From the NCBI RefSeq assembly GCF_000425305.1, contig NZ_AUDE01000001.1, positions 1 through 64,000 of the forward strand: 64,000 bases of DNA, in the 5' to 3' direction. Made by a program: the position numbers and the translations under genes. Below the pieces are notes generated by a model, which was given only the letters and a program-made list of their open reading frames with translations, searched no databases and was not told where the DNA came from. Positions 1 through 64,000 of the stretch are shown piece by piece. This stretch comes from Psychroserpens burtonensis DSM 12212. GTDB taxonomy: Bacteria > Bacteroidota > Bacteroidia > Flavobacteriales > Flavobacteriaceae. Every line of letters begins with the position of its first letter. Position 1 is the stretch's first letter.

Positions 1-66
1 CATATCTCAAAGGTATTAATTGAAATTTAAAATAGTACTCCGAACTTATTGAGGGCTAAACTACTA
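1..66 (-). mobile_element. IS3-family terminal end, copy 1 (rest lies left of window)
   Basis: These 66 bases match 2750-2815 with only two differences that I can see. In both copies the CAT at the left edge is the reverse complement of an orfA start codon, so this is the non-coding 5' end of an IS element whose orfA would read leftward out of the window. Its outer edge abuts an orfB fragment of opposite orientation at 66/67. Confidence 0.75.
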
Positions 67-541
67 ACCAAGTTTGGGCCTCAGACATAACTTACATTAG
101 AACCGTAAAAGGTTTTGCTACTTGGCTTTGATAACCGATATGTATTCTCGTAAAATTGTAGGATATGATCTTAGTGATAGTCTGGAACTAAAAGGATGCG
201 TAAGAGCGCTTAATAAGGCTATTTATCAAGCTAAAAGTATTGAAGGACTCATACATCATTCGGATAGAGGAATACAGTATTGCAGCAATGTTTACACCCA
301 AATACTTAAAAGAAAGAAAATAGATATTAGTATGACAGAAGAAAATCATTGTTACGAAAACGCAATGGCAGAAAGGGTAAACGGCATATTAAAAGATGAA
401 TTTTATCTTGACCAGACCTTTGCTAACGTGCCACACGCTAAAGCAGTAGCAAAAAATGCAATTAATTTATACAATGAAATAAGATTACATTTATCTTTAG
501 ACTTCAAAACACCAAATATGGTCTATAAATTAACCGCATAA
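67..541 (+). pseudogene. IS3-family orfB (DDE transposase) C-terminal fragment, frameshifted
   Basis: This is the C-terminal part of an IS3-type OrfB integrase-core transposase. All three DDE residues can be read: Asp in ASDITYI (about 84), Asp in HHSDRGIQY (about 265), and Glu in NAMAERVNG (about 370). The N-terminal third is missing because the fragment starts at the IS-end junction at 66/67. The frame breaks near 117-122, where GGT TTT GCT is followed by AC TTG; one lost T would explain it. From 122 the frame is open to the stop at 541. The right IS end is probably near 577 but I cannot fix its terminal repeat. The element cannot encode a working transposase. Confidence 0.85.
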
Positions 542-593
542 AATCAATTTTAACCTGTAGCCATATTTCAGGACTAGACATTACCACAAACCA

Positions 594-1343
594 ATGATAA
601 AATTCTTTAGAAAAATTAGACAAAACTTGCTTATGGAAAATAAAACTGGAAAGTATTTAAAATATGCCATTGGAGAAATTGTTTTGGTTGTAATTGGAAT
701 ATTAATTGCACTTCAGATTAATCAATGGAATGAAAATCGAAAGGAAAATAATGGGTTAAAAACATTAACTGAAAATCTAAATAATGAATTCCAGAAGAAC
801 TTAAAAGAACTTGATATTGACTTATCGCGCGTAAAAAATGCAATTACTGCGAGTAATACTTTATTATCATATACAGGTACAAAAAATGTTGAGGTCGATA
901 ACATAATAATTGATAGCTTAATTTATTATGCTGTCTCTAATCCTACTTGGAATCCAAGTTCTTATGTGTTAAATGATATCAAAAATTCTGGTAAATTATC
1001 AATTTTAAAAAATGAAAACCTTAAACTTCTTTTATATGATTGGGATAGACTTTATGAAGATATCCTAGAATGGCATGCTGGCTCAACTATTAATACAAAC
1101 CGAGTAGTTCATTTTGTAGGTGAAAAAGGATCCTTAGTTAATATTGACCATTATAATAATAAAAATGAGAAAGGCACAAAGTTCGACATTGAAAACATAG
1201 ACTTATTACAGGAAATACGTTTTGAAAATGAACTAGAAAACAGTTTATATTCTTTAATAGAATTGGACAAAAGGTATAATAAAGCAAGTGTTTTATTAAA
1301 TAAAATTATAGAGCTTTCGAATAGTAATGATATTACAAAATAA
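594..1343 (+). CDS. DUF6090 family membrane protein, paralog 1
   Basis: A 249-residue protein of the DUF6090 type. It has the family N-terminus, a basic MIKFFRKIRQNLL stretch, then KTGKYLKYAIGE and one hydrophobic helix (about residues 29-43, IVLVVIGILIALQI) followed by NQWNE. The rest, about 200 residues, is predicted soluble and rich in Asn, Leu and Lys. Function is unknown; topology suggests one membrane anchor with a large soluble domain. It is the first of four paralogs in 8 kb (others at 1511, 6366, 7428), each followed by a member of the attC-like repeat family. The start is supported by alignment of the N-terminus with the other three. Confidence 0.85.
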   Translation: MIKFFRKIRQNLLMENKTGKYLKYAIGEIVLVVIGILIALQINQWNENRKENNGLKTLTENLNNEFQKNLKELDIDLSRVKNAITASNTLLSYTGTKNVEVDNIIIDSLIYYAVSNPTWNPSSYVLNDIKNSGKLSILKNENLKLLLYDWDRLYEDILEWHAGSTINTNRVVHFVGEKGSLVNIDHYNNKNEKGTKFDIENIDLLQEIRFENELENSLYSLIELDKRYNKASVLLNKIIELSNSNDITK

Positions 1344-1344
1344 A

Positions 1345-1488
1345 ATAACGAAAGGCTAATACCGTGTATAATTCATTGCTAGTTCTAGCCTACTTTGAAA
1401 TTCCTTCGGAATTTCTTCTGGTTCGTTTTAGTTTACTAATTTAGTTGCTAAAACACGCAACGAAATCATACACAACAACGTTAGCCAA
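1345..1488 (+). repeat. attC-like imperfect inverted repeat A
   Basis: The left arm (1354-1379, GGCTAA then GTGTATAATT then ATTGC) pairs with the right arm (1457-1486, GCAACG, ATCATACAC, then CGTTAGCC). The loop contains a perfect inner hairpin GAAATTCC-ttc-GGAATTTC at 1397-1415, which also carries one TTCCGAAG octamer. The right core GTTAGCC resembles the GTTRRRY core of integron attC sites in six of seven positions. It sits between the stop of one DUF6090 gene and the start of the next, about 30 bases before the next ATG, as in gene cassettes. Confidence 0.7.
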
Positions 1489-1510
1489 CATTTTGACAAA
1501 CCGCTAACCA

Positions 1511-2299
1511 ATGATAAACTTCTTTAGAAAAATACGCTACGACCTTATGGAAAAAAACAAAACTGGAAAGTATTTGAAATATGCTATTGGTGAAATTATT
1601 CTAGTCGTTATTGGAATTTTAATTGCACTTTCTATTAATAATTGGAATGAAAAGCGAAACAATTTAAAAAAGGGACAAACTATCTTAATTCAATTAAAAA
1701 AAGAATATAAATCCAATCTTCTCCAATTAGATGAAAAAATATTAATGAGATCTAAAATTGTTAGATCTTGCAAAGATATTTTAGATATAATTGATAATCC
1801 AATAAGTTTAAATCAGGACAGTTTATTTCAAAAAATAGCGACGCTAACATTAGACCCAACTTTTGATCCAGTTACTAACGATCTAATTAGTTCTGGTAAT
1901 CTTCGACTAATTAAAAATGAGGATTTGAAACAAAAACTGTCAAACTGGACTTCGGATATACTCGCATTGCAAGAAATGGAACTCCAATGGCAGAAAATGA
2001 CTCTTCAAATTAACTTTCCTTTTATAGTTAGACTAAATATTTATCGGGATATTGCTAATGTTCAATATAAAAATGAAACCGTACCTGTTTTTATACTTGA
2101 TAAAAGTCTTAACGGAAAATTGAATATTGGTAAATCTAAAAAAACCCCTAGTTTGGCGGAAGTACTAAACAATCCCGAACTCGAAAGTCTGGTTACGAAA
2201 GCAATAACTGATAATTATCTCAATAATCTTCAATCACACTCACTAAGGAATAAAATCAATGATATTATCAATCTAATTGACAAAGAGATTAAACGGTAA
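1511..2299 (+). CDS. DUF6090 family membrane protein, paralog 2
   Basis: A 262-residue DUF6090 protein. N-terminus MINFFRKIRYDLMEKNKTGK, membrane helix around residues 29-43 (IILVVIGILIALSI), then NNWNEKRNN. The soluble part includes LISSGNLRLIKNEDLK, a stretch that paralogs 1 and 4 also carry in similar form (NSGKLSILKNENL and NSGDIDLIEDKAL). Function unknown. The gene begins about 30 bases after repeat A and is followed directly by the left half of repeat B, whose right half has been lost at an IS junction. Confidence 0.85.
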   Translation: MINFFRKIRYDLMEKNKTGKYLKYAIGEIILVVIGILIALSINNWNEKRNNLKKGQTILIQLKKEYKSNLLQLDEKILMRSKIVRSCKDILDIIDNPISLNQDSLFQKIATLTLDPTFDPVTNDLISSGNLRLIKNEDLKQKLSNWTSDILALQEMELQWQKMTLQINFPFIVRLNIYRDIANVQYKNETVPVFILDKSLNGKLNIGKSKKTPSLAEVLNNPELESLVTKAITDNYLNNLQSHSLRNKINDIINLIDKEIKR

Positions 2300-2338
2300 A
2301 TAACGAAAGCACAATACCGTTGTGCTTCATTATGATTA
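2299..2338 (+). repeat. attC-like repeat B, left half only
   Basis: The start aaataacgaaagcacaa is shared with repeats A and F, including AACGAAAG and TACCG. Inside is a small hairpin GCACAA-taccg-TTGTGC. The right arm is absent: sequence switches at about 2338 into an IS3 orfB fragment on the other strand, so the IS junction or a deletion has removed it. Confidence 0.55.
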
Positions 2339-2447
2339 TTTACCTAAGCTTGGCTTGCGATAATAACTACTGTGAACCATTCCTACCATATCGATTATGC
2401 TAGTTTTACTGATTTTATATGTGTTAAAAATAGTATCCACTAAATCT
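2336..2447 (-). pseudogene. IS3-family orfB 5' fragment
   Basis: Read on the minus strand in the frame after orfA, this encodes RDLVDTIFNTYKISKTS followed by IIDMVGMVHSSYYRKPS and a stop. That is the N-terminal helical region typical of IS3 OrfB, just downstream of and overlapping orfA. Everything after about 37 residues is gone. The catalytic domain at 67-541 belongs to a similar element, but about 90 residues separating the two pieces are not present in the window. Confidence 0.7.
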
Positions 2448-2815
2448 CTCTTGGACCTGATGTTCCTAACTTTTTTTTTAAAAGTTCTTGCTGGACTTCC
2501 AACTCAATCTCCTTGTTACTTAAAAGCTTACGAAGTATTCTATTTTCCTCTTCTGCTTGCTTTAACTCTTTACTACGCGTGTCATAGGTCACTTTTAAGC
2601 CTGCTTCGCCTTGGGTATCATATTTCTTCTTCCAACTATAAAAAAGTTCCCGTACTAACCTTGTATTTACGACTGGTTTCAACGATTCCTAATTCTTCAG
2701 ATGTGGATAGAATTTTTAACTTTTCTTCTAAACTCCATTTCTTGTATTTCATATCTCAAAGGTATTAATTGAAATTTAAAATAGCACTCCGAACTTATTG
2801 GGGGCTAAACTACTA
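2340..2815 (-). mobile_element. Truncated IS3-family element, copy 2
   Basis: This contains the 66-base 5' end (2750-2815), a frameshifted orfA and the first part of orfB, all reading leftward. The orfB side ends in the remains of repeat B, and the 5' end joins an acetyltransferase fragment at 2815/2816. Only one terminus is preserved, so no target duplication can be recognised. Confidence 0.8.
2440..2752 (-). pseudogene. IS3-family orfA (helix-turn-helix transposase subunit), frameshifted
   Basis: From ATG at 2752 the minus strand reads MKYKKWSLEEKLKILS, then KYKVSTGT, a standard IS3 OrfA helix-turn-helix. A T6 run at about 2635-2640 (read on this strand) shifts the frame; with five T the protein would continue into FYSWKKKYDTQGEAGLK and the leucine-zipper-like EEENRILRKLL region, ending in LGTSGPREI. 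The element is therefore inactive. Its 5' end (2750-2815) is the same sequence as 1-66. Confidence 0.85.
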
Positions 2816-3132
2816 GATGGTTATATCGAGACAAATAAATCAATTGCTTGGGGAATAACTTTAAAATATGACTCTAAAATTATTGGGACAATTTGTTTGT
2901 GGAATTTTTCTCAAAACAATAAAACAAAGGCATTATGAGTGAAACCCTAAAAATGATCATTGATTTTGGTTTTAAAGAATTAAAATTTAACAAAATAGAG
3001 GCTTTTACATATACTGAAAATGAGAATTCTAAAAAACTATTAGAAAAAAACGGATTCCACCTTAATGAGAATAGAAAAGATCTAGATCATAAATCAAATA
3101 TTATATTTGAAATTGAAAATGCCAACAGCTAA
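2816..3132 (+). pseudogene. GNAT (RimJ/RimL-type) acetyltransferase remnant
   Basis: From the IS junction the frame reads DGYIETNKSIAWGITL and IIGTICLWNFSQNNK, the middle of a RimJ/RimL-like N-acetyltransferase. It then hits TGA at 2936-2938. The C-terminal part resumes one frame over as KGIMSETLKMIIDFGF and NENSKKLLEKNGF. The expected acetyl-CoA loop segment between these pieces (about 15-20 residues) is missing, so there was an internal deletion as well as loss of the 5' end to the IS. It is followed immediately by repeat C, as expected for a former cassette. Confidence 0.75.
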
Positions 3133-3241
3133 CAATGTATAAAAATAATGTTAAATTGAGCGCTTAATCAAGTGTTAGTGCCTTTTTGTTACGGCTAATT
3201 TTACTTAGGAAAATCCACGCACACAAAACGTTATCTACAAT
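3127..3241 (+). repeat. attC-like repeat C
   Basis: The left end AGCTAACAATGTATAA (3127-3142) and the right end CACACAAAACGTTATCT (about 3219-3236) are complementary with mismatches: GCTAAC pairs with a GTTAT core and TGTATAA with the CACAAAA side. It differs in the interior from A, E and F but has the same polarity and position directly after a coding remnant. Confidence 0.5.
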
Positions 3242-3273
3242 TCCCACTTTTACGGGAAAAAATAATTACTCTA

Positions 3274-3363
3274 AGCTAACGTTTAGGTAATCGGAAAAAA
3301 CCACGGCTGAAAATAAGAATAACTGACAGCTGATTTTCAGAACGATATAAAAACGTTAGTCAG
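3274..3363 (+). repeat. attC-like repeat D (short)
   Basis: A compact version: GCTAACGTTTAGGTAATCG (3275-3293) against GATATAAAAACGTTAGTC (about 3344-3361). The arms contain CTAACGTTT / AAACGTTAG as exact complements. Together with repeat C it fills the 355-base gap before the Tet-like gene. No gene is recognisable between C and D, so D may mark an empty or deleted cassette. Confidence 0.5.
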
Positions 3364-3487
3364 AATTAATAAAATGAGTGACTTAAAAGCGATAGTAAAA
3401 ACAACCTAATATTTAAAAATAAACCTCCTCAGAAGATATATCATATAACAAAAAAGAAGATATGCTTAGGTCTTCACCGCTAAACTT

Positions 3488-5479
3488 ATGTCAGATAAAA
3501 CAATTTTAACCATAGGGATTTTAGCCCATGTAGATGCAGGTAAAACCTCAATTACCGAGTCTCTACTGCATCACTCAGGGACAACTACATCTCTGGGTAG
3601 TGTAGATAAAGGTTCAGCTATTACTGATGGTTTAACTATGGAAAAAAATAGAGGAATTTCCATCAAAGCCTCATCTGTTAATTTCTCTTGGGAGCATCGT
3701 TTATTCCAGTTGGTAGACACCCCAGGCCATATTGATTTTTCAGCTGAAGTTGATCGATCTCTTTCAATATTGGATGGTGTAATACTAGTAGTTTCTGCAA
3801 AGGAAGGCGTTCAAGCCCATACCCTTAACCTATGGGAGAGTTTGATAGAACGAAAACTACCTGTCATCATTTTTTTTAATAAAATAGATAGGGCTGGCGT
3901 AGATGTAGAGCGCGTTTTTTTAGATTTTCAAAAAGACTTAGGCGTTCAACTTTTCGCTTTGAATTATCCCGATGTATCTCATCCAGACAACCCAAAATTA
4001 TTATCGTTTACAAATTGTGCTCATCATATAAACTCTACAATCCTTGATACGTCAATGGAAAATCTAGCAGAATGTGACGAGACTTTTCTCTCGCAATATC
4101 TCGAAGGAGAGATCTCTAATTTAGAACAAGTTTTAGAGAAAGGAAAACAAAATATAAAAACTAGGGCACTTTATGGTTCGCTCTTCGGTAGTGCTAAATT
4201 AGGCTTGGGCATAGAAGAATTATTAAACAGTATTACGACATTAATCCCCCAACCAAAAAGCTACTATTCAACTGCCGCTGCAAAAGTTTTTAAAGTAACA
4301 TTCGATAAAAAAAAAGGAAGATTAGCCTACATCAAATCGTATGGAAGCAGGCTAAAAAGCAAAGACTTCATTCGATCTCAACAGCTGGATAAGGACATTA
4401 AAATTAATCAGATATTTAAACCTCACCTTGGAGGTTTAGTCCAAAGCTCTGAATTACATAAGGGAGAAATCGGAATTATTACCACTTCTGATAGTATACT
4501 TCCTGGAGATATTTTAGGTTCTGAGGACCTTAAGGATCAATATTCAAAAATTAGTGAGGCTGTACTTGGCGTGGAAGTGATCCCAAAGGATGTAAAGGAT
4601 TATCAAAAACTGGGAGAGGCTTTAGAAATCCTCAATGTTGAAGATCCAATATTAGATTTTAAATGGTTCAAGGAGGAAAAAGAGTTTCATTTAAAAATTT
4701 TAGGTCCTATTCAAACTGAGGTTCTAAAAGAAAATTTAATCCAAAGATGGGCCGTTGAAGCAGAATTCCACAAACCTAAAGTGATTTACAAAGAAACACC
4801 CTCTAAATCAGCTCAAGGTTATGTGCGTTATTGGATGCCAAAACCATGCTGGGCCATTATGACATTCTTGATAGAACCAGCACCACTAGGTAGTGGCGTT
4901 TCATTTACTTCAAACGTAAGAACGAGTGATATTAGTAACAAGTATCTCAATGAGGTCAAGCGAGCCATTCCTTGGTCTCTAAAACAAGGCATTCATGGAT
5001 ATGAAGTTACCGATATATCCATTACACTTATAGCCGGTACAGAACATACCGTTCATTCAAATCCTGGAGATTTTCTATTAGCTACACCAATGGGCCTGCT
5101 CAAAGGATTAGAAAATGCCGGAACAGATCTTTTAGAACCCATGTATGCTTTTGAAATCAAAGCCAATAAAGATTTGTTAGGGCCTATTTCTACTGATTTA
5201 AACCAGATGAATGCTCAGATAGATACTCCTATGTTCGAAAATTATTTTTTCATTATAGCTGGAAGAGTTTCAGTAGCTGCTGCCATGGATTATGCTATAA
5301 AATTTAATGCTACAACCTCGGGAAAAGGACGTCTAAAACTAACACTGGATGGCTATAAAAAAACTACTACCACTGATGACAAAATCAGGAGTTACAAAGG
5401 CGTTTCACCTCTAGATGAGTCTCAATGGATACTGCATATGCGTGGCGCCTTTAAAGCAGATGACAGGTCATCCAGCTAA
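3488..5479 (+). CDS. Divergent ribosomal protection (Tet(M)/Tet(Q)-like) GTPase
   Basis: A 663-residue EF-G-like translational GTPase of the tetracycline ribosomal-protection family. Visible motifs: P-loop AHVDAGKT (13-20), RGIS switch (Thr usually follows Gly-Ile; here Ser), DTPGH (from about 77), NKID (about 131-134). Length and domain order fit Tet(M)/Tet(Q) (about 640 residues). Known members release tetracycline from the ribosome through domain IV loop III (Tyr-Ser-Pro-Val-Ser-Thr in Tet(M)/Tet(O)). Here the aligned stretch is HTVHSNPGDF (520-529), shorter and without that motif, so tetracycline resistance cannot be assumed. The gene sits after attC-like repeat D inside the accessory region. 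No Shine-Dalgarno is evident. Confidence 0.85.
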   Translation: MSDKTILTIGILAHVDAGKTSITESLLHHSGTTTSLGSVDKGSAITDGLTMEKNRGISIKASSVNFSWEHRLFQLVDTPGHIDFSAEVDRSLSILDGVILVVSAKEGVQAHTLNLWESLIERKLPVIIFFNKIDRAGVDVERVFLDFQKDLGVQLFALNYPDVSHPDNPKLLSFTNCAHHINSTILDTSMENLAECDETFLSQYLEGEISNLEQVLEKGKQNIKTRALYGSLFGSAKLGLGIEELLNSITTLIPQPKSYYSTAAAKVFKVTFDKKKGRLAYIKSYGSRLKSKDFIRSQQLDKDIKINQIFKPHLGGLVQSSELHKGEIGIITTSDSILPGDILGSEDLKDQYSKISEAVLGVEVIPKDVKDYQKLGEALEILNVEDPILDFKWFKEEKEFHLKILGPIQTEVLKENLIQRWAVEAEFHKPKVIYKETPSKSAQGYVRYWMPKPCWAIMTFLIEPAPLGSGVSFTSNVRTSDISNKYLNEVKRAIPWSLKQGIHGYEVTDISITLIAGTEHTVHSNPGDFLLATPMGLLKGLENAGTDLLEPMYAFEIKANKDLLGPISTDLNQMNAQIDTPMFENYFFIIAGRVSVAAAMDYAIKFNATTSGKGRLKLTLDGYKKTTTTDDKIRSYKGVSPLDESQWILHMRGAFKADDRSSS

Positions 5480-5655
5480 AACTGAACAAAAAAGTAGATC
5501 ATAGCATATAGAGAGTTCGGTGGTTTAGCAAGGTCCTGAGTGCTCTAACAAATCATCAAATATAAAAATTTAGCTTAGTGCAAACTTAGAAGTTTATTAT
5601 TTCCTACTGCCCTCCTTACCATATTCTAAATGTTTGCAAAAATGTCAAAAACCTT

Positions 5656-6006
5656 ATGAATAAAATATTAATTATTTTTCTACTATTCGGACTTTGCTCT
5701 TGCGGAAAAAAGAAGAAATCTGAAAAGAAAACAGAGCATGTAATAATTAAAAAAACTGTATCTGAATTAAAAGACTTCGAATTAATTGAGGACTTTGAAA
5801 AACATAAAGCAGAATTTAGCACTGAAACTTTTGAACTTAATAACCATTCTGCTAATGGTGGTGAGTTGACATTATTCCATGATAAAAAATTCAATTATAT
5901 TGTTTATGATTTTTGGCTTTATGGAGAAACTGGAAAACTAAATTATACGTATTGGACAGAAAAAAAAGGAAAGATAAATTTTATATTCCTCGAACAATTG
6001 AAATAA
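5656..6006 (+). CDS. Small hypothetical lipoprotein
   Basis: A 116-residue protein with a short signal peptide ending in a lipobox-like LCSCG (Cys at about residue 16), followed by a lysine-rich linker (KKKKSEKK) and a charged soluble domain. I do not recognise the family. It is probably an envelope lipoprotein. It stands alone on the + strand between the Tet-like gene and repeat E. The upstream 176 bases (5480-5655) show no feature I can support. Confidence 0.65.
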   Translation: MNKILIIFLLFGLCSCGKKKKSEKKTEHVIIKKTVSELKDFELIEDFEKHKAEFSTETFELNNHSANGGELTLFHDKKFNYIVYDFWLYGETGKLNYTYWTEKKGKINFIFLEQLK

Positions 6007-6075
6007 GTGTATAATAACCTTAATCCTCTCTTTTGTTCTTTATTAATTATTACTAAATTTAATGAATTGTAAACT

Positions 6076-6206
6076 TAAGCTGTGTATAATGAATTGCTTT
6101 GGTCAGTGCTCATTTGTAAAATTCTTTAAGAATTTGCTCCGGTTCGTATTTGTTTGCTAAATTAGTTGCTTAATCACGCAACTATCCTTACAACAAAAGT
6201 TGTACT
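6076..6206 (+). repeat. attC-like repeat E
   Basis: Shares with repeat A the left arm GTGTATAAT-GAATTGCT, an inner AAATTC-tttaa-GAATTT hairpin, and a conserved stretch GGTTCGT..TTTG(C)TAAATTAGTTGCT..CACGCAAC. The left arm (6079-6098) pairs with GCAACTATCCTTACAAC (6179-6195). The terminal GTTAG core is less clear here (AAGTTGTAC). It follows the small lipoprotein gene. Confidence 0.6.
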
Positions 6207-6221
6207 TCAGTATAAGCAACC

Positions 6222-6365
6222 AATAAGATTCCCGCTTTCTCGGGACATAAAAAGGATAAGATTCTTTAGATTATTGAAATAAAATTTTAGAAATAGAGAT
6301 CAACTGTTCAGTGGACATTTGGTTGAGATAGCCGCTAGCGGATGTCCATAAAGTGAATAGAAACT
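6222..6365 (+). repeat. Duplicated leader upstream of DUF6090 paralog 3
   Basis: About 145 bases closely match 7284-7427 upstream of paralog 4: a TTCCCGC-tttct-CGGGA-type hairpin, then AAAATTTT, a GGACATTTGGTTGAGATAGCCGC block and AATAGAAACT just before the ATG. In this copy TGGACAT and ATGTCCA (6311-6350 region) form a perfect stem. Conservation up to the start codon suggests a shared promoter or leader. Confidence 0.65.
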
Positions 6366-7115
6366 ATGATTAAGTTTTTTCGACGAATTAGATACGACCT
6401 TATAGAAAAAAATAAAACTGGTAAGTATTTCAAATATGCTGTAGGCGAAATTGTTCTTGTAGTTATTGGAATTTTGATTGCATTAAGCATTAATAATTGG
6501 AATGAAGAGCGTAAAAAAAAGGGTTTCATGATTACTAACATCAAGTCCATTTCAGAAGATATTAAAGCTGACCTTTATGATATTAAAAAGGTCAATAAAA
6601 CCTTATATAATCAAATTGTAGCAGCCAATAATATAATACCAATTATGGAATCTGAAAATAGATTCATTATCGATTCTCTGAAATTTATAATGGATTTTAA
6701 TTCATTTACTACGACTCCAATTATTTCTGAACGCTCAAACACATGGAGTTTCATTAATTCCTCTGGAGTTGTATCTGAATTTCCTGATTCTAAACTTTTA
6801 AAACTACTTCAAGATTATTATAAGAATTATAATGATATAGTCATCAATTTTACAAATTCAGGAAACCCTGCTAAACTAGAGCTTCGAAAGCTAAAATATG
6901 AACTTTTTAGTGACACGGAACATCGCAAATTTTTCCCCACTAATTCACCAAAAGCTCCAAGCTCGAAAGTATATAATTCTATTTTTGAGGATAAACGAAT
7001 TTTGCCATTATGCAGGTTTATTGGCAGCACAGCTAATTATTTTGAAAAAAGTTTTAATTCTGTTCAAGATAAAGGAGAAACAGTTCTAGATTATATAAAT
7101 GAAAAATATAATTAA
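6366..7115 (+). CDS. DUF6090 family membrane protein, paralog 3
   Basis: A 249-residue DUF6090 protein: MIKFFRRIRYDLIEKNKTGK, a helix around residues 29-43 (IVLVVIGILIALSI), NNWNEERKK, then a soluble domain of unknown function. The N-terminal 50 residues are nearly identical to paralog 4, and the 145 bases upstream are duplicated too, while the soluble domains differ strongly. That pattern suggests an older duplication with a diversifying C-terminal part under a conserved anchor and promoter. Confidence 0.85.
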   Translation: MIKFFRRIRYDLIEKNKTGKYFKYAVGEIVLVVIGILIALSINNWNEERKKKGFMITNIKSISEDIKADLYDIKKVNKTLYNQIVAANNIIPIMESENRFIIDSLKFIMDFNSFTTTPIISERSNTWSFINSSGVVSEFPDSKLLKLLQDYYKNYNDIVINFTNSGNPAKLELRKLKYELFSDTEHRKFFPTNSPKAPSSKVYNSIFEDKRILPLCRFIGSTANYFEKSFNSVQDKGETVLDYINEKYN

Positions 7116-7123
7116 TGAAAAAA

Positions 7124-7270
7124 AATAACGAAAGCACAACAACGCATATAATTAAATGCCTAGTACCGTGTGTACTTGGAAAATCCTATAGATTCCCCTT
7201 TGGTTCGTTTTCTTTTGCTAAATTAGTCCTAAACAAAAATAACGCACTTTATATGAACACGTTAGACTTC
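7124..7270 (+). repeat. attC-like repeat F
   Basis: It begins with ATAACGAAAGCACAA as in A and B and ends with AACACGTTAGAC (core GTTAGAC, 7261-7267, a full match to GTTRRRY). Left arm AACGCATATAATTAAATGC pairs with right arm GCACTTTATATGAACACGTT. The interior carries GGTTCGTTTTCTTTTGCTAAATTAGT, shared with A and E. It lies between DUF6090 paralogs 3 and 4. Confidence 0.65.
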
Positions 7271-7283
7271 ATTAAAACCGACA

Positions 7284-7427
7284 ACTAAGATTCCTGCTTT
7301 CTCGGGAAATAAATATGATTAGATCCTTTAAATTACTCAAACAAAATTTTGCGAAGTAAAATCAAATGTCCAGTAGACATTTGGTTGAAATAGCCGCCAA
7401 AAGACATCCATAAAATTAATAGAAACT
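7284..7427 (+). repeat. Duplicated leader upstream of DUF6090 paralog 4
   Basis: Second copy of the leader at 6222-6365: TTCCTGCTTTCTCGGGAAAT, AAAATTTT, GTAGACATTTGGTTGAAATAGCCGCC and AATAGAAACT before ATG. The distal stem is less perfect than in the first copy. Confidence 0.65.
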
Positions 7428-8144
7428 ATGATTAAGTTTTTTAGACGAATTAGATACGACCTTATGGAAAAACACAAAACAAGTAAATACCTTAAATATG
7501 CCATCGGAGAAATCGTTCTGGTTGTTATTGGGATACTAATCGCTTTATCTATAAATAATTGGAATCAAGAACGTGTGTCTAAAAACAAAGCCTACTCTTA
7601 CTTAAATCAAATTAATAACGACTTATCTTTAGACTTACGATTCTATGATTCTATGATTTATGATTGGTCAGAATTTATTTTGGTTTTTGATAAGGTTATA
7701 AAAAGCGATTTAAAAAACGATACACTAATCACAAAACTTGGAAGTATATTAACAATAAATTCAGACCCTAGAGAATTTGGAAACTCCTACAATAATCTGA
7801 TAAACTCTGGTGACATAGATTTAATTGAGGACAAAGCTCTTCTAACTAAATTCCATGAATACTACCGTATCTCTTGTCAATTATATAACAATGTTTCAGA
7901 ATACCAGAGAACCTTTAATATACATAATATCGAGGGTCCCCTTGTTCAAACGCTGGTCATGGAAGAAGGTGGCTCCTATAGTTTAGAGTCGCTCAAAAAA
8001 GGAATAGCCTCAGGCAATTTAATATCAATGATTAATTGGCAAAATAGTTCGTACAAAACTTTACTTAAATTCCTTAAAAGAAACCAAAAAGAAGCACAAG
8101 AACTTCAAAGAATAATAAAGGATTTAGAAGAAACAAAAGGCTAA
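7428..8144 (+). CDS. DUF6090 family membrane protein, paralog 4
   Basis: A 238-residue DUF6090 protein: MIKFFRRIRYDLMEKHKTSK, helix at about 29-43 (IVLVVIGILIALSI), NNWNQERVS, then a soluble region with NNLINSGDIDLIEDKALL, matching the equivalent stretch in paralog 2. The role is unknown. The stop codon is directly followed by the left half of a further attC-like repeat. Confidence 0.85.
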   Translation: MIKFFRRIRYDLMEKHKTSKYLKYAIGEIVLVVIGILIALSINNWNQERVSKNKAYSYLNQINNDLSLDLRFYDSMIYDWSEFILVFDKVIKSDLKNDTLITKLGSILTINSDPREFGNSYNNLINSGDIDLIEDKALLTKFHEYYRISCQLYNNVSEYQRTFNIHNIEGPLVQTLVMEEGGSYSLESLKKGIASGNLISMINWQNSSYKTLLKFLKRNQKEAQELQRIIKDLEETKG

Positions 8145-8190
8145 AACAGTATATAATTAATTACTTTAGCAAGTGCTCATAGACAAAACA
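8144..8190 (+). repeat. attC-like repeat G, left half
   Basis: CAGTATATAATTAATTACTTTAGCAAGTGCTCAT resembles the left arm and following bases of repeat E (GTGTATAATGAATTGCTTTGGTCAGTGCTCAT). The right half is absent and the DUF4377 remnant starts within about 15 bases. Confidence 0.5.
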
Positions 8191-8205
8191 TTAATAAATT
8201 GAAAA

Positions 8206-8751
8206 ATAAAGTTCTTTTTAAGTTATTTATTATCATTGCTATCCATTATTTAATTTAGCCAGACCGTCTCAGATAGGACCATTACAATTGATCCCAAGCT
8301 GTCTTTTCAAAACTATGAACATTTCAAAAGGTTAACGCTAAGCTTTCCAGATTCGCCCATCGAATATATAGATGACTTTGACTTTGAATGGGGTTATACC
8401 TATAAAATAAATGTTAGAGAAACAAGATTAAGATCAACCTTGTCTGATGGAACTCAATATGACTATGCACTCAATCATATTATTTCAAAAATAAAGGGGC
8501 CTAACTCAACTCCGTTTAAATTGTTTCTTGACCCATCGTTATATTATCATCCAGTAGACGCAAGTCAACAAGAAATAAATAAAACCTTAAAACCAATTAA
8601 TGATAGTTTATATCTATACTTTGACAAAGTTAAAATTGAAGTTCCCGCTAATTTGAAAATATTATTTAATCAGATTCTAGAGGGAAAAGTATCAAGAATG
8701 GGTCATTTTATTTTTATAAATGAAGAACGCATTAGACTTGTCCATTTTTAA
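8206..8751 (+). pseudogene. DUF4377 family secreted protein, stop codon in signal peptide
   Basis: The frame from 8281 reads TIDPKLSFQNYEHFKR, then SPIEYIDDFDFEWGYTY, and ends in GHFIFINEERIRLVHF: a DUF4377-type domain, usually a small secreted protein or lipoprotein. Upstream in the same frame a signal-peptide-like stretch KIKFFLSYLLSLLSII is followed by TAA at 8251-8253, where TTA (Leu) would restore it, and no in-frame ATG precedes it. The longest open stretch starts at TTG 8440 and lacks half the domain. I call it a pseudogene. The following 8752-9018 shows nothing I can name beyond a GTAGGTTT/AAACCTAC inverted pair near 8788-8835. Confidence 0.65.
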
Positions 8752-9018
8752 CTCATAACACATACAAAACCTGTACATCTTTGAAAGTAGGTTTAGTAAG
8801 AACATTAAGATAATGATCGTCAAAACCTACTCTTACAAAAAAAGCCTTGTTTTATTGTTGAGTTTTAAGACCCCAAATTAAAAAAATACTCCTCGAAAAA
8901 ATTATGCTTCAGTAAACAGATATTCGAAAGAACGCTCTCCAACCTTTCAAAAGCACATAAAAAGAGATTGAGTTAAAAACATTAAATACCCCAATTTGTT
9001 TAACCTATCTAAAAACAA

Positions 9019-9047
9019 AAAGCCTTTCAATTTCTTGAAAGGCTTAA
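9019..9047 (-). terminator. Rho-independent terminator of tRNA gene
   Basis: AAGCCTTTCAA-tttc-TTGAAAGGCTT is a perfect 11-bp stem. Read on the minus strand it is followed by TTTTGTTTTT and lies 10 bases beyond the 3' end of the tRNA. A shorter T tract on the other side gives weaker + strand function. Confidence 0.8.
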
Positions 9048-9056
9048 TTTTACTAG

Positions 9057-9130
9057 TGGTCCCACTTGGGCTCGAACCAAGGACCACCTGATTATGAGTC
9101 AGGTGCTCTAACCAACTGAGCTATGGGACC
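9057..9130 (-). tRNA. tRNA with CAT anticodon (Met elongator or Ile2)
   Basis: Reads GGTCCCATAGCTCAGTTGG at the 5' end, anticodon stem-loop CCTGA-CTCATAA-TCAGG with anticodon CAT, T-arm TTGGTTCGAGCCCAA, acceptor TGGGACC with discriminator A. All four stems pair. No CCA is encoded. CAT may be elongator Met or lysidine-modified Ile2; the first base pair G-C and discriminator A do not decide. Confidence 0.9.
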
Positions 9131-9215
9131 TATTGTTATAAATAACAATATGCTCTTTAAAAGCGTCTGCAATATTACCACATATTTTAAAACTCTACAA
9201 GAAATTTATATCAAT

Positions 9216-9626
9216 TTACTCCTTAATATCTTGGCATAACTCAATCAAAACGCCATTTGTAGATTTTGGATGCAAAAAAGCAATAAGCTTATTATCTGCA
9301 CCTCTCTTAGGTTTTTCGTGAATCATCTTAAAACCTTCGCCTTTTAATCGCTCAATTTCCTTTTCTATATCCCCTACCGCAAAAGCAATATGATGAATCC
9401 CCTCGCCTTTTCTTTCTATGAATTTGGCAATAGGACTGTCGGCTGTCGTTGCTTGTAACAACTCTATTTTATTTGGACCCATCTCAAAGAAAGAGGTAAT
9501 TACACCCTCACTTTCTACAGCTTCTGTTTTATAATGTTTTGTACCAAAGAGCGCAGCAAATAAATCATTTGACGCTTCAATATCTTTTACTGCAATTCCT
9601 ATATGTTCTATTTTTTTCATATTCAT
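9216..9626 (-). CDS. mce: Methylmalonyl-CoA epimerase
   Basis: A 136-residue VOC-fold enzyme that interconverts (R)- and (S)-methylmalonyl-CoA in propionate metabolism. Visible features: MKKIEHIGIAVKDIEAS (metal His), the IELLQ strand, GEGIHHIAFAV (second His), and a C-terminal NGVLIELCQ with the metal Glu. Length is normal for the family. ATG at 9626 or 9620 are both possible (MNMKK); family members usually begin at MKKIEHIG. Divergent from rbfA. Confidence 0.9.
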   Translation of the reverse strand: MNMKKIEHIGIAVKDIEASNDLFAALFGTKHYKTEAVESEGVITSFFEMGPNKIELLQATTADSPIAKFIERKGEGIHHIAFAVGDIEKEIERLKGEGFKMIHEKPKRGADNKLIAFLHPKSTNGVLIELCQDIKE

Positions 9627-9678
9627 TTTCCGCGAAAACGGAAACCTCTTAAGTGGTTATTCTCTTTTTTACTTACTT

Positions 9679-9686
9679 CAAAGTTA
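9679..9686 (-). promoter_or_regulatory. -7 promoter box for mce
   Basis: TAACTTTG on the minus strand fits the Bacteroidota TAnnTTTG consensus, 53 bases before the ATG. A -33 TTG element is not obvious. Confidence 0.45.
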
Positions 9687-9707
9687 ACATAATCCTTAAT
9701 TATCGCC

Positions 9708-9715
9708 TATTTTTG
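9708..9715 (+). promoter_or_regulatory. -7 promoter box for rbfA
   Basis: TATTTTTG matches TAnnTTTG, 93 bases before the rbfA start and back to back with the mce box. The -33 region is weak. Confidence 0.4.
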
Positions 9716-9807
9716 TAGCTAGAAACCAAAACTTGGTTTTATTTTTGATAAAAGTCGTTATATTAGAATGACTGATGATGACGTAACAACGACTTAAATT
9801 TAAAACA

Positions 9808-10206
9808 ATGGAAGAATTTACCCAAAGACAGAAAAAAATTGGCGGACTTTTACAAAAAGACCTTGCAGATATATTACAAAAAGCAGCCAAGGATGGCGGA
9901 ATGCGAGGAGTCATTATTTCGGTAAGTAAAGTGAACGTCACCACCGATTTATCGGTTGCCAAAGTATACCTCAGCGTATTTCCAAATGGTAAAGGAAAAG
10001 AACTCATTGAAGGTATTCGCTCAAACACCCCTTTAATTCGTCACGAAATGGCGCAACGCACCAAAAACCAATTACGTCGTATGCCTAACTTAGAGTTTTT
10101 TATTGACGACTCTTTAGAATATATAGACGGCATAGAAAGATCTCTCAAAAGAGAAGAAGACCCAATTAAAGAAGCAGATCTTTTAGCAAAACGTAAAAAG
10201 AAATAA
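9808..10206 (+). CDS. rbfA: Ribosome-binding factor A
   Basis: A 132-residue RbfA, a KH-like 30S maturation factor needed for 16S rRNA 5' end processing. N-terminus EEFTQRQKKIGGLLQKDLADI; family core VSKVNVTTDLSVAKVYLSVF and the basic QRTKNQLRRMPNLEFFIDDS before a C-terminal Lys tail. It is 67 bases upstream of a permease gene on the same strand, so the two may be co-transcribed. Confidence 0.93.
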   Translation: MEEFTQRQKKIGGLLQKDLADILQKAAKDGGMRGVIISVSKVNVTTDLSVAKVYLSVFPNGKGKELIEGIRSNTPLIRHEMAQRTKNQLRRMPNLEFFIDDSLEYIDGIERSLKREEDPIKEADLLAKRKKK

Positions 10207-10273
10207 TCGGTTTTAGCAAAACCTTTATAAATAGTTTTATCGTAAAATTGATCTTCCTTTTACAAATAAGAGC

Positions 10274-11476
10274 ATGAACTTCTCATTTTACATAGCAAAA
10301 CGCTACCTGTTTTCTAAAAGCAGCAATAGCTCTATAAACATCATGACTATTATTGCAGCTTCAGGGACTGTAATTGCTGCTACTGCTCTATTTATTGTCC
10401 TCTCTGGTTTTGCTGGGTTAAAAAATTTAAGTCTAGAATATACCTCTGTTGTAGATCCTGATTTAAAACTATTTCCTTTAGAAGGGAAATCGTTTATAAT
10501 TTCAAAAGAGGACTCTCTTAAAATTAAAACTATAAGCGGAATTCAAAGCTATTCTAAAACGATAGAAGAACGTGTTATTTTAGAATTTGATGGTAAAAAG
10601 CAAATTGTTACCATGAAAGGTGTGGATGAAAACTTTACTAAAGTTACAGCTATTGATTCTATGGTTTACTACGGAAATTGGCTAGAACGCAATACTAGTC
10701 AAATTGTTTCTGGTGGTATCATCTCCAGAAATCTTTCTTACGGAGTTCTTGATCTAACAAGGAATCAAAAAATATACGTCCCAAAACCAGGAAAAGGACA
10801 AATCAGCTCTGTAAAAGGCGCTTTTAACTCTTTAGAGGCTTATAACGTTGGTGTATTTGACATCAATGAAGAACTTAATAGTGAATATATCTTTGCCAAT
10901 ATTGAAACGGCTAGATATTTGTTAAACTATAACGACAACCAAATATCATCTATAGAGTTTAAATTAGTCCCAGAAGCTGACCAAATTCAAATTTCAGAAG
11001 CATTGCAAACTGTTTTTGGAAATCGCGTCACTATTAAAAACAGAGCTCAGCTAAATGATGCCCTCTATAAAATGCTCAACACCGAAAACGTTGCGGTCTA
11101 TCTCATTTTTACTTTAGTTATTATCATTGCCCTTTTTAATGTAATTGGCGCCTTAATTATGATGATTTTAGATAAAAAAGCATCGCTAAATACCCTTTTT
11201 AATTTAGGCACAACAACAAAAGATATAAGACGTATTTTCTTTTTACAAGGTAGTTTGATGACTATTCTTGCTGGTACAATAGGATTAATCTTAGGGTTTG
11301 TAGTTGTGTTTTTACAGCAACAATTTTCACTTATTATGTTGACACCAGCCTTAGCTTATCCCGTAGAATTAAAGCTTATAAATTTCTTAATTGTCTTTAT
11401 CACTATCGTCGTCTTAGGAATTTTAGCTTCTAAATTAGCTTCGCAGAGAATTAATCGAAATTTGGTAAAAGGTTAA
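10274..11476 (+). CDS. FtsX/LolCE-like ABC transporter permease
   Basis: A 400-residue permease. One N-terminal membrane helix (about 22-45, after the amphipathic FSFYIAKRYLFSK), a large periplasmic domain (about 50-270), and three C-terminal helices (about 273-297, 320-345, 365-385), the classic MacB/LolC/LolE layout. It likely works with a separate ATPase in lipoprotein release or envelope transport; no ATPase gene is adjacent. The 260 bases that follow, between convergent genes, contain only a TAAAGAA-gctgt-TTCTTTA mini-hairpin near 11637-11655. Confidence 0.85.
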   Translation: MNFSFYIAKRYLFSKSSNSSINIMTIIAASGTVIAATALFIVLSGFAGLKNLSLEYTSVVDPDLKLFPLEGKSFIISKEDSLKIKTISGIQSYSKTIEERVILEFDGKKQIVTMKGVDENFTKVTAIDSMVYYGNWLERNTSQIVSGGIISRNLSYGVLDLTRNQKIYVPKPGKGQISSVKGAFNSLEAYNVGVFDINEELNSEYIFANIETARYLLNYNDNQISSIEFKLVPEADQIQISEALQTVFGNRVTIKNRAQLNDALYKMLNTENVAVYLIFTLVIIIALFNVIGALIMMILDKKASLNTLFNLGTTTKDIRRIFFLQGSLMTILAGTIGLILGFVVVFLQQQFSLIMLTPALAYPVELKLINFLIVFITIVVLGILASKLASQRINRNLVKG

Positions 11477-11737
11477 TTCATCAGTGCGCAATTTCCTATA
11501 TCCAATTTGCAGTTGATTAGTCCTAACTTAAAAAATAGGCTTGAGATAAACGTCCTAAATATTCTTTAAAACGTATTCTAGCAAAAAAGAAAAGACGTAT
11601 TCTAATAGATTAAAAATCCAGTTAATTAGAATAATAAAGAAGCTGTTTCTTTAAAATAATTTAAAATTAGTGGGTTTAGATAAATTTATCTTTGAGAAAA
11701 ACACACAAGGGTAAATCAGCTTCACAGCTTTACAACA

Positions 11738-12730
11738 TCAAGAAAACTGGTGATTTCCAAAGGACTCCAACACCTCATCAAAAGCAGCAAATACATCTTT
11801 AGCATCATCGCTTGTGACCATTTTCATTCTGTGTTCTTTGAAGTTAGGAATGCCTTTAAAGTAATTTGTATAATGGCGTCTCGTTTCAAAAACACCTAAC
11901 TTTTCACCTTTCCAATCTATAGACATCTGGAGGTGACGTCTTGCAGCATCAACGCGATCTGCCATTGATATTGGTGCTAAATGCTCTCCAGTTTCAAAAA
12001 AATGTTTGACTTGTTTAAAAAACCAAGGATTTCCAATTGTTGCACGACCAATCATACAACCATCTAATCCAAAGCTATCGCGCATTAAAGCCGCTTTTTC
12101 GGGTGTATCCACATCGCCATTTCCAAATACAGGAATGTGCATTCTTGGATTGTTTTTCACAGCTGCAATTGGCTTCCAATCAGCTTCACCTTTATACATT
12201 TGCGCACGTGTTCTGCCATGAATAGAAATTGCTTTACAACCAACATCTTGAAGCCGCTCTGCAACCTCAACAATTCTTATAGAGTCGTGATCCCAACCTA
12301 GACGGGTTTTAACAGTAACAGGAAGATTGGTGCGTTTTACCATCTCTGCAGTAAGACTTTCCATCAAACAAATATCCTTTAGGATTCCTGCACCTGCACC
12401 TTTGCTCACTACTTTTTTTACTGGACATCCAAAATTAATGTCTATAATGTCTGGTTTAGAGCGCTCAACAATATCAATCGTCTGCAACATACTTTCCATG
12501 TTAGCTCCAAAAATCTGGATCCCAACAGGCCGTTCTTTTTCATAGATATCGAGTTTCATGACGCTTTTTGCTGCATCCCGAATTAAGCCTTCACTTGAAA
12601 TAAATTCTGTGTACACAACGTCTGCACCTTGCTCCTTGCACAATGCTCGAAACGGTGGATCACTAACATCTTCCATTGGAGCTAACAACAACGGAAAATC
12701 TGAAAGTTCTATATCGCCTATCTTTACCAA
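11738..12730 (-). CDS. dusB: tRNA-dihydrouridine synthase (DusB-like)
   Basis: An FMN-dependent TIM-barrel enzyme that reduces uridine in tRNA D-loops. Motifs: LLLAPMEDVSDPPFR at the N-terminus, DINFGCPVKKV with the active-site Cys, GAGAGILKD, IHGRTRAQMYKG and GNGDVDTPE, then GRATIGNPWFF. I place the start at TTG 12730 (LVKIGDIELSDFPLLL) rather than further upstream because a TAATTTTG promoter box lies at 12748-12755 and orthologs begin with a similar MVKIG. That gives 330 residues, normal for the family. It converges on the permease gene. Confidence 0.9.
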   Translation of the reverse strand: MVKIGDIELSDFPLLLAPMEDVSDPPFRALCKEQGADVVYTEFISSEGLIRDAAKSVMKLDIYEKERPVGIQIFGANMESMLQTIDIVERSKPDIIDINFGCPVKKVVSKGAGAGILKDICLMESLTAEMVKRTNLPVTVKTRLGWDHDSIRIVEVAERLQDVGCKAISIHGRTRAQMYKGEADWKPIAAVKNNPRMHIPVFGNGDVDTPEKAALMRDSFGLDGCMIGRATIGNPWFFKQVKHFFETGEHLAPISMADRVDAARRHLQMSIDWKGEKLGVFETRRHYTNYFKGIPNFKEHRMKMVTSDDAKDVFAAFDEVLESFGNHQFS

Positions 12731-12747
12731 ACTCAATATATTTTGCG

Positions 12748-12755
12748 CAAAATTA
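12748..12755 (-). promoter_or_regulatory. -7 promoter box for dusB
   Basis: TAATTTTG on the minus strand fits TAnnTTTG; transcription would begin just ahead of the TTG start at 12730, giving a short leader and deciding the start choice. Confidence 0.5.
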
Positions 12756-12858
12756 CAGTTTTTTAGGTAATTGTATACCTGCAACACCAATAACTAAATA
12801 TAATGTGATTTTACATCATAAAAGGAGTAATCAAATTACGTCTGTAGATCTAGTCTCC

Positions 12859-13011
12859 ATGACACTTGGAGTTGCCTTATACTCTTTAGTTGGAGCTCAT
12901 TCAACTCGAATTATCGGGAAGCGTTTAGTTGATTTTTCCGAAGAAAAAAACCCAACCATACCAGCGATTCTTTATCTTCGTGAATTACTAAAAATAGTAC
13001 TACAGAAATAG
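12859..13011 (+). CDS. Small ORF, unknown (50 residues)
   Basis: ATG to TAG encodes MTLGVALYSLVGAHSTRI and ends in RELLKIVLQK. I do not recognise it. In-frame reading continues upstream of the ATG without a stop for some distance (HHKRSNQITSVDLVS), so it may be the remnant of a longer gene. It contains one TTCCGAAG octamer at 12936. It fills the gap between dusB and the SOUL gene. Confidence 0.3.
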   Translation: MTLGVALYSLVGAHSTRIIGKRLVDFSEEKNPTIPAILYLRELLKIVLQK

Positions 13012-13055
13012 ACCAACTTAAAAATTACTGATTTTAAAATGTAATCATCACGCAT

Positions 13056-13646
13056 TTAACCCAGTTCAACAACCACTTCATTCTTTCTGTTTATCGCTTC
13101 ATAAGGCGCATTGTATCCAAAAAAGTAAAACCGGTTAGTATAGGAAATCCCTTCTTTTTCTAAGGCTTTGATAAGTTGATTTTTATAATCTTCAATTTTC
13201 ATATCATTAGCCCAACCTCCAAACGTTATAACAGCCATTTTTTTTGCTGGCTCTTCTTTAAATTCTATCTGTGACTGATTTGGTTTTGGTAAATCTTCTT
13301 TCTTAAAATTTTTAGGCACCATAAACATCATGGTCATAGAGTCTTCCAAAGACATTGAGACAGGTGAAGTCATTGCAATTTTTTTGTTCTCTTCGTTTCC
13401 ACCAAAAATATATCCAGCTAAAACAGAAAACCCTTGACTTGATCCTTTTTTGTAATCACCAGTAGTTAGCTTAACCGATGTAAATAAGGTTGCCTCATAG
13501 GACCTAACCTCAAATGCATCATATGTCTTTATTACTTTATAAGGATATTTTTCAATTCCGTTTTGACTTTTCATAGCATAGATTTGAACGATAGCAAAAA
13601 TTATTACAAGCACTAATACTACAATTAAAACTGTTTTCATTTTCAT
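13056..13646 (-). CDS. SOUL family heme-binding protein
   Basis: A 196-residue protein with an N-terminal membrane anchor or signal (about 4-23, VLIVVLVLVIIFAIVQIYA) and a SOUL/HBP domain: YPYKVIKTYDAFEVRSYEA, then SVKLTTGDYKKGSSQGFSVLAGYIFGGN, IAMTSPVSMSL and the RFYFFGYNAPYEAINRKNEV end. SOUL proteins bind tetrapyrroles; a bacterial role is not established. It lies 5 bases after the DUF4345 gene on the same strand, so the two form an operon. Confidence 0.85.
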   Translation of the reverse strand: MKMKTVLIVVLVLVIIFAIVQIYAMKSQNGIEKYPYKVIKTYDAFEVRSYEATLFTSVKLTTGDYKKGSSQGFSVLAGYIFGGNEENKKIAMTSPVSMSLEDSMTMMFMVPKNFKKEDLPKPNQSQIEFKEEPAKKMAVITFGGWANDMKIEDYKNQLIKALEKEGISYTNRFYFFGYNAPYEAINRKNEVVVELG

Positions 13647-13651
13647 GTGAT

Positions 13652-14041
13652 TTATTGATTTTTATTAAACTGTTTTAAGACCCAAAGCCCATAAAAACCT
13701 AAAAACAATTCTGCAATTGTTCCAAAGACATAACCAAAGGTTGGTATTCCATCTATTAAAATACTTAAGACTCTACCGCAACCCAGACCTAACATAAAAA
13801 TGATATTAGTAATAAGTGCGGTTTTTAGATAATTGGATTTCAAAACACCCATAATCCACAGTGTAGAAAACCCTAAATACAATCCCATAACGGCTTTGTA
13901 GAAATTGTGTTCATCCACAGTCTCTAGAAACATATCAAAGCTTAGGTCTGGCTTAAAACCGTAAACAAAAGCCATAGGGATAACAATACAGACAGAAATG
14001 ATTAAGTGTATTTTATTTATGATGTCTTGCTTTCTTTTCAT
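13652..14041 (-). CDS. DUF4345 family membrane protein
   Basis: A 129-residue integral membrane protein with four predicted helices and the DUF4345 features FYKAVMGLYLGFSTLW and GCGRVLSILIDGIPTFGYVFG followed by ELFLGFYGLW. Function unknown. It heads a two-gene unit with the SOUL gene. The 87 bases upstream contain TCAACTGCGCTCAGTGCGAC and a TCCTATTGGGGAGGA hairpin, parts of dispersed flavobacterial intergenic repeats. Confidence 0.8.
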   Translation of the reverse strand: MKRKQDIINKIHLIISVCIVIPMAFVYGFKPDLSFDMFLETVDEHNFYKAVMGLYLGFSTLWIMGVLKSNYLKTALITNIIFMLGLGCGRVLSILIDGIPTFGYVFGTIAELFLGFYGLWVLKQFNKNQ

Positions 14042-14128
14042 TTATAACGTTTAAAAAACTTCAACTGCGCTCAGTGCGACAACATTCAAGTTAAAAGTCC
14101 TTCCTATTGGGGAGGATTTAGGAGCGGA

Positions 14129-15370
14129 CTAAAACTCAATATCCTTCTCAACCTCTGCATCACCACGTTTCACGATAACTTTAGTTTTATCTCCAGTATC
14201 AAATGTAGATAACACGCGCATATAACTCATCAAATCGATCACTAAACTATCACCGAGTTTCACAACAATATCTCCTTTTTTAAGTCCTGCTTTTTGCGCT
14301 GGTTTGTCTTCACTAATTCCGTCAATTCGCATGCCTTTTCCATCAAAAAGATAATCAGGAATCACACCTAAACCCACCTTAAAACGAGGCACCTCTTCAG
14401 TTTCATTTTTTGTTTTTCTAAACGGTAATTTACCATTATCATCTAAATCTGAAATGATATCAAATATATATGATGAAATGGTTTCCATCCCTTCGTAATT
14501 TAGCTTTTGATTGTCATCACTAGGTTTGTGATAATCCTCATGCTGTCCTGTAAAAAAGTGCAATACCGGAATGTCACTATTATAAAAAGAGGTATGATCA
14601 CTTGGTCCCACTCCAGATTCGTTTTGTATAATTTTAAAATTAGAATTATTGGCTTTTACAACCTGCTTTAAAATTGGCGATGTACCAACACCATAAACCG
14701 CTAATGTGCTATCTTGTTTTAATCGTCCAACCATATCCATATTAAGCATGAAATTAGCTTTTGATAAGTCTATAGTTGGGTTTTTCGTGAAGTAATTTGA
14801 GCCTAATAATCCCATTTCCTCACCAGAAAAAGCCATGAATAAATAATTATTCCCTTTGTTTGCAGACTTTAATTTTTGAGCAAGATTTAAAAGTACTGCC
14901 ACACCACTTGCGTTGTCATCTGCTCCATTATGAATTTCTTTAGTGTCACCTCTAAACAAAGACCCTTCTGCACCATACCCCAAATGATCATAGTGCGCTC
15001 CTATAATAATCGTGTTTTCTGCTTGGTTATCTAAAAAACCAATCACATTAGTTCCTGTAATTGTACTATCGCCATCCTTGATAATATAATTAACTTCTTG
15101 ATGTGGATCTGTTTTTGGCTTAAATGAAAATGTTTGTAAATAACCTTTTGTTCCTTCTGCTTTTAAGCCTAAATCCTCAAAACGTTCTGCTATATACTTT
15201 GCTGCGGCTTTCTCTCCATCAGTTCCTGTTTGACGACCTTCGAGTTTATCGTCTGCTAAAAAAGCAACGTCTTCTTTAATAGTTACAACATCAATTTTTT
15301 CTTCGGAATTTGTCTTACAAGCGGTTAAAACCGTCAAAAAAAGAACAATAATTAGGTGATTAATACGCAT
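14129..15370 (-). CDS. M28 family zinc aminopeptidase with C-terminal PDZ domain, lipoprotein
   Basis: A 413-residue exported peptidase. Lipoprotein signal with Cys at about 18 (LTVLTACK). The co-catalytic zinc site is complete: His126 in GAHYDHLG, Asp151 in NGADDNASG, Glu184-Glu185 in FSGEEMG, Asp212 in LNMDMVG and His281 in HEDYHKPSDD. A PDZ domain follows (about 330-413, IPDYLFDGKGMRIDGIS, GLKKGDIVVKLGD). It probably trims peptides in the periplasm or at the outer membrane. It is divergent from the PD40 lipoprotein gene with only 39 bases between starts. Confidence 0.92.
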   Translation of the reverse strand: MRINHLIIVLFLTVLTACKTNSEEKIDVVTIKEDVAFLADDKLEGRQTGTDGEKAAAKYIAERFEDLGLKAEGTKGYLQTFSFKPKTDPHQEVNYIIKDGDSTITGTNVIGFLDNQAENTIIIGAHYDHLGYGAEGSLFRGDTKEIHNGADDNASGVAVLLNLAQKLKSANKGNNYLFMAFSGEEMGLLGSNYFTKNPTIDLSKANFMLNMDMVGRLKQDSTLAVYGVGTSPILKQVVKANNSNFKIIQNESGVGPSDHTSFYNSDIPVLHFFTGQHEDYHKPSDDNQKLNYEGMETISSYIFDIISDLDDNGKLPFRKTKNETEEVPRFKVGLGVIPDYLFDGKGMRIDGISEDKPAQKAGLKKGDIVVKLGDSLVIDLMSYMRVLSTFDTGDKTKVIVKRGDAEVEKDIEF

Positions 15371-15386
15371 ATATCTTAATTTTACA

Positions 15387-15394
15387 CAAATTTA
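15387..15394 (-). promoter_or_regulatory. -7 promoter box for the M28 peptidase
   Basis: TAAATTTG on the minus strand fits TAnnTTTG, 16 bases before the ATG in the 39-base divergent gap. The -33 element would fall inside the neighbouring gene. Confidence 0.4.
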
Positions 15395-15409
15395 GTTAAT
15401 AATTAGCAG

Positions 15410-16528
15410 ATGAAATACATAGTTGTAGCACTAATAGCACTCACCTTTTTAAACTGTAAAAACGAATCTCAAACGACTTCCAAAGAGAATAAAAAACAAC
15501 TAACAGAAACTATAGAAGCTGGTAAAGACACATTAATTTACCCTGAAGAAAAGCACTTTAAAGCCATTAGACAAGTCACCTTTGGTGGAGATAATGCAGA
15601 AGCTTATTGGAGTTTTGATGACAAGCAATTGGTCTTTCAATCTAATAATAAAGCATGGAACGTAGGCTGTGACCAAATGTTTTTAATGAATGCTAACGAA
15701 ACATTTACAGCTAGTATTGCTCCTCCAATGTTGTCAACCGGAAAAGGACGTACAACATGTGCTTACTTTTTACCAGATAACAAACACATCATTTATGCCT
15801 CTACACATTTAAAACAAAATGAATGTCCAGATACACCAATACGAAATGAAAACGGAAAATACATCTGGCCAATCTATGACAGCTATGACATTTTTGTAGC
15901 AGATTTAGAAGGTAATATTATTAAACAATTAACGAATGAAATTGGATACGATGCGGAACCAACAGTATCGCCAAAGGGTGATAAAATTGTGTTCACCTCT
16001 ACAAGAAGTGGAGATTTAGAATTGTACACCATGAATATTGATGGAAGCGATGTAAAACAAATCACGAACGAATTAGGTTATGATGGAGGCGCTTTCTTTT
16101 CTCCTGACGGAACAAAACTCATCTTTAGGTCGTCACGTCCAAAAACAGAACAAGAGATCAAAGAATACAAAGATTTATTAGCTGAAGGCTTAGTTGAACC
16201 AACTGAAATGGAACTGTATATCTGTAATGCAGATGGTAGTGATTTGCGTCAATTAACCGACTTAGGAAACGCAAATTGGAGTCCGTTTTTTCATCCTTCA
16301 GGAAATAAAATCTTATTCTCTTCAAATTTTGAAGCAGAGCGCGGATTTCCTTTTAATTTATATCTAATTGACCTTGATGGGAAAAACCTAGAACGTGTAA
16401 CTCATGGTGAAACTTTTGATGCGTTTCCTGTGTTTTCAAATGACGGTAAACATTTAGCGTTTTCTTCAAATAGACATAATGGTGGTGGACGCGATACGAA
16501 TTTGTTTATTGCAGAATGGCAAGACTAA
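15410..16528 (+). CDS. TolB-like PD40 beta-propeller lipoprotein
   Basis: A 372-residue protein with lipobox LTFLNCK (Cys at about 16) and at least four WD40-like PD40 blades: ISPKGDKIVFTSTRSGD-type repeats near residues 185, 225, 300 and 350 (VSPKGDKIVFTSTRSGDLEL, FSPDGTKLIFRSSRP, FHPSGNKILFSSN, FSNDGKHLAFSSNR). The propeller suggests protein binding or a peptidase-associated role, plausibly linked to the divergent M28 gene. The 299 bases that follow contain no gene I can support. Confidence 0.85.
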   Translation: MKYIVVALIALTFLNCKNESQTTSKENKKQLTETIEAGKDTLIYPEEKHFKAIRQVTFGGDNAEAYWSFDDKQLVFQSNNKAWNVGCDQMFLMNANETFTASIAPPMLSTGKGRTTCAYFLPDNKHIIYASTHLKQNECPDTPIRNENGKYIWPIYDSYDIFVADLEGNIIKQLTNEIGYDAEPTVSPKGDKIVFTSTRSGDLELYTMNIDGSDVKQITNELGYDGGAFFSPDGTKLIFRSSRPKTEQEIKEYKDLLAEGLVEPTEMELYICNADGSDLRQLTDLGNANWSPFFHPSGNKILFSSNFEAERGFPFNLYLIDLDGKNLERVTHGETFDAFPVFSNDGKHLAFSSNRHNGGGRDTNLFIAEWQD

Positions 16529-16827
16529 CAAATACCTTTGAAAAAAGAGATCTCTTAATCTTACATCACCTACTTCAGAAGAATATTTAGAAATGACGAT
16601 TTTTGAAAGCCTAAACATTGGTGGTTATTGTTTGAATCTATTTCTTGTACCCAAAGGCACAAAACAAAAACCACATTATTATTTCTTCCAATATGTCCTC
16701 CCGACTGGACTTAACATATTGAATTTACTAAAAGGTTTTTGGAATCTAAATCGAAAATAGACTTTATGGTCTACTCTAATAAGCATTGACTAAAAGGTCT
16801 TCTTTAAAGCACATTTCCGAATAAAAA

Positions 16828-19245
16828 TTAGTTATTCACCTTATTTAAACGATCACGCTCATCTGTTTTAATGTTGCGCTCATTAGATTCTAATCGTGTG
16901 TTACCGAATTTATAACGGAAACCTAACTTTATATAACGCGTATCTACATCTGAAAAACCTCTGCTAAACTGGTTTTGATACCTTACGCTGGTTGTAGCAT
17001 CTTGCATATTAAACAAATCACTAACCGAAAGTGAAAGCACTCCTTTTTTCTTTAAGATGCTCTTAGATATTGCTAATTCTGAAAACAAACGATCTTCCAC
17101 AATTTGAAACCCCTGCAAATTCTGTCCGACCCATGTGAGCGTAAATGATGCATTAAGACTACTGTCTTTTAGAAACGTCCAATCATTTTGCAAAACAGAA
17201 TAATTAGACCAGAGGCTTTGATTTACAAAACCGTTACCAAAATCTGTTTCTTCTTCAATATTATAAAATGACGTTACCGCATAAATAGACCAACGGTCTG
17301 TGACATTAAAATAGGTTAGAAAGTCAAAACCGTATTCAACAGTCTTGTCAAAATTGACGCTAATATATTCTACCTCATTTGTTGTATTATTTTGTCTTGG
17401 AATCTCTGATATAGCGCCATCATAATTTTTATAATAAGCCTCAATAGTCAATAAATCACTAAATAATGTGGTTCCTATAACCGCATGGTCAGTAAAGGTT
17501 GGTACCAAATTAGGGTTTCCTGAAACGACATAATTTTCATTTAAAAAGAACCTAAATGGGTTCAAATCTGCATAGCCAGGACGCGCTATACTGCGTTTGT
17601 AATTAGCGTACACATTATAACGGTCGCTAATATTGTATTGTACACTCGCATTAGGAAACCACTCCAAATAGTCTTGTGTATTTATTTGAGTTGTAGATAA
17701 AGACACGCCCTCTATATTAGTTTGCTCAGCTCGCAGTCCTGCATTGAGACTCCATTTTTCAGTATTAGATGCGTAATTGGCATAAGCAGCATAAATACGT
17801 TCGTCATAATCAAAAGCATCTGAATTTAGATTGTCTATAGTTTCAGTTCCTGTATTGGGATCGACATCAAATTGACTGATATCACTTACCGTTTTTATAT
17901 TAGAAGTCTTTACACCTGCCTCAAACTCTGAACTATCATTGATGGGTAAACTATAGTCTAATTTTGCTGCAAATATTTGAGTGTCTTGGTTGGCGTTAGT
18001 ATTAAATGCAGACGCATTTATAAAATCGTTGTTGACATCAAAAAAATTGCTTAAAACGGCTTGATTTCTTTCATAATTATAAGTCGTAAAATGACCATTA
18101 AACGTTAATGAGCCTTTGGTAAGGCTATGCCTAAAATTAAGATCTACGCCTACATTATATTTATTATCACGAGATAAATTATCTGCTGTAAAACGCTCTA
18201 AAAAAGCGTTGTTTATATCTGTAATCAATGTATTATTATTGATACTGTATTTAAAGTAGGGTATATAAATCGTATTTGAGGAAAGGCTCAACGTATTGTT
18301 GTCATTGATAAAATAGTCAAAATTTGTGTTTAGACTGTGGGTTTCAGACCATGTGTTTCTATTAGTTAATGAACGCCAAGATTCATTTATAGCATTCGAA
18401 TTATCTAGAAAATTAACCATATCGTCACCACCTCTATTTATTTTATCTTTTGAATAGTTATAATTGACGTTAAAACTGATGTCCTTATTTTTAAAAAAAT
18501 GACTTGTTCCTAAATCATACCTTGGAAAAACACCTTGTGTAAAGTTAGAATTCACACTTCCTCGATACCCTGTAATCAAGTTTTTGCTCATTATGATATT
18601 TAAAACAACACCACTTTCTGCATCATATCGTGCTGAGGGATTTGTAATCACCTCAATAGATTTAATAGAATTTGCTGAAGACCCTTCTAATAATTGATTT
18701 AAATCTTCCGAAGATAAATTCACCTTTCTATCATTAATATATACCGTAGGATTAGAGTTTTTAACAGTAATCTCATCACCTAAAACCAAAACTCCTGGAG
18801 TGCTTTTGAGCACTTGAAGCATGTTACCTTCAACCAAAGCTGTCTTTTCTATATTGAAGATGAGCCTATCTGCCTCTCTTCTTAACGTAGGTTTTTTTAC
18901 TGTAATATTAATTTGATCTAAACTTTCAACAGCATCTTCTAATGTAATCGTTTTTAAATCTAAGCTCCCAGTAAGTACAACTTTTTGCTCATATGTTTGA
19001 TAGCCTATAAAACTTACTTTAAGAATATAAGTATTAGACTCGAGATTATTAATAATAAAAAACCCACTTGCATCTGTAGATGTTCCTTTTAGAACTTCGC
19101 TTTGATCGGTGTTAAAAACAATAATATTTGCAAATTCAATAGCCCTATCATGAGCATCTAATATTTTTCCAGAAATAGAATATTCTTGACCATAACCCAA
19201 GGAAGAATACAATAAAAATAAGGAGAAAATGTGGAGAAGTTTCAA
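16828..19245 (-). CDS. TonB-dependent receptor (carboxypeptidase-regulatory plug type)
   Basis: An 805-residue outer-membrane protein. Signal peptide to about residue 19 (LLYSSLGYGQ), a CarboxypepD-regulatory-like N-terminal domain (about 22-105, ISGKILDAHDRAIEFANI), a plug region with VLKSTPGVLVLGDEITVKN and PTVYINDRKV, then an outer-membrane beta-barrel ending in RYIKLGFRYKFGN before a short charged tail. No SusD partner is adjacent, so the substrate is unknown and glycan uptake is not implied. The only start that keeps the signal peptide is TTG at 19245. Confidence 0.88.
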   Translation of the reverse strand: MKLLHIFSLFLLYSSLGYGQEYSISGKILDAHDRAIEFANIIVFNTDQSEVLKGTSTDASGFFIINNLESNTYILKVSFIGYQTYEQKVVLTGSLDLKTITLEDAVESLDQINITVKKPTLRREADRLIFNIEKTALVEGNMLQVLKSTPGVLVLGDEITVKNSNPTVYINDRKVNLSSEDLNQLLEGSSANSIKSIEVITNPSARYDAESGVVLNIIMSKNLITGYRGSVNSNFTQGVFPRYDLGTSHFFKNKDISFNVNYNYSKDKINRGGDDMVNFLDNSNAINESWRSLTNRNTWSETHSLNTNFDYFINDNNTLSLSSNTIYIPYFKYSINNNTLITDINNAFLERFTADNLSRDNKYNVGVDLNFRHSLTKGSLTFNGHFTTYNYERNQAVLSNFFDVNNDFINASAFNTNANQDTQIFAAKLDYSLPINDSSEFEAGVKTSNIKTVSDISQFDVDPNTGTETIDNLNSDAFDYDERIYAAYANYASNTEKWSLNAGLRAEQTNIEGVSLSTTQINTQDYLEWFPNASVQYNISDRYNVYANYKRSIARPGYADLNPFRFFLNENYVVSGNPNLVPTFTDHAVIGTTLFSDLLTIEAYYKNYDGAISEIPRQNNTTNEVEYISVNFDKTVEYGFDFLTYFNVTDRWSIYAVTSFYNIEEETDFGNGFVNQSLWSNYSVLQNDWTFLKDSSLNASFTLTWVGQNLQGFQIVEDRLFSELAISKSILKKKGVLSLSVSDLFNMQDATTSVRYQNQFSRGFSDVDTRYIKLGFRYKFGNTRLESNERNIKTDERDRLNKVNN

Positions 19246-19342
19246 AATTAGTTTGGGTTTAATAGTGCAATATACTATTTGTTTTTTAATGATAATTACG
19301 GTTTATCCGTAGTTAATGTGCTTTTTGTCAACATTAATGATA

Positions 19343-19371
19343 TTGTATGCGTAATAATTCGATTATATTTG
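19343..19371 (+). promoter_or_regulatory. Promoter of lepA (TTG-N18-TATATTTG)
   Basis: TTG at 19343-19345, 18 bases, then TATATTTG at 19364-19371, a full Bacteroidota -33/-7 pair. Transcription would begin about 19378, so translation must start at ATG 19401, not at the upstream ATG 19347. Confidence 0.65.
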
Positions 19372-19400
19372 CAAATCATAATGAAGATGAATTAAAGTTT

Positions 19401-21197
19401 ATGAAGAACATCAGGAATTTTTGTATAATCGCACATATTGACCACGGTAAAAGTACACTAGCAGATCGTTTATTAGATTACACTGGTACTGTGACCGATC
19501 GGGAAAAACAAGACCAACTTTTAGATAGTATGGATTTGGAGCGTGAGCGTGGTATTACTATAAAGTCACATGCTATTCAAATGGATTATACGTTTGAAGG
19601 CGAGGACTACGTGCTCAATCTTATTGACACACCTGGTCACGTAGATTTCTCTTATGAAGTGTCACGATCTATAGCGGCTTGTGAAGGTGCTTTATTAATT
19701 GTTGATGCTGCTCAAAGTATACAAGCACAGACCATTTCTAATTTATATTTAGCTTTAGAGAATGATTTAGAAATTATTCCTGTTTTAAATAAGATAGATT
19801 TACCAAGTGCTAATCCAGAAGAAGTTACAGATGATATCGTTGAGCTTTTAGGATGTGATCCAGAAGAAGTAATCCATGCAAGTGGTAAAACAGGCTTTGG
19901 GATTGATAAAATTTTAGAAGCGATTATTAAACGTGTTCCTGCTCCTAAAGGGAGTGTAGAAGCGCCATTACAAGCATTAATTTTTGATTCAGTTTACAAT
20001 ACCTTTAGAGGTATTGAAACTTACTTTAGAGTTTTTAATGGTGAAATAAAAAAAGGACAAAAGATTAAGTTTCTCGCAACAGGTAAAGACTATTTTGCAG
20101 ATGAAGTTGGAACTTTAAAATTAACCCAAGTCGCTAAAAAAAGTGTAAAAGCTGGAGATGTTGGCTACTTAATTACAGGTATTAAAACAGCCAAAGAAGT
20201 TAAGGTGGGAGATACCATTACAGACTTTGCAAACCCTACCACTAATATTGTTGAAGGTTTTGAAGATGTAAAACCAATGGTTTTTGCTGGTATTTACCCT
20301 GTCGATACAGAGGATTACGAAGAACTTCGTAACTCTATGGAAAAATTACAATTAAACGATGCATCGTTAGTATTTCAACCTGAAAGTTCGGCGGCTTTAG
20401 GCTTTGGTTTTCGTTGTGGCTTTTTAGGAATGCTCCACATGGAAATCATTCAAGAACGTCTAGAACGTGAGTTCGATATGACTGTAATTACAACGGTTCC
20501 CAATGTGTCATATAATGCATACACTAACAAAAATCCAGATGTCGCTTTTATTGTAAATAATCCTACTGACTTACCTGAGCCAACGACCGTAAATCGTGTT
20601 GAAGAGCCTTATATTAAAGCTACTATTATTACAAAATCTGACTTTGTAGGTAATGTGATGTCTCTATGTATTGAAAAGCGTGGTATCGTTCTAAATCAAA
20701 CCTATTTAACTCCAGAACGTGTTGAATTAACTTTTGAAATGCCTCTTGCTGAAATCGTCTTTGATTTTTATGATCGTCTCAAAACGGTATCTAAAGGCTA
20801 TGCCTCTTTTGATTATTCTCCTATCGGAATGAAAGTGTCTAAACTTGTAAGATTAGACATTTTATTGAATGCACAAACTGTAGATGCACTTTCTGCCTTA
20901 ATTCATACCGACAACGCTCAACATATAGGTAAGAAAATGTGTGAAAAACTGAAAGAATTAATTCCAAGACAACAGTTTGATATTCCTATTCAAGCTGCAA
21001 TTGGTGCTAAAATTATTTCTCGCGAAACGATTAAAGCTTTGCGTAAAGATGTAACTGCTAAATGTTATGGTGGAGATATTTCTCGTAAGCGTAAATTGTT
21101 AGAAAAACAGAAAAAAGGTAAAAAACGTATGCGTCAAGTGGGTAATGTAGAAATACCTCAACAAGCCTTTATGGCTGTACTAAAGTTGAACGATTAG
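19401..21197 (+). CDS. lepA: Elongation factor 4 (LepA)
   Basis: A 598-residue translational GTPase that remodels stalled ribosomes. G motifs: [30 protein letters not shown]; the LepA-specific C-terminal domain is intact ([20 protein letters not shown]). Length equals the bacterial norm of about 600. An in-frame ATG at 19347 would add 18 atypical residues but falls inside the promoter, so I start at MKNIRNFC. Confidence 0.95.
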
Positions 21198-21203
21198 CTA
21201 ATA

Positions 21204-21229
21204 ACTCCTTTGAAAAAAGGAGTCTCTTT
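21204..21229 (+). terminator. Probable lepA terminator
   Basis: ACTCCTTT-gaaa-AAAGGAGT followed by CTCTTT, seven bases after the lepA stop. The T tract is short. The remaining gap to 21528 holds one TTCCGAAG octamer (21460) and nothing else I can support. Confidence 0.5.
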
Positions 21230-21528
21230 GCTGAAAAACACACGAGACTTTTTGGAATAAATTGATACCAATGTATAGGTCTACCTTTTACACCCATGAG
21301 CCTTGTAATCTTAGCTTCATTTTTAGTTTTTGTACTAAGAGATTGAGCAAATCTAAATCATGGTTTTTCTGAGAGTTTAGAAAAAGAAACTGTACAGCAA
21401 TCAATAGCAAAATTTATGGACAACATGAGGTCTTTTATTTCGCAGTGAGTATATCTTTATTCCGAAGAAAAATTTAAATCACCTATTATAAAATAGAGCT
21501 CATACGCTCGTCGTAATTTTTAATCCTC

Positions 21529-23367
21529 TTAAGCAACAGTTTCAACATCAAAAGGTTTCCCTAAATAAACTAAGTGCCAATTTTCACCAATCTCTTCAAT
21601 GTCTTTATTGTAAGAAGAAATAATTTTGATTTCAGAAGCTTCATTTTTAATAAACAACGGAATAATTTCTTTATCATTATCACACAGTTCAATTAAGCTT
21701 TCATAATGCGCCTTATCTTTTAGCTCAATTTCTTGAATACTAGGAAATTTTCTAACAACATTACTAAGCGTTGCAAAATCATCTGTATGTGAAAACAAGC
21801 CCACCTTAGGGTTGTTGTTACTGTCACGCATTTCATCTACACTAACTAATCTAAAAGCCCCATTCTCACCAAATTGTTTACTAAACTTATTTATGGCGTA
21901 TTTATTTATATCATTACTCGCCGTTAATGCCATTAAATAACCCATATCATTTAGTTCTATATTATCCATTAGAGTATCAGAATAAATATTAGTATTTATA
22001 GCCTCAAGTCCTAACTCTTTAGCTTTATCAATATTAGTTTGATTACTATCTATTAATACCACATGTCTTCCATTTGACTCTAAATAATGACCAATAAGTC
22101 TAGATACCTTAGAGGCTCCAACTATTAATGTACCATTAGACTTTGTTAAAAACACACCAACTAACTTAGCAAATAATCGCGCTGTTGTTGCATTTAGTAA
22201 TACCGTCCCTAATACAATCATAAACACCAGTGGTGTAATATATTCCGCACCTTCAACACCTTGTTTTAGTAACTTACTTCCAAAAAGAGAGGCAATACCC
22301 GCTGCTACAATTCCTCGTGGTCCAACCCAGCTTATAAAGAGTTTTTCATTAAGTGTTAATTGAGAACCTTGAGTACTTATAAATACAGCTAATGGTCTTA
22401 TGACAAATACAACAATAGCGAAAAGCACTGCTGTTTTCCAAGTATATAATAACAATAGATCTTCAATATTAATGTTTGCAGCGAGGAGTATAAATAATAT
22501 AGAAATTAATAATACACTAAGAGATTCTTTAAAATACAAGAGTTCTTTAAGGTTTGTTAGTTTTCCGTTTCCTAATACCATTCCCATTACCACTACTGCT
22601 AATAAGCCCGATTCGTGAGCAAAAAGTTCAGACTCAACAAAAACAAGAAGTACCGTAGAAAGTGCTACTACATTTAGTAAATAATGTGGAATAAATTTCT
22701 TGTTAATTGCGAAAGCTAAAGCATGCGCAAAAGTGAACCCAAAAGTAGTACCAAATAGCACAATTTTACCAAATTCTAAAAATGCTGTTTTTGTGAATCC
22801 GCTATCACCTCCAACGCTAATAAATTCAAATACTAGTACAGCTACTAATGCGCCAATTGGGTCAATCAAAATACCTTCCCATTTTAGAATAGTAGAAATA
22901 TCTTTTTTAAGGGGAATATTTCTCAAAATAGGCGTAATTACTGTTGGTCCTGTAACGATTATTAAACCAGAAAATAGAAATGACAAATCCCAACTCAATT
23001 CAAAAATATAATGCGCTAAAATACCTGCGCCAAAGAAAGTCACCGCAGATCCAAGTGTAATTAGCTTAGTTATTACGGGTCCAACATTTTTAATTTCAGA
23101 TCGTTTTAGTGTTAATCCGCCTTCAAAAAGAATAATACTTATGGCTAATGACACAAAATAATATAAACTGTCACCAGGAAAGAGTCCTTTTTCTCCATTC
23201 CAAATTGGCTCAATCCATTTGGTTCCATCTTCGCTTAAAAATTCTGCAGCAATTGGCCCAACCAAAAGCCCAATTAAAATTAATGGTAATATTGCTGGAA
23301 TTTTTAATTTCCAAGCCACCCATTGCGCTAATATTCCTAAGATAATAATCCCTGCTAATTCTAACAT
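21529..23367 (-). CDS. CPA1-type cation/proton antiporter with RCK (TrkA-N) domain
   Basis: A 612-residue membrane protein. About 12 hydrophobic segments in the first 400 residues form a Na+/H+ exchanger domain (LPLILIGLLVGPIAAEFL, FSGLIIVTGPTVITPILR, LFISWVGPRGIVAAGIASLFG). From about residue 412 a Rossmann RCK domain begins (TLIVGASKVSRLIGHYLE, VVLIDSNQTNI), which in related proteins binds nucleotides to gate transport. It likely serves pH or Na+/K+ homeostasis. Divergent from the Usp-SulP operon. Confidence 0.88.
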   Translation of the reverse strand: MLELAGIIILGILAQWVAWKLKIPAILPLILIGLLVGPIAAEFLSEDGTKWIEPIWNGEKGLFPGDSLYYFVSLAISIILFEGGLTLKRSEIKNVGPVITKLITLGSAVTFFGAGILAHYIFELSWDLSFLFSGLIIVTGPTVITPILRNIPLKKDISTILKWEGILIDPIGALVAVLVFEFISVGGDSGFTKTAFLEFGKIVLFGTTFGFTFAHALAFAINKKFIPHYLLNVVALSTVLLVFVESELFAHESGLLAVVVMGMVLGNGKLTNLKELLYFKESLSVLLISILFILLAANINIEDLLLLYTWKTAVLFAIVVFVIRPLAVFISTQGSQLTLNEKLFISWVGPRGIVAAGIASLFGSKLLKQGVEGAEYITPLVFMIVLGTVLLNATTARLFAKLVGVFLTKSNGTLIVGASKVSRLIGHYLESNGRHVVLIDSNQTNIDKAKELGLEAINTNIYSDTLMDNIELNDMGYLMALTASNDINKYAINKFSKQFGENGAFRLVSVDEMRDSNNNPKVGLFSHTDDFATLSNVVRKFPSIQEIELKDKAHYESLIELCDNDKEIIPLFIKNEASEIKIISSYNKDIEEIGENWHLVYLGKPFDVETVA

Positions 23368-23510
23368 GTAATATTTTTTTCAAAGTTAAATATAATTTAA
23401 ACTATTTGAACAGCTTTTAAAAAAGAGCTTAAAAACGATGAGGAGCACAAATATTTCAAAAGGCATAAAAAAAATATTAACTTACCCTCGAAATTGATTT
23501 TTAATAGCAC

Positions 23511-24359
23511 TTGACCAACAAAAAATTTAAAACCATAGGTATTGGAGTTGCATTTTCTCCAAACCTAAAAGCAAACCTTTACGAAGCTGCACGACTATCG
23601 CTCTCTTTTAAGAGTAAGTTGGTGCTTATTCATGTTGGTGAAAAATCTCGTAAAAAAAAGGAACAAATTTTAGACATTATACAACCGTTTCTAAAAGACA
23701 ACCTCAGCTATGATCTCGTTTTTAAGACTGGTAATCCTGTAGATGTGATTTTATCGGTTTCCGAAGAAAAAAAAGTGGACTTGCTCATTTTGGGAGCACT
23801 TCAAAAAGAGAATTTTGTACAGTATTACCTAGGAACCATTGCTAGAAAAATCACGAGGCAAGCAAATTGCTCTATTTTATTACTTATTAAACCTTCTGTA
23901 GAACGCATACCTTGTAAACACATTGTTGTTAACGGGCTCGACAACCCGAAAACCAAACAAACTATTACCACAGCGTATTATTTGTCTCACAAACTACAAT
24001 CTAAAAAAATTACAATTGTTGAAGAAATCACAAAGCAAGAAATCGCTGTGAGTGTAGATGATGATAAATCACTTCGAAAATATGCCATCATTAAAGAGCG
24101 TCTAAAAATGCGTGAAGACTCTCGTATAAACTCTATTATTAACGAAATCCCTGATGACTATAAGTCTAATATTGTTACAAAAACACAATCTATCTTTGGA
24201 ACACGAGGCTACAGTATTGGTCACTATGCTCAATTTGTTAGAGCAGATTTATTAGTGATGAATGCGCCAACAAAAACCAGCTTTTGGGATCGTCTTTTCC
24301 CACATGATATCGAATATATTTTATCTGAGTTGCCAACAGACGTTTTAATCATTCAATGA
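23511..24359 (+). CDS. Universal stress protein, tandem UspA domains
   Basis: A 282-residue cytoplasmic protein with two Usp folds. First half: IGIGVAFSPNLKANLYEAARLS, then VDLLILGALQ and a GTIARKITRQANCSILLLI nucleotide-loop-like end; second half ends YILSELPTDVLIIQ. TTG at 23511 is the only start that keeps the first beta strand. The stop overlaps the ATG of the SulP gene by four bases (ATGA), implying translational coupling and a regulatory link with the transporter. Confidence 0.85.
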   Translation: MTNKKFKTIGIGVAFSPNLKANLYEAARLSLSFKSKLVLIHVGEKSRKKKEQILDIIQPFLKDNLSYDLVFKTGNPVDVILSVSEEKKVDLLILGALQKENFVQYYLGTIARKITRQANCSILLLIKPSVERIPCKHIVVNGLDNPKTKQTITTAYYLSHKLQSKKITIVEEITKQEIAVSVDDDKSLRKYAIIKERLKMREDSRINSIINEIPDDYKSNIVTKTQSIFGTRGYSIGHYAQFVRADLLVMNAPTKTSFWDRLFPHDIEYILSELPTDVLIIQ

Positions 24360-26560
24360 CAAAAAAAAAGAACAGCATAGCGCTCATTTTAAAGCAACTC
24401 CCTAAAAATATATTTTCTGGATTTGTGGTAAGTTTAATTGCTTTGCCATTAGGTCTAGGACTTGCCATGGCAAGTGACGCTCCAGCAATTGCTGGCGTTA
24501 TCACTGCAATTGTTGGTGGTGTAGTCGTATCCATTTTAGGGGGAAGTCATGTAACCATTACAGGTCCAGGAAACGGGTTGGTAGGTGTTACCTTAGTTGC
24601 TATTACAACTCTTGGTCTAGAAGGTGCTTATGCAGCTATTATATGCTCTGGTCTATTAATTATGTTACTTGGTTTTTTACGTATGGGGAATCTTTCTGAT
24701 TTTTTCCCCTCCTCTGCCATTCAAGGTATGCTTGCTGCTATTGGGCTTATCATTCTAGGTAAGCAGTTTCATATTATGTTTGGTCATAAAATTACTCGAG
24801 ACAATACTATTGACTACTTGATTGAAATCCCATATACAATAAATGATGCATTACATTACGAAAATACAGGCCTCATATATGCAGCTGCTGCGGGACTAAT
24901 AAGTTTAGCGATTATGGTGTTTTATCCAAAGCTTAGAAATAAGTATTGGCACTTAATACCAGCCCCAATGTGGATTGTTGTCTTATCAATAGGGTTTAGC
25001 TACTATTTTGAATTGGTCTTACATCAAGACAACCCAATTGCTCAAGACTACATGATACCTGCAATTCCTTCATTTGCTGAAATCACTACTCAATTACCAA
25101 AAATCTCATTTTCAAAAGTTGGTAGTCTAGCGTTTTGGGGAAGTGTGTTTTCTCTCACCTTAATTGCGAGTATTGAATCCCTTTTGAGTATCAAAGCGGT
25201 TGATAAATTAGATCCCGAAAAACGTCGCTCTAACGTAAATAAAGATTTAAAAGCTTTAGGGCTAGGAACAATAGCGAGTGGTTTTGTTGGTGGATTAAAT
25301 GTCGTTACTGTAATTGCTAGAAGTTCGGTAAACGTTAATAATGGAGGAAGCAACAGGTCCTCTAACTTTTTTCATGCGTTCTTTCTTGTGGTATTTATTG
25401 TGGTATTTAGTTCTCAATTAACTCGTATTCCTTTGCCTGCTCTCATGGCTATTTTGGTATATACCGGTTATAAATTAGCATCACCAGATTTAATAAAGAA
25501 AATATTTTCTGTAGGAAAAGAACAACTCATCATCTTTTTTGTGACACTTCTTACCACCTTAAAGTTTGGATTAATTCTAGGAATTTCTGCAGGCGTAATC
25601 ATCACTATAGTCATACATTTTATAATCAATAAAAACGTCACATTGTTTTTAAGGCATTGGATAAAACCAAATGTATTGATGTTTAAAGAGGATGATAATA
25701 AATCTAACTATTACGTTAGTGTAAAACATTTTTGCACGTTTGCCAATTTTTATAGATTAAAGCAAAAACTAGATGTGATTGCTGCAGATCAAGATGTCAT
25801 AGTAGACTTTTCTATGTGTGATTTTGTAGATCATACAGTCATGGAAAATCTTAATAACTATCAAGGTATATTCACTAAAAATGGAGGTCATTTTGATATT
25901 GTAGGTTTGGATATACACGATGCAGATTCTAAGCATCCTTTTGCGTTGCGGAAAATTGTTGCAGTACCTAAATTATTTGGATATAATCTTACAAAAAGAC
26001 AAGAAAACCTTGAGACTATTGCAAAAGATTACCACCTTACTTATAGTGCAGATATAAATAAAAACACTGCTTTTCTAAATCCTTTTCTATTTTTTAAAAC
26101 AAAGCAACCCAATTATATTTACAATGAATTAGAAGACGAAAATGCAAACACTAAATTATTTGATATCGAATTTTCTGAAGGCGAGTTTATAGCTAAAGAA
26201 GTCGTAAGAACATCTATGCTTCATATTGATTTAAATGAAACGATTCCGGTGTTCTCTTTAGATAGAGAAACCATAATAGATAAGGTCTATGCAATTGCTG
26301 GATTTAAAGATATTAACTTTGATGACCATCAAGATTTCTCAAAACGATTTCATTTGGTAGGAGAGCATATAGAAGCCATTAAAACATTCTTCACGAATGA
26401 GTTAATTCACTTTTTTGAGAGTAATCCATATTATCATATAGAATCTAATGGCAATAGTTTACTCATTTTTAGTACCCAGCGCTTGGCTAGTACTAAGGAA
26501 ATTAAAGCGCTCTTAGATTTTGGGAAACGACTAAAAGATGTCATTCCAAAGAGCCTTTAA
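24356..26560 (+). CDS. SulP family anion transporter with STAS domain and C-terminal extension
   Basis: A 734-residue SLC26/SulP transporter (sulfate, bicarbonate or other anions). N-terminal motif SGFVVSLIALPLGLGLAMAS, then GSHVTITGPGNGLVG, and SVNVNNGGSNRSSNFFHAFF in the membrane part. A STAS domain lies at about 455-545 (VIVDFSMCDFVDHTVMENL). Residues about 600-734 form an extra soluble domain (FSKRFHLVGEHIEAIKTFF) that I do not recognise. Coupled to the preceding Usp gene. Confidence 0.88.
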   Translation: MTKKKNSIALILKQLPKNIFSGFVVSLIALPLGLGLAMASDAPAIAGVITAIVGGVVVSILGGSHVTITGPGNGLVGVTLVAITTLGLEGAYAAIICSGLLIMLLGFLRMGNLSDFFPSSAIQGMLAAIGLIILGKQFHIMFGHKITRDNTIDYLIEIPYTINDALHYENTGLIYAAAAGLISLAIMVFYPKLRNKYWHLIPAPMWIVVLSIGFSYYFELVLHQDNPIAQDYMIPAIPSFAEITTQLPKISFSKVGSLAFWGSVFSLTLIASIESLLSIKAVDKLDPEKRRSNVNKDLKALGLGTIASGFVGGLNVVTVIARSSVNVNNGGSNRSSNFFHAFFLVVFIVVFSSQLTRIPLPALMAILVYTGYKLASPDLIKKIFSVGKEQLIIFFVTLLTTLKFGLILGISAGVIITIVIHFIINKNVTLFLRHWIKPNVLMFKEDDNKSNYYVSVKHFCTFANFYRLKQKLDVIAADQDVIVDFSMCDFVDHTVMENLNNYQGIFTKNGGHFDIVGLDIHDADSKHPFALRKIVAVPKLFGYNLTKRQENLETIAKDYHLTYSADINKNTAFLNPFLFFKTKQPNYIYNELEDENANTKLFDIEFSEGEFIAKEVVRTSMLHIDLNETIPVFSLDRETIIDKVYAIAGFKDINFDDHQDFSKRFHLVGEHIEAIKTFFTNELIHFFESNPYYHIESNGNSLLIFSTQRLASTKEIKALLDFGKRLKDVIPKSL

Positions 26561-26566
26561 TTCGTA

Positions 26567-26911
26567 TTAGTCTTTATCCTTAGTCATCTCTTCAGATCGA
26601 TAATACACTCTTTTTAAACTCCTCTTTAATAAAAGAAATCTATAAATTCCAATGATAAAAAAAAGCGCACTAAAAACCAATGCCGTTAATGCTAAATACT
26701 TGAAGTTCGTAAAGTCTTTAAGCTGAAAAAAGGCGATGGCTCCCAAGAGTAAATACAATGACGATCGTATATAAGACAAAAGTGTGCGCTCATTAGCCAA
26801 ACGGGTTCTTTCAATTGCCAAATAATCTCTAAGTATAACACGCTCGTCTGGTTCAAAATCACGACCAAACTTCAATAATTTTATTCCCTTTTTTTTAGAC
26901 TTCTGCTTCAT
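26567..26911 (-). CDS. DUF202 (YidH-like) membrane protein
   Basis: A 114-residue protein with the DUF202 signature RDYLAIERTRLANERTLLSY followed by two hydrophobic helices (about residues 50-68 and 77-96). A longer reading from 27076 would add 55 unrelated residues and overlap the start of the opposite MBL gene, so I choose MKQKSKKKG at 26911. Function unknown. It converges on the SulP gene with 6 bases between stops. Confidence 0.82.
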   Translation of the reverse strand: MKQKSKKKGIKLLKFGRDFEPDERVILRDYLAIERTRLANERTLLSYIRSSLYLLLGAIAFFQLKDFTNFKYLALTALVFSALFFIIGIYRFLLLKRSLKRVYYRSEEMTKDKD

Positions 26912-27060
26912 CTTGTAACGTTTTCTCTTGTAAATGTAAATTTTTATACTCCAAATACGATTATGACCATTCAAAAGTGTTAAAAATACCTCAATAATTG
27001 GTGCTAAACTTAAGTATTGTATACTGCTTTTAGTAATTTGCATTTCAATTATTTTTAGAG

Positions 27061-27921
27061 ATGAAATTATATCCAATTAATGCTGGTAATTTTAAGTTAG
27101 ATGGAGGTGCCATGTTTGGTGTTGTTCCTAAAACTTTATGGACCAGAACAAATCCTTCCGATAACAATAATATGATAGATATTGCCGCACGTTGTTTGCT
27201 TATAGAAGATAGCGATAGGTTGATACTAATCGATACAGGTATGGGAAATAAGCAAAGTGATAAGTTTTTTGGCTACTATCATCTTTGGGGAAATAACAGC
27301 ATTGACAATTCTTTAAAAACTCATGGTTTTCATCGTGATGACATTACAGATGTTTTCATGACCCATTTGCATTTTGACCATTGTGGTGGAAGTATACAAT
27401 GGAATGCCGATAGAACAGGTTATGAAACTGCTTTTAAAAACGCACATTTTTGGAGTAACAAGAATCACTGGGAATGGGCGACCAAACCAAACAAGAGAGA
27501 AAAAGCCTCCTTCTTAAAAGAGAATATTTTACCTATGGAAGACAGTGGTCAGTTAAAATTCACCAACCTTCCGCAGAAAGATATATTAAAAAATTCGCCA
27601 CTTGGATTCGATATTTTTTTTGCTAATGGTCATACAGATAAGCAAATGATTCCAATGATTCAATATAAGGGAAAAACGATATGTTTTATGGCAGATTTGC
27701 TACCAACTGTTGGTCATTTACCATTACCTTTTGTTATGGGATATGATACACGACCTCTATTGTCTTTAGATGAAAAAGAACGCTTTTTAAACCTAGCAGC
27801 AGATCATAATTATTACTTATTTCTAGAGCATGATGCGCACAATGAAATTATAACCGTACAACACACAGAAAAAGGCGTCCGACTTAAAGATACATTTAAA
27901 ACAAACGATATATTTAATTAA
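27061..27921 (+). CDS. MBL-fold metallo-hydrolase
   Basis: A 286-residue metallo-beta-lactamase-fold hydrolase. Metal motif THLHFDHCGG (H102, H104, D106, H107), further ligand His in FANGHTDKQMIP, Asp in FMADLLPT and His in LFLEHDAHNE. The size and layout resemble lactonase/glyoxalase-like members, but the substrate cannot be read from sequence. Stand-alone gene. Confidence 0.85.
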   Translation: MKLYPINAGNFKLDGGAMFGVVPKTLWTRTNPSDNNNMIDIAARCLLIEDSDRLILIDTGMGNKQSDKFFGYYHLWGNNSIDNSLKTHGFHRDDITDVFMTHLHFDHCGGSIQWNADRTGYETAFKNAHFWSNKNHWEWATKPNKREKASFLKENILPMEDSGQLKFTNLPQKDILKNSPLGFDIFFANGHTDKQMIPMIQYKGKTICFMADLLPTVGHLPLPFVMGYDTRPLLSLDEKERFLNLAADHNYYLFLEHDAHNEIITVQHTEKGVRLKDTFKTNDIFN

Positions 27922-28015
27922 AACCAGTATAAACCCAGCGTGTTAAGCGTTATCTCTTAAAATAAGATTATTAGCGAACAACATGTGACCATTAAAAAAC
28001 AATAAACATAAACAC

Positions 28016-29629
28016 ATGAAGTACTTATTTAAACCATTTTTATACACCGTATTCTTATCAGCCATTTTATTTGGTTGTAGCGCAACATCAGGAGTGCTTT
28101 CTACTCCAATAGAAAATATTGACACCTCTCCTTTAAAGGAAGCAGAGCTAACTGAAAGTGAAAAAAATACGTGGTCTCATTTAGATCTAGTAAAAGATAC
28201 CATTCCTGGAATGAGTGTCGATAAAGCATACAGTGAGATTGTTAAGAATAAAAAAGGAAAAACAGTTATTGTTGCGGTTATTGATAGCGGAACAGATATA
28301 GATCATGAAGATTTAGATGATGTCCTTTGGACGAATAAAAACGAAGTTCCTAATAACGGAAAAGATGATGACAACAATGGTTACATTGATGATATTCACG
28401 GTTGGAATTTTCTTGGTGATGGGTACGATGAGCAATTAGAATACGTTAGAATTCTAGCCGCAGGAGACAAAAACACTCCAAGATATGCTGAAGCAGAAGC
28501 ATTGTATACTAGCGAATATCAAAAATACGTAGGTTACAAAACTCAATATGAGCAAATTTCTCAGCAGGTTAATGCAGCAGATGAGATTTTAACCAAACAC
28601 TTTGGCAAATCTGACTATAACAAAAAAGAGGTTACTGCTATCAAAACCGAAGATGAAAAACTAGGCCAAGCGGTGCAAGTAGCTCAATTTATTTATAGCA
28701 ATAATATGAAGTCCTTGGCAGACGCTAAGAAAGAGTTTAAAAATGGACTGGAAAGCATCAACGATAGACTAAATGCCAATCTTAATAAAGAGCTAAAAGG
28801 ACGTACAACAGGAGATAATCCTAATGATTTAAACGATAAAGTAGGTTATGGTAACAATAATCCTAGACCCTCTAAAAAAACAGAAAGTCATGGAACTCAC
28901 GTTACTGGCATTATCGCTGCAGAGCGCAACAATAATAAAGGAATGAATGGTGTTGCAAATAATGTTCAAATTATGGCAATTCGCGCTGTACCTAATGGAG
29001 ATGAATATGACAAGGACATTGCTCTTGCAATTCGCTATGCTGCAGATAATGGTGCCAAAGTCATCAATGGTAGTTTTGGTAAGTCATTCTCACCAAATAG
29101 CCAATGGGTAAGAGACGCTATTAAATATGCTGCAGATAAAGATGTTCTTTTTGTCCATGCTGCTGGTAATGACAGTGAGGATATTGATATCGCTTCTAAT
29201 TTCCCAAATGACGCTGTTGGTACAGGTCCAGAAATTTCAGATAATGTAGTTACTGTAGGGTCGTTAACTAGCACCTATGGTTCATCAATGGTCTCTAGTT
29301 TTTCTAACTTCGGAAAAGTCAATGTTGACGTTTTTGCTCCTGGAAGTGATATTTATTCTACAATGCCAGAAAATGAATACGAGATGAATAGTGGTACCTC
29401 AATGGCTTCACCAAATGTTGCAGGAGTTGCAGCTTTAATTCGCTCACAATATCCAAGCTTAACGGCATCGCAAGTAAAGAAGGTTTTAATGGACTCTGGT
29501 TTACCAATTAAAGCAAAAGTTACAATAGGAGAAAACAAAGACGTAAAATCGCTCAACGAGATTTCTACATCTGGTAGAATAGTTAACGCTTATAACGCGT
29601 TGATTATAGCATCACGAATGGCAAACTAA
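28016..29629 (+). CDS. S8 (subtilisin-like) serine protease, lipoprotein
   Basis: A 537-residue exported protease. Lipobox LFGCSA (Cys21). Catalytic triad: Asp90 in VAVIDSGTDIDHEDL, His292 in SHGTHVTG, Ser462 in SGTSMASPNVAG. About 200 residues separate Asp and His, far more than in subtilisin (32 vs 64), because of a charged helical insertion (about 130-270) that may act as an internal regulator. Followed by the M1 peptidase gene 26 bases later, so the two likely form a periplasmic or surface protein-degradation operon. Confidence 0.9.
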   Translation: MKYLFKPFLYTVFLSAILFGCSATSGVLSTPIENIDTSPLKEAELTESEKNTWSHLDLVKDTIPGMSVDKAYSEIVKNKKGKTVIVAVIDSGTDIDHEDLDDVLWTNKNEVPNNGKDDDNNGYIDDIHGWNFLGDGYDEQLEYVRILAAGDKNTPRYAEAEALYTSEYQKYVGYKTQYEQISQQVNAADEILTKHFGKSDYNKKEVTAIKTEDEKLGQAVQVAQFIYSNNMKSLADAKKEFKNGLESINDRLNANLNKELKGRTTGDNPNDLNDKVGYGNNNPRPSKKTESHGTHVTGIIAAERNNNKGMNGVANNVQIMAIRAVPNGDEYDKDIALAIRYAADNGAKVINGSFGKSFSPNSQWVRDAIKYAADKDVLFVHAAGNDSEDIDIASNFPNDAVGTGPEISDNVVTVGSLTSTYGSSMVSSFSNFGKVNVDVFAPGSDIYSTMPENEYEMNSGTSMASPNVAGVAALIRSQYPSLTASQVKKVLMDSGLPIKAKVTIGENKDVKSLNEISTSGRIVNAYNALIIASRMAN

Positions 29630-29655
29630 AAGGAATTCCGAAGAAAAAAATAAAT

Positions 29656-31524
29656 ATGAGATTTAGATTAAGCACACTCTTACTGCTATGCGTAACATTT
29701 TTTTCTTCGGAAATTAATGCGCAAGACACCACAATAGAATATAAAACAGATTATTATTGGCAACAACAAACCGATTACATAATGGACATTGATATGGACG
29801 TAAAAACCTATCAATTTACAGGAAAACAGACTATAAAATACACCAATAATTCGCCAGACGATTTGTCTCGTGTCTTTTATCACCTGTATTTCAATGCCTT
29901 TCAACCTGATAGTGAAATGGATGCGCGTTTACAAAGTATTACAGATCCAGATGGTAGAATGACTGATAACGTTGGAACTAAAGAAAACCCGATTTTTGAA
30001 AGTCGCATATCAAAATTAAAAGACGATGAAATTGGTTTTATCAAAGTGTCTTCTTTAAACCTTAATGGAAAAGCCCTTAGTTACGAAATTGAAGGTACTA
30101 TTATGATTGTGGATTTAGAGACACCAATCAAAGCAGGAGAAACTGTAGATTTTAATATGGTTTTTAATGGGCAAGTGCCTGTTCAAATTCGTCGTTCTGG
30201 TAGAAATAATAAAGAGGGTGTTGCTTTATCAATGGCACAATGGTATCCTAAATTAGCAGAGTATGATACCGAAGGATGGCATGCAGATCCATATATAGCA
30301 CGTGAATTTTATGGTGTTTGGGGAAATTTTGATGTAAAAATCACTATAGATAAAGACTATATTATTGGCGGTACAGGTAATTTACAAAATGCAGACGAGA
30401 TTGGATATGGTTATACACCTAACGACGTTAAGCATAAAGGAAAAAAGCTAACGTGGCATTTTATTGCACCTAACGTTCATGATTTTACTTGGGCTGCTGA
30501 TAAAGATTATATTCATGATACAATGCAAGTTCTTAATGGGCCAATGCTTCACTTCTTTTACAAAAATGATTTACCGAAAGACAACCTAGAAAGCTGGAAA
30601 AAAATGCAACCTAAAACGGTTGAGTTGATGCAGTATTTTAGTGAGCATATTGGGAAATACCCTTTTGATCAGTATTCTGTGATTCAAGGAGGTGATGGCG
30701 GAATGGAATATGCAATGTCAACACTTATCACAGGAAATCGCAGTTATGGCAGTTTAGTTGGTGTGACAGCTCACGAAATGGCGCATACATGGTTTCAGTT
30801 TTTACTGGCAACCAATGAAGCTAAGCATGAGTGGATGGATGAAGGCTTTACAAGCTATATTTCTACTTTAGCTATGAACGAGATTATGGATGAGAAAAAA
30901 GAAAACCCATTAAGTAGATCTTATCTTGGATATGCTTTTCTAGCAAATTCTGGTGTTGAACAACCGTTAACGACGCATGCCGATCGTTATAATATTAATC
31001 AAGCCTATGGGATATCAGCCTATAGTAAAGGAGCAGTTTTCATCTCTCAATTAGGTTACATTATTGGTGATGATAATTTAAAAACAACTATAAAAAAGTA
31101 CTATACAGATTTTGCTTTTAAACATCCAAAACCACTCGACATTGTGCGAACGGCAGAACGTGTTTCGGGTTTAGAATTAGATTGGTATCTCATCGATTTT
31201 GCGCAAACTACAAACACAATAGACTACGCTGTAACAAACGTAGAAGACAAAAAAGTAACTCTAGAGCGCATTGGATTAATGCCAATGCCATTAGACCTGA
31301 CAATTACGTATACAGATGGTTCTACTGAGGATTTTTACATCCCATTACGTATGATGCGTGGTGCAAAAAAAACCTCAGCAACTGTAAAAGATGATTGGGC
31401 TTGGGCATATCCAACATATACACTAGAAACCTCTAAAACTGTAAAATCTGTGCAACTTGATCCTAAAGGGTTGATGGCAGATATAAAGCAAGATAATAAT
31501 GTGTATCCTGTAGCTACAGAATAA
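29656..31524 (+). CDS. M1 family metallopeptidase
   Basis: A 622-residue exported aminopeptidase-like enzyme. Signal peptide to about residue 22 (FFSSEINAQ). Zinc motif HEMAH (373-377) with Glu396 (WMDEGF) at the HExxH-x18-E spacing, and the exopeptidase-type GGMEYAMST loop. A C-terminal beta domain follows (TYTDGSTEDFYIPLRMM). Probably co-transcribed with the S8 protease. Normal length for Bacteroidota M1 proteins. Confidence 0.92.
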   Translation: MRFRLSTLLLLCVTFFSSEINAQDTTIEYKTDYYWQQQTDYIMDIDMDVKTYQFTGKQTIKYTNNSPDDLSRVFYHLYFNAFQPDSEMDARLQSITDPDGRMTDNVGTKENPIFESRISKLKDDEIGFIKVSSLNLNGKALSYEIEGTIMIVDLETPIKAGETVDFNMVFNGQVPVQIRRSGRNNKEGVALSMAQWYPKLAEYDTEGWHADPYIAREFYGVWGNFDVKITIDKDYIIGGTGNLQNADEIGYGYTPNDVKHKGKKLTWHFIAPNVHDFTWAADKDYIHDTMQVLNGPMLHFFYKNDLPKDNLESWKKMQPKTVELMQYFSEHIGKYPFDQYSVIQGGDGGMEYAMSTLITGNRSYGSLVGVTAHEMAHTWFQFLLATNEAKHEWMDEGFTSYISTLAMNEIMDEKKENPLSRSYLGYAFLANSGVEQPLTTHADRYNINQAYGISAYSKGAVFISQLGYIIGDDNLKTTIKKYYTDFAFKHPKPLDIVRTAERVSGLELDWYLIDFAQTTNTIDYAVTNVEDKKVTLERIGLMPMPLDLTITYTDGSTEDFYIPLRMMRGAKKTSATVKDDWAWAYPTYTLETSKTVKSVQLDPKGLMADIKQDNNVYPVATE

Positions 31525-31569
31525 TTATATCGTGTACCTTCCTAAAATAGATTGACAGATTTTACATAA

Positions 31570-31606
31570 ATTAAGAAAAGCCAAAACAAATAAATGTTCT
31601 GGCTTT
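31570..31606 (+). terminator. Terminator after the M1 peptidase gene
   Basis: AGCCAaAACA-aataaa-TGTTcTGGCT, a ten-base arm with one mismatch, then TTTTTTT. It separates convergent genes. Confidence 0.75.
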
Positions 31607-31608
31607 TT

Positions 31609-32799
31609 TTAATACCATAGTTCATTTTTATAAGCCTCAATTTTAGAGGAGTGTTCTCTATTGTAAAGCAACAAATGGGTCTCGTTTATTTTTTTATTCC
31701 TATATCCTAACAAGTGAAAAATAGATTTAGCGAAAAACTTAGCTATATTTAAATTAACCTTAAGAACGTTTTTATTCTTATTATCCCAAGATATTCCTGG
31801 AAACAGAACTAAAAGACTATCAAATTTTAAATGACGTAATCCTGCTGAAAGCTTTAAGAAAAATGGCTTGATAGGCTTAATAATAAAAAAACCTTCCTCT
31901 CCTTTAGATTGGTATAATGGCATAAAAAGTCTAGCATTATATGTTGATTTGACCATCTGTTGATTACTCGTTGCTAAAATTGTTCCTTTTACGATATCCT
32001 GAAAGCTTTTAAAACCAGAGTTCATTTTAAAAACCTCATCTCTCTTTATGTGATATAGATATACCACTTCAAAAATATCGGATAAATGATTTGCGTTTAT
32101 TTGAAGTTGTTGATAAAGTACTTGACATTGAGGGATGTGTTTCTGCTCTATAACGGTCACGTTCCTTAGCGCTAAATAAATAAAAGAGATACAGTTCTCT
32201 ATAGCTTCTTTTTCATCATGTTGTCCTGACTCAAATCCAAGAGACACATATCCTAATTCATTAATAAAACTAAGTAAAGGACCATTTAAATACTCTTCAA
32301 TTCCTAAAACAATAGGTACAGGAAATAACTTAGAAAATTTCCTATTAATTAGCGCATCATTAATCGTAATAAAGGGAAGTGTTTTGCTTGAAGTCGTATG
32401 AAAATCGATAAAATAAAATGGTCCAGAATTAGAACTAATGATGCGTTCTATTAATTTAAATAACTCGATTTGTTCTTGCTCTTCGGTATTTAAAGTCTCT
32501 TTAAGTTTGAGCGCTTCTAATTGTTTTTGGGTCCAAAGCCTATTTAGGTCTTTATCCAGATAACGTTGGTTTTCTTTTAGCGCCTTAAGGTTACCCGAAA
32601 CACCATAAATAGTGCCAGAAACTGTTTCGGGTTTAATTGTATCAAGTACCTCTTGTAAGGCAAACACACCTGCTGTTTCATTGCCGTGAATACCAGCAAA
32701 AAAGACAATTGTAGCACCTTTATGAACCCCTTTAATATGGCCCAAGACCCGATTAATAGATATCGTTTTGTGTATGGCTTTATTATAAATTTGAGTCAT
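31609..32799 (-). CDS. AstE/aspartoacylase-like M14 zinc carboxypeptidase
   Basis: A 396-residue protein of the succinylglutamate desuccinylase/aspartoacylase family. Zinc motif FFAGIHGNETAG (His38, Glu41); DLNRLW at about 84-89; FYFIDFHTTSS carries the later His. A C-terminal half of about 180 residues has no motif I recognise. It follows the GCS2-CBS gene by 5 bases, so one operon. Such enzymes are known in amidoligase operons where they cleave the amide or peptide bond the ligase makes; that is an inference here. Confidence 0.82.
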   Translation of the reverse strand: MTQIYNKAIHKTISINRVLGHIKGVHKGATIVFFAGIHGNETAGVFALQEVLDTIKPETVSGTIYGVSGNLKALKENQRYLDKDLNRLWTQKQLEALKLKETLNTEEQEQIELFKLIERIISSNSGPFYFIDFHTTSSKTLPFITINDALINRKFSKLFPVPIVLGIEEYLNGPLLSFINELGYVSLGFESGQHDEKEAIENCISFIYLALRNVTVIEQKHIPQCQVLYQQLQINANHLSDIFEVVYLYHIKRDEVFKMNSGFKSFQDIVKGTILATSNQQMVKSTYNARLFMPLYQSKGEEGFFIIKPIKPFFLKLSAGLRHLKFDSLLVLFPGISWDNKNKNVLKVNLNIAKFFAKSIFHLLGYRNKKINETHLLLYNREHSSKIEAYKNELWY

Positions 32800-32804
32800 T
32801 TGTC

Positions 32805-34655
32805 TTAAAGATCTTTAGACGTTAATATGCCAACTAATTTTTTCCCCTTCACAACAGGAAGACAACTAATATTGTTTTCTAGCATTCTCTGTTTCGCTTC
32901 TGCAATAGGTGTATCTTTAGTAATAGTTATGAGCTCATCTTTCATAAAGTTTTGAACACATTTAGTACTTTCTTCAATTTCGTTAATGTGATTTTTTATA
33001 TCTGTCCAGCTTAATAAACCAACCAAATTTTTTTTATTATTTATAACTGGCATGTGATGAATATTTTTCCATTGCATAATATGAATAACAAGTTCCAAAC
33101 TATCTTTTTTGTCAACTGAGAACAAATCAGTATTCATCACATGAACTACTTTTTTATCGATATCAAATGTGGTATGCACCTCTTTATCTAAAATTTTCCA
33201 AGTAGACACCGGATAATCACATTCTTGCTTTAAATACATATTTGCTGTTAATACTTGTAATGCTTCAATAGGTTTTTTTCTTTTTAGTAGATTTCTATAG
33301 CTTTTCTTAAGCCATTCTGAACCATTATGTATGTTGACTCTATTTTCTATAACGGTTAAGTAGTTCTCTGCATCTCTAGGTAAAACTCCCTTTTTATAAA
33401 GCCCTTTATATGCCATTGGTAATAATTCATCTAAAATTAAACGCTTACTAGAAATGAGCTTACCTTTCCATTTAAATTGCGCTGCCATTCCATATCTAGC
33501 AGCTTTAAAAAAATTAGATTTAACATCTTTAAAGTCCATTGTTTCATGGATATTATCTTCAGATTTTGGTCGTCCAACCATAATACCAACCCAGAACATC
33601 ATATTAGCAATTTCATCTTTCGTTGTTGGTCCAGAAGGGATATACCTGTTTTCAATTCTTAGATGTGGTTTCCCGCCTCCAACACCATAGCATATACGAT
33701 TCCAACGGTAAACCGTCCCATTATGAATGCTTAGCGCTTTCAACTTCGGAATCTCTCCATTTTGTAACATTTCTATACTGTCTTTCTCAAATTCAGCGGT
33801 CACCAAACTTCTAAATCTTGAAATATTATCTTTAAAAATATCTGTGATACTTCCAGTTTCCCAATGATTTCCAAAGCTCACCCTAGATTGTTTTTCATTT
33901 AATAAAAACGAATTAGCTCTAGTATCTACGCTCTGTGTAAATAATGCGATTCGGGTTTCACTCCACAGCTCTTTTCCGAAGAGAAACGGGGAATTTACAC
34001 AGATACTAAGCACAGGACCAGATATCGTCTGGGCCCAATTATAACTTTGAATAAAATCGTCTGGGTGAATTTGTAAGTGTGTCTGAAAGCTAGTGTTGCA
34101 ACCTTCTAACATTAGGGAATCATGTAATAGGTTTAGTTCGTCTACACCTTTTATATGGATATTAAAATCTTGCTTTCTAGATACTTTTATCGCATCGTTA
34201 AGCACATAGTATCGCTGAATTGGCGTCATGTTATCAATAGTGATATATTTGAGTGATAACGTGGGTAAAATACCTGTAAGCGCAATTCTTGTGTTGTACT
34301 TATCTGCAACTATTTTGGCTTTATTTAAAAGGTCTTTAAGCTGTTGATGCAATTTGGAAAAGCAATCTGCTTTGAGTTCAAAAGGATCTAAATTAATCTC
34401 AAGATTATAGTTTCCAATTTCTGTAGTAAAATGATGGTCGTTAATCTCTTTTAAAATGTCTAGTGCATTTCCATTTGGTAAGAATTCCTCATTAACCAGG
34501 CAAAACTCTTGTTCTGCACCAATGCGAATAGGTGCTTTTTCAATCATATTGTTTTCAATCATAAAATCTAAAGCTTCAATATCCTTAATTAGCTGGTGGA
34601 TATAATTGGCTTTATCTTTCTTTTTTGAAAGTTTAGTAACGTGTAAATTTCCCAT
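32805..34655 (-). CDS. GCS2-type carboxylate-amine ligase fused to a CBS domain pair
   Basis: A 616-residue protein. Residues about 35-400 are a glutamate-cysteine ligase 2-like domain: RIGAEQEFCLVNEE, then EIGNYNLEINLDPFEL, LEGCNTSFQTHLQ and GGKPHLRIENRYIPSGPT, typical of ATP-dependent COOH-NH2 ligases of the YbdK/GshA group. Residues about 490-616 hold two CBS motifs (HHMPVINNKKNLVGLLSWTD and ISCLPVVKGKKLVGILTSKD), likely sensing adenine nucleotides. The substrate is unknown. First gene of a two-gene operon with the AstE-like enzyme. Confidence 0.82.
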   Translation of the reverse strand: MGNLHVTKLSKKKDKANYIHQLIKDIEALDFMIENNMIEKAPIRIGAEQEFCLVNEEFLPNGNALDILKEINDHHFTTEIGNYNLEINLDPFELKADCFSKLHQQLKDLLNKAKIVADKYNTRIALTGILPTLSLKYITIDNMTPIQRYYVLNDAIKVSRKQDFNIHIKGVDELNLLHDSLMLEGCNTSFQTHLQIHPDDFIQSYNWAQTISGPVLSICVNSPFLFGKELWSETRIALFTQSVDTRANSFLLNEKQSRVSFGNHWETGSITDIFKDNISRFRSLVTAEFEKDSIEMLQNGEIPKLKALSIHNGTVYRWNRICYGVGGGKPHLRIENRYIPSGPTTKDEIANMMFWVGIMVGRPKSEDNIHETMDFKDVKSNFFKAARYGMAAQFKWKGKLISSKRLILDELLPMAYKGLYKKGVLPRDAENYLTVIENRVNIHNGSEWLKKSYRNLLKRKKPIEALQVLTANMYLKQECDYPVSTWKILDKEVHTTFDIDKKVVHVMNTDLFSVDKKDSLELVIHIMQWKNIHHMPVINNKKNLVGLLSWTDIKNHINEIEESTKCVQNFMKDELITITKDTPIAEAKQRMLENNISCLPVVKGKKLVGILTSKDL

Positions 34656-34950
34656 AATTATGACTGTTTTAAATGCAACTAAAATTACTTCAAACTTTAG
34701 ATTTAAAATATGATTTAAGTCATGGTTTATAGAACGTTATGGTTAAACAAAAATGATAAAAAGGGTTTTTTAGCGCTCACTAACGCCAATCTAATAGGAA
34801 TGCAAACAAGAGAAATAAAATCACCTAAAAATCGGTACGTTTATTATGAAATTTGTGCTTTCTATTCACGTTACTAAAAGGAAAAAGCTGTTACCATCTT
34901 TATTCACAGAAGAGAACTAGCAGGTGAATAATGAAAAGCTTAAAAAACTC

Positions 34951-34982
34951 AAAGTCACAATCTATGTCGTGTGGCTTTTTTT
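34951..34982 (+). terminator. Orphan rho-independent terminator
   Basis: AAAGTCACA-atctatgtcg-TGTGGCTTT then TTTTT; the stem has one G-T pair. There is no + strand gene upstream within the 450-base gap 34656-35107, so it may end a small RNA or a read-through transcript. The rest of the gap shows nothing else I can support. Confidence 0.6.
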
Positions 34983-35107
34983 GTGAGATAAGTTGGTCAA
35001 TTGGTCGATTAAAACTTTAAAACAATTATCAATCGTTTTAAATTTACTTTATTTGTTTTACAATGATTAGCAAAACTTATAAATCCTATTAAATAGTAGT
35101 ATTCTAG

Positions 35108-35485
35108 ATGTCATTTTCATATTCTAAAAAAGAAAAGCTTAAAAGCCAAAAACTCATAGAACAGCTGTTTTCCGAAGGGAAATCGGTTAGTGCTTACCCA
35201 TTGCGCATGGTGTATCTAAAGTCAAATTTTGATGAGGATACACAATTTAAAACAGGAGTTACAGTAAGTAAACGTAATTTAAAAAAAGCAGTGGATCGAA
35301 ATCGCATCAAACGCTTATTGAGGGAAGCCTACCGCCTTAATAAAAGTGAGTATTTTAACAACATTTCATCATGTTATACGTTAATGATTTTGTACATTGG
35401 TAAGGATAAAACGGATTTTGATTCCGTAAACAAAAAAATGAAACAACTTTTAGAGACTTTTTCTAAAAAAGTGTCGCCTGAATAA
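35108..35485 (+). CDS. rnpA: Ribonuclease P protein component
   Basis: A 125-residue RnpA, the protein cofactor of the RNase P ribozyme for tRNA 5' maturation. The RNR signature is at 64-66 inside KKAVDRNRIKRLLREAYR, and the N-terminal YSKKEKLKSQKLIEQLFSEGKS is typical for Bacteroidota. rpmH is not upstream here, as is usual outside other phyla. A TTCCGAAG octamer lies in the coding sequence at 35170. Confidence 0.92.
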   Translation: MSFSYSKKEKLKSQKLIEQLFSEGKSVSAYPLRMVYLKSNFDEDTQFKTGVTVSKRNLKKAVDRNRIKRLLREAYRLNKSEYFNNISSCYTLMILYIGKDKTDFDSVNKKMKQLLETFSKKVSPE

Positions 35486-35589
35486 ATGATATTATCCTTA
35501 TGAAACGTCTATCAATAATAGGTAATTATAAAGAAAAGTGTTTATTGAGATCTTACGTGTGACGATTGAAAAACAATAAATATAACCAC

Positions 35590-37227
35590 ATGAAAAAACT
35601 ACTACAAAAACGTATTTTAATTCCGCTTGTAGCACTCACTATTTTTTTTAGCGGAACAGCATTTAAAAGTGACTTCTTCGAAATTGCTAAGCAAATAGAA
35701 ATTTTTACAACACTTTTTAAAGAACTCAACATGAATTATGTTGATGAGACAAATCCTGGAGATTTAATGGATACTGCCATTAAAAGTATGCTTGCAGATT
35801 TAGATCCATACACGAACTATTATAACGAACAAGATGTAGAGTCGGCGAGAATCAATAATGCAGGAGATTATACTGGTATTGGTGCTAATGTGTTGACACT
35901 AAAAGATAGATTGGTGATTGTTGAGCCTTACAAGGATTATGCAGCAGACAAAGCGGGTTTAAAAGCTGGCGACCAGATTATCAAAGTAGATAATGTTGTT
36001 GTTGCAGATTTTAAAGACGATGCAGGAAACTTGCTACAAGGTGGAGCAGGTACTAGTGTTGAAGTGACCTACATAAGACAAGGTAAAACATTAAATGCAA
36101 CGATACAACGTGAGGCTGTAGACATCCATGCAGTACCTCACTACTCTATGATAAACGAAAATACTGGATATATTGTTCTTCGAAAATTTAACGCCAAAGC
36201 ATCCGCTGAGACTAAAAGCGCACTTCGAGATTTAAAGAATCAAGGTGCTGAGAAACTAATTTTAGATCTGCGTGGAAATCCAGGTGGTTTATTAAGAGAA
36301 GCAGTAAATGTTACTAATATTTTTGTACCCAAGAATCAATTGGTAGTGACCACAAAATCTAAAGTAGAAAAATACAACAAAACCTATTACACAAAAAATG
36401 AACCGATGGATACCAAAATCCCTTTGGTTGTTTTAATTGATGGCTCTAGTGCATCAGCAAGTGAAATTGTATCTGGTGCTTTACAAGATTTAGATCGTGC
36501 GGTAATTATTGGAGTACGTAGTTTTGGAAAAGGTCTCGTACAGCGTCCTAAAAAATTAACTTACGGCACACAGATGAAAATTACAATTTCTAGATATTAT
36601 ACACCCTCTGGACGCTGTATCCAAGCACTTGATTATTGGAATCGTGACGAAAACGGAAAAGCAACACGTACAAAACAAGAAAATTATAACGCCTTTAAAA
36701 CTAAAAAAGGAAGAACGGTTTATGATGGTGGAGGTGTACAACCAGATCTAGAATTAGAGGCTACTAAATTGAGCCCTATTACTAAAGCGATCATAGATGA
36801 AAATCTAATTTTTAAATATGCTACGCAATATTATTACAACCATCCCGCTCCAGACGATATGATGAAATTTGAACTTAGGGAAGCTGAATTTAACAGTTTT
36901 AAAAACTTCTTAAGTGCTAATAGCTTTAGTTTTGAAACTAAAACAGAAAAAGCCTTTGCAACTGCATTATCTGTAGCAAAAGAAGAGGAACTCAATAGTG
37001 AGATTGATGACGACTATTCCAACTTAATTTCGTCATTAAATACATATAAAAACAAGGCAATAGACGACAATAAAACACAATTATTGTCTTTACTCTCTGA
37101 TGAAATTGTTAAACGTTATTTCTATCGAGAAGGTCTATATACATATTATGTTTCTAATAACTTTGAAATTCAAAAAGGTCTAGAAATACTTAAAAATCCA
37201 TCAAATTATTTGGGCTATTTAGATTGA
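35590..37227 (+). CDS. S41 family C-terminal processing peptidase with PDZ domain
   Basis: A 545-residue exported protease of the CtpA/Tsp group. Signal/anchor at about 10-25 (ILIPLVALTIFFSGTAF), a PDZ domain at about 85-165 (GIGANVLTLKDRLVIVEPY, AGLKAGDQIIKVDN), then the S41 core with LILDLRGNPGGLL, the nucleophile Ser in DGSSASASEIVSGAL and Lys in RSFGKGLVQ. I use the ATG at 35590; TTG 35566 would add eight residues before the signal peptide. Follows rnpA by about 100 bases, a common flavobacterial pairing. Confidence 0.9.
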   Translation: MKKLLQKRILIPLVALTIFFSGTAFKSDFFEIAKQIEIFTTLFKELNMNYVDETNPGDLMDTAIKSMLADLDPYTNYYNEQDVESARINNAGDYTGIGANVLTLKDRLVIVEPYKDYAADKAGLKAGDQIIKVDNVVVADFKDDAGNLLQGGAGTSVEVTYIRQGKTLNATIQREAVDIHAVPHYSMINENTGYIVLRKFNAKASAETKSALRDLKNQGAEKLILDLRGNPGGLLREAVNVTNIFVPKNQLVVTTKSKVEKYNKTYYTKNEPMDTKIPLVVLIDGSSASASEIVSGALQDLDRAVIIGVRSFGKGLVQRPKKLTYGTQMKITISRYYTPSGRCIQALDYWNRDENGKATRTKQENYNAFKTKKGRTVYDGGGVQPDLELEATKLSPITKAIIDENLIFKYATQYYYNHPAPDDMMKFELREAEFNSFKNFLSANSFSFETKTEKAFATALSVAKEEELNSEIDDDYSNLISSLNTYKNKAIDDNKTQLLSLLSDEIVKRYFYREGLYTYYVSNNFEIQKGLEILKNPSNYLGYLD

Positions 37228-37292
37228 TATTGAATTAAATTCGACGAAAGCATTTAAAAAAATTATATTTAAATAATGTTTTCAATACTAAT

Positions 37293-38141
37293 ATGAAAAA
37301 ACTACTACTAATAACGCTTCTGTTTTCTCAACTTTTGATCGCTCAAAAGGAGTTTACACATGAAGTGTATTTTGAGACAGAGGCGTTTGAAGTACCTACA
37401 ACAGAGCACAATAGATTATTAATGTTTTTATCAGAGATAGAAAGTATTGATATTTCAAAAGTTTCTATTTATGGGTTTACAGATGATAGAGGTAGTGATG
37501 GTTATAACTTAAAACTGTCGCAGGATCGTGCTAATTCAATAAAAACCATATTTTCTAATAACGAATTTGATGAATCTGTGATTACTAATGTTGATGGTAA
37601 AGGAAAAATTTTACTCAAACTAATCAAAGAAAATGATTTAAGTAAAATAAGAGGTCTTAACCGCAAAGTTGAGATTATTGTATCTTCTGTATTTCCTCCA
37701 AAACCCAAAGAAGCTCCAGAAGTAGTAGAAGCTAAAAAAAGAGAAGCTACAGAGCTTTTAAAAGGTGAGTTAAAAGCAGGAGATAAATTTGAGCTCAATA
37801 ACATGCTGTTTAAAACAGGTTACAGTAAACTATTACCAGAATCTAAAGAAACACTTAAAGAAATTGCTGATATTCTCGTAGAACGAAAGGATTTATACTT
37901 TACCATTCAAGGTCACGTATGCTGTACAAAAAACAGTAGAGATGCTATAGATCGTAAAACTAAAAAACGTAATCTTTCTGTTGCTCGAGCAAAGTTTATC
38001 TATGAATATCTAGCAAAAAAAGGTGTTAATAAAAGACGTATGAAATATGTTGGAATGCGTAGAAAGTTTCCGTTGGGTGGCGAACCAAAATTAGACCGTC
38101 GCGTAGAAATTTTAATTACTTATGTAGGTGAAGATAATTAA
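37293..38141 (+). CDS. Exported protein with two OmpA-like peptidoglycan-binding domains
   Basis: A 282-residue protein: signal peptide to about 17 (LLFSQLLIAQ), then two OmpA/MotB-type domains in tandem (about 20-130 and 160-278). Peptidoglycan-contact motifs: GFTDDRGSDGYNLKLSQDRA and NRKVEI in the first, GHVCCT, NLSVARAKFIYEYL and LDRRVEI in the second. There is no beta-barrel, so it is probably a soluble or surface-attached periplasmic protein tethered to murein. It overlaps the convergent elaA gene by four bases. Confidence 0.8.
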   Translation: MKKLLLITLLFSQLLIAQKEFTHEVYFETEAFEVPTTEHNRLLMFLSEIESIDISKVSIYGFTDDRGSDGYNLKLSQDRANSIKTIFSNNEFDESVITNVDGKGKILLKLIKENDLSKIRGLNRKVEIIVSSVFPPKPKEAPEVVEAKKREATELLKGELKAGDKFELNNMLFKTGYSKLLPESKETLKEIADILVERKDLYFTIQGHVCCTKNSRDAIDRKTKKRNLSVARAKFIYEYLAKKGVNKRRMKYVGMRRKFPLGGEPKLDRRVEILITYVGEDN

Positions 38142-38581
38142 CTTCTAATCATTCCTATGTGCGGAATCCCATCTTCTAAATACTCCTCACCTACTTCAAA
38201 AAATTCAAGATTATTATAGAAACGCTTTAAATACGTTTGAGCAGAAATTTTGATTTTAGTTTCCTTATAATATGTTTTTATAGCGTCAACCGAAACATTC
38301 ATAATATCACATCCGTACTTATGTTGGCGTTCACATTCACTCACCACTACTCTACCAATACTAGCATATTCAAAATAATCACCGGATTTAAATACTCTAG
38401 TGTAAGCAACAACTTTATTATTTTTAAATCCGACAATATGTAGTGCTTTTTGATCTTTCCCATCAATATCTTGATAGACACAATCTTGTTCTACAACAAA
38501 GACCTCACTTCTTAATTGAAGAATGTTATAAAGTTCTTGAGTAGTTAATTCTGTAAATTTTTTTACTTTTATATCTATCAT
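38138..38581 (-). CDS. elaA: ElaA-type GNAT acetyltransferase
   Basis: A 147-residue GNAT of the ElaA family: LYNILQLRSEVFVVEQDCVY followed by DIDGKDQKALH, then the acetyl-CoA region IGRVVVSECERQHKYGCDIM and the end YLEDGIPHIGMIRS, all close to E. coli ElaA. The biological substrate is unknown. Complete length. Convergent, overlapping by four bases with the OmpA-domain gene. Confidence 0.88.
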   Translation of the reverse strand: MIDIKVKKFTELTTQELYNILQLRSEVFVVEQDCVYQDIDGKDQKALHIVGFKNNKVVAYTRVFKSGDYFEYASIGRVVVSECERQHKYGCDIMNVSVDAIKTYYKETKIKISAQTYLKRFYNNLEFFEVGEEYLEDGIPHIGMIRS

Positions 38582-38699
38582 AGTTCTTTGTCACACTAAG
38601 GGTAATCAAAGTGTCTTTTTACATTTATGAATGCTTTATTACTCATTCGTCCTTATCTAAATCCATCAAATATGTGAATCTTTAATTTTAAAATATTTT

Positions 38700-39617
38700 T
38701 TAATCCTGAACAATCACATCTTTATCTCCACATTTTCCATACTCTGGTTGGATATTAACATGATTGATTCCGAAGTTATAAAATACCATCTCTTCTACAT
38801 CATGTAATATTACATCAAATTGAGATAAAGTAATATTCTCCTCAAAATCTATATGTGCTTCTAAATGAATTTCATCTTCATTGAGTTGCCAAATATGAAC
38901 ATGATGTACATTTTTTATAGCTCCTATTTGTTGAATATCTTTAACAATATCCTCTACTAGAATTTGATCAGGAGTAAACAACATCAATACTTTAAAGGAA
39001 TCTTTTAATAAATCATAACCCATATAAATAAGATATAAGGCTATTGCAAAAGTTAAGACGCTATCCACCCAAAACATCTGATAATACTTCATCAATAATC
39101 CACCAATAAAAACTGCAACACTTGCCATCATATCTGTTAACAGGTGAAGATAAGCACTTTTTATATTCATATTAGTTTCGCTATCTTTTTTAAGTAAGAG
39201 CACACTAAAACCGTTACCTAAAATAGCTACTAAAGATAGCCAAATTACTACGTTAGACTCAATCTCTTGCGGATTTTGAAAACGTTTCACAGCTTCGATA
39301 ATTAGTAAAATAGCAACTATAATTAAGGTCGCAGCATTAATAAAGGCTGCTAAAATTTCGGCACGTTTATAACCGAATGTTTTTTGAAGAGATGCTTTAC
39401 GTTTTGAGAGTCGATTAGCAATATAACTAATAATTAAAGAGATCACATCACTAAAATTATGGAGCGCATCACTTAATAATGATAAACTACCTGAAAGTAA
39501 TCCACCAATAACTTGTGCCACAGTAATAACTATATTTAAAAAGATAGAAATGATAAGATTTCTTCCCTTTAAATCGTCATGAGAATGGGAATGATTGTGA
39601 GAATGTGAGTTACCCAT
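38700..39617 (-). CDS. Cation diffusion facilitator (ZitB/CzcD-like metal exporter)
   Basis: A 305-residue inner-membrane antiporter for Zn2+ or similar ions. His-rich N-terminus (MGNSHSHNHSHSHDD), six helices, the intramembrane site SLLSDALHNFSDVISL (HxxxD variant HNFSD) in helix 2 and LHLLTDMMASV in helix 5, then a cytoplasmic domain (HVHIWQLNEDEIHLEAHI). It precedes rpiB-strand neighbours in the same direction but likely has its own role in metal homeostasis. Confidence 0.9.
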   Translation of the reverse strand: MGNSHSHNHSHSHDDLKGRNLIISIFLNIVITVAQVIGGLLSGSLSLLSDALHNFSDVISLIISYIANRLSKRKASLQKTFGYKRAEILAAFINAATLIIVAILLIIEAVKRFQNPQEIESNVVIWLSLVAILGNGFSVLLLKKDSETNMNIKSAYLHLLTDMMASVAVFIGGLLMKYYQMFWVDSVLTFAIALYLIYMGYDLLKDSFKVLMLFTPDQILVEDIVKDIQQIGAIKNVHHVHIWQLNEDEIHLEAHIDFEENITLSQFDVILHDVEEMVFYNFGINHVNIQPEYGKCGDKDVIVQD

Positions 39618-39640
39618 GAGCTATAAATTTTAGATGGATA

Positions 39641-40075
39641 CTAACATGGAATAGGGATTTTATCCACACGGTTTTGATGACGTCCACCTTCAAAATCAGT
39701 ATTTAAAAAGGTATCCACAATCTCAATTGCTTGTTGTAAAGCAGTATATCGTGCAGGAATACAACAAATATTAGCATTATTATGTTGTCTTGTAAGTGCT
39801 GTAATTTCTTTAGTCCAACAAATACCAGCTCTTACTTTTTGATGTTTATTTGCAGTCATTGCAACGCCATTAGCACTTCCGCAAATTAAAATACCAAAGT
39901 CTACTTTTTTATCAGCGACATCATTAGCAATAGGATGTACATAATCTGGATAATCAACACTGTCGTTTGCGTTTGTTCCATAGTTATTAACAGTATATCC
40001 TTTCGCTTCTAAATATGCAGTAATGGCTTGTTTATAATCCGTTCCCGCATGATCGTTACCTATTGAAATTGTCAT
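39641..40075 (-). CDS. rpiB: Ribose-5-phosphate isomerase B
   Basis: A 144-residue RpiB/LacAB-family sugar-phosphate isomerase of the pentose phosphate pathway. ISIGNDHAGTDYK at the N-terminus, active-site Cys65 in LICGSANGVAM, His98 in TRQHNNANICC, and GGRHQNRVDKI near the end. Standard length. It borders a 761-base AT-rich intergenic region upstream and precedes the CDF gene by 23 bases, so those two may be co-transcribed. Confidence 0.93.
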   Translation of the reverse strand: MTISIGNDHAGTDYKQAITAYLEAKGYTVNNYGTNANDSVDYPDYVHPIANDVADKKVDFGILICGSANGVAMTANKHQKVRAGICWTKEITALTRQHNNANICCIPARYTALQQAIEIVDTFLNTDFEGGRHQNRVDKIPIPC

Positions 40076-40836
40076 AATTTGGTATGTTTTTTAAAACCTT
40101 AAAGTTAATAATTGCTTACAAATAAACCACAGTAAGACATAGATAGTTATTCATAACATTTATGTTTGATGACGATGTCGCTTTCTTCGGAAATAGGCGT
40201 TGTTAACATCTATGGTGATCTGTATTCATTACTTGTTCATATCTTATCTTAAGTACTTAAAAGTTTTCTTAGGATTATCCAGTAATTTTCCCAATCAAAA
40301 ATAGAACCTTAGTAACCTAAAAAGTTAACCTTTTTTTTTGGTAAAGTTATCACCATTAAATTTGACCATGCTAACATAAAATTTAAAAATACTTATCATG
40401 TTTATGTTGTCAATAGAGGTTATCAACAGCTGTTAATAGCTTTATAAATTAGCTTTACAATCAGCCTTTTAAATGTTAACTTAATGTTAACTATATATTA
40501 AGTAATTGTGATAAGTCACATATCAAAGTAAAGTATAATAAAGTTATAGCGACTATTAACACACTATAATAAGCACCATTTTATTTTTTAAATTTTAAAA
40601 GAAAACTGATGTTATGTATATATGTGTTGATAAGTGTGAAATTTTATTTTTTTCAGTTTACTAAGCCTAAACAAAAATCAATTCATGTGTACGTTTTAAC
40701 TTCCGAAACAAAAATAGTTTAAAACGGTTAAGAGTGTTTTATAAAATTTGAATGAGAACTAAACGCTTTAAAAATTTGATTATAAAGTAGTTAAATAAAC
40801 TGTTATCCTTTATATTTGTAAGAAAATAATACAGTT
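40076..40836. other. Long AT-rich intergenic region, possible replication-origin-like features
   Basis: 761 bases without a gene between divergent rpiB and the FG-GAP gene. It holds DnaA-box-like words one base off TTATNCACA (TTATTCATA 40147-40155 +, TTATCAACA 40420-40428 +, TTATCAACA 40625-40633 on the minus strand), four GTTAAC palindromes (40202, 40324, 40474, 40484 approx.), an A/T-rich core, and one TTCCGAAG octamer at 40185. There is no dnaA nearby. This might be oriC, a strong regulatory region or plain AT-rich spacer. Confidence 0.3.
40811..40818 (+). promoter_or_regulatory. -7 promoter box of the FG-GAP gene
   Basis: TATATTTG fits TAnnTTTG 18 bases before the ATG. A matching -33 TTG is not seen at the right distance. 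Confidence 0.45.
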
Positions 40837-42531
40837 ATGAAAAAAATTACTTTACTTTTTTTGTTATTACCTTTTTTAGGGTTGAGTCAGGTTCAGATTG
40901 GGCAGGATATTGATGGAGTGAATGAATTAAGTACAGCTGGATATGCTGTAGCTTTAAATTTTGATGGATCTATTTTAGCTTTAGGTGTTCCAAATGAAAG
41001 CGTTATAGGTAACAGTTTTGGTGCTGTAAGGGTTTATGAAAATCAGAATAATACATGGGTTCAAATAGGAGAAGATATTGATGGTGTTTCTTCTAGTGAT
41101 TTTTTTGGTCTGGCATTAAGTATAAATAATCAAGGAACTAAAATTGTTATAGGTTCTTATAGTAATGATAATGGAATTAATTCTGGCCAAACAAAAGTTT
41201 TTGAGAACCAGTCTGATTCTTGGGTACAAATAGGACAGGATATTAATGGAGTAACAACAAATGATTACTCTGGTTCTTCAGTAAGTATTAATGCAGAGGG
41301 TGATGTTATAGCTATTGGAGCTCCTTTAAATGACGGTATTGCTAATAATACCGGTCATGTTAGGGTATATGAATATCAGGTTAATTCTTGGGTTCAAATT
41401 GGAGAAGATATAGAGGGTGAAGCTTTTAATGACAGACTTGGTTCTTCAGTTAGTTTGAATGACGAAGGTAATATTTTAGCTATTGGTGCGCCTTTATACG
41501 ATGCAAACAGTGTAGATTCTGGATATGTTAAAATTTATGGGAATCAATCAGGATTTTGGGTTCAAATAGGTCGAAATATAAATGGAGCAGATCAAGGTGA
41601 TATTTTAGGTGAAAGATCAGGATCGGCGATTAGTTTAAATGCAAATGGTAATATCGTTGCAATTGGAGCTCCTAGAGGTGATGATATTGAAACTAACTCG
41701 GGTAATGTAAGAGTGTATGAAAATGTATCTGGTATATGGACTCAAATAGGATTAGATATAATTGGAAATGGAGAGGGTTCAAACGATAATTCGGGATACT
41801 CTATTAGTTTAAATGATATGGGTAATATATTAATTATAGGAGCTCCTGCAATCGATAATGCTAATAAAACTGGATATGCTCGTATTTTTAAATATCAACT
41901 TGATTCTTGGGTTCAAGTTGGAGTAGATATTAATGGAGATATAAATCAAGATCAATTTGGATTTTCAGTAACTATAAATACTGAAGGAAGTATTGTTGCG
42001 GTTGGAGCACCTTACCATGATGCAACTGCAAACACTGAAGATTTTGGTCATACAAGAGTTTTTAGTATTGTTCCAGAATTAGCAATATTAGAGGTTGTAG
42101 AAGACATCCTAGGAAACACAAACGGTATTAACGTAACAGCAGACCAGTTAAATAGTATTACTGGAGTTTCTGGAGCAATAGAAGGTATTAATTATACGAC
42201 AGCTATAGCTAATGGTACATTTGTAGATGAAAACAATCCAACAGCTGCAGAAATACAAGCTATTATTAATCAAGTAAATAATGCTTTAAGTCTTAATGAA
42301 AATGATGTATTTAATTTCAAACTCTACCCAAACCCAACAAAAAATCAATTCATAATTCAGCTAGATCCTTTAGTACAATTACAAAAAGTAGCTATCTACA
42401 ATACCTTAGGTCAAGTGGTTTTAACTTCCGAAGAAAAAAATATAAATACCTCTACATTATCGAGTGGTTCTTACATTGTTGAGATCATAACTAACAATGG
42501 AAAAAGCTCTAAAAAACTGATTATAGAATAA
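40837..42531 (+). CDS. FG-GAP-like beta-propeller protein with type IX secretion sorting domain
   Basis: A 564-residue secreted protein. Signal peptide to about residue 18 (FLGLSQ). Residues about 20-430 are seven or so repeats of WVQIGxDIxG followed by D..G.SVSIN..GxIxAIGAPxxD and GxVRVYE, an FG-GAP/Kelch-like propeller. The C-terminal 80 residues are a Por-secretion sorting domain (FKLYPNPTKNQFIIQL, VAIYNTLGQVV, LSSGSYIVEI), so T9SS export to the surface or medium is expected. Function probably adhesion or binding. Confidence 0.88.
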   Translation: MKKITLLFLLLPFLGLSQVQIGQDIDGVNELSTAGYAVALNFDGSILALGVPNESVIGNSFGAVRVYENQNNTWVQIGEDIDGVSSSDFFGLALSINNQGTKIVIGSYSNDNGINSGQTKVFENQSDSWVQIGQDINGVTTNDYSGSSVSINAEGDVIAIGAPLNDGIANNTGHVRVYEYQVNSWVQIGEDIEGEAFNDRLGSSVSLNDEGNILAIGAPLYDANSVDSGYVKIYGNQSGFWVQIGRNINGADQGDILGERSGSAISLNANGNIVAIGAPRGDDIETNSGNVRVYENVSGIWTQIGLDIIGNGEGSNDNSGYSISLNDMGNILIIGAPAIDNANKTGYARIFKYQLDSWVQVGVDINGDINQDQFGFSVTINTEGSIVAVGAPYHDATANTEDFGHTRVFSIVPELAILEVVEDILGNTNGINVTADQLNSITGVSGAIEGINYTTAIANGTFVDENNPTAAEIQAIINQVNNALSLNENDVFNFKLYPNPTKNQFIIQLDPLVQLQKVAIYNTLGQVVLTSEEKNINTSTLSSGSYIVEIITNNGKSSKKLIIE

Positions 42532-42553
42532 ATTATGATGTAAAAATAATAAT

Positions 42554-42582
42554 AAAGACCTGCTCATTTAACAGGTCTTTTT
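42554..42582 (+). terminator. Terminator after the FG-GAP gene
   Basis: AAAGACCTG-ctcatttaa-CAGGTCTTT followed by TT, 23 bases after the stop; a perfect nine-base stem. Confidence 0.85.
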
Positions 42583-42767
42583 CATTAACTTAACACTCTC
42601 TAAACATGATTAAATAATTAAACCGTAGATTTGTAGAAACTTAATACTTCCATTACCGGTTTCACAACCTATAATTAAAGTGAAAACGTTAACTCTTCTC
42701 TATAAGAATTAAGTCTAAAAACGATAAGATTCCATGTTTCAAAGGAATTATAATGATTACAATTTAA

Positions 42768-44963
42768 ATGACAAATAAGAAAAAAAGGAAACCTTCACAT
42801 AACAAGATTTCCAACCTTACAAATACAATTCTAAGTATTTTAAAAAAAGATAGAAACCAAACTTTCAACCATAAACAAATTGCTGCTAAACTTGGTGTTA
42901 ATGATGCCAGTAGTAGAAATCAAATTATAAAGAAACTTCAAGAGCTTAAGGCTAAAAACGAGATTGAAGAAATTGATCGTGGAAAATTTAAAGCTATTGT
43001 TAATACAGAGTATCATACAGGTCGTGTAGATATGGCATCCAGAGGTTCTGGATATATTATCTGCGATGACTTTGAAGACGATGTTTATATTTCTTCAAAC
43101 AATATGAACAAAGCACTTCATGGTGATGAGGTAGAATTTTACGCCTACAAACGCAAAAATCGCGGTAAGAAGGAAGGTGAAGTCACTAATATTATTAAGC
43201 GTGCAAAAACGGAATATGTTGGTGTCATTCAAATTAACGAAAAAAAGAATTTCGCTTTTGTAGTTGTTGATAGTAACAAAATGTACAAAGATATTTTTGT
43301 GCCTATCAATAAAATTAATAAAGCAGAAGAAGGTGATAAAGTATTAGTATCTCTTGAAGAATGGCCAGAAAAAGCCGATTCTCCTTCTGGTAAAGTCCTT
43401 AAGGTTTTAGGTAAACCAGGAGAACACAATACCGAAATTCACGCCATTCTTGCAGAATACGGTTTACCATTAGAATTCCCGCACGAAGTTGAGGAGTTTG
43501 CTAATAAAATTGATACTTCAATTACTAAAGAGGAAATTGCAAAACGTCGTGATATGCGACAAGATTTAACTTTTACTGTAGATCCAAAGGATGCAAAAGA
43601 TTTTGATGATGCATTATCGTTTAAAGTTTTAGATAATGGTTTATATGAAATAGGAATCCATATTGCAGATGTATCTCACTATTTAAAAGAAGGAACTATT
43701 TTAGATGATGAAGCTTACGAGCGTGCAACTTCTGTATATTTAGTAGATAGAGTGGTACCTATGCTTCCAGAAATTTTATCAAATGGTGCGTGTTCATTAC
43801 GTCCACACGAAGAGAAGTATACTTTTTCTGCAGTGTTTAAATTGAATGATAAAGCTCAAATTAAAGACCAATGGTTTGGTAGAACAGTGACCTACTCTGA
43901 TGCTCGTTTTGCATATGAAGAAGCACAGGCTATAATAGAAACTAAATCTAATGATATTCCTAAAGAAGTTTCATTAACAGGTAAAGCATATAAAGCAGAT
44001 CAAGCTGTGGCAGACGCGGTATTAAAAATGGATGAACTCGCTAAAATTATGCGTAATAAACGTATGAGTTCTGGAGCTATTTCGTTTGACAAAGTGGAAG
44101 TTAAATTCAATTTAGATGACCAAGCAAATCCAGTTGGAGTTTACTTTAAAACGAGTAAAGATGCTAATAAATTGATTGAAGAGTTTATGTTATTAGCTAA
44201 CAAAAAAGTAGGTGAATTTATAGGGAAACAAAAGAAAACTTTTGTGTATCGAGTGCATGATGAGCCTAAAGATGAAAAACTGGCAACACTTCAAAATGTA
44301 GTTGGACGTTTTGGATATAAACTAGATTTTAAAGATAAAAAAAGCGTGTCGTCATCATTAAATAATTTATTGAAAGAGGTCAACGGTAAAAAAGAACAAA
44401 ACTTAGTAGATACATTAACGATTCGAACCATGAGTAAGGCTGAATATTCCACAAAGAATATTGGTCATTATGGTTTAGCATTTGACTATTACAGTCACTT
44501 TACTTCACCTATTCGTCGGTATCCAGATGTGATGGCACATCGTTTATTACAACAGTATTTAGATGGCGAAAAATCCGTAAATCAAGATGCTTATGAAGAC
44601 AAATGTAACCATTGCAGTAACATGGAAAATCTTGCGACAAAAGCCGAAAGAGATTCTATTAAATACATGCAAATTCGTTTTATGGAAGATCATAAAAACG
44701 AAAACTTTGTAGGGGTGATTTCTGGTGTGACAGATTGGGGAATTTACATAGAAATTATTGAGAATAAGTGTGAAGGTATGGTCAGCGTTCGTGATATGAA
44801 AGACGATCACTATCAGTTTGATGAAGATCATTACGCACTCATTGGTAAAAATTCAAAAACGATGTATCAATTGGGTGACGAGGTCGTTGTGAAAGTTAAA
44901 AACACAGACTTAGTTAAAAAGCATTTAGACTTTACTTTGATAGGTAAACATATAGATGAGTAA
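42768..44963 (+). CDS. rnr: Ribonuclease R
   Basis: A 731-residue 3'-5' exoribonuclease of the RNB family. A winged-helix N-terminus (TFNHKQIAAKLGVNDASSRNQI), cold-shock domains, the catalytic RNB core with DPKDAKDFDDALSF, and a C-terminal S1 domain (NFVGVISGVTDWGIYIEIIE). It degrades structured RNA and assists trans-translation and rRNA turnover. Complete length. Confidence 0.95.
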   Translation: MTNKKKRKPSHNKISNLTNTILSILKKDRNQTFNHKQIAAKLGVNDASSRNQIIKKLQELKAKNEIEEIDRGKFKAIVNTEYHTGRVDMASRGSGYIICDDFEDDVYISSNNMNKALHGDEVEFYAYKRKNRGKKEGEVTNIIKRAKTEYVGVIQINEKKNFAFVVVDSNKMYKDIFVPINKINKAEEGDKVLVSLEEWPEKADSPSGKVLKVLGKPGEHNTEIHAILAEYGLPLEFPHEVEEFANKIDTSITKEEIAKRRDMRQDLTFTVDPKDAKDFDDALSFKVLDNGLYEIGIHIADVSHYLKEGTILDDEAYERATSVYLVDRVVPMLPEILSNGACSLRPHEEKYTFSAVFKLNDKAQIKDQWFGRTVTYSDARFAYEEAQAIIETKSNDIPKEVSLTGKAYKADQAVADAVLKMDELAKIMRNKRMSSGAISFDKVEVKFNLDDQANPVGVYFKTSKDANKLIEEFMLLANKKVGEFIGKQKKTFVYRVHDEPKDEKLATLQNVVGRFGYKLDFKDKKSVSSSLNNLLKEVNGKKEQNLVDTLTIRTMSKAEYSTKNIGHYGLAFDYYSHFTSPIRRYPDVMAHRLLQQYLDGEKSVNQDAYEDKCNHCSNMENLATKAERDSIKYMQIRFMEDHKNENFVGVISGVTDWGIYIEIIENKCEGMVSVRDMKDDHYQFDEDHYALIGKNSKTMYQLGDEVVVKVKNTDLVKKHLDFTLIGKHIDE

Positions 44964-45176
44964 TTATTTTGGCGTTACCTAAAGGTCAGGCTGTTCGTTA
45001 TATCTTTTGGTAAAAAACCAAAAGGATGCCACTTCCATCCTTAACGCAGATGGTGAAAATTAAAATTATTTATTGTTAAAATAAATAAACGTGATGTTGA
45101 ACTTAATTCTGCATCACGTATTTTTATAGCTGTAACATTTCCGAAGAAAATAACACCAATAACAAAACCATTGATC

Positions 45177-45500
45177 ATGATACTAACCACAACAAATTCT
45201 ATAGAGGGATTTAAAATTGTAGAATATAAAGGCATTGTAACTGGTATTGCTTACGATTCTAGCTATAAGCACAAAGGCACGAAAATGTCTTTTAAAGACA
45301 TGTTTAATACGAGTAAATATTGCGAAGGTTATGCTGAGGGCTTAGAAGAAATTAAGGGAAAAGCATTTCGTAAACTTCAAGAGAATGCTAAAGCTTTAAA
45401 TGCAAATGCAGTGGTAGGTATTAAAATAGATATAGAACCACTAGCAAATTCTCATACTTTGATTGTATCTATAACAGGAACTGCTGTGACTGTAGCTTAG
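45177..45500 (+). CDS. YbjQ/UPF0145 family protein
   Basis: A 107-residue protein of the YbjQ (putative heavy-metal-binding) family: ILTTTNSIEGFKIVEYKGIV, then ARKLQENAKALNANAVVGIK-type motif (FRKLQENAKALNANAVVGIK) and a terminal VSITGTAVTV strand. These proteins form pentameric rings; their role is unknown. ATG 45177 is preferred to TTG 45171. Confidence 0.82.
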   Translation: MILTTTNSIEGFKIVEYKGIVTGIAYDSSYKHKGTKMSFKDMFNTSKYCEGYAEGLEEIKGKAFRKLQENAKALNANAVVGIKIDIEPLANSHTLIVSITGTAVTVA

Positions 45501-45641
45501 CTAATAATTCATTAATTAAGTTTGTAACAAATTCTAAAATTTGTGTCTAAGAAATACATTCTTTTTTAGAACTGTAACAATTTGTTTTGGCAGTCATCTT
45601 TAATATAGAAACAGACGTAAATACACTAAAACATATTTAAA

Positions 45642-46316
45642 ATGAAAATTTTTATAACTGCTACATTTTTATTTATCACAACCTTGCTAACTGCGCAAAA
45701 CCCTAAAGAAATAGGCGTTGGAGAGTTTAATGAAGTTAAAGTTTATGATTTAATTGTTGTAAACCTGATCAATTCAAACGAAGCAAAAGTTGTAATTACG
45801 GGAGACGATATTGAAGATGTTGAGCTTATTAATAAAGATGGAAAGCTTAAAATTCGTATGAAATTCGATAAAACATTCAACGGTACGAATACATTCGTTT
45901 CTGTGTATTACACAAGCATTGATATTATTGATGGAAATGAAGGAGCCTTTATCACGTCAAATGAACTTATAGAGCAAAACCAAATAGAACTTCGTGCTCA
46001 AGAAGGTGCACAGTTAAAAATTGGTTTAGATGTAGATCAAGTTAATATTAAAGCAGTTTCTGGTGGTATTATAGAAACTAGAGGTAAAGCGATATCACAA
46101 AATATTACACTTAACACAGGAGGTATTTATGAGGGTAAATCATTTGAAACCCAAAATACGACGGTTAATATTAGGGCTGCTGGAGAGGCAGATGTCAACG
46201 CTTCAAAAATGGTGGATGCCAAAGTTATTGCTGGTGGTGATGTTTATATTTACGGAAACCCAGAGCACGTGAAACAAAAAACCACCTTAGGAGGTAGAAT
46301 TAAACGTGTCAATTAA
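45642..46316 (+). CDS. Head GIN domain (DUF2807) exported protein
   Basis: A 224-residue protein with signal peptide to about 19 (ITTLLTAQ) and a right-handed beta-helix-like GIN domain: VGEFNEVKVYDLIVVNLI, EVELIN, YYTSIDIIDGNEGA, then repeated short strands such as VNIKAVSGGIIETRG. The auto-adhesive fold is common in Bacteroidota envelopes; function unknown. Confidence 0.82.
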   Translation: MKIFITATFLFITTLLTAQNPKEIGVGEFNEVKVYDLIVVNLINSNEAKVVITGDDIEDVELINKDGKLKIRMKFDKTFNGTNTFVSVYYTSIDIIDGNEGAFITSNELIEQNQIELRAQEGAQLKIGLDVDQVNIKAVSGGIIETRGKAISQNITLNTGGIYEGKSFETQNTTVNIRAAGEADVNASKMVDAKVIAGGDVYIYGNPEHVKQKTTLGGRIKRVN

Positions 46317-46382
46317 ACAGAAAATCAACGTAGTGAGTACCATACTTTTTTATTAGATTTGTAGGAAAGCTATTCTCTAACT

Positions 46383-47057
46383 ATGTTTGATGATATTTTG
46401 GCAGCTATTCCTTTTGGGATAATCCTTGCGTTCACAATAGGTCCAGTATTTTTTGTACTGCTAGAGACCAGCGCGACCAAAGGATTTAAAAGTGCACTCA
46501 TTTTTGATTTTGGTGTGATGTTAGCCGATATTGTTTTTATTCTTCTTGCATTTTATAGTACTAATAAATTAGTAGATAAGCTTAAAGATGATCCTAATTT
46601 TATCGTTTTTGGAGGTGTTCTATTAGTCACTTATGGAACAATTTCTTTTGTAAAAACATCTAAATCATTTAGAGCAATTGTTAGAGAGTATCACAAAGTT
46701 GAAATTCAGAAAAATGCCTTTGGAAAGCTTTTTATTAAAGGATTCCTTCTTAATTTCATAAACATTGGAGTCTTAATTGGCTGGCTTGGATTTATCGTTA
46801 TAGGAAGTACAATCACAGAGTCTAAAAATGGAGTGGAAGTATTTATAGCAACCATGTTAACCGTTTATTTTTTAACAGACCTACTAAAAATTGCAGCAGC
46901 AAAACGATTAAGAAATAAACTTACACCACGACTTATTTTTAAAACTAAAAAAATAGTAGCACTAGCTATTTTAGGGTTTGGAATACTATTGTTGGTACAA
47001 GGCTTTTTTCCGAAGGGAAAAGAACGACTTCAAGAGGAAATTGAGCACCGTTTATAA
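46383..47057 (+). CDS. LysE family translocator
   Basis: A 224-residue inner-membrane protein with six predicted helices and the LysE/RhtB-type N-terminus IPFGIILAFTIGPVFFVLLETSATKGFKSA. Members export amino acids. The exact substrate is not predictable. It is followed 12 bases later by a GIY-YIG-like gene on the same strand. Confidence 0.85.
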   Translation: MFDDILAAIPFGIILAFTIGPVFFVLLETSATKGFKSALIFDFGVMLADIVFILLAFYSTNKLVDKLKDDPNFIVFGGVLLVTYGTISFVKTSKSFRAIVREYHKVEIQKNAFGKLFIKGFLLNFINIGVLIGWLGFIVIGSTITESKNGVEVFIATMLTVYFLTDLLKIAAAKRLRNKLTPRLIFKTKKIVALAILGFGILLLVQGFFPKGKERLQEEIEHRL

Positions 47058-47069
47058 AACGTCTAAACG

Positions 47070-47420
47070 ATGGTAAAAACTGAATATCGCATTTATGTTG
47101 TAGAATTATCCAAAAGAGTATTCACAGAAAACAGAAAGTTTAGAGAAGCTAATCCGCAATTTAATGGTGTTTTAGAGTGTCTCTATGTTGGTATGACTAG
47201 TAAAACGCCAAAAGAGCGCTTTTTACAACATAAAACAGGTTATAGAAATAAGAAGGGTTATAAGATATCTGCAAACATTGTAGAACAATATGGTTCTTAT
47301 TTAAGACCAAGTCTTTATAACCATATTGATCCAATGGCCACGAGAGCAGAGGCGCTTAAAATGGAGGAGACGTTGGCTTTGGAGCTGAGAAGACAACGTT
47401 ATGCAGTTTGGTTTAATTAA
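47070..47420 (+). CDS. GIY-YIG-like nuclease domain protein
   Basis: A 116-residue protein resembling GIY-YIG proteins: YRIYVVELSK as the first strand, CLYVGMTSKTPKERFLQHKTG as the YIG strand with a conserved Arg, then a helix and EALKMEETLALELRRQRYAVWFN with the metal Glu. A DNA-repair or restriction role would be guesswork. Probably co-transcribed with the LysE gene. Confidence 0.6.
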   Translation: MVKTEYRIYVVELSKRVFTENRKFREANPQFNGVLECLYVGMTSKTPKERFLQHKTGYRNKKGYKISANIVEQYGSYLRPSLYNHIDPMATRAEALKMEETLALELRRQRYAVWFN

Positions 47421-47650
47421 CAGATTCTTGGGAAGTTAGCGATCTTAATTAAGTTAGTAATTACTTAATTATCAGATTTAACTTTATAGGCGACGCTCAC
47501 GTGTTACTCTGTCGAGATGATAAGTGATAAATTTTGAATAACAAAAGAGGGGTTTAGAAAGTCACTTTTTTTTGAGTTGTTGAACGTCTCGAAAATTCGG
47601 TAGAACTGCGATACTAAATTACTATACGTTTTCTTAAAATTTAAAACATA

Positions 47651-47682
47651 AAAAAACCCGCAACGTAAGTTGAAGGTTTTTT
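47651..47682 (-). terminator. Hairpin after tRNA-Cys
   Basis: AAAAAACC-CGCAAC-gtaa-GTTG-aaGGTTTTTT lies directly beyond the tRNA 3' end on the minus strand and ends in a T run when read that way. The arms carry a small bulge. The gap 47421-47650 has no feature I can support. Confidence 0.55.
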
Positions 47683-47683
47683 G

Positions 47684-47754
47684 AGGTGTCGAGCGGATTC
47701 GAACCGCTGTAGATGGTGTTGCAGACCATTGCCTAGCCACTCGGCCACGACACC
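47684..47754 (-). tRNA. tRNA-Cys (GCA)
   Basis: Minus strand GGTGTCGTGGCCGAGTGG, anticodon stem-loop TGGTCTGCAACACCA with anticodon GCA, T-arm AGCGGTTCGAATCCGCT, acceptor CGACACC and discriminator T (U73), the cysteine identity base. No encoded CCA. Confidence 0.93.
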
Positions 47755-47835
47755 TGTTTTCCTTTTTAAAGGCATCTCGTTATTTCTAGCGAGTTGGCAA
47801 ATTTATAAAAAATTACCGTTTAATAACAGAAACCC

Positions 47836-48198
47836 TTACTTTTTTCGTCTTTCGGTCATTTTTATTGTGACGCTTTCAACGTCTCCACCTATTGGAGGAT
47901 TTAATTTACTAACACTGACAGTTGCTTTTTTTACTAATTTTTCTTCGGAAAAGATTCGTGTCAACATACGTTTTGCAACCGTTTCTAGGAGTTTTGAGGG
48001 TTTAGACATTTCTTCTTTTGCTATTTTATTTAGCAATACATAATCTACGGTATCGCTTAATTTATCTGTTTTTACCGACGTTTTTAAATCTGCTTTAACC
48101 TCAATATCTACACGGTAGTCACTACCAATTTTTGTTTCTTCTTTTAAACAGCCGTGATGTGCAAAAACTCTTATATTTTCAACTTTTATTATTCCCAA
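47836..48198 (-). CDS. folB: Dihydroneopterin aldolase
   Basis: A 120-residue FolB of folate biosynthesis, converting dihydroneopterin to hydroxymethyl-dihydropterin and glycolaldehyde. VENIRVFAHHGCLKEET, then SDTVDYVLLNKIAKEEM, SKLLETVAKRML with the catalytic Glu region and LNPPIGGDVESVTIKM. Normal length. Divergent from glnS with promoters on both sides. Confidence 0.92.
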   Translation of the reverse strand: MGIIKVENIRVFAHHGCLKEETKIGSDYRVDIEVKADLKTSVKTDKLSDTVDYVLLNKIAKEEMSKPSKLLETVAKRMLTRIFSEEKLVKKATVSVSKLNPPIGGDVESVTIKMTERRKK

Positions 48199-48215
48199 AA
48201 CGTTTTATTTTATTA

Positions 48216-48223
48216 CAAAGATA
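48216..48223 (-). promoter_or_regulatory. -7 promoter box for folB
   Basis: TATCTTTG on the minus strand fits TAnnTTTG, 18 bases before the ATG. Confidence 0.5.
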
Positions 48224-48263
48224 TAACGCAATTATCAATTATACATCGTATCGATATTCAATG

Positions 48264-48292
48264 TTGAATTGATATTATATTTAATAACTTTG
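48264..48292 (+). promoter_or_regulatory. Promoter of glnS (TTG-N18-TAACTTTG)
   Basis: TTG at 48264-48266 and TAACTTTG at 48285-48292, 18 bases apart. It places transcription start after 48295 and so rules out the in-frame ATG at 48269; the true start is ATG 48311. Confidence 0.65.
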
Positions 48293-48310
48293 TCTATTAT
48301 TTCAAAACAT

Positions 48311-50314
48311 ATGTCTGAAGAAACAAAAGCGCTCAATTTTATAGAGCACATTATAGAAGAGGATTTGCAAAACGGCTTATCAAAGGATAAACTTCGTTTT
48401 CGCTTTCCGCCAGAGCCTAATGGTTATTTACACATTGGCCATACAAAGGCTATTGGGATTAGTTTTGGTTTGGGTGAAACATATAATGCACCAGTAAACT
48501 TGCGTTTTGATGATACTAACCCAGCAAAAGAAGAACAAGAATATGTCGATGCGATTAAGCGTGATATTGAATGGTTAGGCTATGAGTGGGCTAATGAGGT
48601 TTATTCTTCAGATTATTTTCAAACGCTTTATGATTGGGCGGTTCAATTGATTAAAGACGGAAACGCTTATGTCGATTCTCAGTCTAGCGAAGCCATGTCA
48701 GCGCAAAAAGGGACACCGACCCAACCAGGAGTTGATGGTCCGTATCGTAATAGATCTGTAGAAGAAAATTTGGACTTATTCCAAAAAATGAAAGCGGGAG
48801 AATATGACGAAGGTTCACATATTTTGCGTGCAAAAATTGATATGCAGCATGTTAATATGCATATGCGTGACCCTTTGATGTATCGTGTTTTGAAGAAGCA
48901 TCACCATAGAACAGGAAATGATTGGTGTATTTATCCAATGTATGACTGGACGCATGGCGAAAGTGACTATATAGAACAGATATCACACAGTTTGTGTTCT
49001 TTGGAGTTTAAGCCTCATAGAGAGCTTTACGACTGGTTTAAGGAACACGTGTATGATTATGCAGCAGATAAACTACCAATGCAACCAAAACAGCGTGAAT
49101 TTGCACGTTTAAACTTGAGTTACACCATTATGAGTAAACGAAAGTTGCTCAAATTAGTAGAACAAAAATTGGTTTCTGGTTGGGATGATCCAAGAATGCC
49201 TACAATTTCAGGCTTAAGACGACGTGGTTACACACCAAATTCTATTCGTACATTTATAGAAAAGGTCGGTGTTGCCAAGCGTGAAAACGTGATTGATGTA
49301 TCGTTACTAGAATTCTGTATTCGTGAAGATTTAAATTATTCAGCACCGAGAATAATGGCTGTTTTGGATCCGATAAAAGTGGTGATTACTAATTACCCAA
49401 ATGACAAAGTAGAATGGCTTGAGGCAGAAAATAATCAAGAAGATGACAGCGCAGGTTGTAGAAAAGTGCCATTTTCTAAGGAGTTATACATCGAAAAAGC
49501 AGATTTTAAAGAAGAAGCAAACAGCAAGTTTTTTAGATTGAAAGTAGGAAGCGAAGTGCGTCTTAAAAATGCGTATATCATAAAAGCAGAAAGTGTTGTA
49601 AAAGATGCCAATGGAAACATTACTGAAATTCATTGCACGTATACTACAGATACCGAAAGGAAAGTTAAAGGCACACTGCATTGGGTGTCTATTCAGCACG
49701 CTATAAAAGCAGAGGTGAGAGAATACGACCGTTTGTTTATGGATGAAGCTCCAGACAGTCATCAAGACACAGATTTTATGGAGTTTATAAATCCAAATTC
49801 ACTTAAAATTATTGACGCTTTTGTAGAACCAAGTGTCTTAGAAGCTCAAGTTGGTGATCGTTTCCAGTTTCAACGCTTAGGCTACTTTAACGTGGATAAC
49901 GACTCGAAAGCAGAACATTTGGTGTTTAACAAAATTGTGGGTTTAAGGGACTCTTGGGAGAAACAAAAACCGAATCCACAGCAGCAAAATAATAAACCGC
50001 AACAAGCACAGCACAAACGACCAGCTATTGAGGCGATCAAGCAACTCGGTAAAAAATACACCAATGTACCAGAAGAAAAACAGTTAATATCTAAAGCCGA
50101 AATTATAAAACTTTCTGAAGAGGTGACTTACGAGGATTTACAGCCTTTATTTAACACAGCGGCTAAAAAAGCAGGAACGCGAATTGCAACGATGATTGCC
50201 TTAAGGGTGTTGTTAAAAAACGGACAAGAACGCAACTCAGATATAGAGGAGTTTATAACAAAGGCAAAAGATGATAAAAATGAGCTTTTAGTGGCGGAAG
50301 CTAACGCTATTTAA
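48311..50314 (+). CDS. glnS: Glutaminyl-tRNA synthetase
   Basis: A 667-residue class I synthetase that charges tRNA-Gln directly. HIGH motif in FPPEPNGYLHIGHTKA and the KMSKS equivalent in YTIMSKRKL. It is longer than E. coli GlnS (about 550) because of a C-terminal extension after a glutamine-rich linker (about 555-575, PNPQQQNNKPQQAQHK); the end (about 575-667) resembles the YqeY/GatB tail found in some GlnRS. Start chosen at MSEETKALNF from the promoter position. Confidence 0.94.
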   Translation: MSEETKALNFIEHIIEEDLQNGLSKDKLRFRFPPEPNGYLHIGHTKAIGISFGLGETYNAPVNLRFDDTNPAKEEQEYVDAIKRDIEWLGYEWANEVYSSDYFQTLYDWAVQLIKDGNAYVDSQSSEAMSAQKGTPTQPGVDGPYRNRSVEENLDLFQKMKAGEYDEGSHILRAKIDMQHVNMHMRDPLMYRVLKKHHHRTGNDWCIYPMYDWTHGESDYIEQISHSLCSLEFKPHRELYDWFKEHVYDYAADKLPMQPKQREFARLNLSYTIMSKRKLLKLVEQKLVSGWDDPRMPTISGLRRRGYTPNSIRTFIEKVGVAKRENVIDVSLLEFCIREDLNYSAPRIMAVLDPIKVVITNYPNDKVEWLEAENNQEDDSAGCRKVPFSKELYIEKADFKEEANSKFFRLKVGSEVRLKNAYIIKAESVVKDANGNITEIHCTYTTDTERKVKGTLHWVSIQHAIKAEVREYDRLFMDEAPDSHQDTDFMEFINPNSLKIIDAFVEPSVLEAQVGDRFQFQRLGYFNVDNDSKAEHLVFNKIVGLRDSWEKQKPNPQQQNNKPQQAQHKRPAIEAIKQLGKKYTNVPEEKQLISKAEIIKLSEEVTYEDLQPLFNTAAKKAGTRIATMIALRVLLKNGQERNSDIEEFITKAKDDKNELLVAEANAI

Positions 50315-50333
50315 GCCTATTCGTAGGTAAACT

Positions 50334-50367
50334 AAAAACCTTAAAGACAATCACTTTGAGGTTTTTT
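50334..50367 (+). terminator. glnS terminator
   Basis: AAAAACCTTAAAG-acaatca-CTTTGAGGTTTTTT, one G-T pair in a 13-base stem, 19 bases after the stop codon. The remainder of the gap to 50562 shows nothing definite. Confidence 0.85.
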
Positions 50368-50562
50368 GTACATTTATGGAAATTTTGTTAGCTTTTGTTT
50401 CATACCTCAAAGTTTAGCTTTTGTGTTGTAATGAGGTTTTTTTTATAAACGTAGCATGACTACGGTTTTTACAAAAAGCAAGATTAGAGTGCAAATGGCA
50501 ATTTTGCGGGCGAAAGAAAAGGCTAAGGAGAGTTTATTAACTAACTTTAATCAATTTATATC

Positions 50563-51042
50563 ATGGATTTTAATTATTTGGCAATTGTTGTTGCCGCAGT
50601 AGTACCTGTTGTTTTAGGTTTTATTTGGTATAACCCAAAAGTATTTGGAGTGGCTTGGATGCGAGCAGCAGAAATGACAGAGGCCAAAATTAAAGGTGGC
50701 AATATGGCCATAATATTTAGCGTGTCATTAGTCTTATCAGTCATCCTAGCTTTTTTTACAAATTTTTTAGTGATTCACGAATTTGGAGTTTACGGTTTGA
50801 CCGGAGGTAATCTGGATGCAGCAACCACTCAAGCTTTTCTTGAAGAGTTTGAAGGTACATGGCGCACTTATAAACATGGCGCTTTACATGGCGCAATGGC
50901 AGGTATAATGTTTGCTTTACCAGTAATTGGAATAAATGCCTTGTTTGAACGTAAAAATTTTAAATATATCCTGATAAATGCAGGCTATTGGATTGTTTGC
51001 TTAACAATTATGGGTAGCATTATTTCTGGATGGATTGCATAA
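50563..51042 (+). CDS. DUF1761 membrane protein
   Basis: A 159-residue protein with four hydrophobic helices and the DUF1761 features VVAAVVPVVLGFIWYNPKVF, GVAWMRAAEMTE and HGALHGAMAGIMFALPVIG. Function unknown. Stand-alone transcription unit with a terminator downstream. Confidence 0.82.
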   Translation: MDFNYLAIVVAAVVPVVLGFIWYNPKVFGVAWMRAAEMTEAKIKGGNMAIIFSVSLVLSVILAFFTNFLVIHEFGVYGLTGGNLDAATTQAFLEEFEGTWRTYKHGALHGAMAGIMFALPVIGINALFERKNFKYILINAGYWIVCLTIMGSIISGWIA

Positions 51043-51065
51043 ACTTTAATCATTTAACACTTTTT

Positions 51066-51102
51066 AAAGGCTTAAAATTATATTTTTAGCCTTTATTTTT
51101 TT
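51066..51102 (+). terminator. Terminator after DUF1761 gene
   Basis: AAAGGCTtAAAA-ttata-TTTTtAGCCTTT followed by ATTTTTTT, 23 bases beyond the stop. Confidence 0.8.
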
Positions 51103-51105
51103 GCA

Positions 51106-52263
51106 TTGATACACTACAAACTATACAATTCTGTAAACGATTTACCTGAGTCTTGGGATCTGCTTCCTAGTCAAGACCTTTTTTTAAAACGTCCGTTTTT
51201 AAAAGCGCTAGAAAATTCTAGCCCAAGTAATATATCGACCTATTTTATCGGTGTTTTTTCTTCGGAAATTTTAGTGGGTATTACCATTATTCAACGGGTT
51301 AAAATGTACGTAGATGATGTCTTTAGAAAAACGTCTAATCCTTTTTTTAAGCGCTGCGGAAAAGTGCTGATCTCAAAGATTGTTAAAGGAAATGCACTTA
51401 TCGTCGGTAATTTAATGCAGACAGGTCAGCATGGGCTTTACTTTAATGCAGAGCACATAACACAAGATCGGTTTCTAGATACCGTTTCAGAAGGTTTAAA
51501 AGCATTATCAAAACAAATCAAAACCAGGCATAATAAAAAAATACGTATTATTGGTTTTAAGGACTATTTTGAAGATGATCCAATTCATGGGAGTCAGGCC
51601 TTTTTCCGAAGAGAAAAATTATACAAAGCACAAGTGCAACCCAATATGATTTTTGAGGTAAACACGAATTGGAAGTCACCTCAAGACTACGTCTCTACTT
51701 TTAATAAAAAATATCGTAGACGCTATAAAACAGCACTAAAAAAGAGCGATACTATTCAACGCAAAGAACTTTTTCTTAATGAGGTATTATCGCTTAGTGG
51801 TCAATTGTATGAATTATATGAGAACGTGTCTGATAACGCAGGAATTAACTCATTCAAATTACATAAAAAGCACTTTTATAATTTAAAACTGGAGCTTAAA
51901 GAGGACTTTAAATTGTTTGGTTATTTTATAGATCATCAGCTCGTAGGCTTCTATACTCTAATTTTAAATCACAGCAAGTTAGAGACTTATTTTTTAGGTT
52001 ATAATCAAGCGCTTCAGCACAAACATCAAATGTATCTCAATATGTTATTTGATATGGCATCGTTTGGGATTGAACACCAATATAAACAGGTTATTTTTGC
52101 AAGAACAGCCATGGAAATTAAGAGTTCTGTTGGAGCAAAACCACATCATATGTCTTTGTATTTAAAACACACTAATAGTGTGATTGCAAATACGATTTTA
52201 AAGGCTGTCGTTAAGTACGCTAATCCCGTTAGAGATTGGGATGAACGACATCCGTTTTCATAA
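51106..52263 (+). CDS. BioF2/FemAB-like GNAT acyltransferase
   Basis: A 385-residue protein that I assign to the FemAB/BioF2-like GNAT group: N-terminal LFLKRPFLKALENSSP, a central NKKYRRRYKTALKKS and a C-terminal GNAT half with FKLFGYFIDHQLVGFYTL and YFLGYN..LQHKHQMYLNMLF, then EIKSSVGAKP. Such enzymes transfer aminoacyl or acyl groups, often in cell-envelope synthesis. The TTG at 51106 is the only sensible start. Two TTCCGAAG octamers lie in the coding sequence (51260, 51604). Confidence 0.72.
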   Translation: MIHYKLYNSVNDLPESWDLLPSQDLFLKRPFLKALENSSPSNISTYFIGVFSSEILVGITIIQRVKMYVDDVFRKTSNPFFKRCGKVLISKIVKGNALIVGNLMQTGQHGLYFNAEHITQDRFLDTVSEGLKALSKQIKTRHNKKIRIIGFKDYFEDDPIHGSQAFFRREKLYKAQVQPNMIFEVNTNWKSPQDYVSTFNKKYRRRYKTALKKSDTIQRKELFLNEVLSLSGQLYELYENVSDNAGINSFKLHKKHFYNLKLELKEDFKLFGYFIDHQLVGFYTLILNHSKLETYFLGYNQALQHKHQMYLNMLFDMASFGIEHQYKQVIFARTAMEIKSSVGAKPHHMSLYLKHTNSVIANTILKAVVKYANPVRDWDERHPFS

Positions 52264-52294
52264 AAAAAGCTTCGAAGATTAACTCCAAAGCTTT
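52262..52294 (-). terminator. Terminator of the SPFH gene
   Basis: Minus-strand AAAGCTTtggagttaatcttcgAAGCTTT followed by TTTTA. It lies between convergent genes and may serve both. Confidence 0.65.
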
Positions 52295-52317
52295 CATAGT
52301 TGTATAAAAAGTTAAAT

Positions 52318-53241
52318 TTACTCCGCTTTCTTTCTCGGATTTTTCATAGCCTCGCCAATCTGGTTACTAGCCGTAAAACTAGCGACCATATCATTTAGCA
52401 TTTGACTTCCTGCTTGAGGAGAATTTGGTAATAATATTAAGTTACTATTGGTTTGCTGACCAATAGATTGCAACGTGTCATAATGTTGTGTGACCACAAT
52501 TAGTGCAGATGCTTCTTGAGAATTAATCCCCACTTTATTTAAGACTTCTACAGATTCTTCAAGACCACGAGCAATCTCACGACGTTGGTCTGCAATACCT
52601 TGACCTTGTAGACGCTTGCTTTCTGCTTCAGCTTTTGCTTTCTCCACAATTAAAATACGAGCTGCATCACCTTCAAATTGAGCAGCGGTTTTTTCTCTAT
52701 CGGCTGCATTAATTCTGTTCATAGCAGCTTTTACTTGAGCATCTGGATCAATGTCGGTTACTAAGGTTTTAATAATATCAAAACCATATTCTGACATGGC
52801 ATCATTAAGTTCTGCTTTTACAGCTAAGGCGATATCATCTTTTTTAACGAAAACATCATCTAATTTCATTTTTGGTACTTCGGCACGAACCACATCAAAC
52901 ACATAAGAGGTAATTTGATCATGTGGATAATCCAATTGATAAAAAGCATCATAAACCTTGTCTTTAATAACACGGTACTGTACAGATACCTTTAAACGCA
53001 CAAACACATCGTCTAAGGTTTTGGTTTCGATAATAACATCTAATTGTTGGATTTTTAAACTTAATTTTCCTGCGATTTTATCAACCAATGGAATTTTTAA
53101 CTGTAATCCAGATTGTCTAATAACTTGAAACTTACCAAAGCGCTCAACAATAGCCGCTGTTTTTTGTTTCACTACAAAAAATGAGGAGTAAAGGACAACT
53201 AAGGCTAAAAGAGTAAGAGGTATAAATATAATTTTTTCCAT
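52318..53241 (-). CDS. SPFH/stomatin-like membrane protein
   Basis: A 307-residue band-7 protein: N-terminal membrane helix (about 4-22, IIFIPLTLLALVVLYSSFF), the SPFH domain (TAAIVERFGKFQVIRQSGLQ, then KIQQLDVIIETKTLDDVFV, and GFDIIKTLVTDIDPDAQV), and an Ala/Glu-rich coiled coil (about 175-240). It likely forms membrane microdomain rings and may support membrane proteases. No NfeD partner is adjacent. Confidence 0.88.
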   Translation of the reverse strand: MEKIIFIPLTLLALVVLYSSFFVVKQKTAAIVERFGKFQVIRQSGLQLKIPLVDKIAGKLSLKIQQLDVIIETKTLDDVFVRLKVSVQYRVIKDKVYDAFYQLDYPHDQITSYVFDVVRAEVPKMKLDDVFVKKDDIALAVKAELNDAMSEYGFDIIKTLVTDIDPDAQVKAAMNRINAADREKTAAQFEGDAARILIVEKAKAEAESKRLQGQGIADQRREIARGLEESVEVLNKVGINSQEASALIVVTQHYDTLQSIGQQTNSNLILLPNSPQAGSQMLNDMVASFTASNQIGEAMKNPRKKAE

Positions 53242-53288
53242 AACAGGTGTTTTAATTAGTAGATAAATAACGAATTACTAAATTAAGT

Positions 53289-53296
53289 TATATTTG
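53289..53296 (+). promoter_or_regulatory. -7 promoter box for outer-membrane barrel gene
   Basis: TATATTTG fits TAnnTTTG and ends 21 bases before ATG 53318. It overlaps an in-frame TTG at 53294, which therefore is not the start. Confidence 0.5.
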
Positions 53297-53317
53297 CTCA
53301 ATTCACACCTTGAAATC

Positions 53318-53998
53318 ATGCAAATAAAACAGTTTCTCTTATTAGTAGCCTTTTGTTTAAGCTTTGTTGCAGTTTCTGTAGCGCAACATAAACGATATAC
53401 CATAAAAAATGGGATAAGTTTAATTGGAGGTTTAACTCAGTACGATATTACAACGGATAATTTCACAACCAAAAGTGGTACTGGCTTTATTGGCGGAATG
53501 GTTGCAACTGTAGATATTCCTCATAAATGGTATACGGTAAGTTATGGGTTTCAATTTTCTCAAAACACTTTGGAGATTACAGGGCGACCAAGTTTAACAA
53601 CGATAACTCAAGCGCCTATAGAATACGATATTAAAATGGCACAAGTATCGTTTTTGTTGCACGTAAAATTAGTTTCTGATTATTTGACTTTAGATGTGGG
53701 TCCGCAATTGCAATACAATAGTGAATTGGAGTTAAAAGAGGACGGTCAAAAGAATTTCATCATTCAAGGTTACGATAATCTGTTTGCAGAAGACCTTAGT
53801 AACATTTCAAACTTCAACGCTAATGGTGTTATTGGCGCTTCGGCAGGCATCGGAAATTTTAAACTCCGAGCAGCTTACAGTTACGGATTTACAAATATCT
53901 TAGGAAAGTTAAACGACCAGGATTTTAATCTAAACAATGCAGATCGTTTTGAAGGGAATCAAAGCATGTTATCCTTTGCTTTGATGATTACGTTCTAA
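53318..53998 (+). CDS. Outer membrane beta-barrel protein (PorT-like family)
   Basis: A 226-residue exported protein: signal peptide to about residue 23 (LSFVAVSVAQ), then alternating amphipathic strands (GISLIGGLTQYDITTDNF, YTVSYGFQFSQNTLEI, LDVGPQLQYNSEL, FKLRAAYSYGFTNIL) and a terminal FALMITF with the C-terminal aromatic typical of outer-membrane barrels. Fits the OMP_b-brl_2/PorT-like family. I would not call it PorT of T9SS itself. Its 3' end is duplicated at 54334-54430. Confidence 0.78.
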   Translation: MQIKQFLLLVAFCLSFVAVSVAQHKRYTIKNGISLIGGLTQYDITTDNFTTKSGTGFIGGMVATVDIPHKWYTVSYGFQFSQNTLEITGRPSLTTITQAPIEYDIKMAQVSFLLHVKLVSDYLTLDVGPQLQYNSELELKEDGQKNFIIQGYDNLFAEDLSNISNFNANGVIGASAGIGNFKLRAAYSYGFTNILGKLNDQDFNLNNADRFEGNQSMLSFALMITF

Positions 53999-54173
53999 CC
54001 ACGAATTCCTGCGAAAGCAGGAATCTCATTTAAAACAGAAAATAGGCCTAATCAAATTCAATATTGTCGTCAGATTTATTAAAGATTTGTTGGTGGAAAA
54101 CACCAACAAAGGCAATATAACCAACAAAATTGAACATTGGTAAAATGTCAGTCTGAGCGCAGTGGAAGACTCA
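53904..54173 (+). repeat. Imperfect direct duplication, copy 1
   Basis: From AAAGTTAAACGACCAGGAT in the barrel gene through its stop, an ATTCCTGC-gaaa-GCAGGAAT hairpin (54005-54024), a TGTTGGTG-gaaaa-CACCAACA hairpin (54090 region) and GTCAGTCTGAGCGCAGT. The same order recurs at 54334-54606. Confidence 0.75.
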
Positions 54174-54333
54174 ACAAATGGTCCATTTACAAAAGCACTT
54201 CGATTTGCTAGGCAAGGTGTTTCCATTTCACTAGCGCTCAGTGTAATACTCTAAAGATATTAAACTTAACTTTGTGTCCAATACAGATTAATTCGTCTCA
54301 CAACCTCTATTAAATCTATTAAGCACCAACAAA

Positions 54334-54606
54334 AGCGAAGTTGAACGATCAAGATTTCAACCTAAGCAACGCAGATCGTTTTGAAGGGAATCAAACGATG
54401 TTGTCTTTTGCTTTGATGATAACGTTCTAATACATTCCTGCGAAAGCAGGAATCTCATTTAAAATGGAGAACAGGCACAATCAAACTCAGTAATCTCGGC
54501 AAATTTATTTTTTAAGATGTGTTGGTAAGAACCGCCAACAAAGGCAATAGGTCTAACAAAATTAAATATTAGCTATATGTCAGTCTGAGCGGAGTCGAAG
54601 ACCCAA
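54334..54606 (+). repeat. Imperfect direct duplication, copy 2, with barrel-gene 3' fragment
   Basis: 54334-54430 encodes KLNDQDFNLSNADRFEGN followed by QTMLSFALMITF and a stop, a second copy of the last 31 or so codons of the upstream barrel gene without a start. After it come the same hairpins in the same order: ATTCCTGC-gaaa-GCAGGAAT at 54434-54453, a diverged GTTGGT stem near 54525, and GTCAGTCTGAGCGGAGT near 54580. The whole 53999-54822 gap contains no intact gene. Confidence 0.75.
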
Positions 54607-54738
54607 TATACAGGCAAAATCTTAACAGTATTACAATGTTCTACATAAGTTGCTTTCTAATGTAACGAATGTGAAAGCCATGACATGTCTATACTATCTA
54701 AGATGTATTGGTGGAAAACACCAACAAAAACGAGTTTT

Positions 54739-54803
54739 GTCATTCAGAGCGCTAGCGAAGAATCTCACCCGTTTAAAGGTTTTTCGCTAGCGCTCTGAAT
54801 GAC
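54739..54803. repeat. Perfect 21-bp inverted repeat after gltX
   Basis: GTCATTCAGAGCGCTAGCGA (54739-54758, plus one A) is exactly matched by the reverse complement at 54783-54803, with a 23-base loop. It starts 19 bases beyond the gltX stop and could serve as its terminator. The first arm with gaagaatctca is the same dispersed repeat motif that is inserted inside gltX at 55216-55281. Confidence 0.8.
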
Positions 54804-54822
54804 TTTCTTTTTCTTTTAAAGT

Positions 54823-56400
54823 TTATATCGAAGCAATCAACCCATCAATACGTTTCAAAGTTTCCACCTTCCCAATCATATAAATAATATCAAACACATC
54901 AGGACCTTGTAAGGCTCCAACAAGGGCTAAACGTAATGGCATCATCACTTTTCCGAAGCTAATCTCATTAGAGGTAATCCATTCTTTGACGGTGTTTTGT
55001 ACGTTTTCTGAAGTAAAATCGTCTACGCTATTAATGAGGTCTTTGACCTTAGTTAAAACATCAGCTGTGTCGTCTTTAATCGATTTTTTAGTTGCTTTTT
55101 CATCGTAAGATAAAGGCGCCGTAAAGAAGAAATGGCTCAAGTCCCAAAAATCACTCACAAATGTGGCACGCTCTTTAACTAGGGCAACGACCATTTCTAT
55201 ATAATTAATATCGATGTCATTGCGAGGAGTTTGCGACGTGGCAATCTCATCTTGAGATTCTTCGCTAGCACTCTGAATGACATCACGCTTTTTATCAACA
55301 ATAGTTTTAAACTGTGTAGCTAAACCATTATCATCCTGCTCCTGCATATAATGGTGATTAAACCACTTAATTTTATCTGGATCAAAACGTGCTCCAGCCT
55401 TATTGACGCGTTCTAATTCAAACGCTGTAATCAATTCATCTAAATTAAAAATCTCTTGTTCTGTTCCTGGATTCCAGCCTAAAAACGATAAGAAATTTAT
55501 CATAGCGTCTGCAAAATAGCCTTCTTCTTTATAACCTTTAGACACATCAGCAGTTTTTGGATCTGACCATTCTAAAGGAAACACAGGAAACCCTAATTTA
55601 TCGCCATCACGCTTGCTTAACTTTCCTTTTCCTGTTGGTTTTAGAATTAATGGAAGGTGCGCAAATTCTGGAGCGTCCCAACCAAAAGCAGCATATAATT
55701 GATAGTGTAATGCTAACGATGGTAACCACTCTTCACCACGAATCACGTGAGAGATTTCCATTAAATGGTCGTCCACAATATTGGCAAGGTGGTAGGTTGG
55801 CATTCCGTCACTTTTGAATAGAACTTTATCGTCCAAAACATTAGTGTCAATTTTTATATCACCACGAATACTATCTTTTAAATGCAAGGTTTCGTCTTGA
55901 GGTGATTTGAACCGAATCACATAATCTTCACCTGCATCTAATTTTGCTTTGGTTTCATCTTCAGTTAGCGATAACGAATTACTTAATTTGAGTCTGTTGT
56001 GCCAGTTGTAGATAAACGTTTTTCCATTAGCTTCGTGATCTTTTCTATGAAAGTCAAGAGTTTCAGATGTATCAAAAGCGTAGTAGGCATGACCTTTTTC
56101 TATCAACTCATCTGCATATTGTTTGTATAAATGTTTACGCTCGCTTTGACGGTAAGGACCAAATTTTTCGTTTTTTCCAGGACCTTCATCAAAAGGAATT
56201 CCACACCAGTTAAGCGACTCTACAATATAATCTTCTGCACCTTCAACATAACGGTTTTGATCAGTATCTTCTATACGAAGCACAAACGTACCCTTGTGTT
56301 TTTTAGCAAATAGATAATTAAAAAGCGCTGTTCTAACACCTCCAATATGTAAAGGTCCTGTTGGGCTTGGTGCAAAACGCACTCTAACGGGTTTGGTCAT
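54823..56400 (-). CDS. gltX: Glutamyl-tRNA synthetase with in-frame repeat insert
   Basis: A 525-residue class I synthetase that charges tRNA-Glu. HIGH motif in RFAPSPTGPLHIGGVRTALF, KMSKS equivalent in GKGKLSKRDGDKLG, and the catalytic VIRGEEWLPS segment. Residues 374-395 (VIQSASEESQDEIATSQTPR plus ND) are encoded by a 66-base palindromic intergenic repeat inserted in frame in the anticodon-binding half. Without it the protein is about 503 residues, the usual length. The insert probably lies in a tolerated surface loop. Confidence 0.94.
   Translation of the reverse strand: MTKPVRVRFAPSPTGPLHIGGVRTALFNYLFAKKHKGTFVLRIEDTDQNRYVEGAEDYIVESLNWCGIPFDEGPGKNEKFGPYRQSERKHLYKQYADELIEKGHAYYAFDTSETLDFHRKDHEANGKTFIYNWHNRLKLSNSLSLTEDETKAKLDAGEDYVIRFKSPQDETLHLKDSIRGDIKIDTNVLDDKVLFKSDGMPTYHLANIVDDHLMEISHVIRGEEWLPSLALHYQLYAAFGWDAPEFAHLPLILKPTGKGKLSKRDGDKLGFPVFPLEWSDPKTADVSKGYKEEGYFADAMINFLSFLGWNPGTEQEIFNLDELITAFELERVNKAGARFDPDKIKWFNHHYMQEQDDNGLATQFKTIVDKKRDVIQSASEESQDEIATSQTPRNDIDINYIEMVVALVKERATFVSDFWDLSHFFFTAPLSYDEKATKKSIKDDTADVLTKVKDLINSVDDFTSENVQNTVKEWITSNEISFGKVMMPLRLALVGALQGPDVFDIIYMIGKVETLKRIDGLIASI
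55216..55281 (-). repeat. Dispersed palindromic element inside gltX
   Basis: Read on the minus strand it begins GTCATTCAGAGTGCTAGCGA and ends CAAACTCCTCGCAATGAC. The first half equals the arm of the inverted repeat at 54739. GTCATT and AATGAC are its terminal inverted repeats. It is exactly 22 codons long and open in this frame. Confidence 0.8.
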
Positions 56401-56462
56401 GGTTTTGAATTTTAAGACTGCAAAGATAGATTGATATGATTAGAGAACAAAGATTAGGATAT

Positions 56463-57369
56463 TTATTTTACAGAATCCCTAAAGTCTAAATGTGTTAAAG
56501 TAGCCATTGCAGTTGAATTATCTAAAATCATTTCTTTTTCGAATAGATTGTTTTTAAAGAACATTACATCTCCATAAAAAGTTGGTCTTTCAATTTCATT
56601 TCTTATAGTATTTACCACATAAACCCTCTTAAGATTAAGATACTTGTCTGCGAAATTTGTATTCAATGCAATATTAATTGAACTGTTATTTTGAACTAAA
56701 CTAGGATAAAGCAAAATGTCTACTTGAAAATTAGGATTCTCGTATAAGCACTTGTAAGAAATATAGGATGAAAAAATATGACTATTCTTATTACAAAATG
56801 AGTTAATAAAATACTCATGAAGAGATATCATATATTGCGCGTCCTGTGCACTAAATTTTGATTCTGCATATTTTTTAAAGGAGTTTGTGTTGTTTATTCC
56901 AAGAAATTTAGTGCCCTCTTTAGTGTTTTTTTCATTCAATAAGTTTACTACTCTAATATCACGATCACATGTAATATTCCATACGGAAAGAGCTAATAGA
57001 TCATTTTCTTTTTCGTCCTTTTGATTTAATACGTATTCTAATACAGCTGTTTTTGGATGAATACTAGAATAAAAAACTGGAGAATTTTTAATATTAGCTC
57101 TTTGATTTTGGACAAACTGTTTTGGAGGGTATGTATATTCAGAAAAATTTTGACGATTATTTATATCATTTAATGGTCTGACTCTGTAGTAATGTCCATT
57201 AAATTGCTCTTTGAAATAAGATTCACTTGGGATTAAAAAAAAAAGGAAATAGTTCGTAATAAATTTTGTCTATTTCTTTGAAAGTATCTATATCCACAAA
57301 ATTGAATCTATTTTTCCAATCAATAGACTTTATTTTATTGAAGGATTTTTCAAAATTATATTTGGTCAT
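56463..57369 (-). pseudogene. RES-domain protein, split by a T10 homopolymer
   Basis: ATG at 57369 overlaps the alkB stop (ATGA). The first frame reads MTKYNFEKSFNKIKSIDWKN to YYELFPFFFNPK and stops. The T10 run (57235-57244) accounts for this: with nine T the frame continues LIPSESYFKEQFNGHYYRVR, then YPPKQFVQNQRANIKNSPVF and HPKTAVLEYV, and runs open to 56463, about 301 residues. YRVRP, QRANIKNSPVFYSS and the Glu in AVLEYV fit RES domains, known in NAD+-degrading toxins. It could be phase variable, a true pseudogene or an assembly error. No Xre antitoxin is adjacent. Confidence 0.65.
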
Positions 57370-58409
57370 ATTATTTTCATCTCCTTAGGCACACGTTTAT
57401 TCATAATCCTAAACCATAACGGAGGCAGCATCGCTAAAACCATAGAGGTTGGATAACCAAAAGGCATTTGCGGACTCTCATCATGGCAATCTAAAACTTG
57501 ATATTTCTTTGATGATTTAAAATGGTGATCGCTATGACGTGTGAGTTCGTACAATACAATTCTACCAATCACGTGGTTGGAATTCCAAGAGTGCATTTCT
57601 TTAACGCGCTCATATCTACCAGATTTTGTTTTTAAACGCAGCAATCCGTAATGTTCAATATAGTTGACTGATTCCAAGAGTAAAACCCCAATAATACCTG
57701 CGGAAATAGAAAACAACAATCCAATATGTCCAAAGACTAAGAAAACACTAGTTAAATAACTTAGCTGTAAAACCGTATACCAAAACATATCGTTGTTTAC
57801 AGAAAGGAAACTTTGATTGTTAGTCTTTAATAGTTTATTCTGAATTTTCCAAGCGCCAACATATTGTCTAAAAATTGAAGTGAACCAAAAGGAATAGACC
57901 GTTTGATTATATCTTGCTGTGGCTGGATCTTCTTGCGTTGCTGCGTTCAAGTGATGACCAAAATTATGTTCGATAAAAAAGTGCATGTATAAAGACGGTA
58001 ATAATAAAGCTTTACCAAGAAAACGTTCGTTTGTGGCTTGTCTGTGACCTAACTCATGAGCAACATTGATTCCGTTTACACCTAAAACGATGCCTACGGA
58101 AATAATCATACCAACCAATTCATAAGTTTCAATTACAGTGTTTGCTGCTTCATATATTCCGAAGAAAACTAACCCATAAACAATGGGGATGTTGAGATAG
58201 AGCAACCAGTCAAATACCTTTTTTTTGAGTCTGTTATCAACGTCTTCCGAAGTTAAATTTTTAGTGTCAACCGGGAAAATAAGTTCTAGTAAAGGAATGA
58301 TAACGAATGCAAAAACAGGTGTGAGAAACACCAATGAGCCTTTAAAATAAACACTAATAAAAGCGACTAAGGGGATTGAAAATGCAGCAAGATATTTGAG
58401 GTCTTTCAT
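57366..58409 (-). CDS. AlkB-family membrane diiron hydroxylase (alkane 1-monooxygenase-like)
   Basis: A 347-residue integral membrane enzyme with about six helices. The histidine boxes of AlkB-type hydroxylases are all present: NVAHELGHR (about 120), FIEHNFGHHLNAATQEDPAT (about 147), NYIEHYGLLR (about 250) and LTRHSDHHFKSSKKYQ (about 290). Members hydroxylate the terminal carbon of medium-chain alkanes or fatty acyl chains with rubredoxin as electron donor; no rubredoxin gene is adjacent. The downstream RES gene overlaps it by four bases. An TTCCCTT-gaa-AAGGGAA hairpin lies upstream at 58424-58441. Confidence 0.88.
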   Translation of the reverse strand: MKDLKYLAAFSIPLVAFISVYFKGSLVFLTPVFAFVIIPLLELIFPVDTKNLTSEDVDNRLKKKVFDWLLYLNIPIVYGLVFFGIYEAANTVIETYELVGMIISVGIVLGVNGINVAHELGHRQATNERFLGKALLLPSLYMHFFIEHNFGHHLNAATQEDPATARYNQTVYSFWFTSIFRQYVGAWKIQNKLLKTNNQSFLSVNNDMFWYTVLQLSYLTSVFLVFGHIGLLFSISAGIIGVLLLESVNYIEHYGLLRLKTKSGRYERVKEMHSWNSNHVIGRIVLYELTRHSDHHFKSSKKYQVLDCHDESPQMPFGYPTSMVLAMLPPLWFRIMNKRVPKEMKII

Positions 58410-58459
58410 TGACTTTTAATTCATTCCCTTGAAAAAGGGAAACTGTTAATAGTTTTAAT

Positions 58460-58735
58460 TTAAAATCGAATAGGTTCTTTCTTTGCATACCTCACTCTCA
58501 AAATATACACTTTGGTGTCTTCAATGAGGTAAGTGATTGTATACTTGTGTTTTTCGTAAGTTCTAACGTTACCCTGATTATTATTTTTGAGCTGATCTAT
58601 TTTATAGATTTCTGCGTTGGTTTTAAGTGTTTTGTTGCAGAGTTGGTCCAAACTATATTTTTGACCATTCTAAAATCATTTCTCTTACCGCATCGTGAGA
58701 GCGCAAGCTATTGGAATTTAATTTTAGTTTAAAGA
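58460..58735 (-). pseudogene. Decayed toxin-antitoxin locus (RelE/ParE-type toxin, antitoxin 3' end)
   Basis: On the minus strand an open stretch ends in NSLRSHDAVREMILEWSKI, like the C-terminus of a small antitoxin, but has no start. Overlapping its stop is MVKNIVWTNSATKHLK, a RelE/ParE-type toxin N-terminus. The toxin end continues in another frame as TLKTNAEIYKIDQLKNNNQG and YTITYLIEDTKVYILRVRYA. The middle of the toxin is missing and the frame is shifted, so neither protein is intact. The open part 58460-58651 (63 residues) is often annotated as a complete toxin, which I doubt. Confidence 0.65.
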
Positions 58736-58871
58736 TAACTTAAAATTAGGACTAATTAAAGGCCTACCGTAATCTGAAAATTAACGCAGCTCCTCGAAAT
58801 TAACAGAATCTTACCAAATTTAGGCAATTACACATAAAAATAAATTCTATATTAGTGAGTTATTTAAGGGT

Positions 58872-61800
58872 ATGGCAGGAAATTTTAAAAATATTCAAGG
58901 CAAATTAGAGCAATTTATCAAACGTTATTACACGAATGAATTGCTTAAAGGCGTGATTTTATTTTTCGCAATAGGATTGCTCTATCTAATAGGCACTTTA
59001 CTTGTTGAATATTTTTTATGGTTGAGTCCAGTATCAAGAACCCTTTTATTCTGGGTATTTATTGCAGTAGAATTAGCCTTGTTTGCTAAGTTTATCATAT
59101 TCCCAATTGCCAAATTATTTAAACTCCAAAAAGGAATTGATTACGAAGACGCATCCCAAATTATAGGGAACCATTTCCCTGAAGTGAATGATAAGTTATT
59201 GAATGTTCTTCAACTCAATCAAAACAGTTCACAGTCTGAACTTTTAGAAGCGAGTATTGAGCAGAAATCGTTAGAATTAAACCCAATTCCGTTTAAATTA
59301 GCAGTAAACTTCAATAAAAACACCAAATATTTAAAATATGCTGCGATTCCGATAGCTATTTTATTACTGTCTTTTATTACAGGAAAAATTAATTGGTTTA
59401 GTGATAGCTATGAGCGCGTTGTAAATTATAATACTGCTTATGAGCCACCAGCACCATTTCAGTTTTTTGTAATTAATGAGAATTTGAAAGCGATAGAGAA
59501 TAAAGATTTCAAAGTCACAGTAAATACTGCTGGTGATATCATTCCAGAGAACGCACAAATCCATTTTAACGAGCAATCGTTTTTTATGCAGCAAACTGCT
59601 CCAGGACAATTTGAGTATGTGTTTTCTCAACCTAAAGAAGCTTTGAACTTCAGTTTGTCTGCGAATGATGTCGTATCCAAGAATTATACTTTAGATATTA
59701 TAAAAGTACCTACACTTGTTAATTTTGAAATGGTATTGGATTATCCTGAATACACTAAGAAGAAAGATGAGGTTTTGAAGAGTACAGGGAATTCTACAAT
59801 TCCAGAAGGGACCAACGTGACCTGGAAGGTGAATACTAAATCTACAGATGAGGTGGTGTTTTATTCTAAAGACACGATTGCCTTTGAGCCTATTTCCGAA
59901 GGAAAATTTGAAGCTTCAAAACGTGTGTTTAGTAATACGGATTATAGTATTAGTACGAGTAACGCAGCATTAAAGGATTACGAGAATTTAGCCTTTTCAA
60001 TCAATGTCATTAAGGATAACTATCCAGAAATGAATGTAAAGATGGAAACCGATTCTTTAGACAGCCAATCACTTTTTTTTTTAGGTCAAGTCAGTGATGA
60101 TTACGGTTTAAGAAAATTACAGATGGTGTATTATCCAAGTAAAAACCCACAAGACAAGTCTTACGAAGTGATGAACGTGTCAAAATCTAATTTTGATGAG
60201 TTTGTAAGCGCGTTCCCAAATCAACTAAACCTTGAAGACGGTGTTGATTACGAATTGTATTTCCAAGTTTTTGATAATGATGTGCTTCATAAGTATAAAA
60301 GCTCAAAAAGTTCGGTGTTCAGCTATAGAAAGTTAACTAAAGATGAAGAGGAACAAAAGCAATTGGATGAACAAAACGAAACCATTAAAGATATAAGTAA
60401 AACCTTTGATAGGTTAAAAGAGCAAGATAAAGAGCTCAAAGAAATTTCTAAAACTCAAAAAGAAAAGGAGGAACTTAATTTTAATGATAAAAAGAAATTC
60501 GAAAATTTTATTAAGCGTCAAAAGGAACAAGAACAACTGATGAAAAGCTTCAACAAGAAATTGAAGGAGAATATAAAAGAGTTTCAAAACGAAGATAAAG
60601 AGCAAGAGAAAGACAAATTTAAAGAAGACCTGCAAAAGCGTTTAGAGGAAAACGAAGAACAGCTTAAAAAAGACGAGAAACTTTTGGATGAGTTGGAGAA
60701 GATGAAGGATAAAATCAACAAGGAAGAGTTTACACAAAAATTAGAAGAATTAGCAAAGCAGAATAAGAATAAAGAGAAAAGTTTGAAACAACTACTCGAG
60801 TTGACAAAGCGTTTCTATGTTGCCAAAAAGGCTGAGAAGCTGATGAAAGATTTGGAGAAATTGGCTGAAGAGCAAGAGCAGCTTTCCGAAGAAAACAAAG
60901 ACAAGAATACAAAAGAAGCTCAGGAAAAACTCAACGAAAAGTTTGAAGATTTCCAGAAACAAATGGACACTCTCGATAAGGAAAATAAGGCACTTAAAAA
61001 ACCAATGGATTTACCTCAAGACAAACCAACAGAGGAATCTATAAAACAGGATCAAAAAGAGGCTACTGAAGCTTTAGAGGAGCAAAAGGAGAAAGAGAAA
61101 GAAGCGGAGGAGAAACAAGAAGAAGGAGAACCTCAAGAAAAGCAGGAGGAACAAGAGCCACAGGAAAGTCCGCAAGGTCCGCAACAAAAAGCTAAGAAGA
61201 AACAAAAGCAAGCGGCTAAGAAAATGAAAGAAATGACTCAACAGATGGCTCAAGCCATGTCAATGGGTGGTGGAGAACAAATGCAAGAGGATATCGATGT
61301 ATTACGTCAAATTTTAGATAATTTAGTTTTATTCTCTTTTGATCAAGAGTATTTGATGAACGATTTTAAAAAGATTGAAGTCAATCATAATGAATACGGT
61401 AAGTTTTTACGCAAGCAAAATGACTTACGAGAGCATTTTGAGCATATTGATGATAGTTTATTTGCATTATCATTAAGACAGCCTGCTATTTCAGAGCAAG
61501 TGAATTCACAAATCACAGATGTCTTTTATAACATGGATAAAACATTAGCCCAATTGTCTGAAAATCAATTATATCAAGGTGTTTCTTCACAGCAGTATAC
61601 CATTACAGCGACCAATGAGTTAGCAAGTTTTTTGAGCGATGTACTTGACAATATGAATCAAGAGATGAACCCGTCTATGGGTCAAGGGCAAGGACAAGGA
61701 GAACAACTTCCAGATATTATTATGAGCCAAGAGGAGCTTAATAAAAAAATGGAAGAAGGTATGAAGAAGGGAGAAAAAGGAAAAAAGCCTAAAGAAGGTG

Positions 61801-62360
61801 ATGACGGTAAAAGTGGAGAAGGAAAAGAAGGTGAAAAAGAAGGTGAAGATGGAAAGCCTAAGGGAGGAAAGGATGGCAAGAGCGGAAAAGAAGGCGATAA
61901 AAAAGGTGAGGGAGAAGGTAAAGGAGGAAAAGGCGATAGTGAAATACAAAACGGTGAGTTGTTTGAGATTTATCAAAGACAACAACAATTACGTCAGGCT
62001 TTAGAAAGGCGTTTAGAAAAAGACGGCGTTAAAGGAGGTCTTGGTCAAAAATTATTAAAAGATATGGAAGAGGTCGAGTTAGATTTAATTAACAAGGGAT
62101 TTACAAATCAAACGCTTCAAAAAATGATGGAGTTACAACACCAGCTTTTAAAGTTGGAAAATGCGACGTTCATTCAGGGACAAGATAATAAACGTAAATC
62201 TGAAACAAATAATAAGGGGTATGACAACACCGTTCCTAGCCAAATCCCAAAGGCCAAAGAATATTTTAATACTACTGAAATTTTAAATCGTCAAGCATTA
62301 CCTTTGCAACAAGTTTATAAAAAGAAGGTTCAAGAGTATTTTAAGAAAGTGAATGATTAG
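58872..62360 (+). CDS. DUF4175 family large membrane-anchored protein
   Basis: A 1162-residue protein of unknown function. Two N-terminal helices (about 25-47 and 56-77) and a third (about 158-173), then a periplasmic-type beta region, followed by a very long highly charged Lys/Glu/Gln coiled coil (about 495-800), and a low-complexity Gly/Lys/Glu segment (about 936-1023, KKGEKGKKPKEGDDGKSGEG). DUF4175 proteins sit in Bacteroidota genomes near cell-envelope or batABCD-type genes; a structural or scaffold role is an inference. Its last codons overlap ybeY by eight bases. Confidence 0.82.
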   Translation: MAGNFKNIQGKLEQFIKRYYTNELLKGVILFFAIGLLYLIGTLLVEYFLWLSPVSRTLLFWVFIAVELALFAKFIIFPIAKLFKLQKGIDYEDASQIIGNHFPEVNDKLLNVLQLNQNSSQSELLEASIEQKSLELNPIPFKLAVNFNKNTKYLKYAAIPIAILLLSFITGKINWFSDSYERVVNYNTAYEPPAPFQFFVINENLKAIENKDFKVTVNTAGDIIPENAQIHFNEQSFFMQQTAPGQFEYVFSQPKEALNFSLSANDVVSKNYTLDIIKVPTLVNFEMVLDYPEYTKKKDEVLKSTGNSTIPEGTNVTWKVNTKSTDEVVFYSKDTIAFEPISEGKFEASKRVFSNTDYSISTSNAALKDYENLAFSINVIKDNYPEMNVKMETDSLDSQSLFFLGQVSDDYGLRKLQMVYYPSKNPQDKSYEVMNVSKSNFDEFVSAFPNQLNLEDGVDYELYFQVFDNDVLHKYKSSKSSVFSYRKLTKDEEEQKQLDEQNETIKDISKTFDRLKEQDKELKEISKTQKEKEELNFNDKKKFENFIKRQKEQEQLMKSFNKKLKENIKEFQNEDKEQEKDKFKEDLQKRLEENEEQLKKDEKLLDELEKMKDKINKEEFTQKLEELAKQNKNKEKSLKQLLELTKRFYVAKKAEKLMKDLEKLAEEQEQLSEENKDKNTKEAQEKLNEKFEDFQKQMDTLDKENKALKKPMDLPQDKPTEESIKQDQKEATEALEEQKEKEKEAEEKQEEGEPQEKQEEQEPQESPQGPQQKAKKKQKQAAKKMKEMTQQMAQAMSMGGGEQMQEDIDVLRQILDNLVLFSFDQEYLMNDFKKIEVNHNEYGKFLRKQNDLREHFEHIDDSLFALSLRQPAISEQVNSQITDVFYNMDKTLAQLSENQLYQGVSSQQYTITATNELASFLSDVLDNMNQEMNPSMGQGQGQGEQLPDIIMSQEELNKKMEEGMKKGEKGKKPKEGDDGKSGEGKEGEKEGEDGKPKGGKDGKSGKEGDKKGEGEGKGGKGDSEIQNGELFEIYQRQQQLRQALERRLEKDGVKGGLGQKLLKDMEEVELDLINKGFTNQTLQKMMELQHQLLKLENATFIQGQDNKRKSETNNKGYDNTVPSQIPKAKEYFNTTEILNRQALPLQQVYKKKVQEYFKKVND

Positions 62361-62763
62361 TTTTAACTACGAAACAGGGTTTACATTAGATGAAGAAACG
62401 AAAGTTTCACAATGGATATCTAATGCAATTTTAAGCGAAAATCTCAAAGAGGGAGACATCAATTACATTTTTTGTAATGATGACTATCTGCATAAATTGA
62501 ATGTTGAATTTTTAGAACATGATACCTTAACTGATATAATTAGTTTTGATTATTCCGTCGGAAAAGAGCTACATGGAGATATTTATATTTCTATTGAAAG
62601 AGTTGCTGATAACGCAAAAGATTTTAAGGTGGATGTGTTGGATGAATTGAAGCGTGTCATGATTCATGGCATTCTTCATTATTGCGGATTTAAGGATAAA
62701 ACCGATGATGATGCGAAGCTCATGAGAGAAAAGGAAAACCACTACTTAAGTATTCTCAACTAA
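62353..62763 (+). CDS. ybeY: Endoribonuclease YbeY (rRNA maturation factor)
   Basis: A 136-residue YbeY, a zinc endoribonuclease for 16S rRNA 3' end maturation. YIFCNDDYLHKLNVEFLEHD then DTLTDIISFDYS and the metal site MIHGILHYCGFKDKT. In the canonical HGxLHxxGyDH the third ligand is His; here the aligned residue is Asp (FKD), as I recall is usual in this phylum. ATG overlaps the upstream gene, implying coupling. Confidence 0.9.
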   Translation: MISFNYETGFTLDEETKVSQWISNAILSENLKEGDINYIFCNDDYLHKLNVEFLEHDTLTDIISFDYSVGKELHGDIYISIERVADNAKDFKVDVLDELKRVMIHGILHYCGFKDKTDDDAKLMREKENHYLSILN

Positions 62764-62781
62764 TAGTTTAGTATTTCAATG

Positions 62782-62789
62782 TATATTTG
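62782..62789 (+). promoter_or_regulatory. -7 promoter box ahead of mnmG
   Basis: TATATTTG fits TAnnTTTG in the 172-base gap between ybeY and mnmG; about 145 bases of leader would follow, containing the inverted repeat and the parS site. Confidence 0.4.
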
Positions 62790-62798
62790 CGAACTGAA

Positions 62799-62900
62799 TT
62801 CTTGCGAAGGCAGGAATCTCATTGTAGAAAAGCACGAAGGTTTGTGTTAGACCCTAACAATGAAAAGAGTTTAAAGAAAGAGATTCCTGCCTTCGCAGGA
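62799..62900. repeat. Nested palindromic repeat pair
   Basis: TTCTTGC-gaag-GCAGGAATCTC (62799-62820) and GAGATTCCTGC-cttc-GCAGGA (62880-62900) are hairpins on their own and reverse complements of each other over about 18 bases, with 59 bases between. Same family as ATTCCTGCgaaaGCAGGAATCTCAT at 54005 and 54434. Confidence 0.75.
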
Positions 62901-62907
62901 ATGTGAA

Positions 62908-62923
62908 TGTTCCACGTGGAACA
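62908..62923. promoter_or_regulatory. parS site (ParB/Spo0J binding palindrome)
   Basis: TGTTCCACGTGGAACA is a perfect 16-bp palindrome and matches the widely conserved parS sequence (TGTTnCACGTGAAACA and its symmetric form). It is 12 bases before the mnmG start. parS sites nucleate ParB for origin segregation and normally cluster near oriC. No parA or parB gene is in the window. Confidence 0.85.
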
Positions 62924-62935
62924 ATAGATAGAATT

Positions 62936-64000
62936 ATGTTCAACGAAGTTTATGATGTCATAGTTGTTGGAGGAGGTCATGCAGGAAGCGAAGCTGCTGC
63001 ATCTGCTGCCAATATGGGAAGTAAAACATTACTTATTACCATGAATTTACAAAACATTGCTCAAATGTCTTGTAATCCTGCAATGGGTGGAATAGCGAAA
63101 GGTCAGATCGTAAGAGAGATTGATGCGCTTGGAGGTTATAGCGGTATCGTAAGTGATTCGTCCGCGATTCAGTTTAAGATGCTGAATAAATCTAAAGGCC
63201 CTGCAATGTGGAGCCCAAGAGTTCAAAGTGACAGAATGCGTTTTGCGGAAGATTGGCGATTGTTGCTCGAGCAAACCAGAAACTTGGATTTCTATCAAGA
63301 TATGGTATCTACATTAATTGTAGAGAATCATAAAGTGGTTGGTGTTAAAACGGCGTTGGGCTTAGAAATAAAAGCAAAGACGGTAGTTTTAACAAATGGA
63401 ACATTTCTCAATGGTCTTATCCATATAGGAAATAAAAATTTTGGAGGAGGTAGAGCTGGAGAAAGAGCGGCAACAGGAATTACAGAACAACTTATCAGTT
63501 TAGGTTTTGAGTCTGGTAGAATGAAAACGGGAACACCGCCAAGAGTAGACGGAAGATCTTTAGATTATTCTAAAATGGTGGAACAACCCGGAGATGCACA
63601 GCCCGAAAAATTTTCGTATTTAGAATCTATAAAACCCTTAAAGGAACAGCGTTCTTGTCATATGACATATACGAGCCCAGAGGTTCATGACTTATTGCGT
63701 GAAGGTTTTGATCGTTCACCAATGTTTAACGGTAGAATACAAAGTACAGGACCTAGGTATTGTCCGTCAATAGAAGACAAAATAAATAGATTTGCCGATA
63801 AAGATAGGCATCAAATGTTTGTAGAGCCTGAAGGTTGGAATACGGTTGAAGTGTATGTAAATGGATTCTCTACATCATTACCTGAAGATGTTCAGTTTAA
63901 AGCACTGCGATCTGTAGTTGGTTTTGAAAAGGTGAAGTTCTTTAGACCTGGATATGCGATTGAGTATGATTATTTTCCGCCAACACAATTAAAGCACACT
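62936..64000 (+). CDS. mnmG: tRNA uridine-5-carboxymethylaminomethyl enzyme MnmG, 3' end outside window
   Basis: Reads open for 355 codons to the window edge (full proteins are about 620). FAD-binding N-terminus YDVIVVGGGHAGSEAA, then NIAQMSCNPAMGGIAKGQIV, GPAMWSPRVQSDR and the MKTGTPPRVDGRSLD motif, all diagnostic of MnmG (GidA). With MnmE it modifies the wobble uridine of several tRNAs. The start at ATG 62936 (MFNEVYDVIV) fits orthologs. The upstream parS site and its frequent position near replication origins are consistent with an origin-proximal locus. Confidence 0.95.
   Translation, partial: MFNEVYDVIVVGGGHAGSEAAASAANMGSKTLLITMNLQNIAQMSCNPAMGGIAKGQIVREIDALGGYSGIVSDSSAIQFKMLNKSKGPAMWSPRVQSDRMRFAEDWRLLLEQTRNLDFYQDMVSTLIVENHKVVGVKTALGLEIKAKTVVLTNGTFLNGLIHIGNKNFGGGRAGERAATGITEQLISLGFESGRMKTGTPPRVDGRSLDYSKMVEQPGDAQPEKFSYLESIKPLKEQRSCHMTYTSPEVHDLLREGFDRSPMFNGRIQSTGPRYCPSIEDKINRFADKDRHQMFVEPEGWNTVEVYVNGFSTSLPEDVQFKALRSVVGFEKVKFFRPGYAIEYDYFPPTQLKHT

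What the first reader, a model, noticed from the sequence alone, without database searches (positions are those of the whole stretch)
1404..60901. Octamer TTCCGAAG is strongly over-represented (25 copies), like an uptake or Chi-type word
I count 17 TTCCGAAG (12936, 18716, 21460, 23759, 29636, 33974, 35170, 38768, 42426, 45139, 47008, 51604, 54951, 58157, 58245, 59894, 60894) and 8 CTTCGGAA (1404, 15301, 29308, 29705, 33744, 40185, 47943, 51260). At roughly 34% GC (estimated by eye) one or two would be expected. About half continue as TTCCGAAGAAAA, often with T before. Copies lie in genes in different codon phases (Ser-Glu, Phe-Gly, Pro-Lys) and between genes, so selection acts on DNA. The accessory first 12.9 kb has only one. 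Density (about one per 2 kb in the core) and A/T tails recall DNA uptake sequences.
Basis: seen in the sequence. Interest (0 to 1): 0.78.

Follow-up and report, generated by a model that had tools for sequence, protein, structure and literature searches.

The report
Possible DNA uptake tag in flavobacteria
A short DNA word is repeated about a thousand times across this marine flavobacterium's genome, on both strands and inside and between genes; it is kept in place in some relatives and lost in others, which looks like a tag that helps cells recognise their own kind's DNA when they take it up.

Summary
TTCCGAAG occurs 25 times in the window (1.4 expected), 1,060 times in the genome against 173 for the reversed word, and 123 times in 344 kb against 4.5 expected, far above any unrelated octamer. 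The real element is longer: T-TTCCG(A>C,T)AG plus about six A's. It shows no replication-strand bias in two complete motif-rich chromosomes sampled (157:152 and 89:85). It lies on both gene strands, inside and between genes. Copies stay in place between motif-rich congeners (60 of 93 identical, against 14.5% of matched words) but not in five motif-poor relatives (0 of 31 comparisons). Among 299 family genomes enrichment is patchy; the 12 lacking ComEC are all motif-poor, though genome size partly confounds this. KOPS is excluded; a Chi site of an AddAB-type enzyme is less likely but open. Best reading: a DNA uptake sequence, the first proposed in Bacteroidota as far as my searches show, in cells mostly without a type IV pilus motor. 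No uptake was measured and no receptor found: a candidate outer-membrane pair does not track the motif.

The parts
1404..1411 (-). TTCCGAAG core, the only copy in the first 12.9 kb
12936..12943 (+). core with A tail
15301..15308 (-). core with A tail
18706..18713 (+). core (finding says 18716)
21460..21467 (+). core with A tail, between ORFs
23759..23766 (+). core with A tail
29308..29315 (-). core
29636..29643 (+). core with A tail, between ORFs
29705..29712 (-). core with A tail
33744..33751 (-). core
33974..33981 (+). core
35170..35177 (+). core
38768..38775 (+). core
40185..40192 (-). core, between ORFs of 100 aa or more
42426..42433 (+). core with A tail
45139..45146 (+). core with A tail, between ORFs of 100 aa or more
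47008..47015 (+). core
47943..47950 (-). core with A tail
51260..51267 (-). core with A tail
51604..51611 (+). core
54951..54958 (+). core
58157..58164 (+). core with A tail
58245..58252 (+). core
59894..59901 (+). core
60884..60891 (+). core with A tail (finding says 60894)

Best explanation
The element T-TTCCG(A>C,T)AG-AAAAAA is a DNA uptake (signal) sequence of a subset of Flavobacteriaceae. Inferred mechanism: a cell-surface or periplasmic DNA receptor binds the element on double-stranded DNA and favours its import. One strand then enters through ComEC and recombines into the chromosome. Repeated biased import makes copies and near-copies accumulate in both orientations wherever the encoded protein tolerates them, and keeps them in place. 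When competence or the receptor's preference is lost, the copies decay. Shown here: the element, its extent, neutrality of strand, in-place conservation among motif-rich species, patchy occurrence, and no strong enrichment in the ComEC-less genomes. Inferred: uptake, receptor, and drive.
For: Enrichment is 27, 40 and 48 times an order-2 Markov model in three congeners. TTCCGAAG was the top octamer in 13 of 14 motif-rich sets; the exception was a single 20-kb Altibacter locus with 4 copies. Leading:lagging was 157:152 in G006 and 89:85 in G251, of another genus. Density inside and outside ORFs was 0.345 and 0.465 per kb in G000, 0.593 and 0.816 in G006; gene-strand same:opposite 56:50 and 121:142; frames that read CGA or CGG (Arg) were avoided (3 of 106 and 20 of 263). 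60 of 93 sites are identical in a congener at 80.3% identity, against 14.5% of 4,871 composition-matched words; tail columns are 88% identical, flanks 83% and 81%. In five motif-poor relatives 0 of 31 comparisons kept the word (the same few sites compared repeatedly; matched words 7 to 9%). Near-matches at one core position (TTCCGCAG 98 against 6.4, TTCCGTAG 80 against 7.1 in G006) carry the A tail. All 12 of 299 genomes lacking ComEC have a motif/control ratio of 0.74 or less, against 138 of 287 above 0.75 with ComEC (Fisher 5e-4, cut-off chosen after seeing the data; rank test p = 0.005). In genus g48 the member lacking ComEC, barrel orthologue and DUF5689 (G073) has ratio 0.44, its congener G265 2.4. 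In print: Riemerella columbina prefers its own DNA (PMC7965970, section 16 read).
Against: No uptake or binding data. Most motif-poor genomes keep ComEC (287 of 299 have it), DUF5689 (70 of 72) and the barrel (274 of 299), so the machinery does not predict the motif. With a cut at ratio 2 the ComEC association is not significant (0 of 12 against 36 of 287, p = 0.21). ComEC-less genomes are mostly small; at 2.5 Mb or more only 4 remain (Fisher p = 0.06 at the 0.75 cut, rank test 0.046). Barrel loss shows no association after the same size cut, and G300 lacks barrel orthologue and DUF5689 yet is motif-rich (ratio 3.2). Within genus g1 barrel identity does not follow motif abundance by eye. A column scan of AddB, AddA, barrel, DUF5689 and nuclease found no residue that separates all rich from all poor genomes; partial associations (for example DUF5689 column 429, Gly in 13 of 13 rich and 3 of 11 poor) were not tested against phylogeny. 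A type IV pilus motor, part of the known uptake-sequence systems (recalled), is not found in G000; full-length matches occur in 7 of 25 rich and 3 of 20 poor genomes (my tally).
Confidence: 0.56

Rival explanations
1. It is a Chi-type word: an AddAB-type helicase-nuclease attenuates at TTCCGAAG and loads RecA, so the chromosome is marked as self during double-strand break repair.
For: A PDDEXK_1 match is present in 45 of 45 genomes tested, two or more in 39, and an AddB relative in 297 of 299. Octamer length and asymmetry fit Chi. Patchiness could reflect AddAB changing its word.
Against: No leading-strand bias (157:152; 89:85), against 21:11 for E. coli K-12 Chi in a 100-kb sample (replichores assigned from recall; itself not significant, p = 0.11). 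Enrichment of 27 to 48 times against 3.6 times for K-12 Chi under the same model. An A-tract of about 6 bp belongs to the element. In 100 kb of the motif-poor congener G020 no other octamer exceeds z = 9; pooled motif-poor clades gave words up to z = 17, but those loci are orthologous, so shared gene sequence inflates them. Of the two genomes without an AddB match one, G084, has ratio 2.55, but it is a 93% complete draft. That some species' Chi lack strong strand bias is recalled, so this does not exclude Chi.
Confidence: 0.24
2. It is a high-copy binding site of an unknown chromosome-organising or self-recognition protein, such as a nucleoid protein or a defence system that reads the word as self, with no role in uptake.
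For: An A-tract next to a fixed core suits a double-stranded DNA binding protein; placement is near random along the chromosome (spacing CV about 0.95) and indifferent to genes.
Against: No such protein was looked for beyond the families named here, and none was identified. Poverty of the word in whole clades and in all 12 ComEC-less genomes is not predicted.
Confidence: 0.15
3. It is a chromosome-segregation polarity word (KOPS/FtsK-orienting or other AIMS).
For: Octamer, abundant, asymmetric.
Against: No strand bias in two chromosomes; AIMS are defined by leading-strand abundance rising toward the terminus (PMC5993296, abstract and passages).
Confidence: 0.01
4. It is a by-product of codon or codon-pair usage or of base composition.
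For: Frames Ser-Glu and Phe-Gly are common among copies.
Against: Present outside ORFs at a somewhat higher density than inside, and in both gene orientations; kept at 60 of 93 orthologous sites against 14.5% of composition-matched words; Markov order 2 predicts 4.5 against 123.
Confidence: 0.01

Closest known systems
Uptake signal sequence (USS) of Haemophilus influenzae and other Pasteurellaceae
   Same: Short asymmetric core with an A/T-rich neighbour tract, a copy every one to three kb, both orientations, near-matches enriched (USS details recalled; this element).
   Different: Different core; single A-tract directly after the core; Bacteroidota instead of Gammaproteobacteria; no T4P motor found in the window's genome; uptake not shown.
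DNA uptake sequence (DUS) of Neisseriaceae, read by minor pilin ComP
   Same: Family-wide but varying between species; a most over-represented word of its genomes (PMC3630211, passages only).
   Different: There the dialects differ in letters between species; here mostly one word is present or absent, with drift at -1 and a related TTCTGAAG in g76, g32 and g57. No ComP candidate; receptor unknown.
Chi sites (E. coli GCTGGTGG and AddAB Chi of Firmicutes)
   Same: Asymmetric short word over-represented in the chromosome; AddB relative present.
   Different: No strand bias, an added A-tract, much stronger enrichment than K-12 Chi.
Natural transformation of Riemerella (Flavobacteriales)
   Same: Same order; likely homologues of ComEC, the CarboxypepD-domain protein and the DUF5689 protein found essential there (PMC8459023, sections 19 to 21 read) occur in the window's genome, the last two adjacent.
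   Different: No uptake word was established; published k-mer counts listed only A/T-rich words (PMC7965970 Table 3).

Membership tests
DNA uptake sequence (DUS/USS) | Extreme over-representation of one short word genome-wide | tested here: met
   1,060 against 173 control; 123 against 4.5
DNA uptake sequence (DUS/USS) | Both orientations equal, no replication or gene polarity | tested here: met
   157:152, 89:85; gene strand 56:50, 121:142
DNA uptake sequence (DUS/USS) | Found in coding and intergenic DNA | tested here: met
DNA uptake sequence (DUS/USS) | Core genome favoured over acquired DNA | tested here: inconclusive
   0.422 per kb aligned against 0.236 unaligned to 500 kb of a congener, but the congener was only partly fetched
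DNA uptake sequence (DUS/USS) | DNA carrying the word is taken up better | not testable with these tools
   needs uptake assay
DNA uptake sequence (DUS/USS) | Host has transformation genes | tested here: met
   ComEC in G000; CarboxypepD protein and DUF5689 homologues; DprA, ComF and the HHH protein not tested
DNA uptake sequence (DUS/USS) | Type IV pilus uptake machine with a specific minor pilin (known cases, recalled) | tested here: not met
   No T2SSE match over cut-off in G000; over cut-off in 11 of 45 genomes, rich and poor mixed; pilins not searched
DNA uptake sequence (DUS/USS) | Receptor co-varies with the word | tested here: inconclusive
   barrel, DUF5689 and nuclease present in rich and poor; no clear covariation
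Chi site | RecBCD/AddAB-type enzyme present | tested here: met
   AddA and AddB assigned by PDDEXK domain, size and adjacency only
Chi site | Leading-strand bias (usual in E. coli and several others, recalled) | tested here: not met
Chi site | Enzyme attenuated at the word | not testable with these tools
   needs biochemistry
KOPS / AIMS | Strong leading-strand bias | tested here: not met

The most novel reading that the evidence does not exclude
Flavobacteriaceae carry the first DNA uptake sequence outside the Pasteurellaceae and Neisseriaceae lineages, read by a receptor that is not a type IV pilus, gained or lost many times within one family and used to favour DNA from kin in the sea.
Probability: 0.48. 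Interest if true: 0.86.

Novelty: new variant of a known kind. Interest (0 to 1): 0.72.

Why it matters
Sequence-specific DNA uptake is known, as far as I recall, from two proteobacterial families. A third, independent case in a phylum with a different and poorly known competence machine would show that uptake preference evolves repeatedly. Because the word comes and goes within one family, and varies from 278 to 2,174 copies within one genus, it offers natural replicates for finding the receptor. If it is Chi instead, it would give what I believe (recalled) is the first Chi word for Bacteroidota AddAB. Either way a specific, testable word is in hand.

Tried and rejected
KOPS: one search's place list shows only + copies beyond about 182 kb of contig 1 and at first looked like a polarity switch; the list is cut short, and counting in fetched sequence gave near-balanced strands. 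An earlier count gave 72:51 for the 344 kb; the sum is 68:55. Hairpin or terminator reading of TTTC-CGAA-GAAA was considered and dropped because the position pairing with an invariant T is only 64% A and copies lie inside genes; no fold was run. Codon usage: rejected. Receptor by covariation: trees of barrel (24 genomes) and AddB (21), and column scans of these and AddA (19), DUF5689 (24) and nuclease (24), gave no clear answer; barrel presence and identity do not track the motif. A substitute word in motif-poor clades: pooled Winogradskyella (222 kb), Aquimarina (177 kb), Flavobacterium (153 kb) and 19 other loci (394 kb) gave top octamers of z 13 to 17, but these are orthologous loci around one gene, so conserved gene sequence inflates such words; the test is weak. 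TTCGGAAG looks enriched because it overlaps C-TTCCGAAG on the other strand; TTCTGAAG in g76, g32 and g8 has no clear A tail and is left open.

Literature: TTCCGAAG alone gave 1,097 papers, 20 listed, none of those on this subject by title; with Flavobacteri 2 papers, neither on this subject by title; uptake sequence with Flavobacteriaceae only PMC7965970; uptake sequence, Bacteroidetes and natural transformation 3, none on this by title; uptake signal sequence, overrepresented and Flavobacteri 0; Chi site, Flavobacterium and RecBCD 1, not on this by title; Chi sequence, AddAB and Bacteroidetes 1, passages seen, not about this word. Subscription journals are mostly not held, so this is not proof of absence.

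Full report
1. The observation. TTCCGAAG occurs 25 times in the 64-kb window, 17 on + and 8 on -; 100 shuffles give 1.44 on average and 5 at most. The genome (3.98 Mb, 68 contigs) has 509 + 551 copies against 79 + 94 of the word read backwards. In 344 kb of the window's contig there are 123 copies against 4.5 (order-2 model) or 7.0 (order 1), z = 56; apart from words that overlap it, no octamer exceeds z = 11. Models of order 4 and 5 predict 18 and 56, but they already contain pieces of the word.

2. The organism. The window is from Flavobacteriaceae; the nearest named relative by RNase R is Psychroserpens sp. SPM9 at 91%. Ten window proteins searched include LepA-, RNase R- and Sulfate_transp-domain proteins, a TonB-type receptor and a type IX sorting-domain protein, which fits.

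3. The element is longer than the octamer. Over 123 copies position -1 is T in 63%, and the six positions after the core are A in 62 to 80% against 33% background. The same holds in congeners G006 and G015 and, more weakly, in other genera with up to 45% GC; in the smallest samples (Aequorivita 8 copies, UBA3611 13) the tail is not clear. One core position is tolerant: in G006 TTCCGCAG is 98 against 6.4 and TTCCGTAG 80 against 7.1, and these carry more A after the core (0.53 and 0.50, background 0.33); in G015 0.45 and 0.49, in G000 0.43 and 0.37 on 19 and 13 copies. Seven variants at other positions, of the 21 possible, were tested in the same way and have no such tail in G006 (0.21 to 0.42). 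I write it T-TTCCG(A>C,T)AG-AAAAAA.

4. Placement. Density is 0.345 per kb in ORFs and 0.465 outside in G000, and 0.593 and 0.816 in G006. Gene-strand same:opposite is 56:50 and 121:142. Frames that read CGA or CGG are avoided (3 of 106; 20 of 263). Spacing is near random (CV 0.96 and 0.95). ORFs were called mechanically. So selection or drive acts on DNA, and protein coding only filters it (inference).

5. No replication polarity. In G006, a complete chromosome sampled at 25 stretches of 20 kb, with origin and terminus placed by cumulative GC skew, leading:lagging is 157:152. In G251, another genus, 20 stretches give 89:85. This excludes KOPS/AIMS, which are defined by strand bias (PMC5993296, abstract and passages). 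As a yardstick, E. coli K-12 Chi in 100 kb is 32 against 8.8 expected, 21:11 leading:lagging with replichores assigned from recall, a small sample and not significant alone (p = 0.11).

6. In-place conservation. Between G000 and G015, 226.7 kb align at 80.3% identity: 60 of 93 G000 copies are identical in G015, while 14.5% of 4,871 octamers of the same composition are. Around shared copies the tail columns are 88% identical, the flanks 83% and 81%, position -1 97%. In one search: G006 8 of 10, Arcticiflavibacter (L032) 8 of 9, three intermediate relatives L031, L033, L038 2 of 8, 2 of 7, 2 of 7, and five relatives with 0 or 1 copy per 22 kb (L034 to L037, L039) 0 of 31, where matched words are identical in 7 to 9%. 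The relatives share one 20-kb region, so the 31 are repeated comparisons of a few sites.

7. Patchy distribution. Within the genus, counts run from 278 (G020) to 2,174 (G006). In 299 genomes of the family the motif/reversed-word ratio has median 0.71, exceeds 2 in 36 and 5 in 10. The reversed word is a rough control: in G000's 344 kb it occurs about three times as often as the order-2 expectation for the motif (14 against 4.5), so a ratio near 0.3 is that genome's unenriched level. Of 23 genomes from other families of the order, leaving out one with a single copy and no control copies, the highest ratio is 1.8. Among 80 named loci the word is dense in Arcticiflavibacter, Ulvibacter, Aequorivita, Salinimicrobium and UBA3611 and near chance in Aquimarina, most Winogradskyella and many others. 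On the barrel tree of 24 genomes rich and poor need 4 changes, on the AddB tree of 21 genomes 3.

8. Machinery. ComEC is present in 287 of 299; the 12 without it all have a ratio of 0.74 or less, against 138 of 287 above 0.75 among those with it (Fisher 5e-4; the cut was chosen after seeing the data; at cut 1 p = 0.013, at cut 2 p = 0.21; rank test 0.005). Many of the 12 are small genomes; at 2.5 Mb or more only 4 remain (p = 0.06; rank test 0.046). An AddB relative is found in 297 of 299; of the two without, G084 is a 93% complete draft with ratio 2.55 and G236 has 1.04. Type IV pilus/type II secretion ATPase is over cut-off in 11 of 45, not in G000; full-length matches are in 7 of 25 rich and 3 of 20 poor. 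In Riemerella, an outer-membrane protein with a CarboxypepD domain and a DUF5689 protein are essential for transformation (PMC8459023, sections 19 to 21 read). Their likely homologues lie side by side in G000 (L147:6352-10674), next to an Exo_endo_phos_3 nuclease; relatives of all three were found within the stretch fetched around DUF5689 in each of 24 rich and poor genomes. They do not explain the motif's presence: DUF5689 in 70 of 72, barrel in 274 of 299 with no association after a size cut, and G300 lacks both but is rich.

9. Reading. Uptake sequence 0.56, Chi 0.24, unknown binding site 0.15. The strongest support for uptake over Chi is the joint pattern: no strand bias, an A-tract, one copy per 1.6 kb in G006 (309 in 500 kb), near-matches with the tail, and loss of the word in relatives that keep an AddB relative. 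The largest gaps are that no receptor co-varies and that no uptake was measured. Riemerella columbina's preference for its own DNA (PMC7965970, section 16 read) shows that self-preference exists in the order, but no word was established there.

Noticed in passing
window 594-8144: Four paralogous DUF6090 genes (594-1343, 1511-2299, 6366-7115, 7428-8144) sit around an EF-G-family GTPase of 663 aa (3488-5479); no defence model matched. The stretch has one motif copy.
   Followed up: partly
L147:5147-10674 (G000 contig C12): Nuclease of Exo_endo_phos_3, CarboxypepD-domain protein and DUF5689 protein are adjacent; relatives of all three were found around DUF5689 in all 24 genomes examined there.
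   Followed up: partly
genus g1: G002, G009, G020: Their barrel is only 59 to 61% identical to G000's while the other congeners searched are 74 to 86%, as if a different allele had been swapped in; it does not track the motif (G009 is rich).
   Followed up: no
G300 (genus g106): A complete genome that lacks the barrel orthologue and DUF5689 but keeps ComEC and a moderately high motif count (830); its congener G131 has both and 1,228 copies.
   Followed up: no
genera g76, g57, g32, g8: TTCTGAAG is also enriched (3.4 to 6.6 times in g8, g32 and g76; g57 seen) but without a clear A tail, and TTCAGAAG is raised there too (1.9 to 3.5 times); it may be a dialect, a separate word or local composition.
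   Followed up: partly
window 54750 and 54785: Two copies of the palindrome CGCTAGCG 35 bp apart, with inverted flanks TCATTCAGAG and CTCTGAATGA.
   Followed up: no
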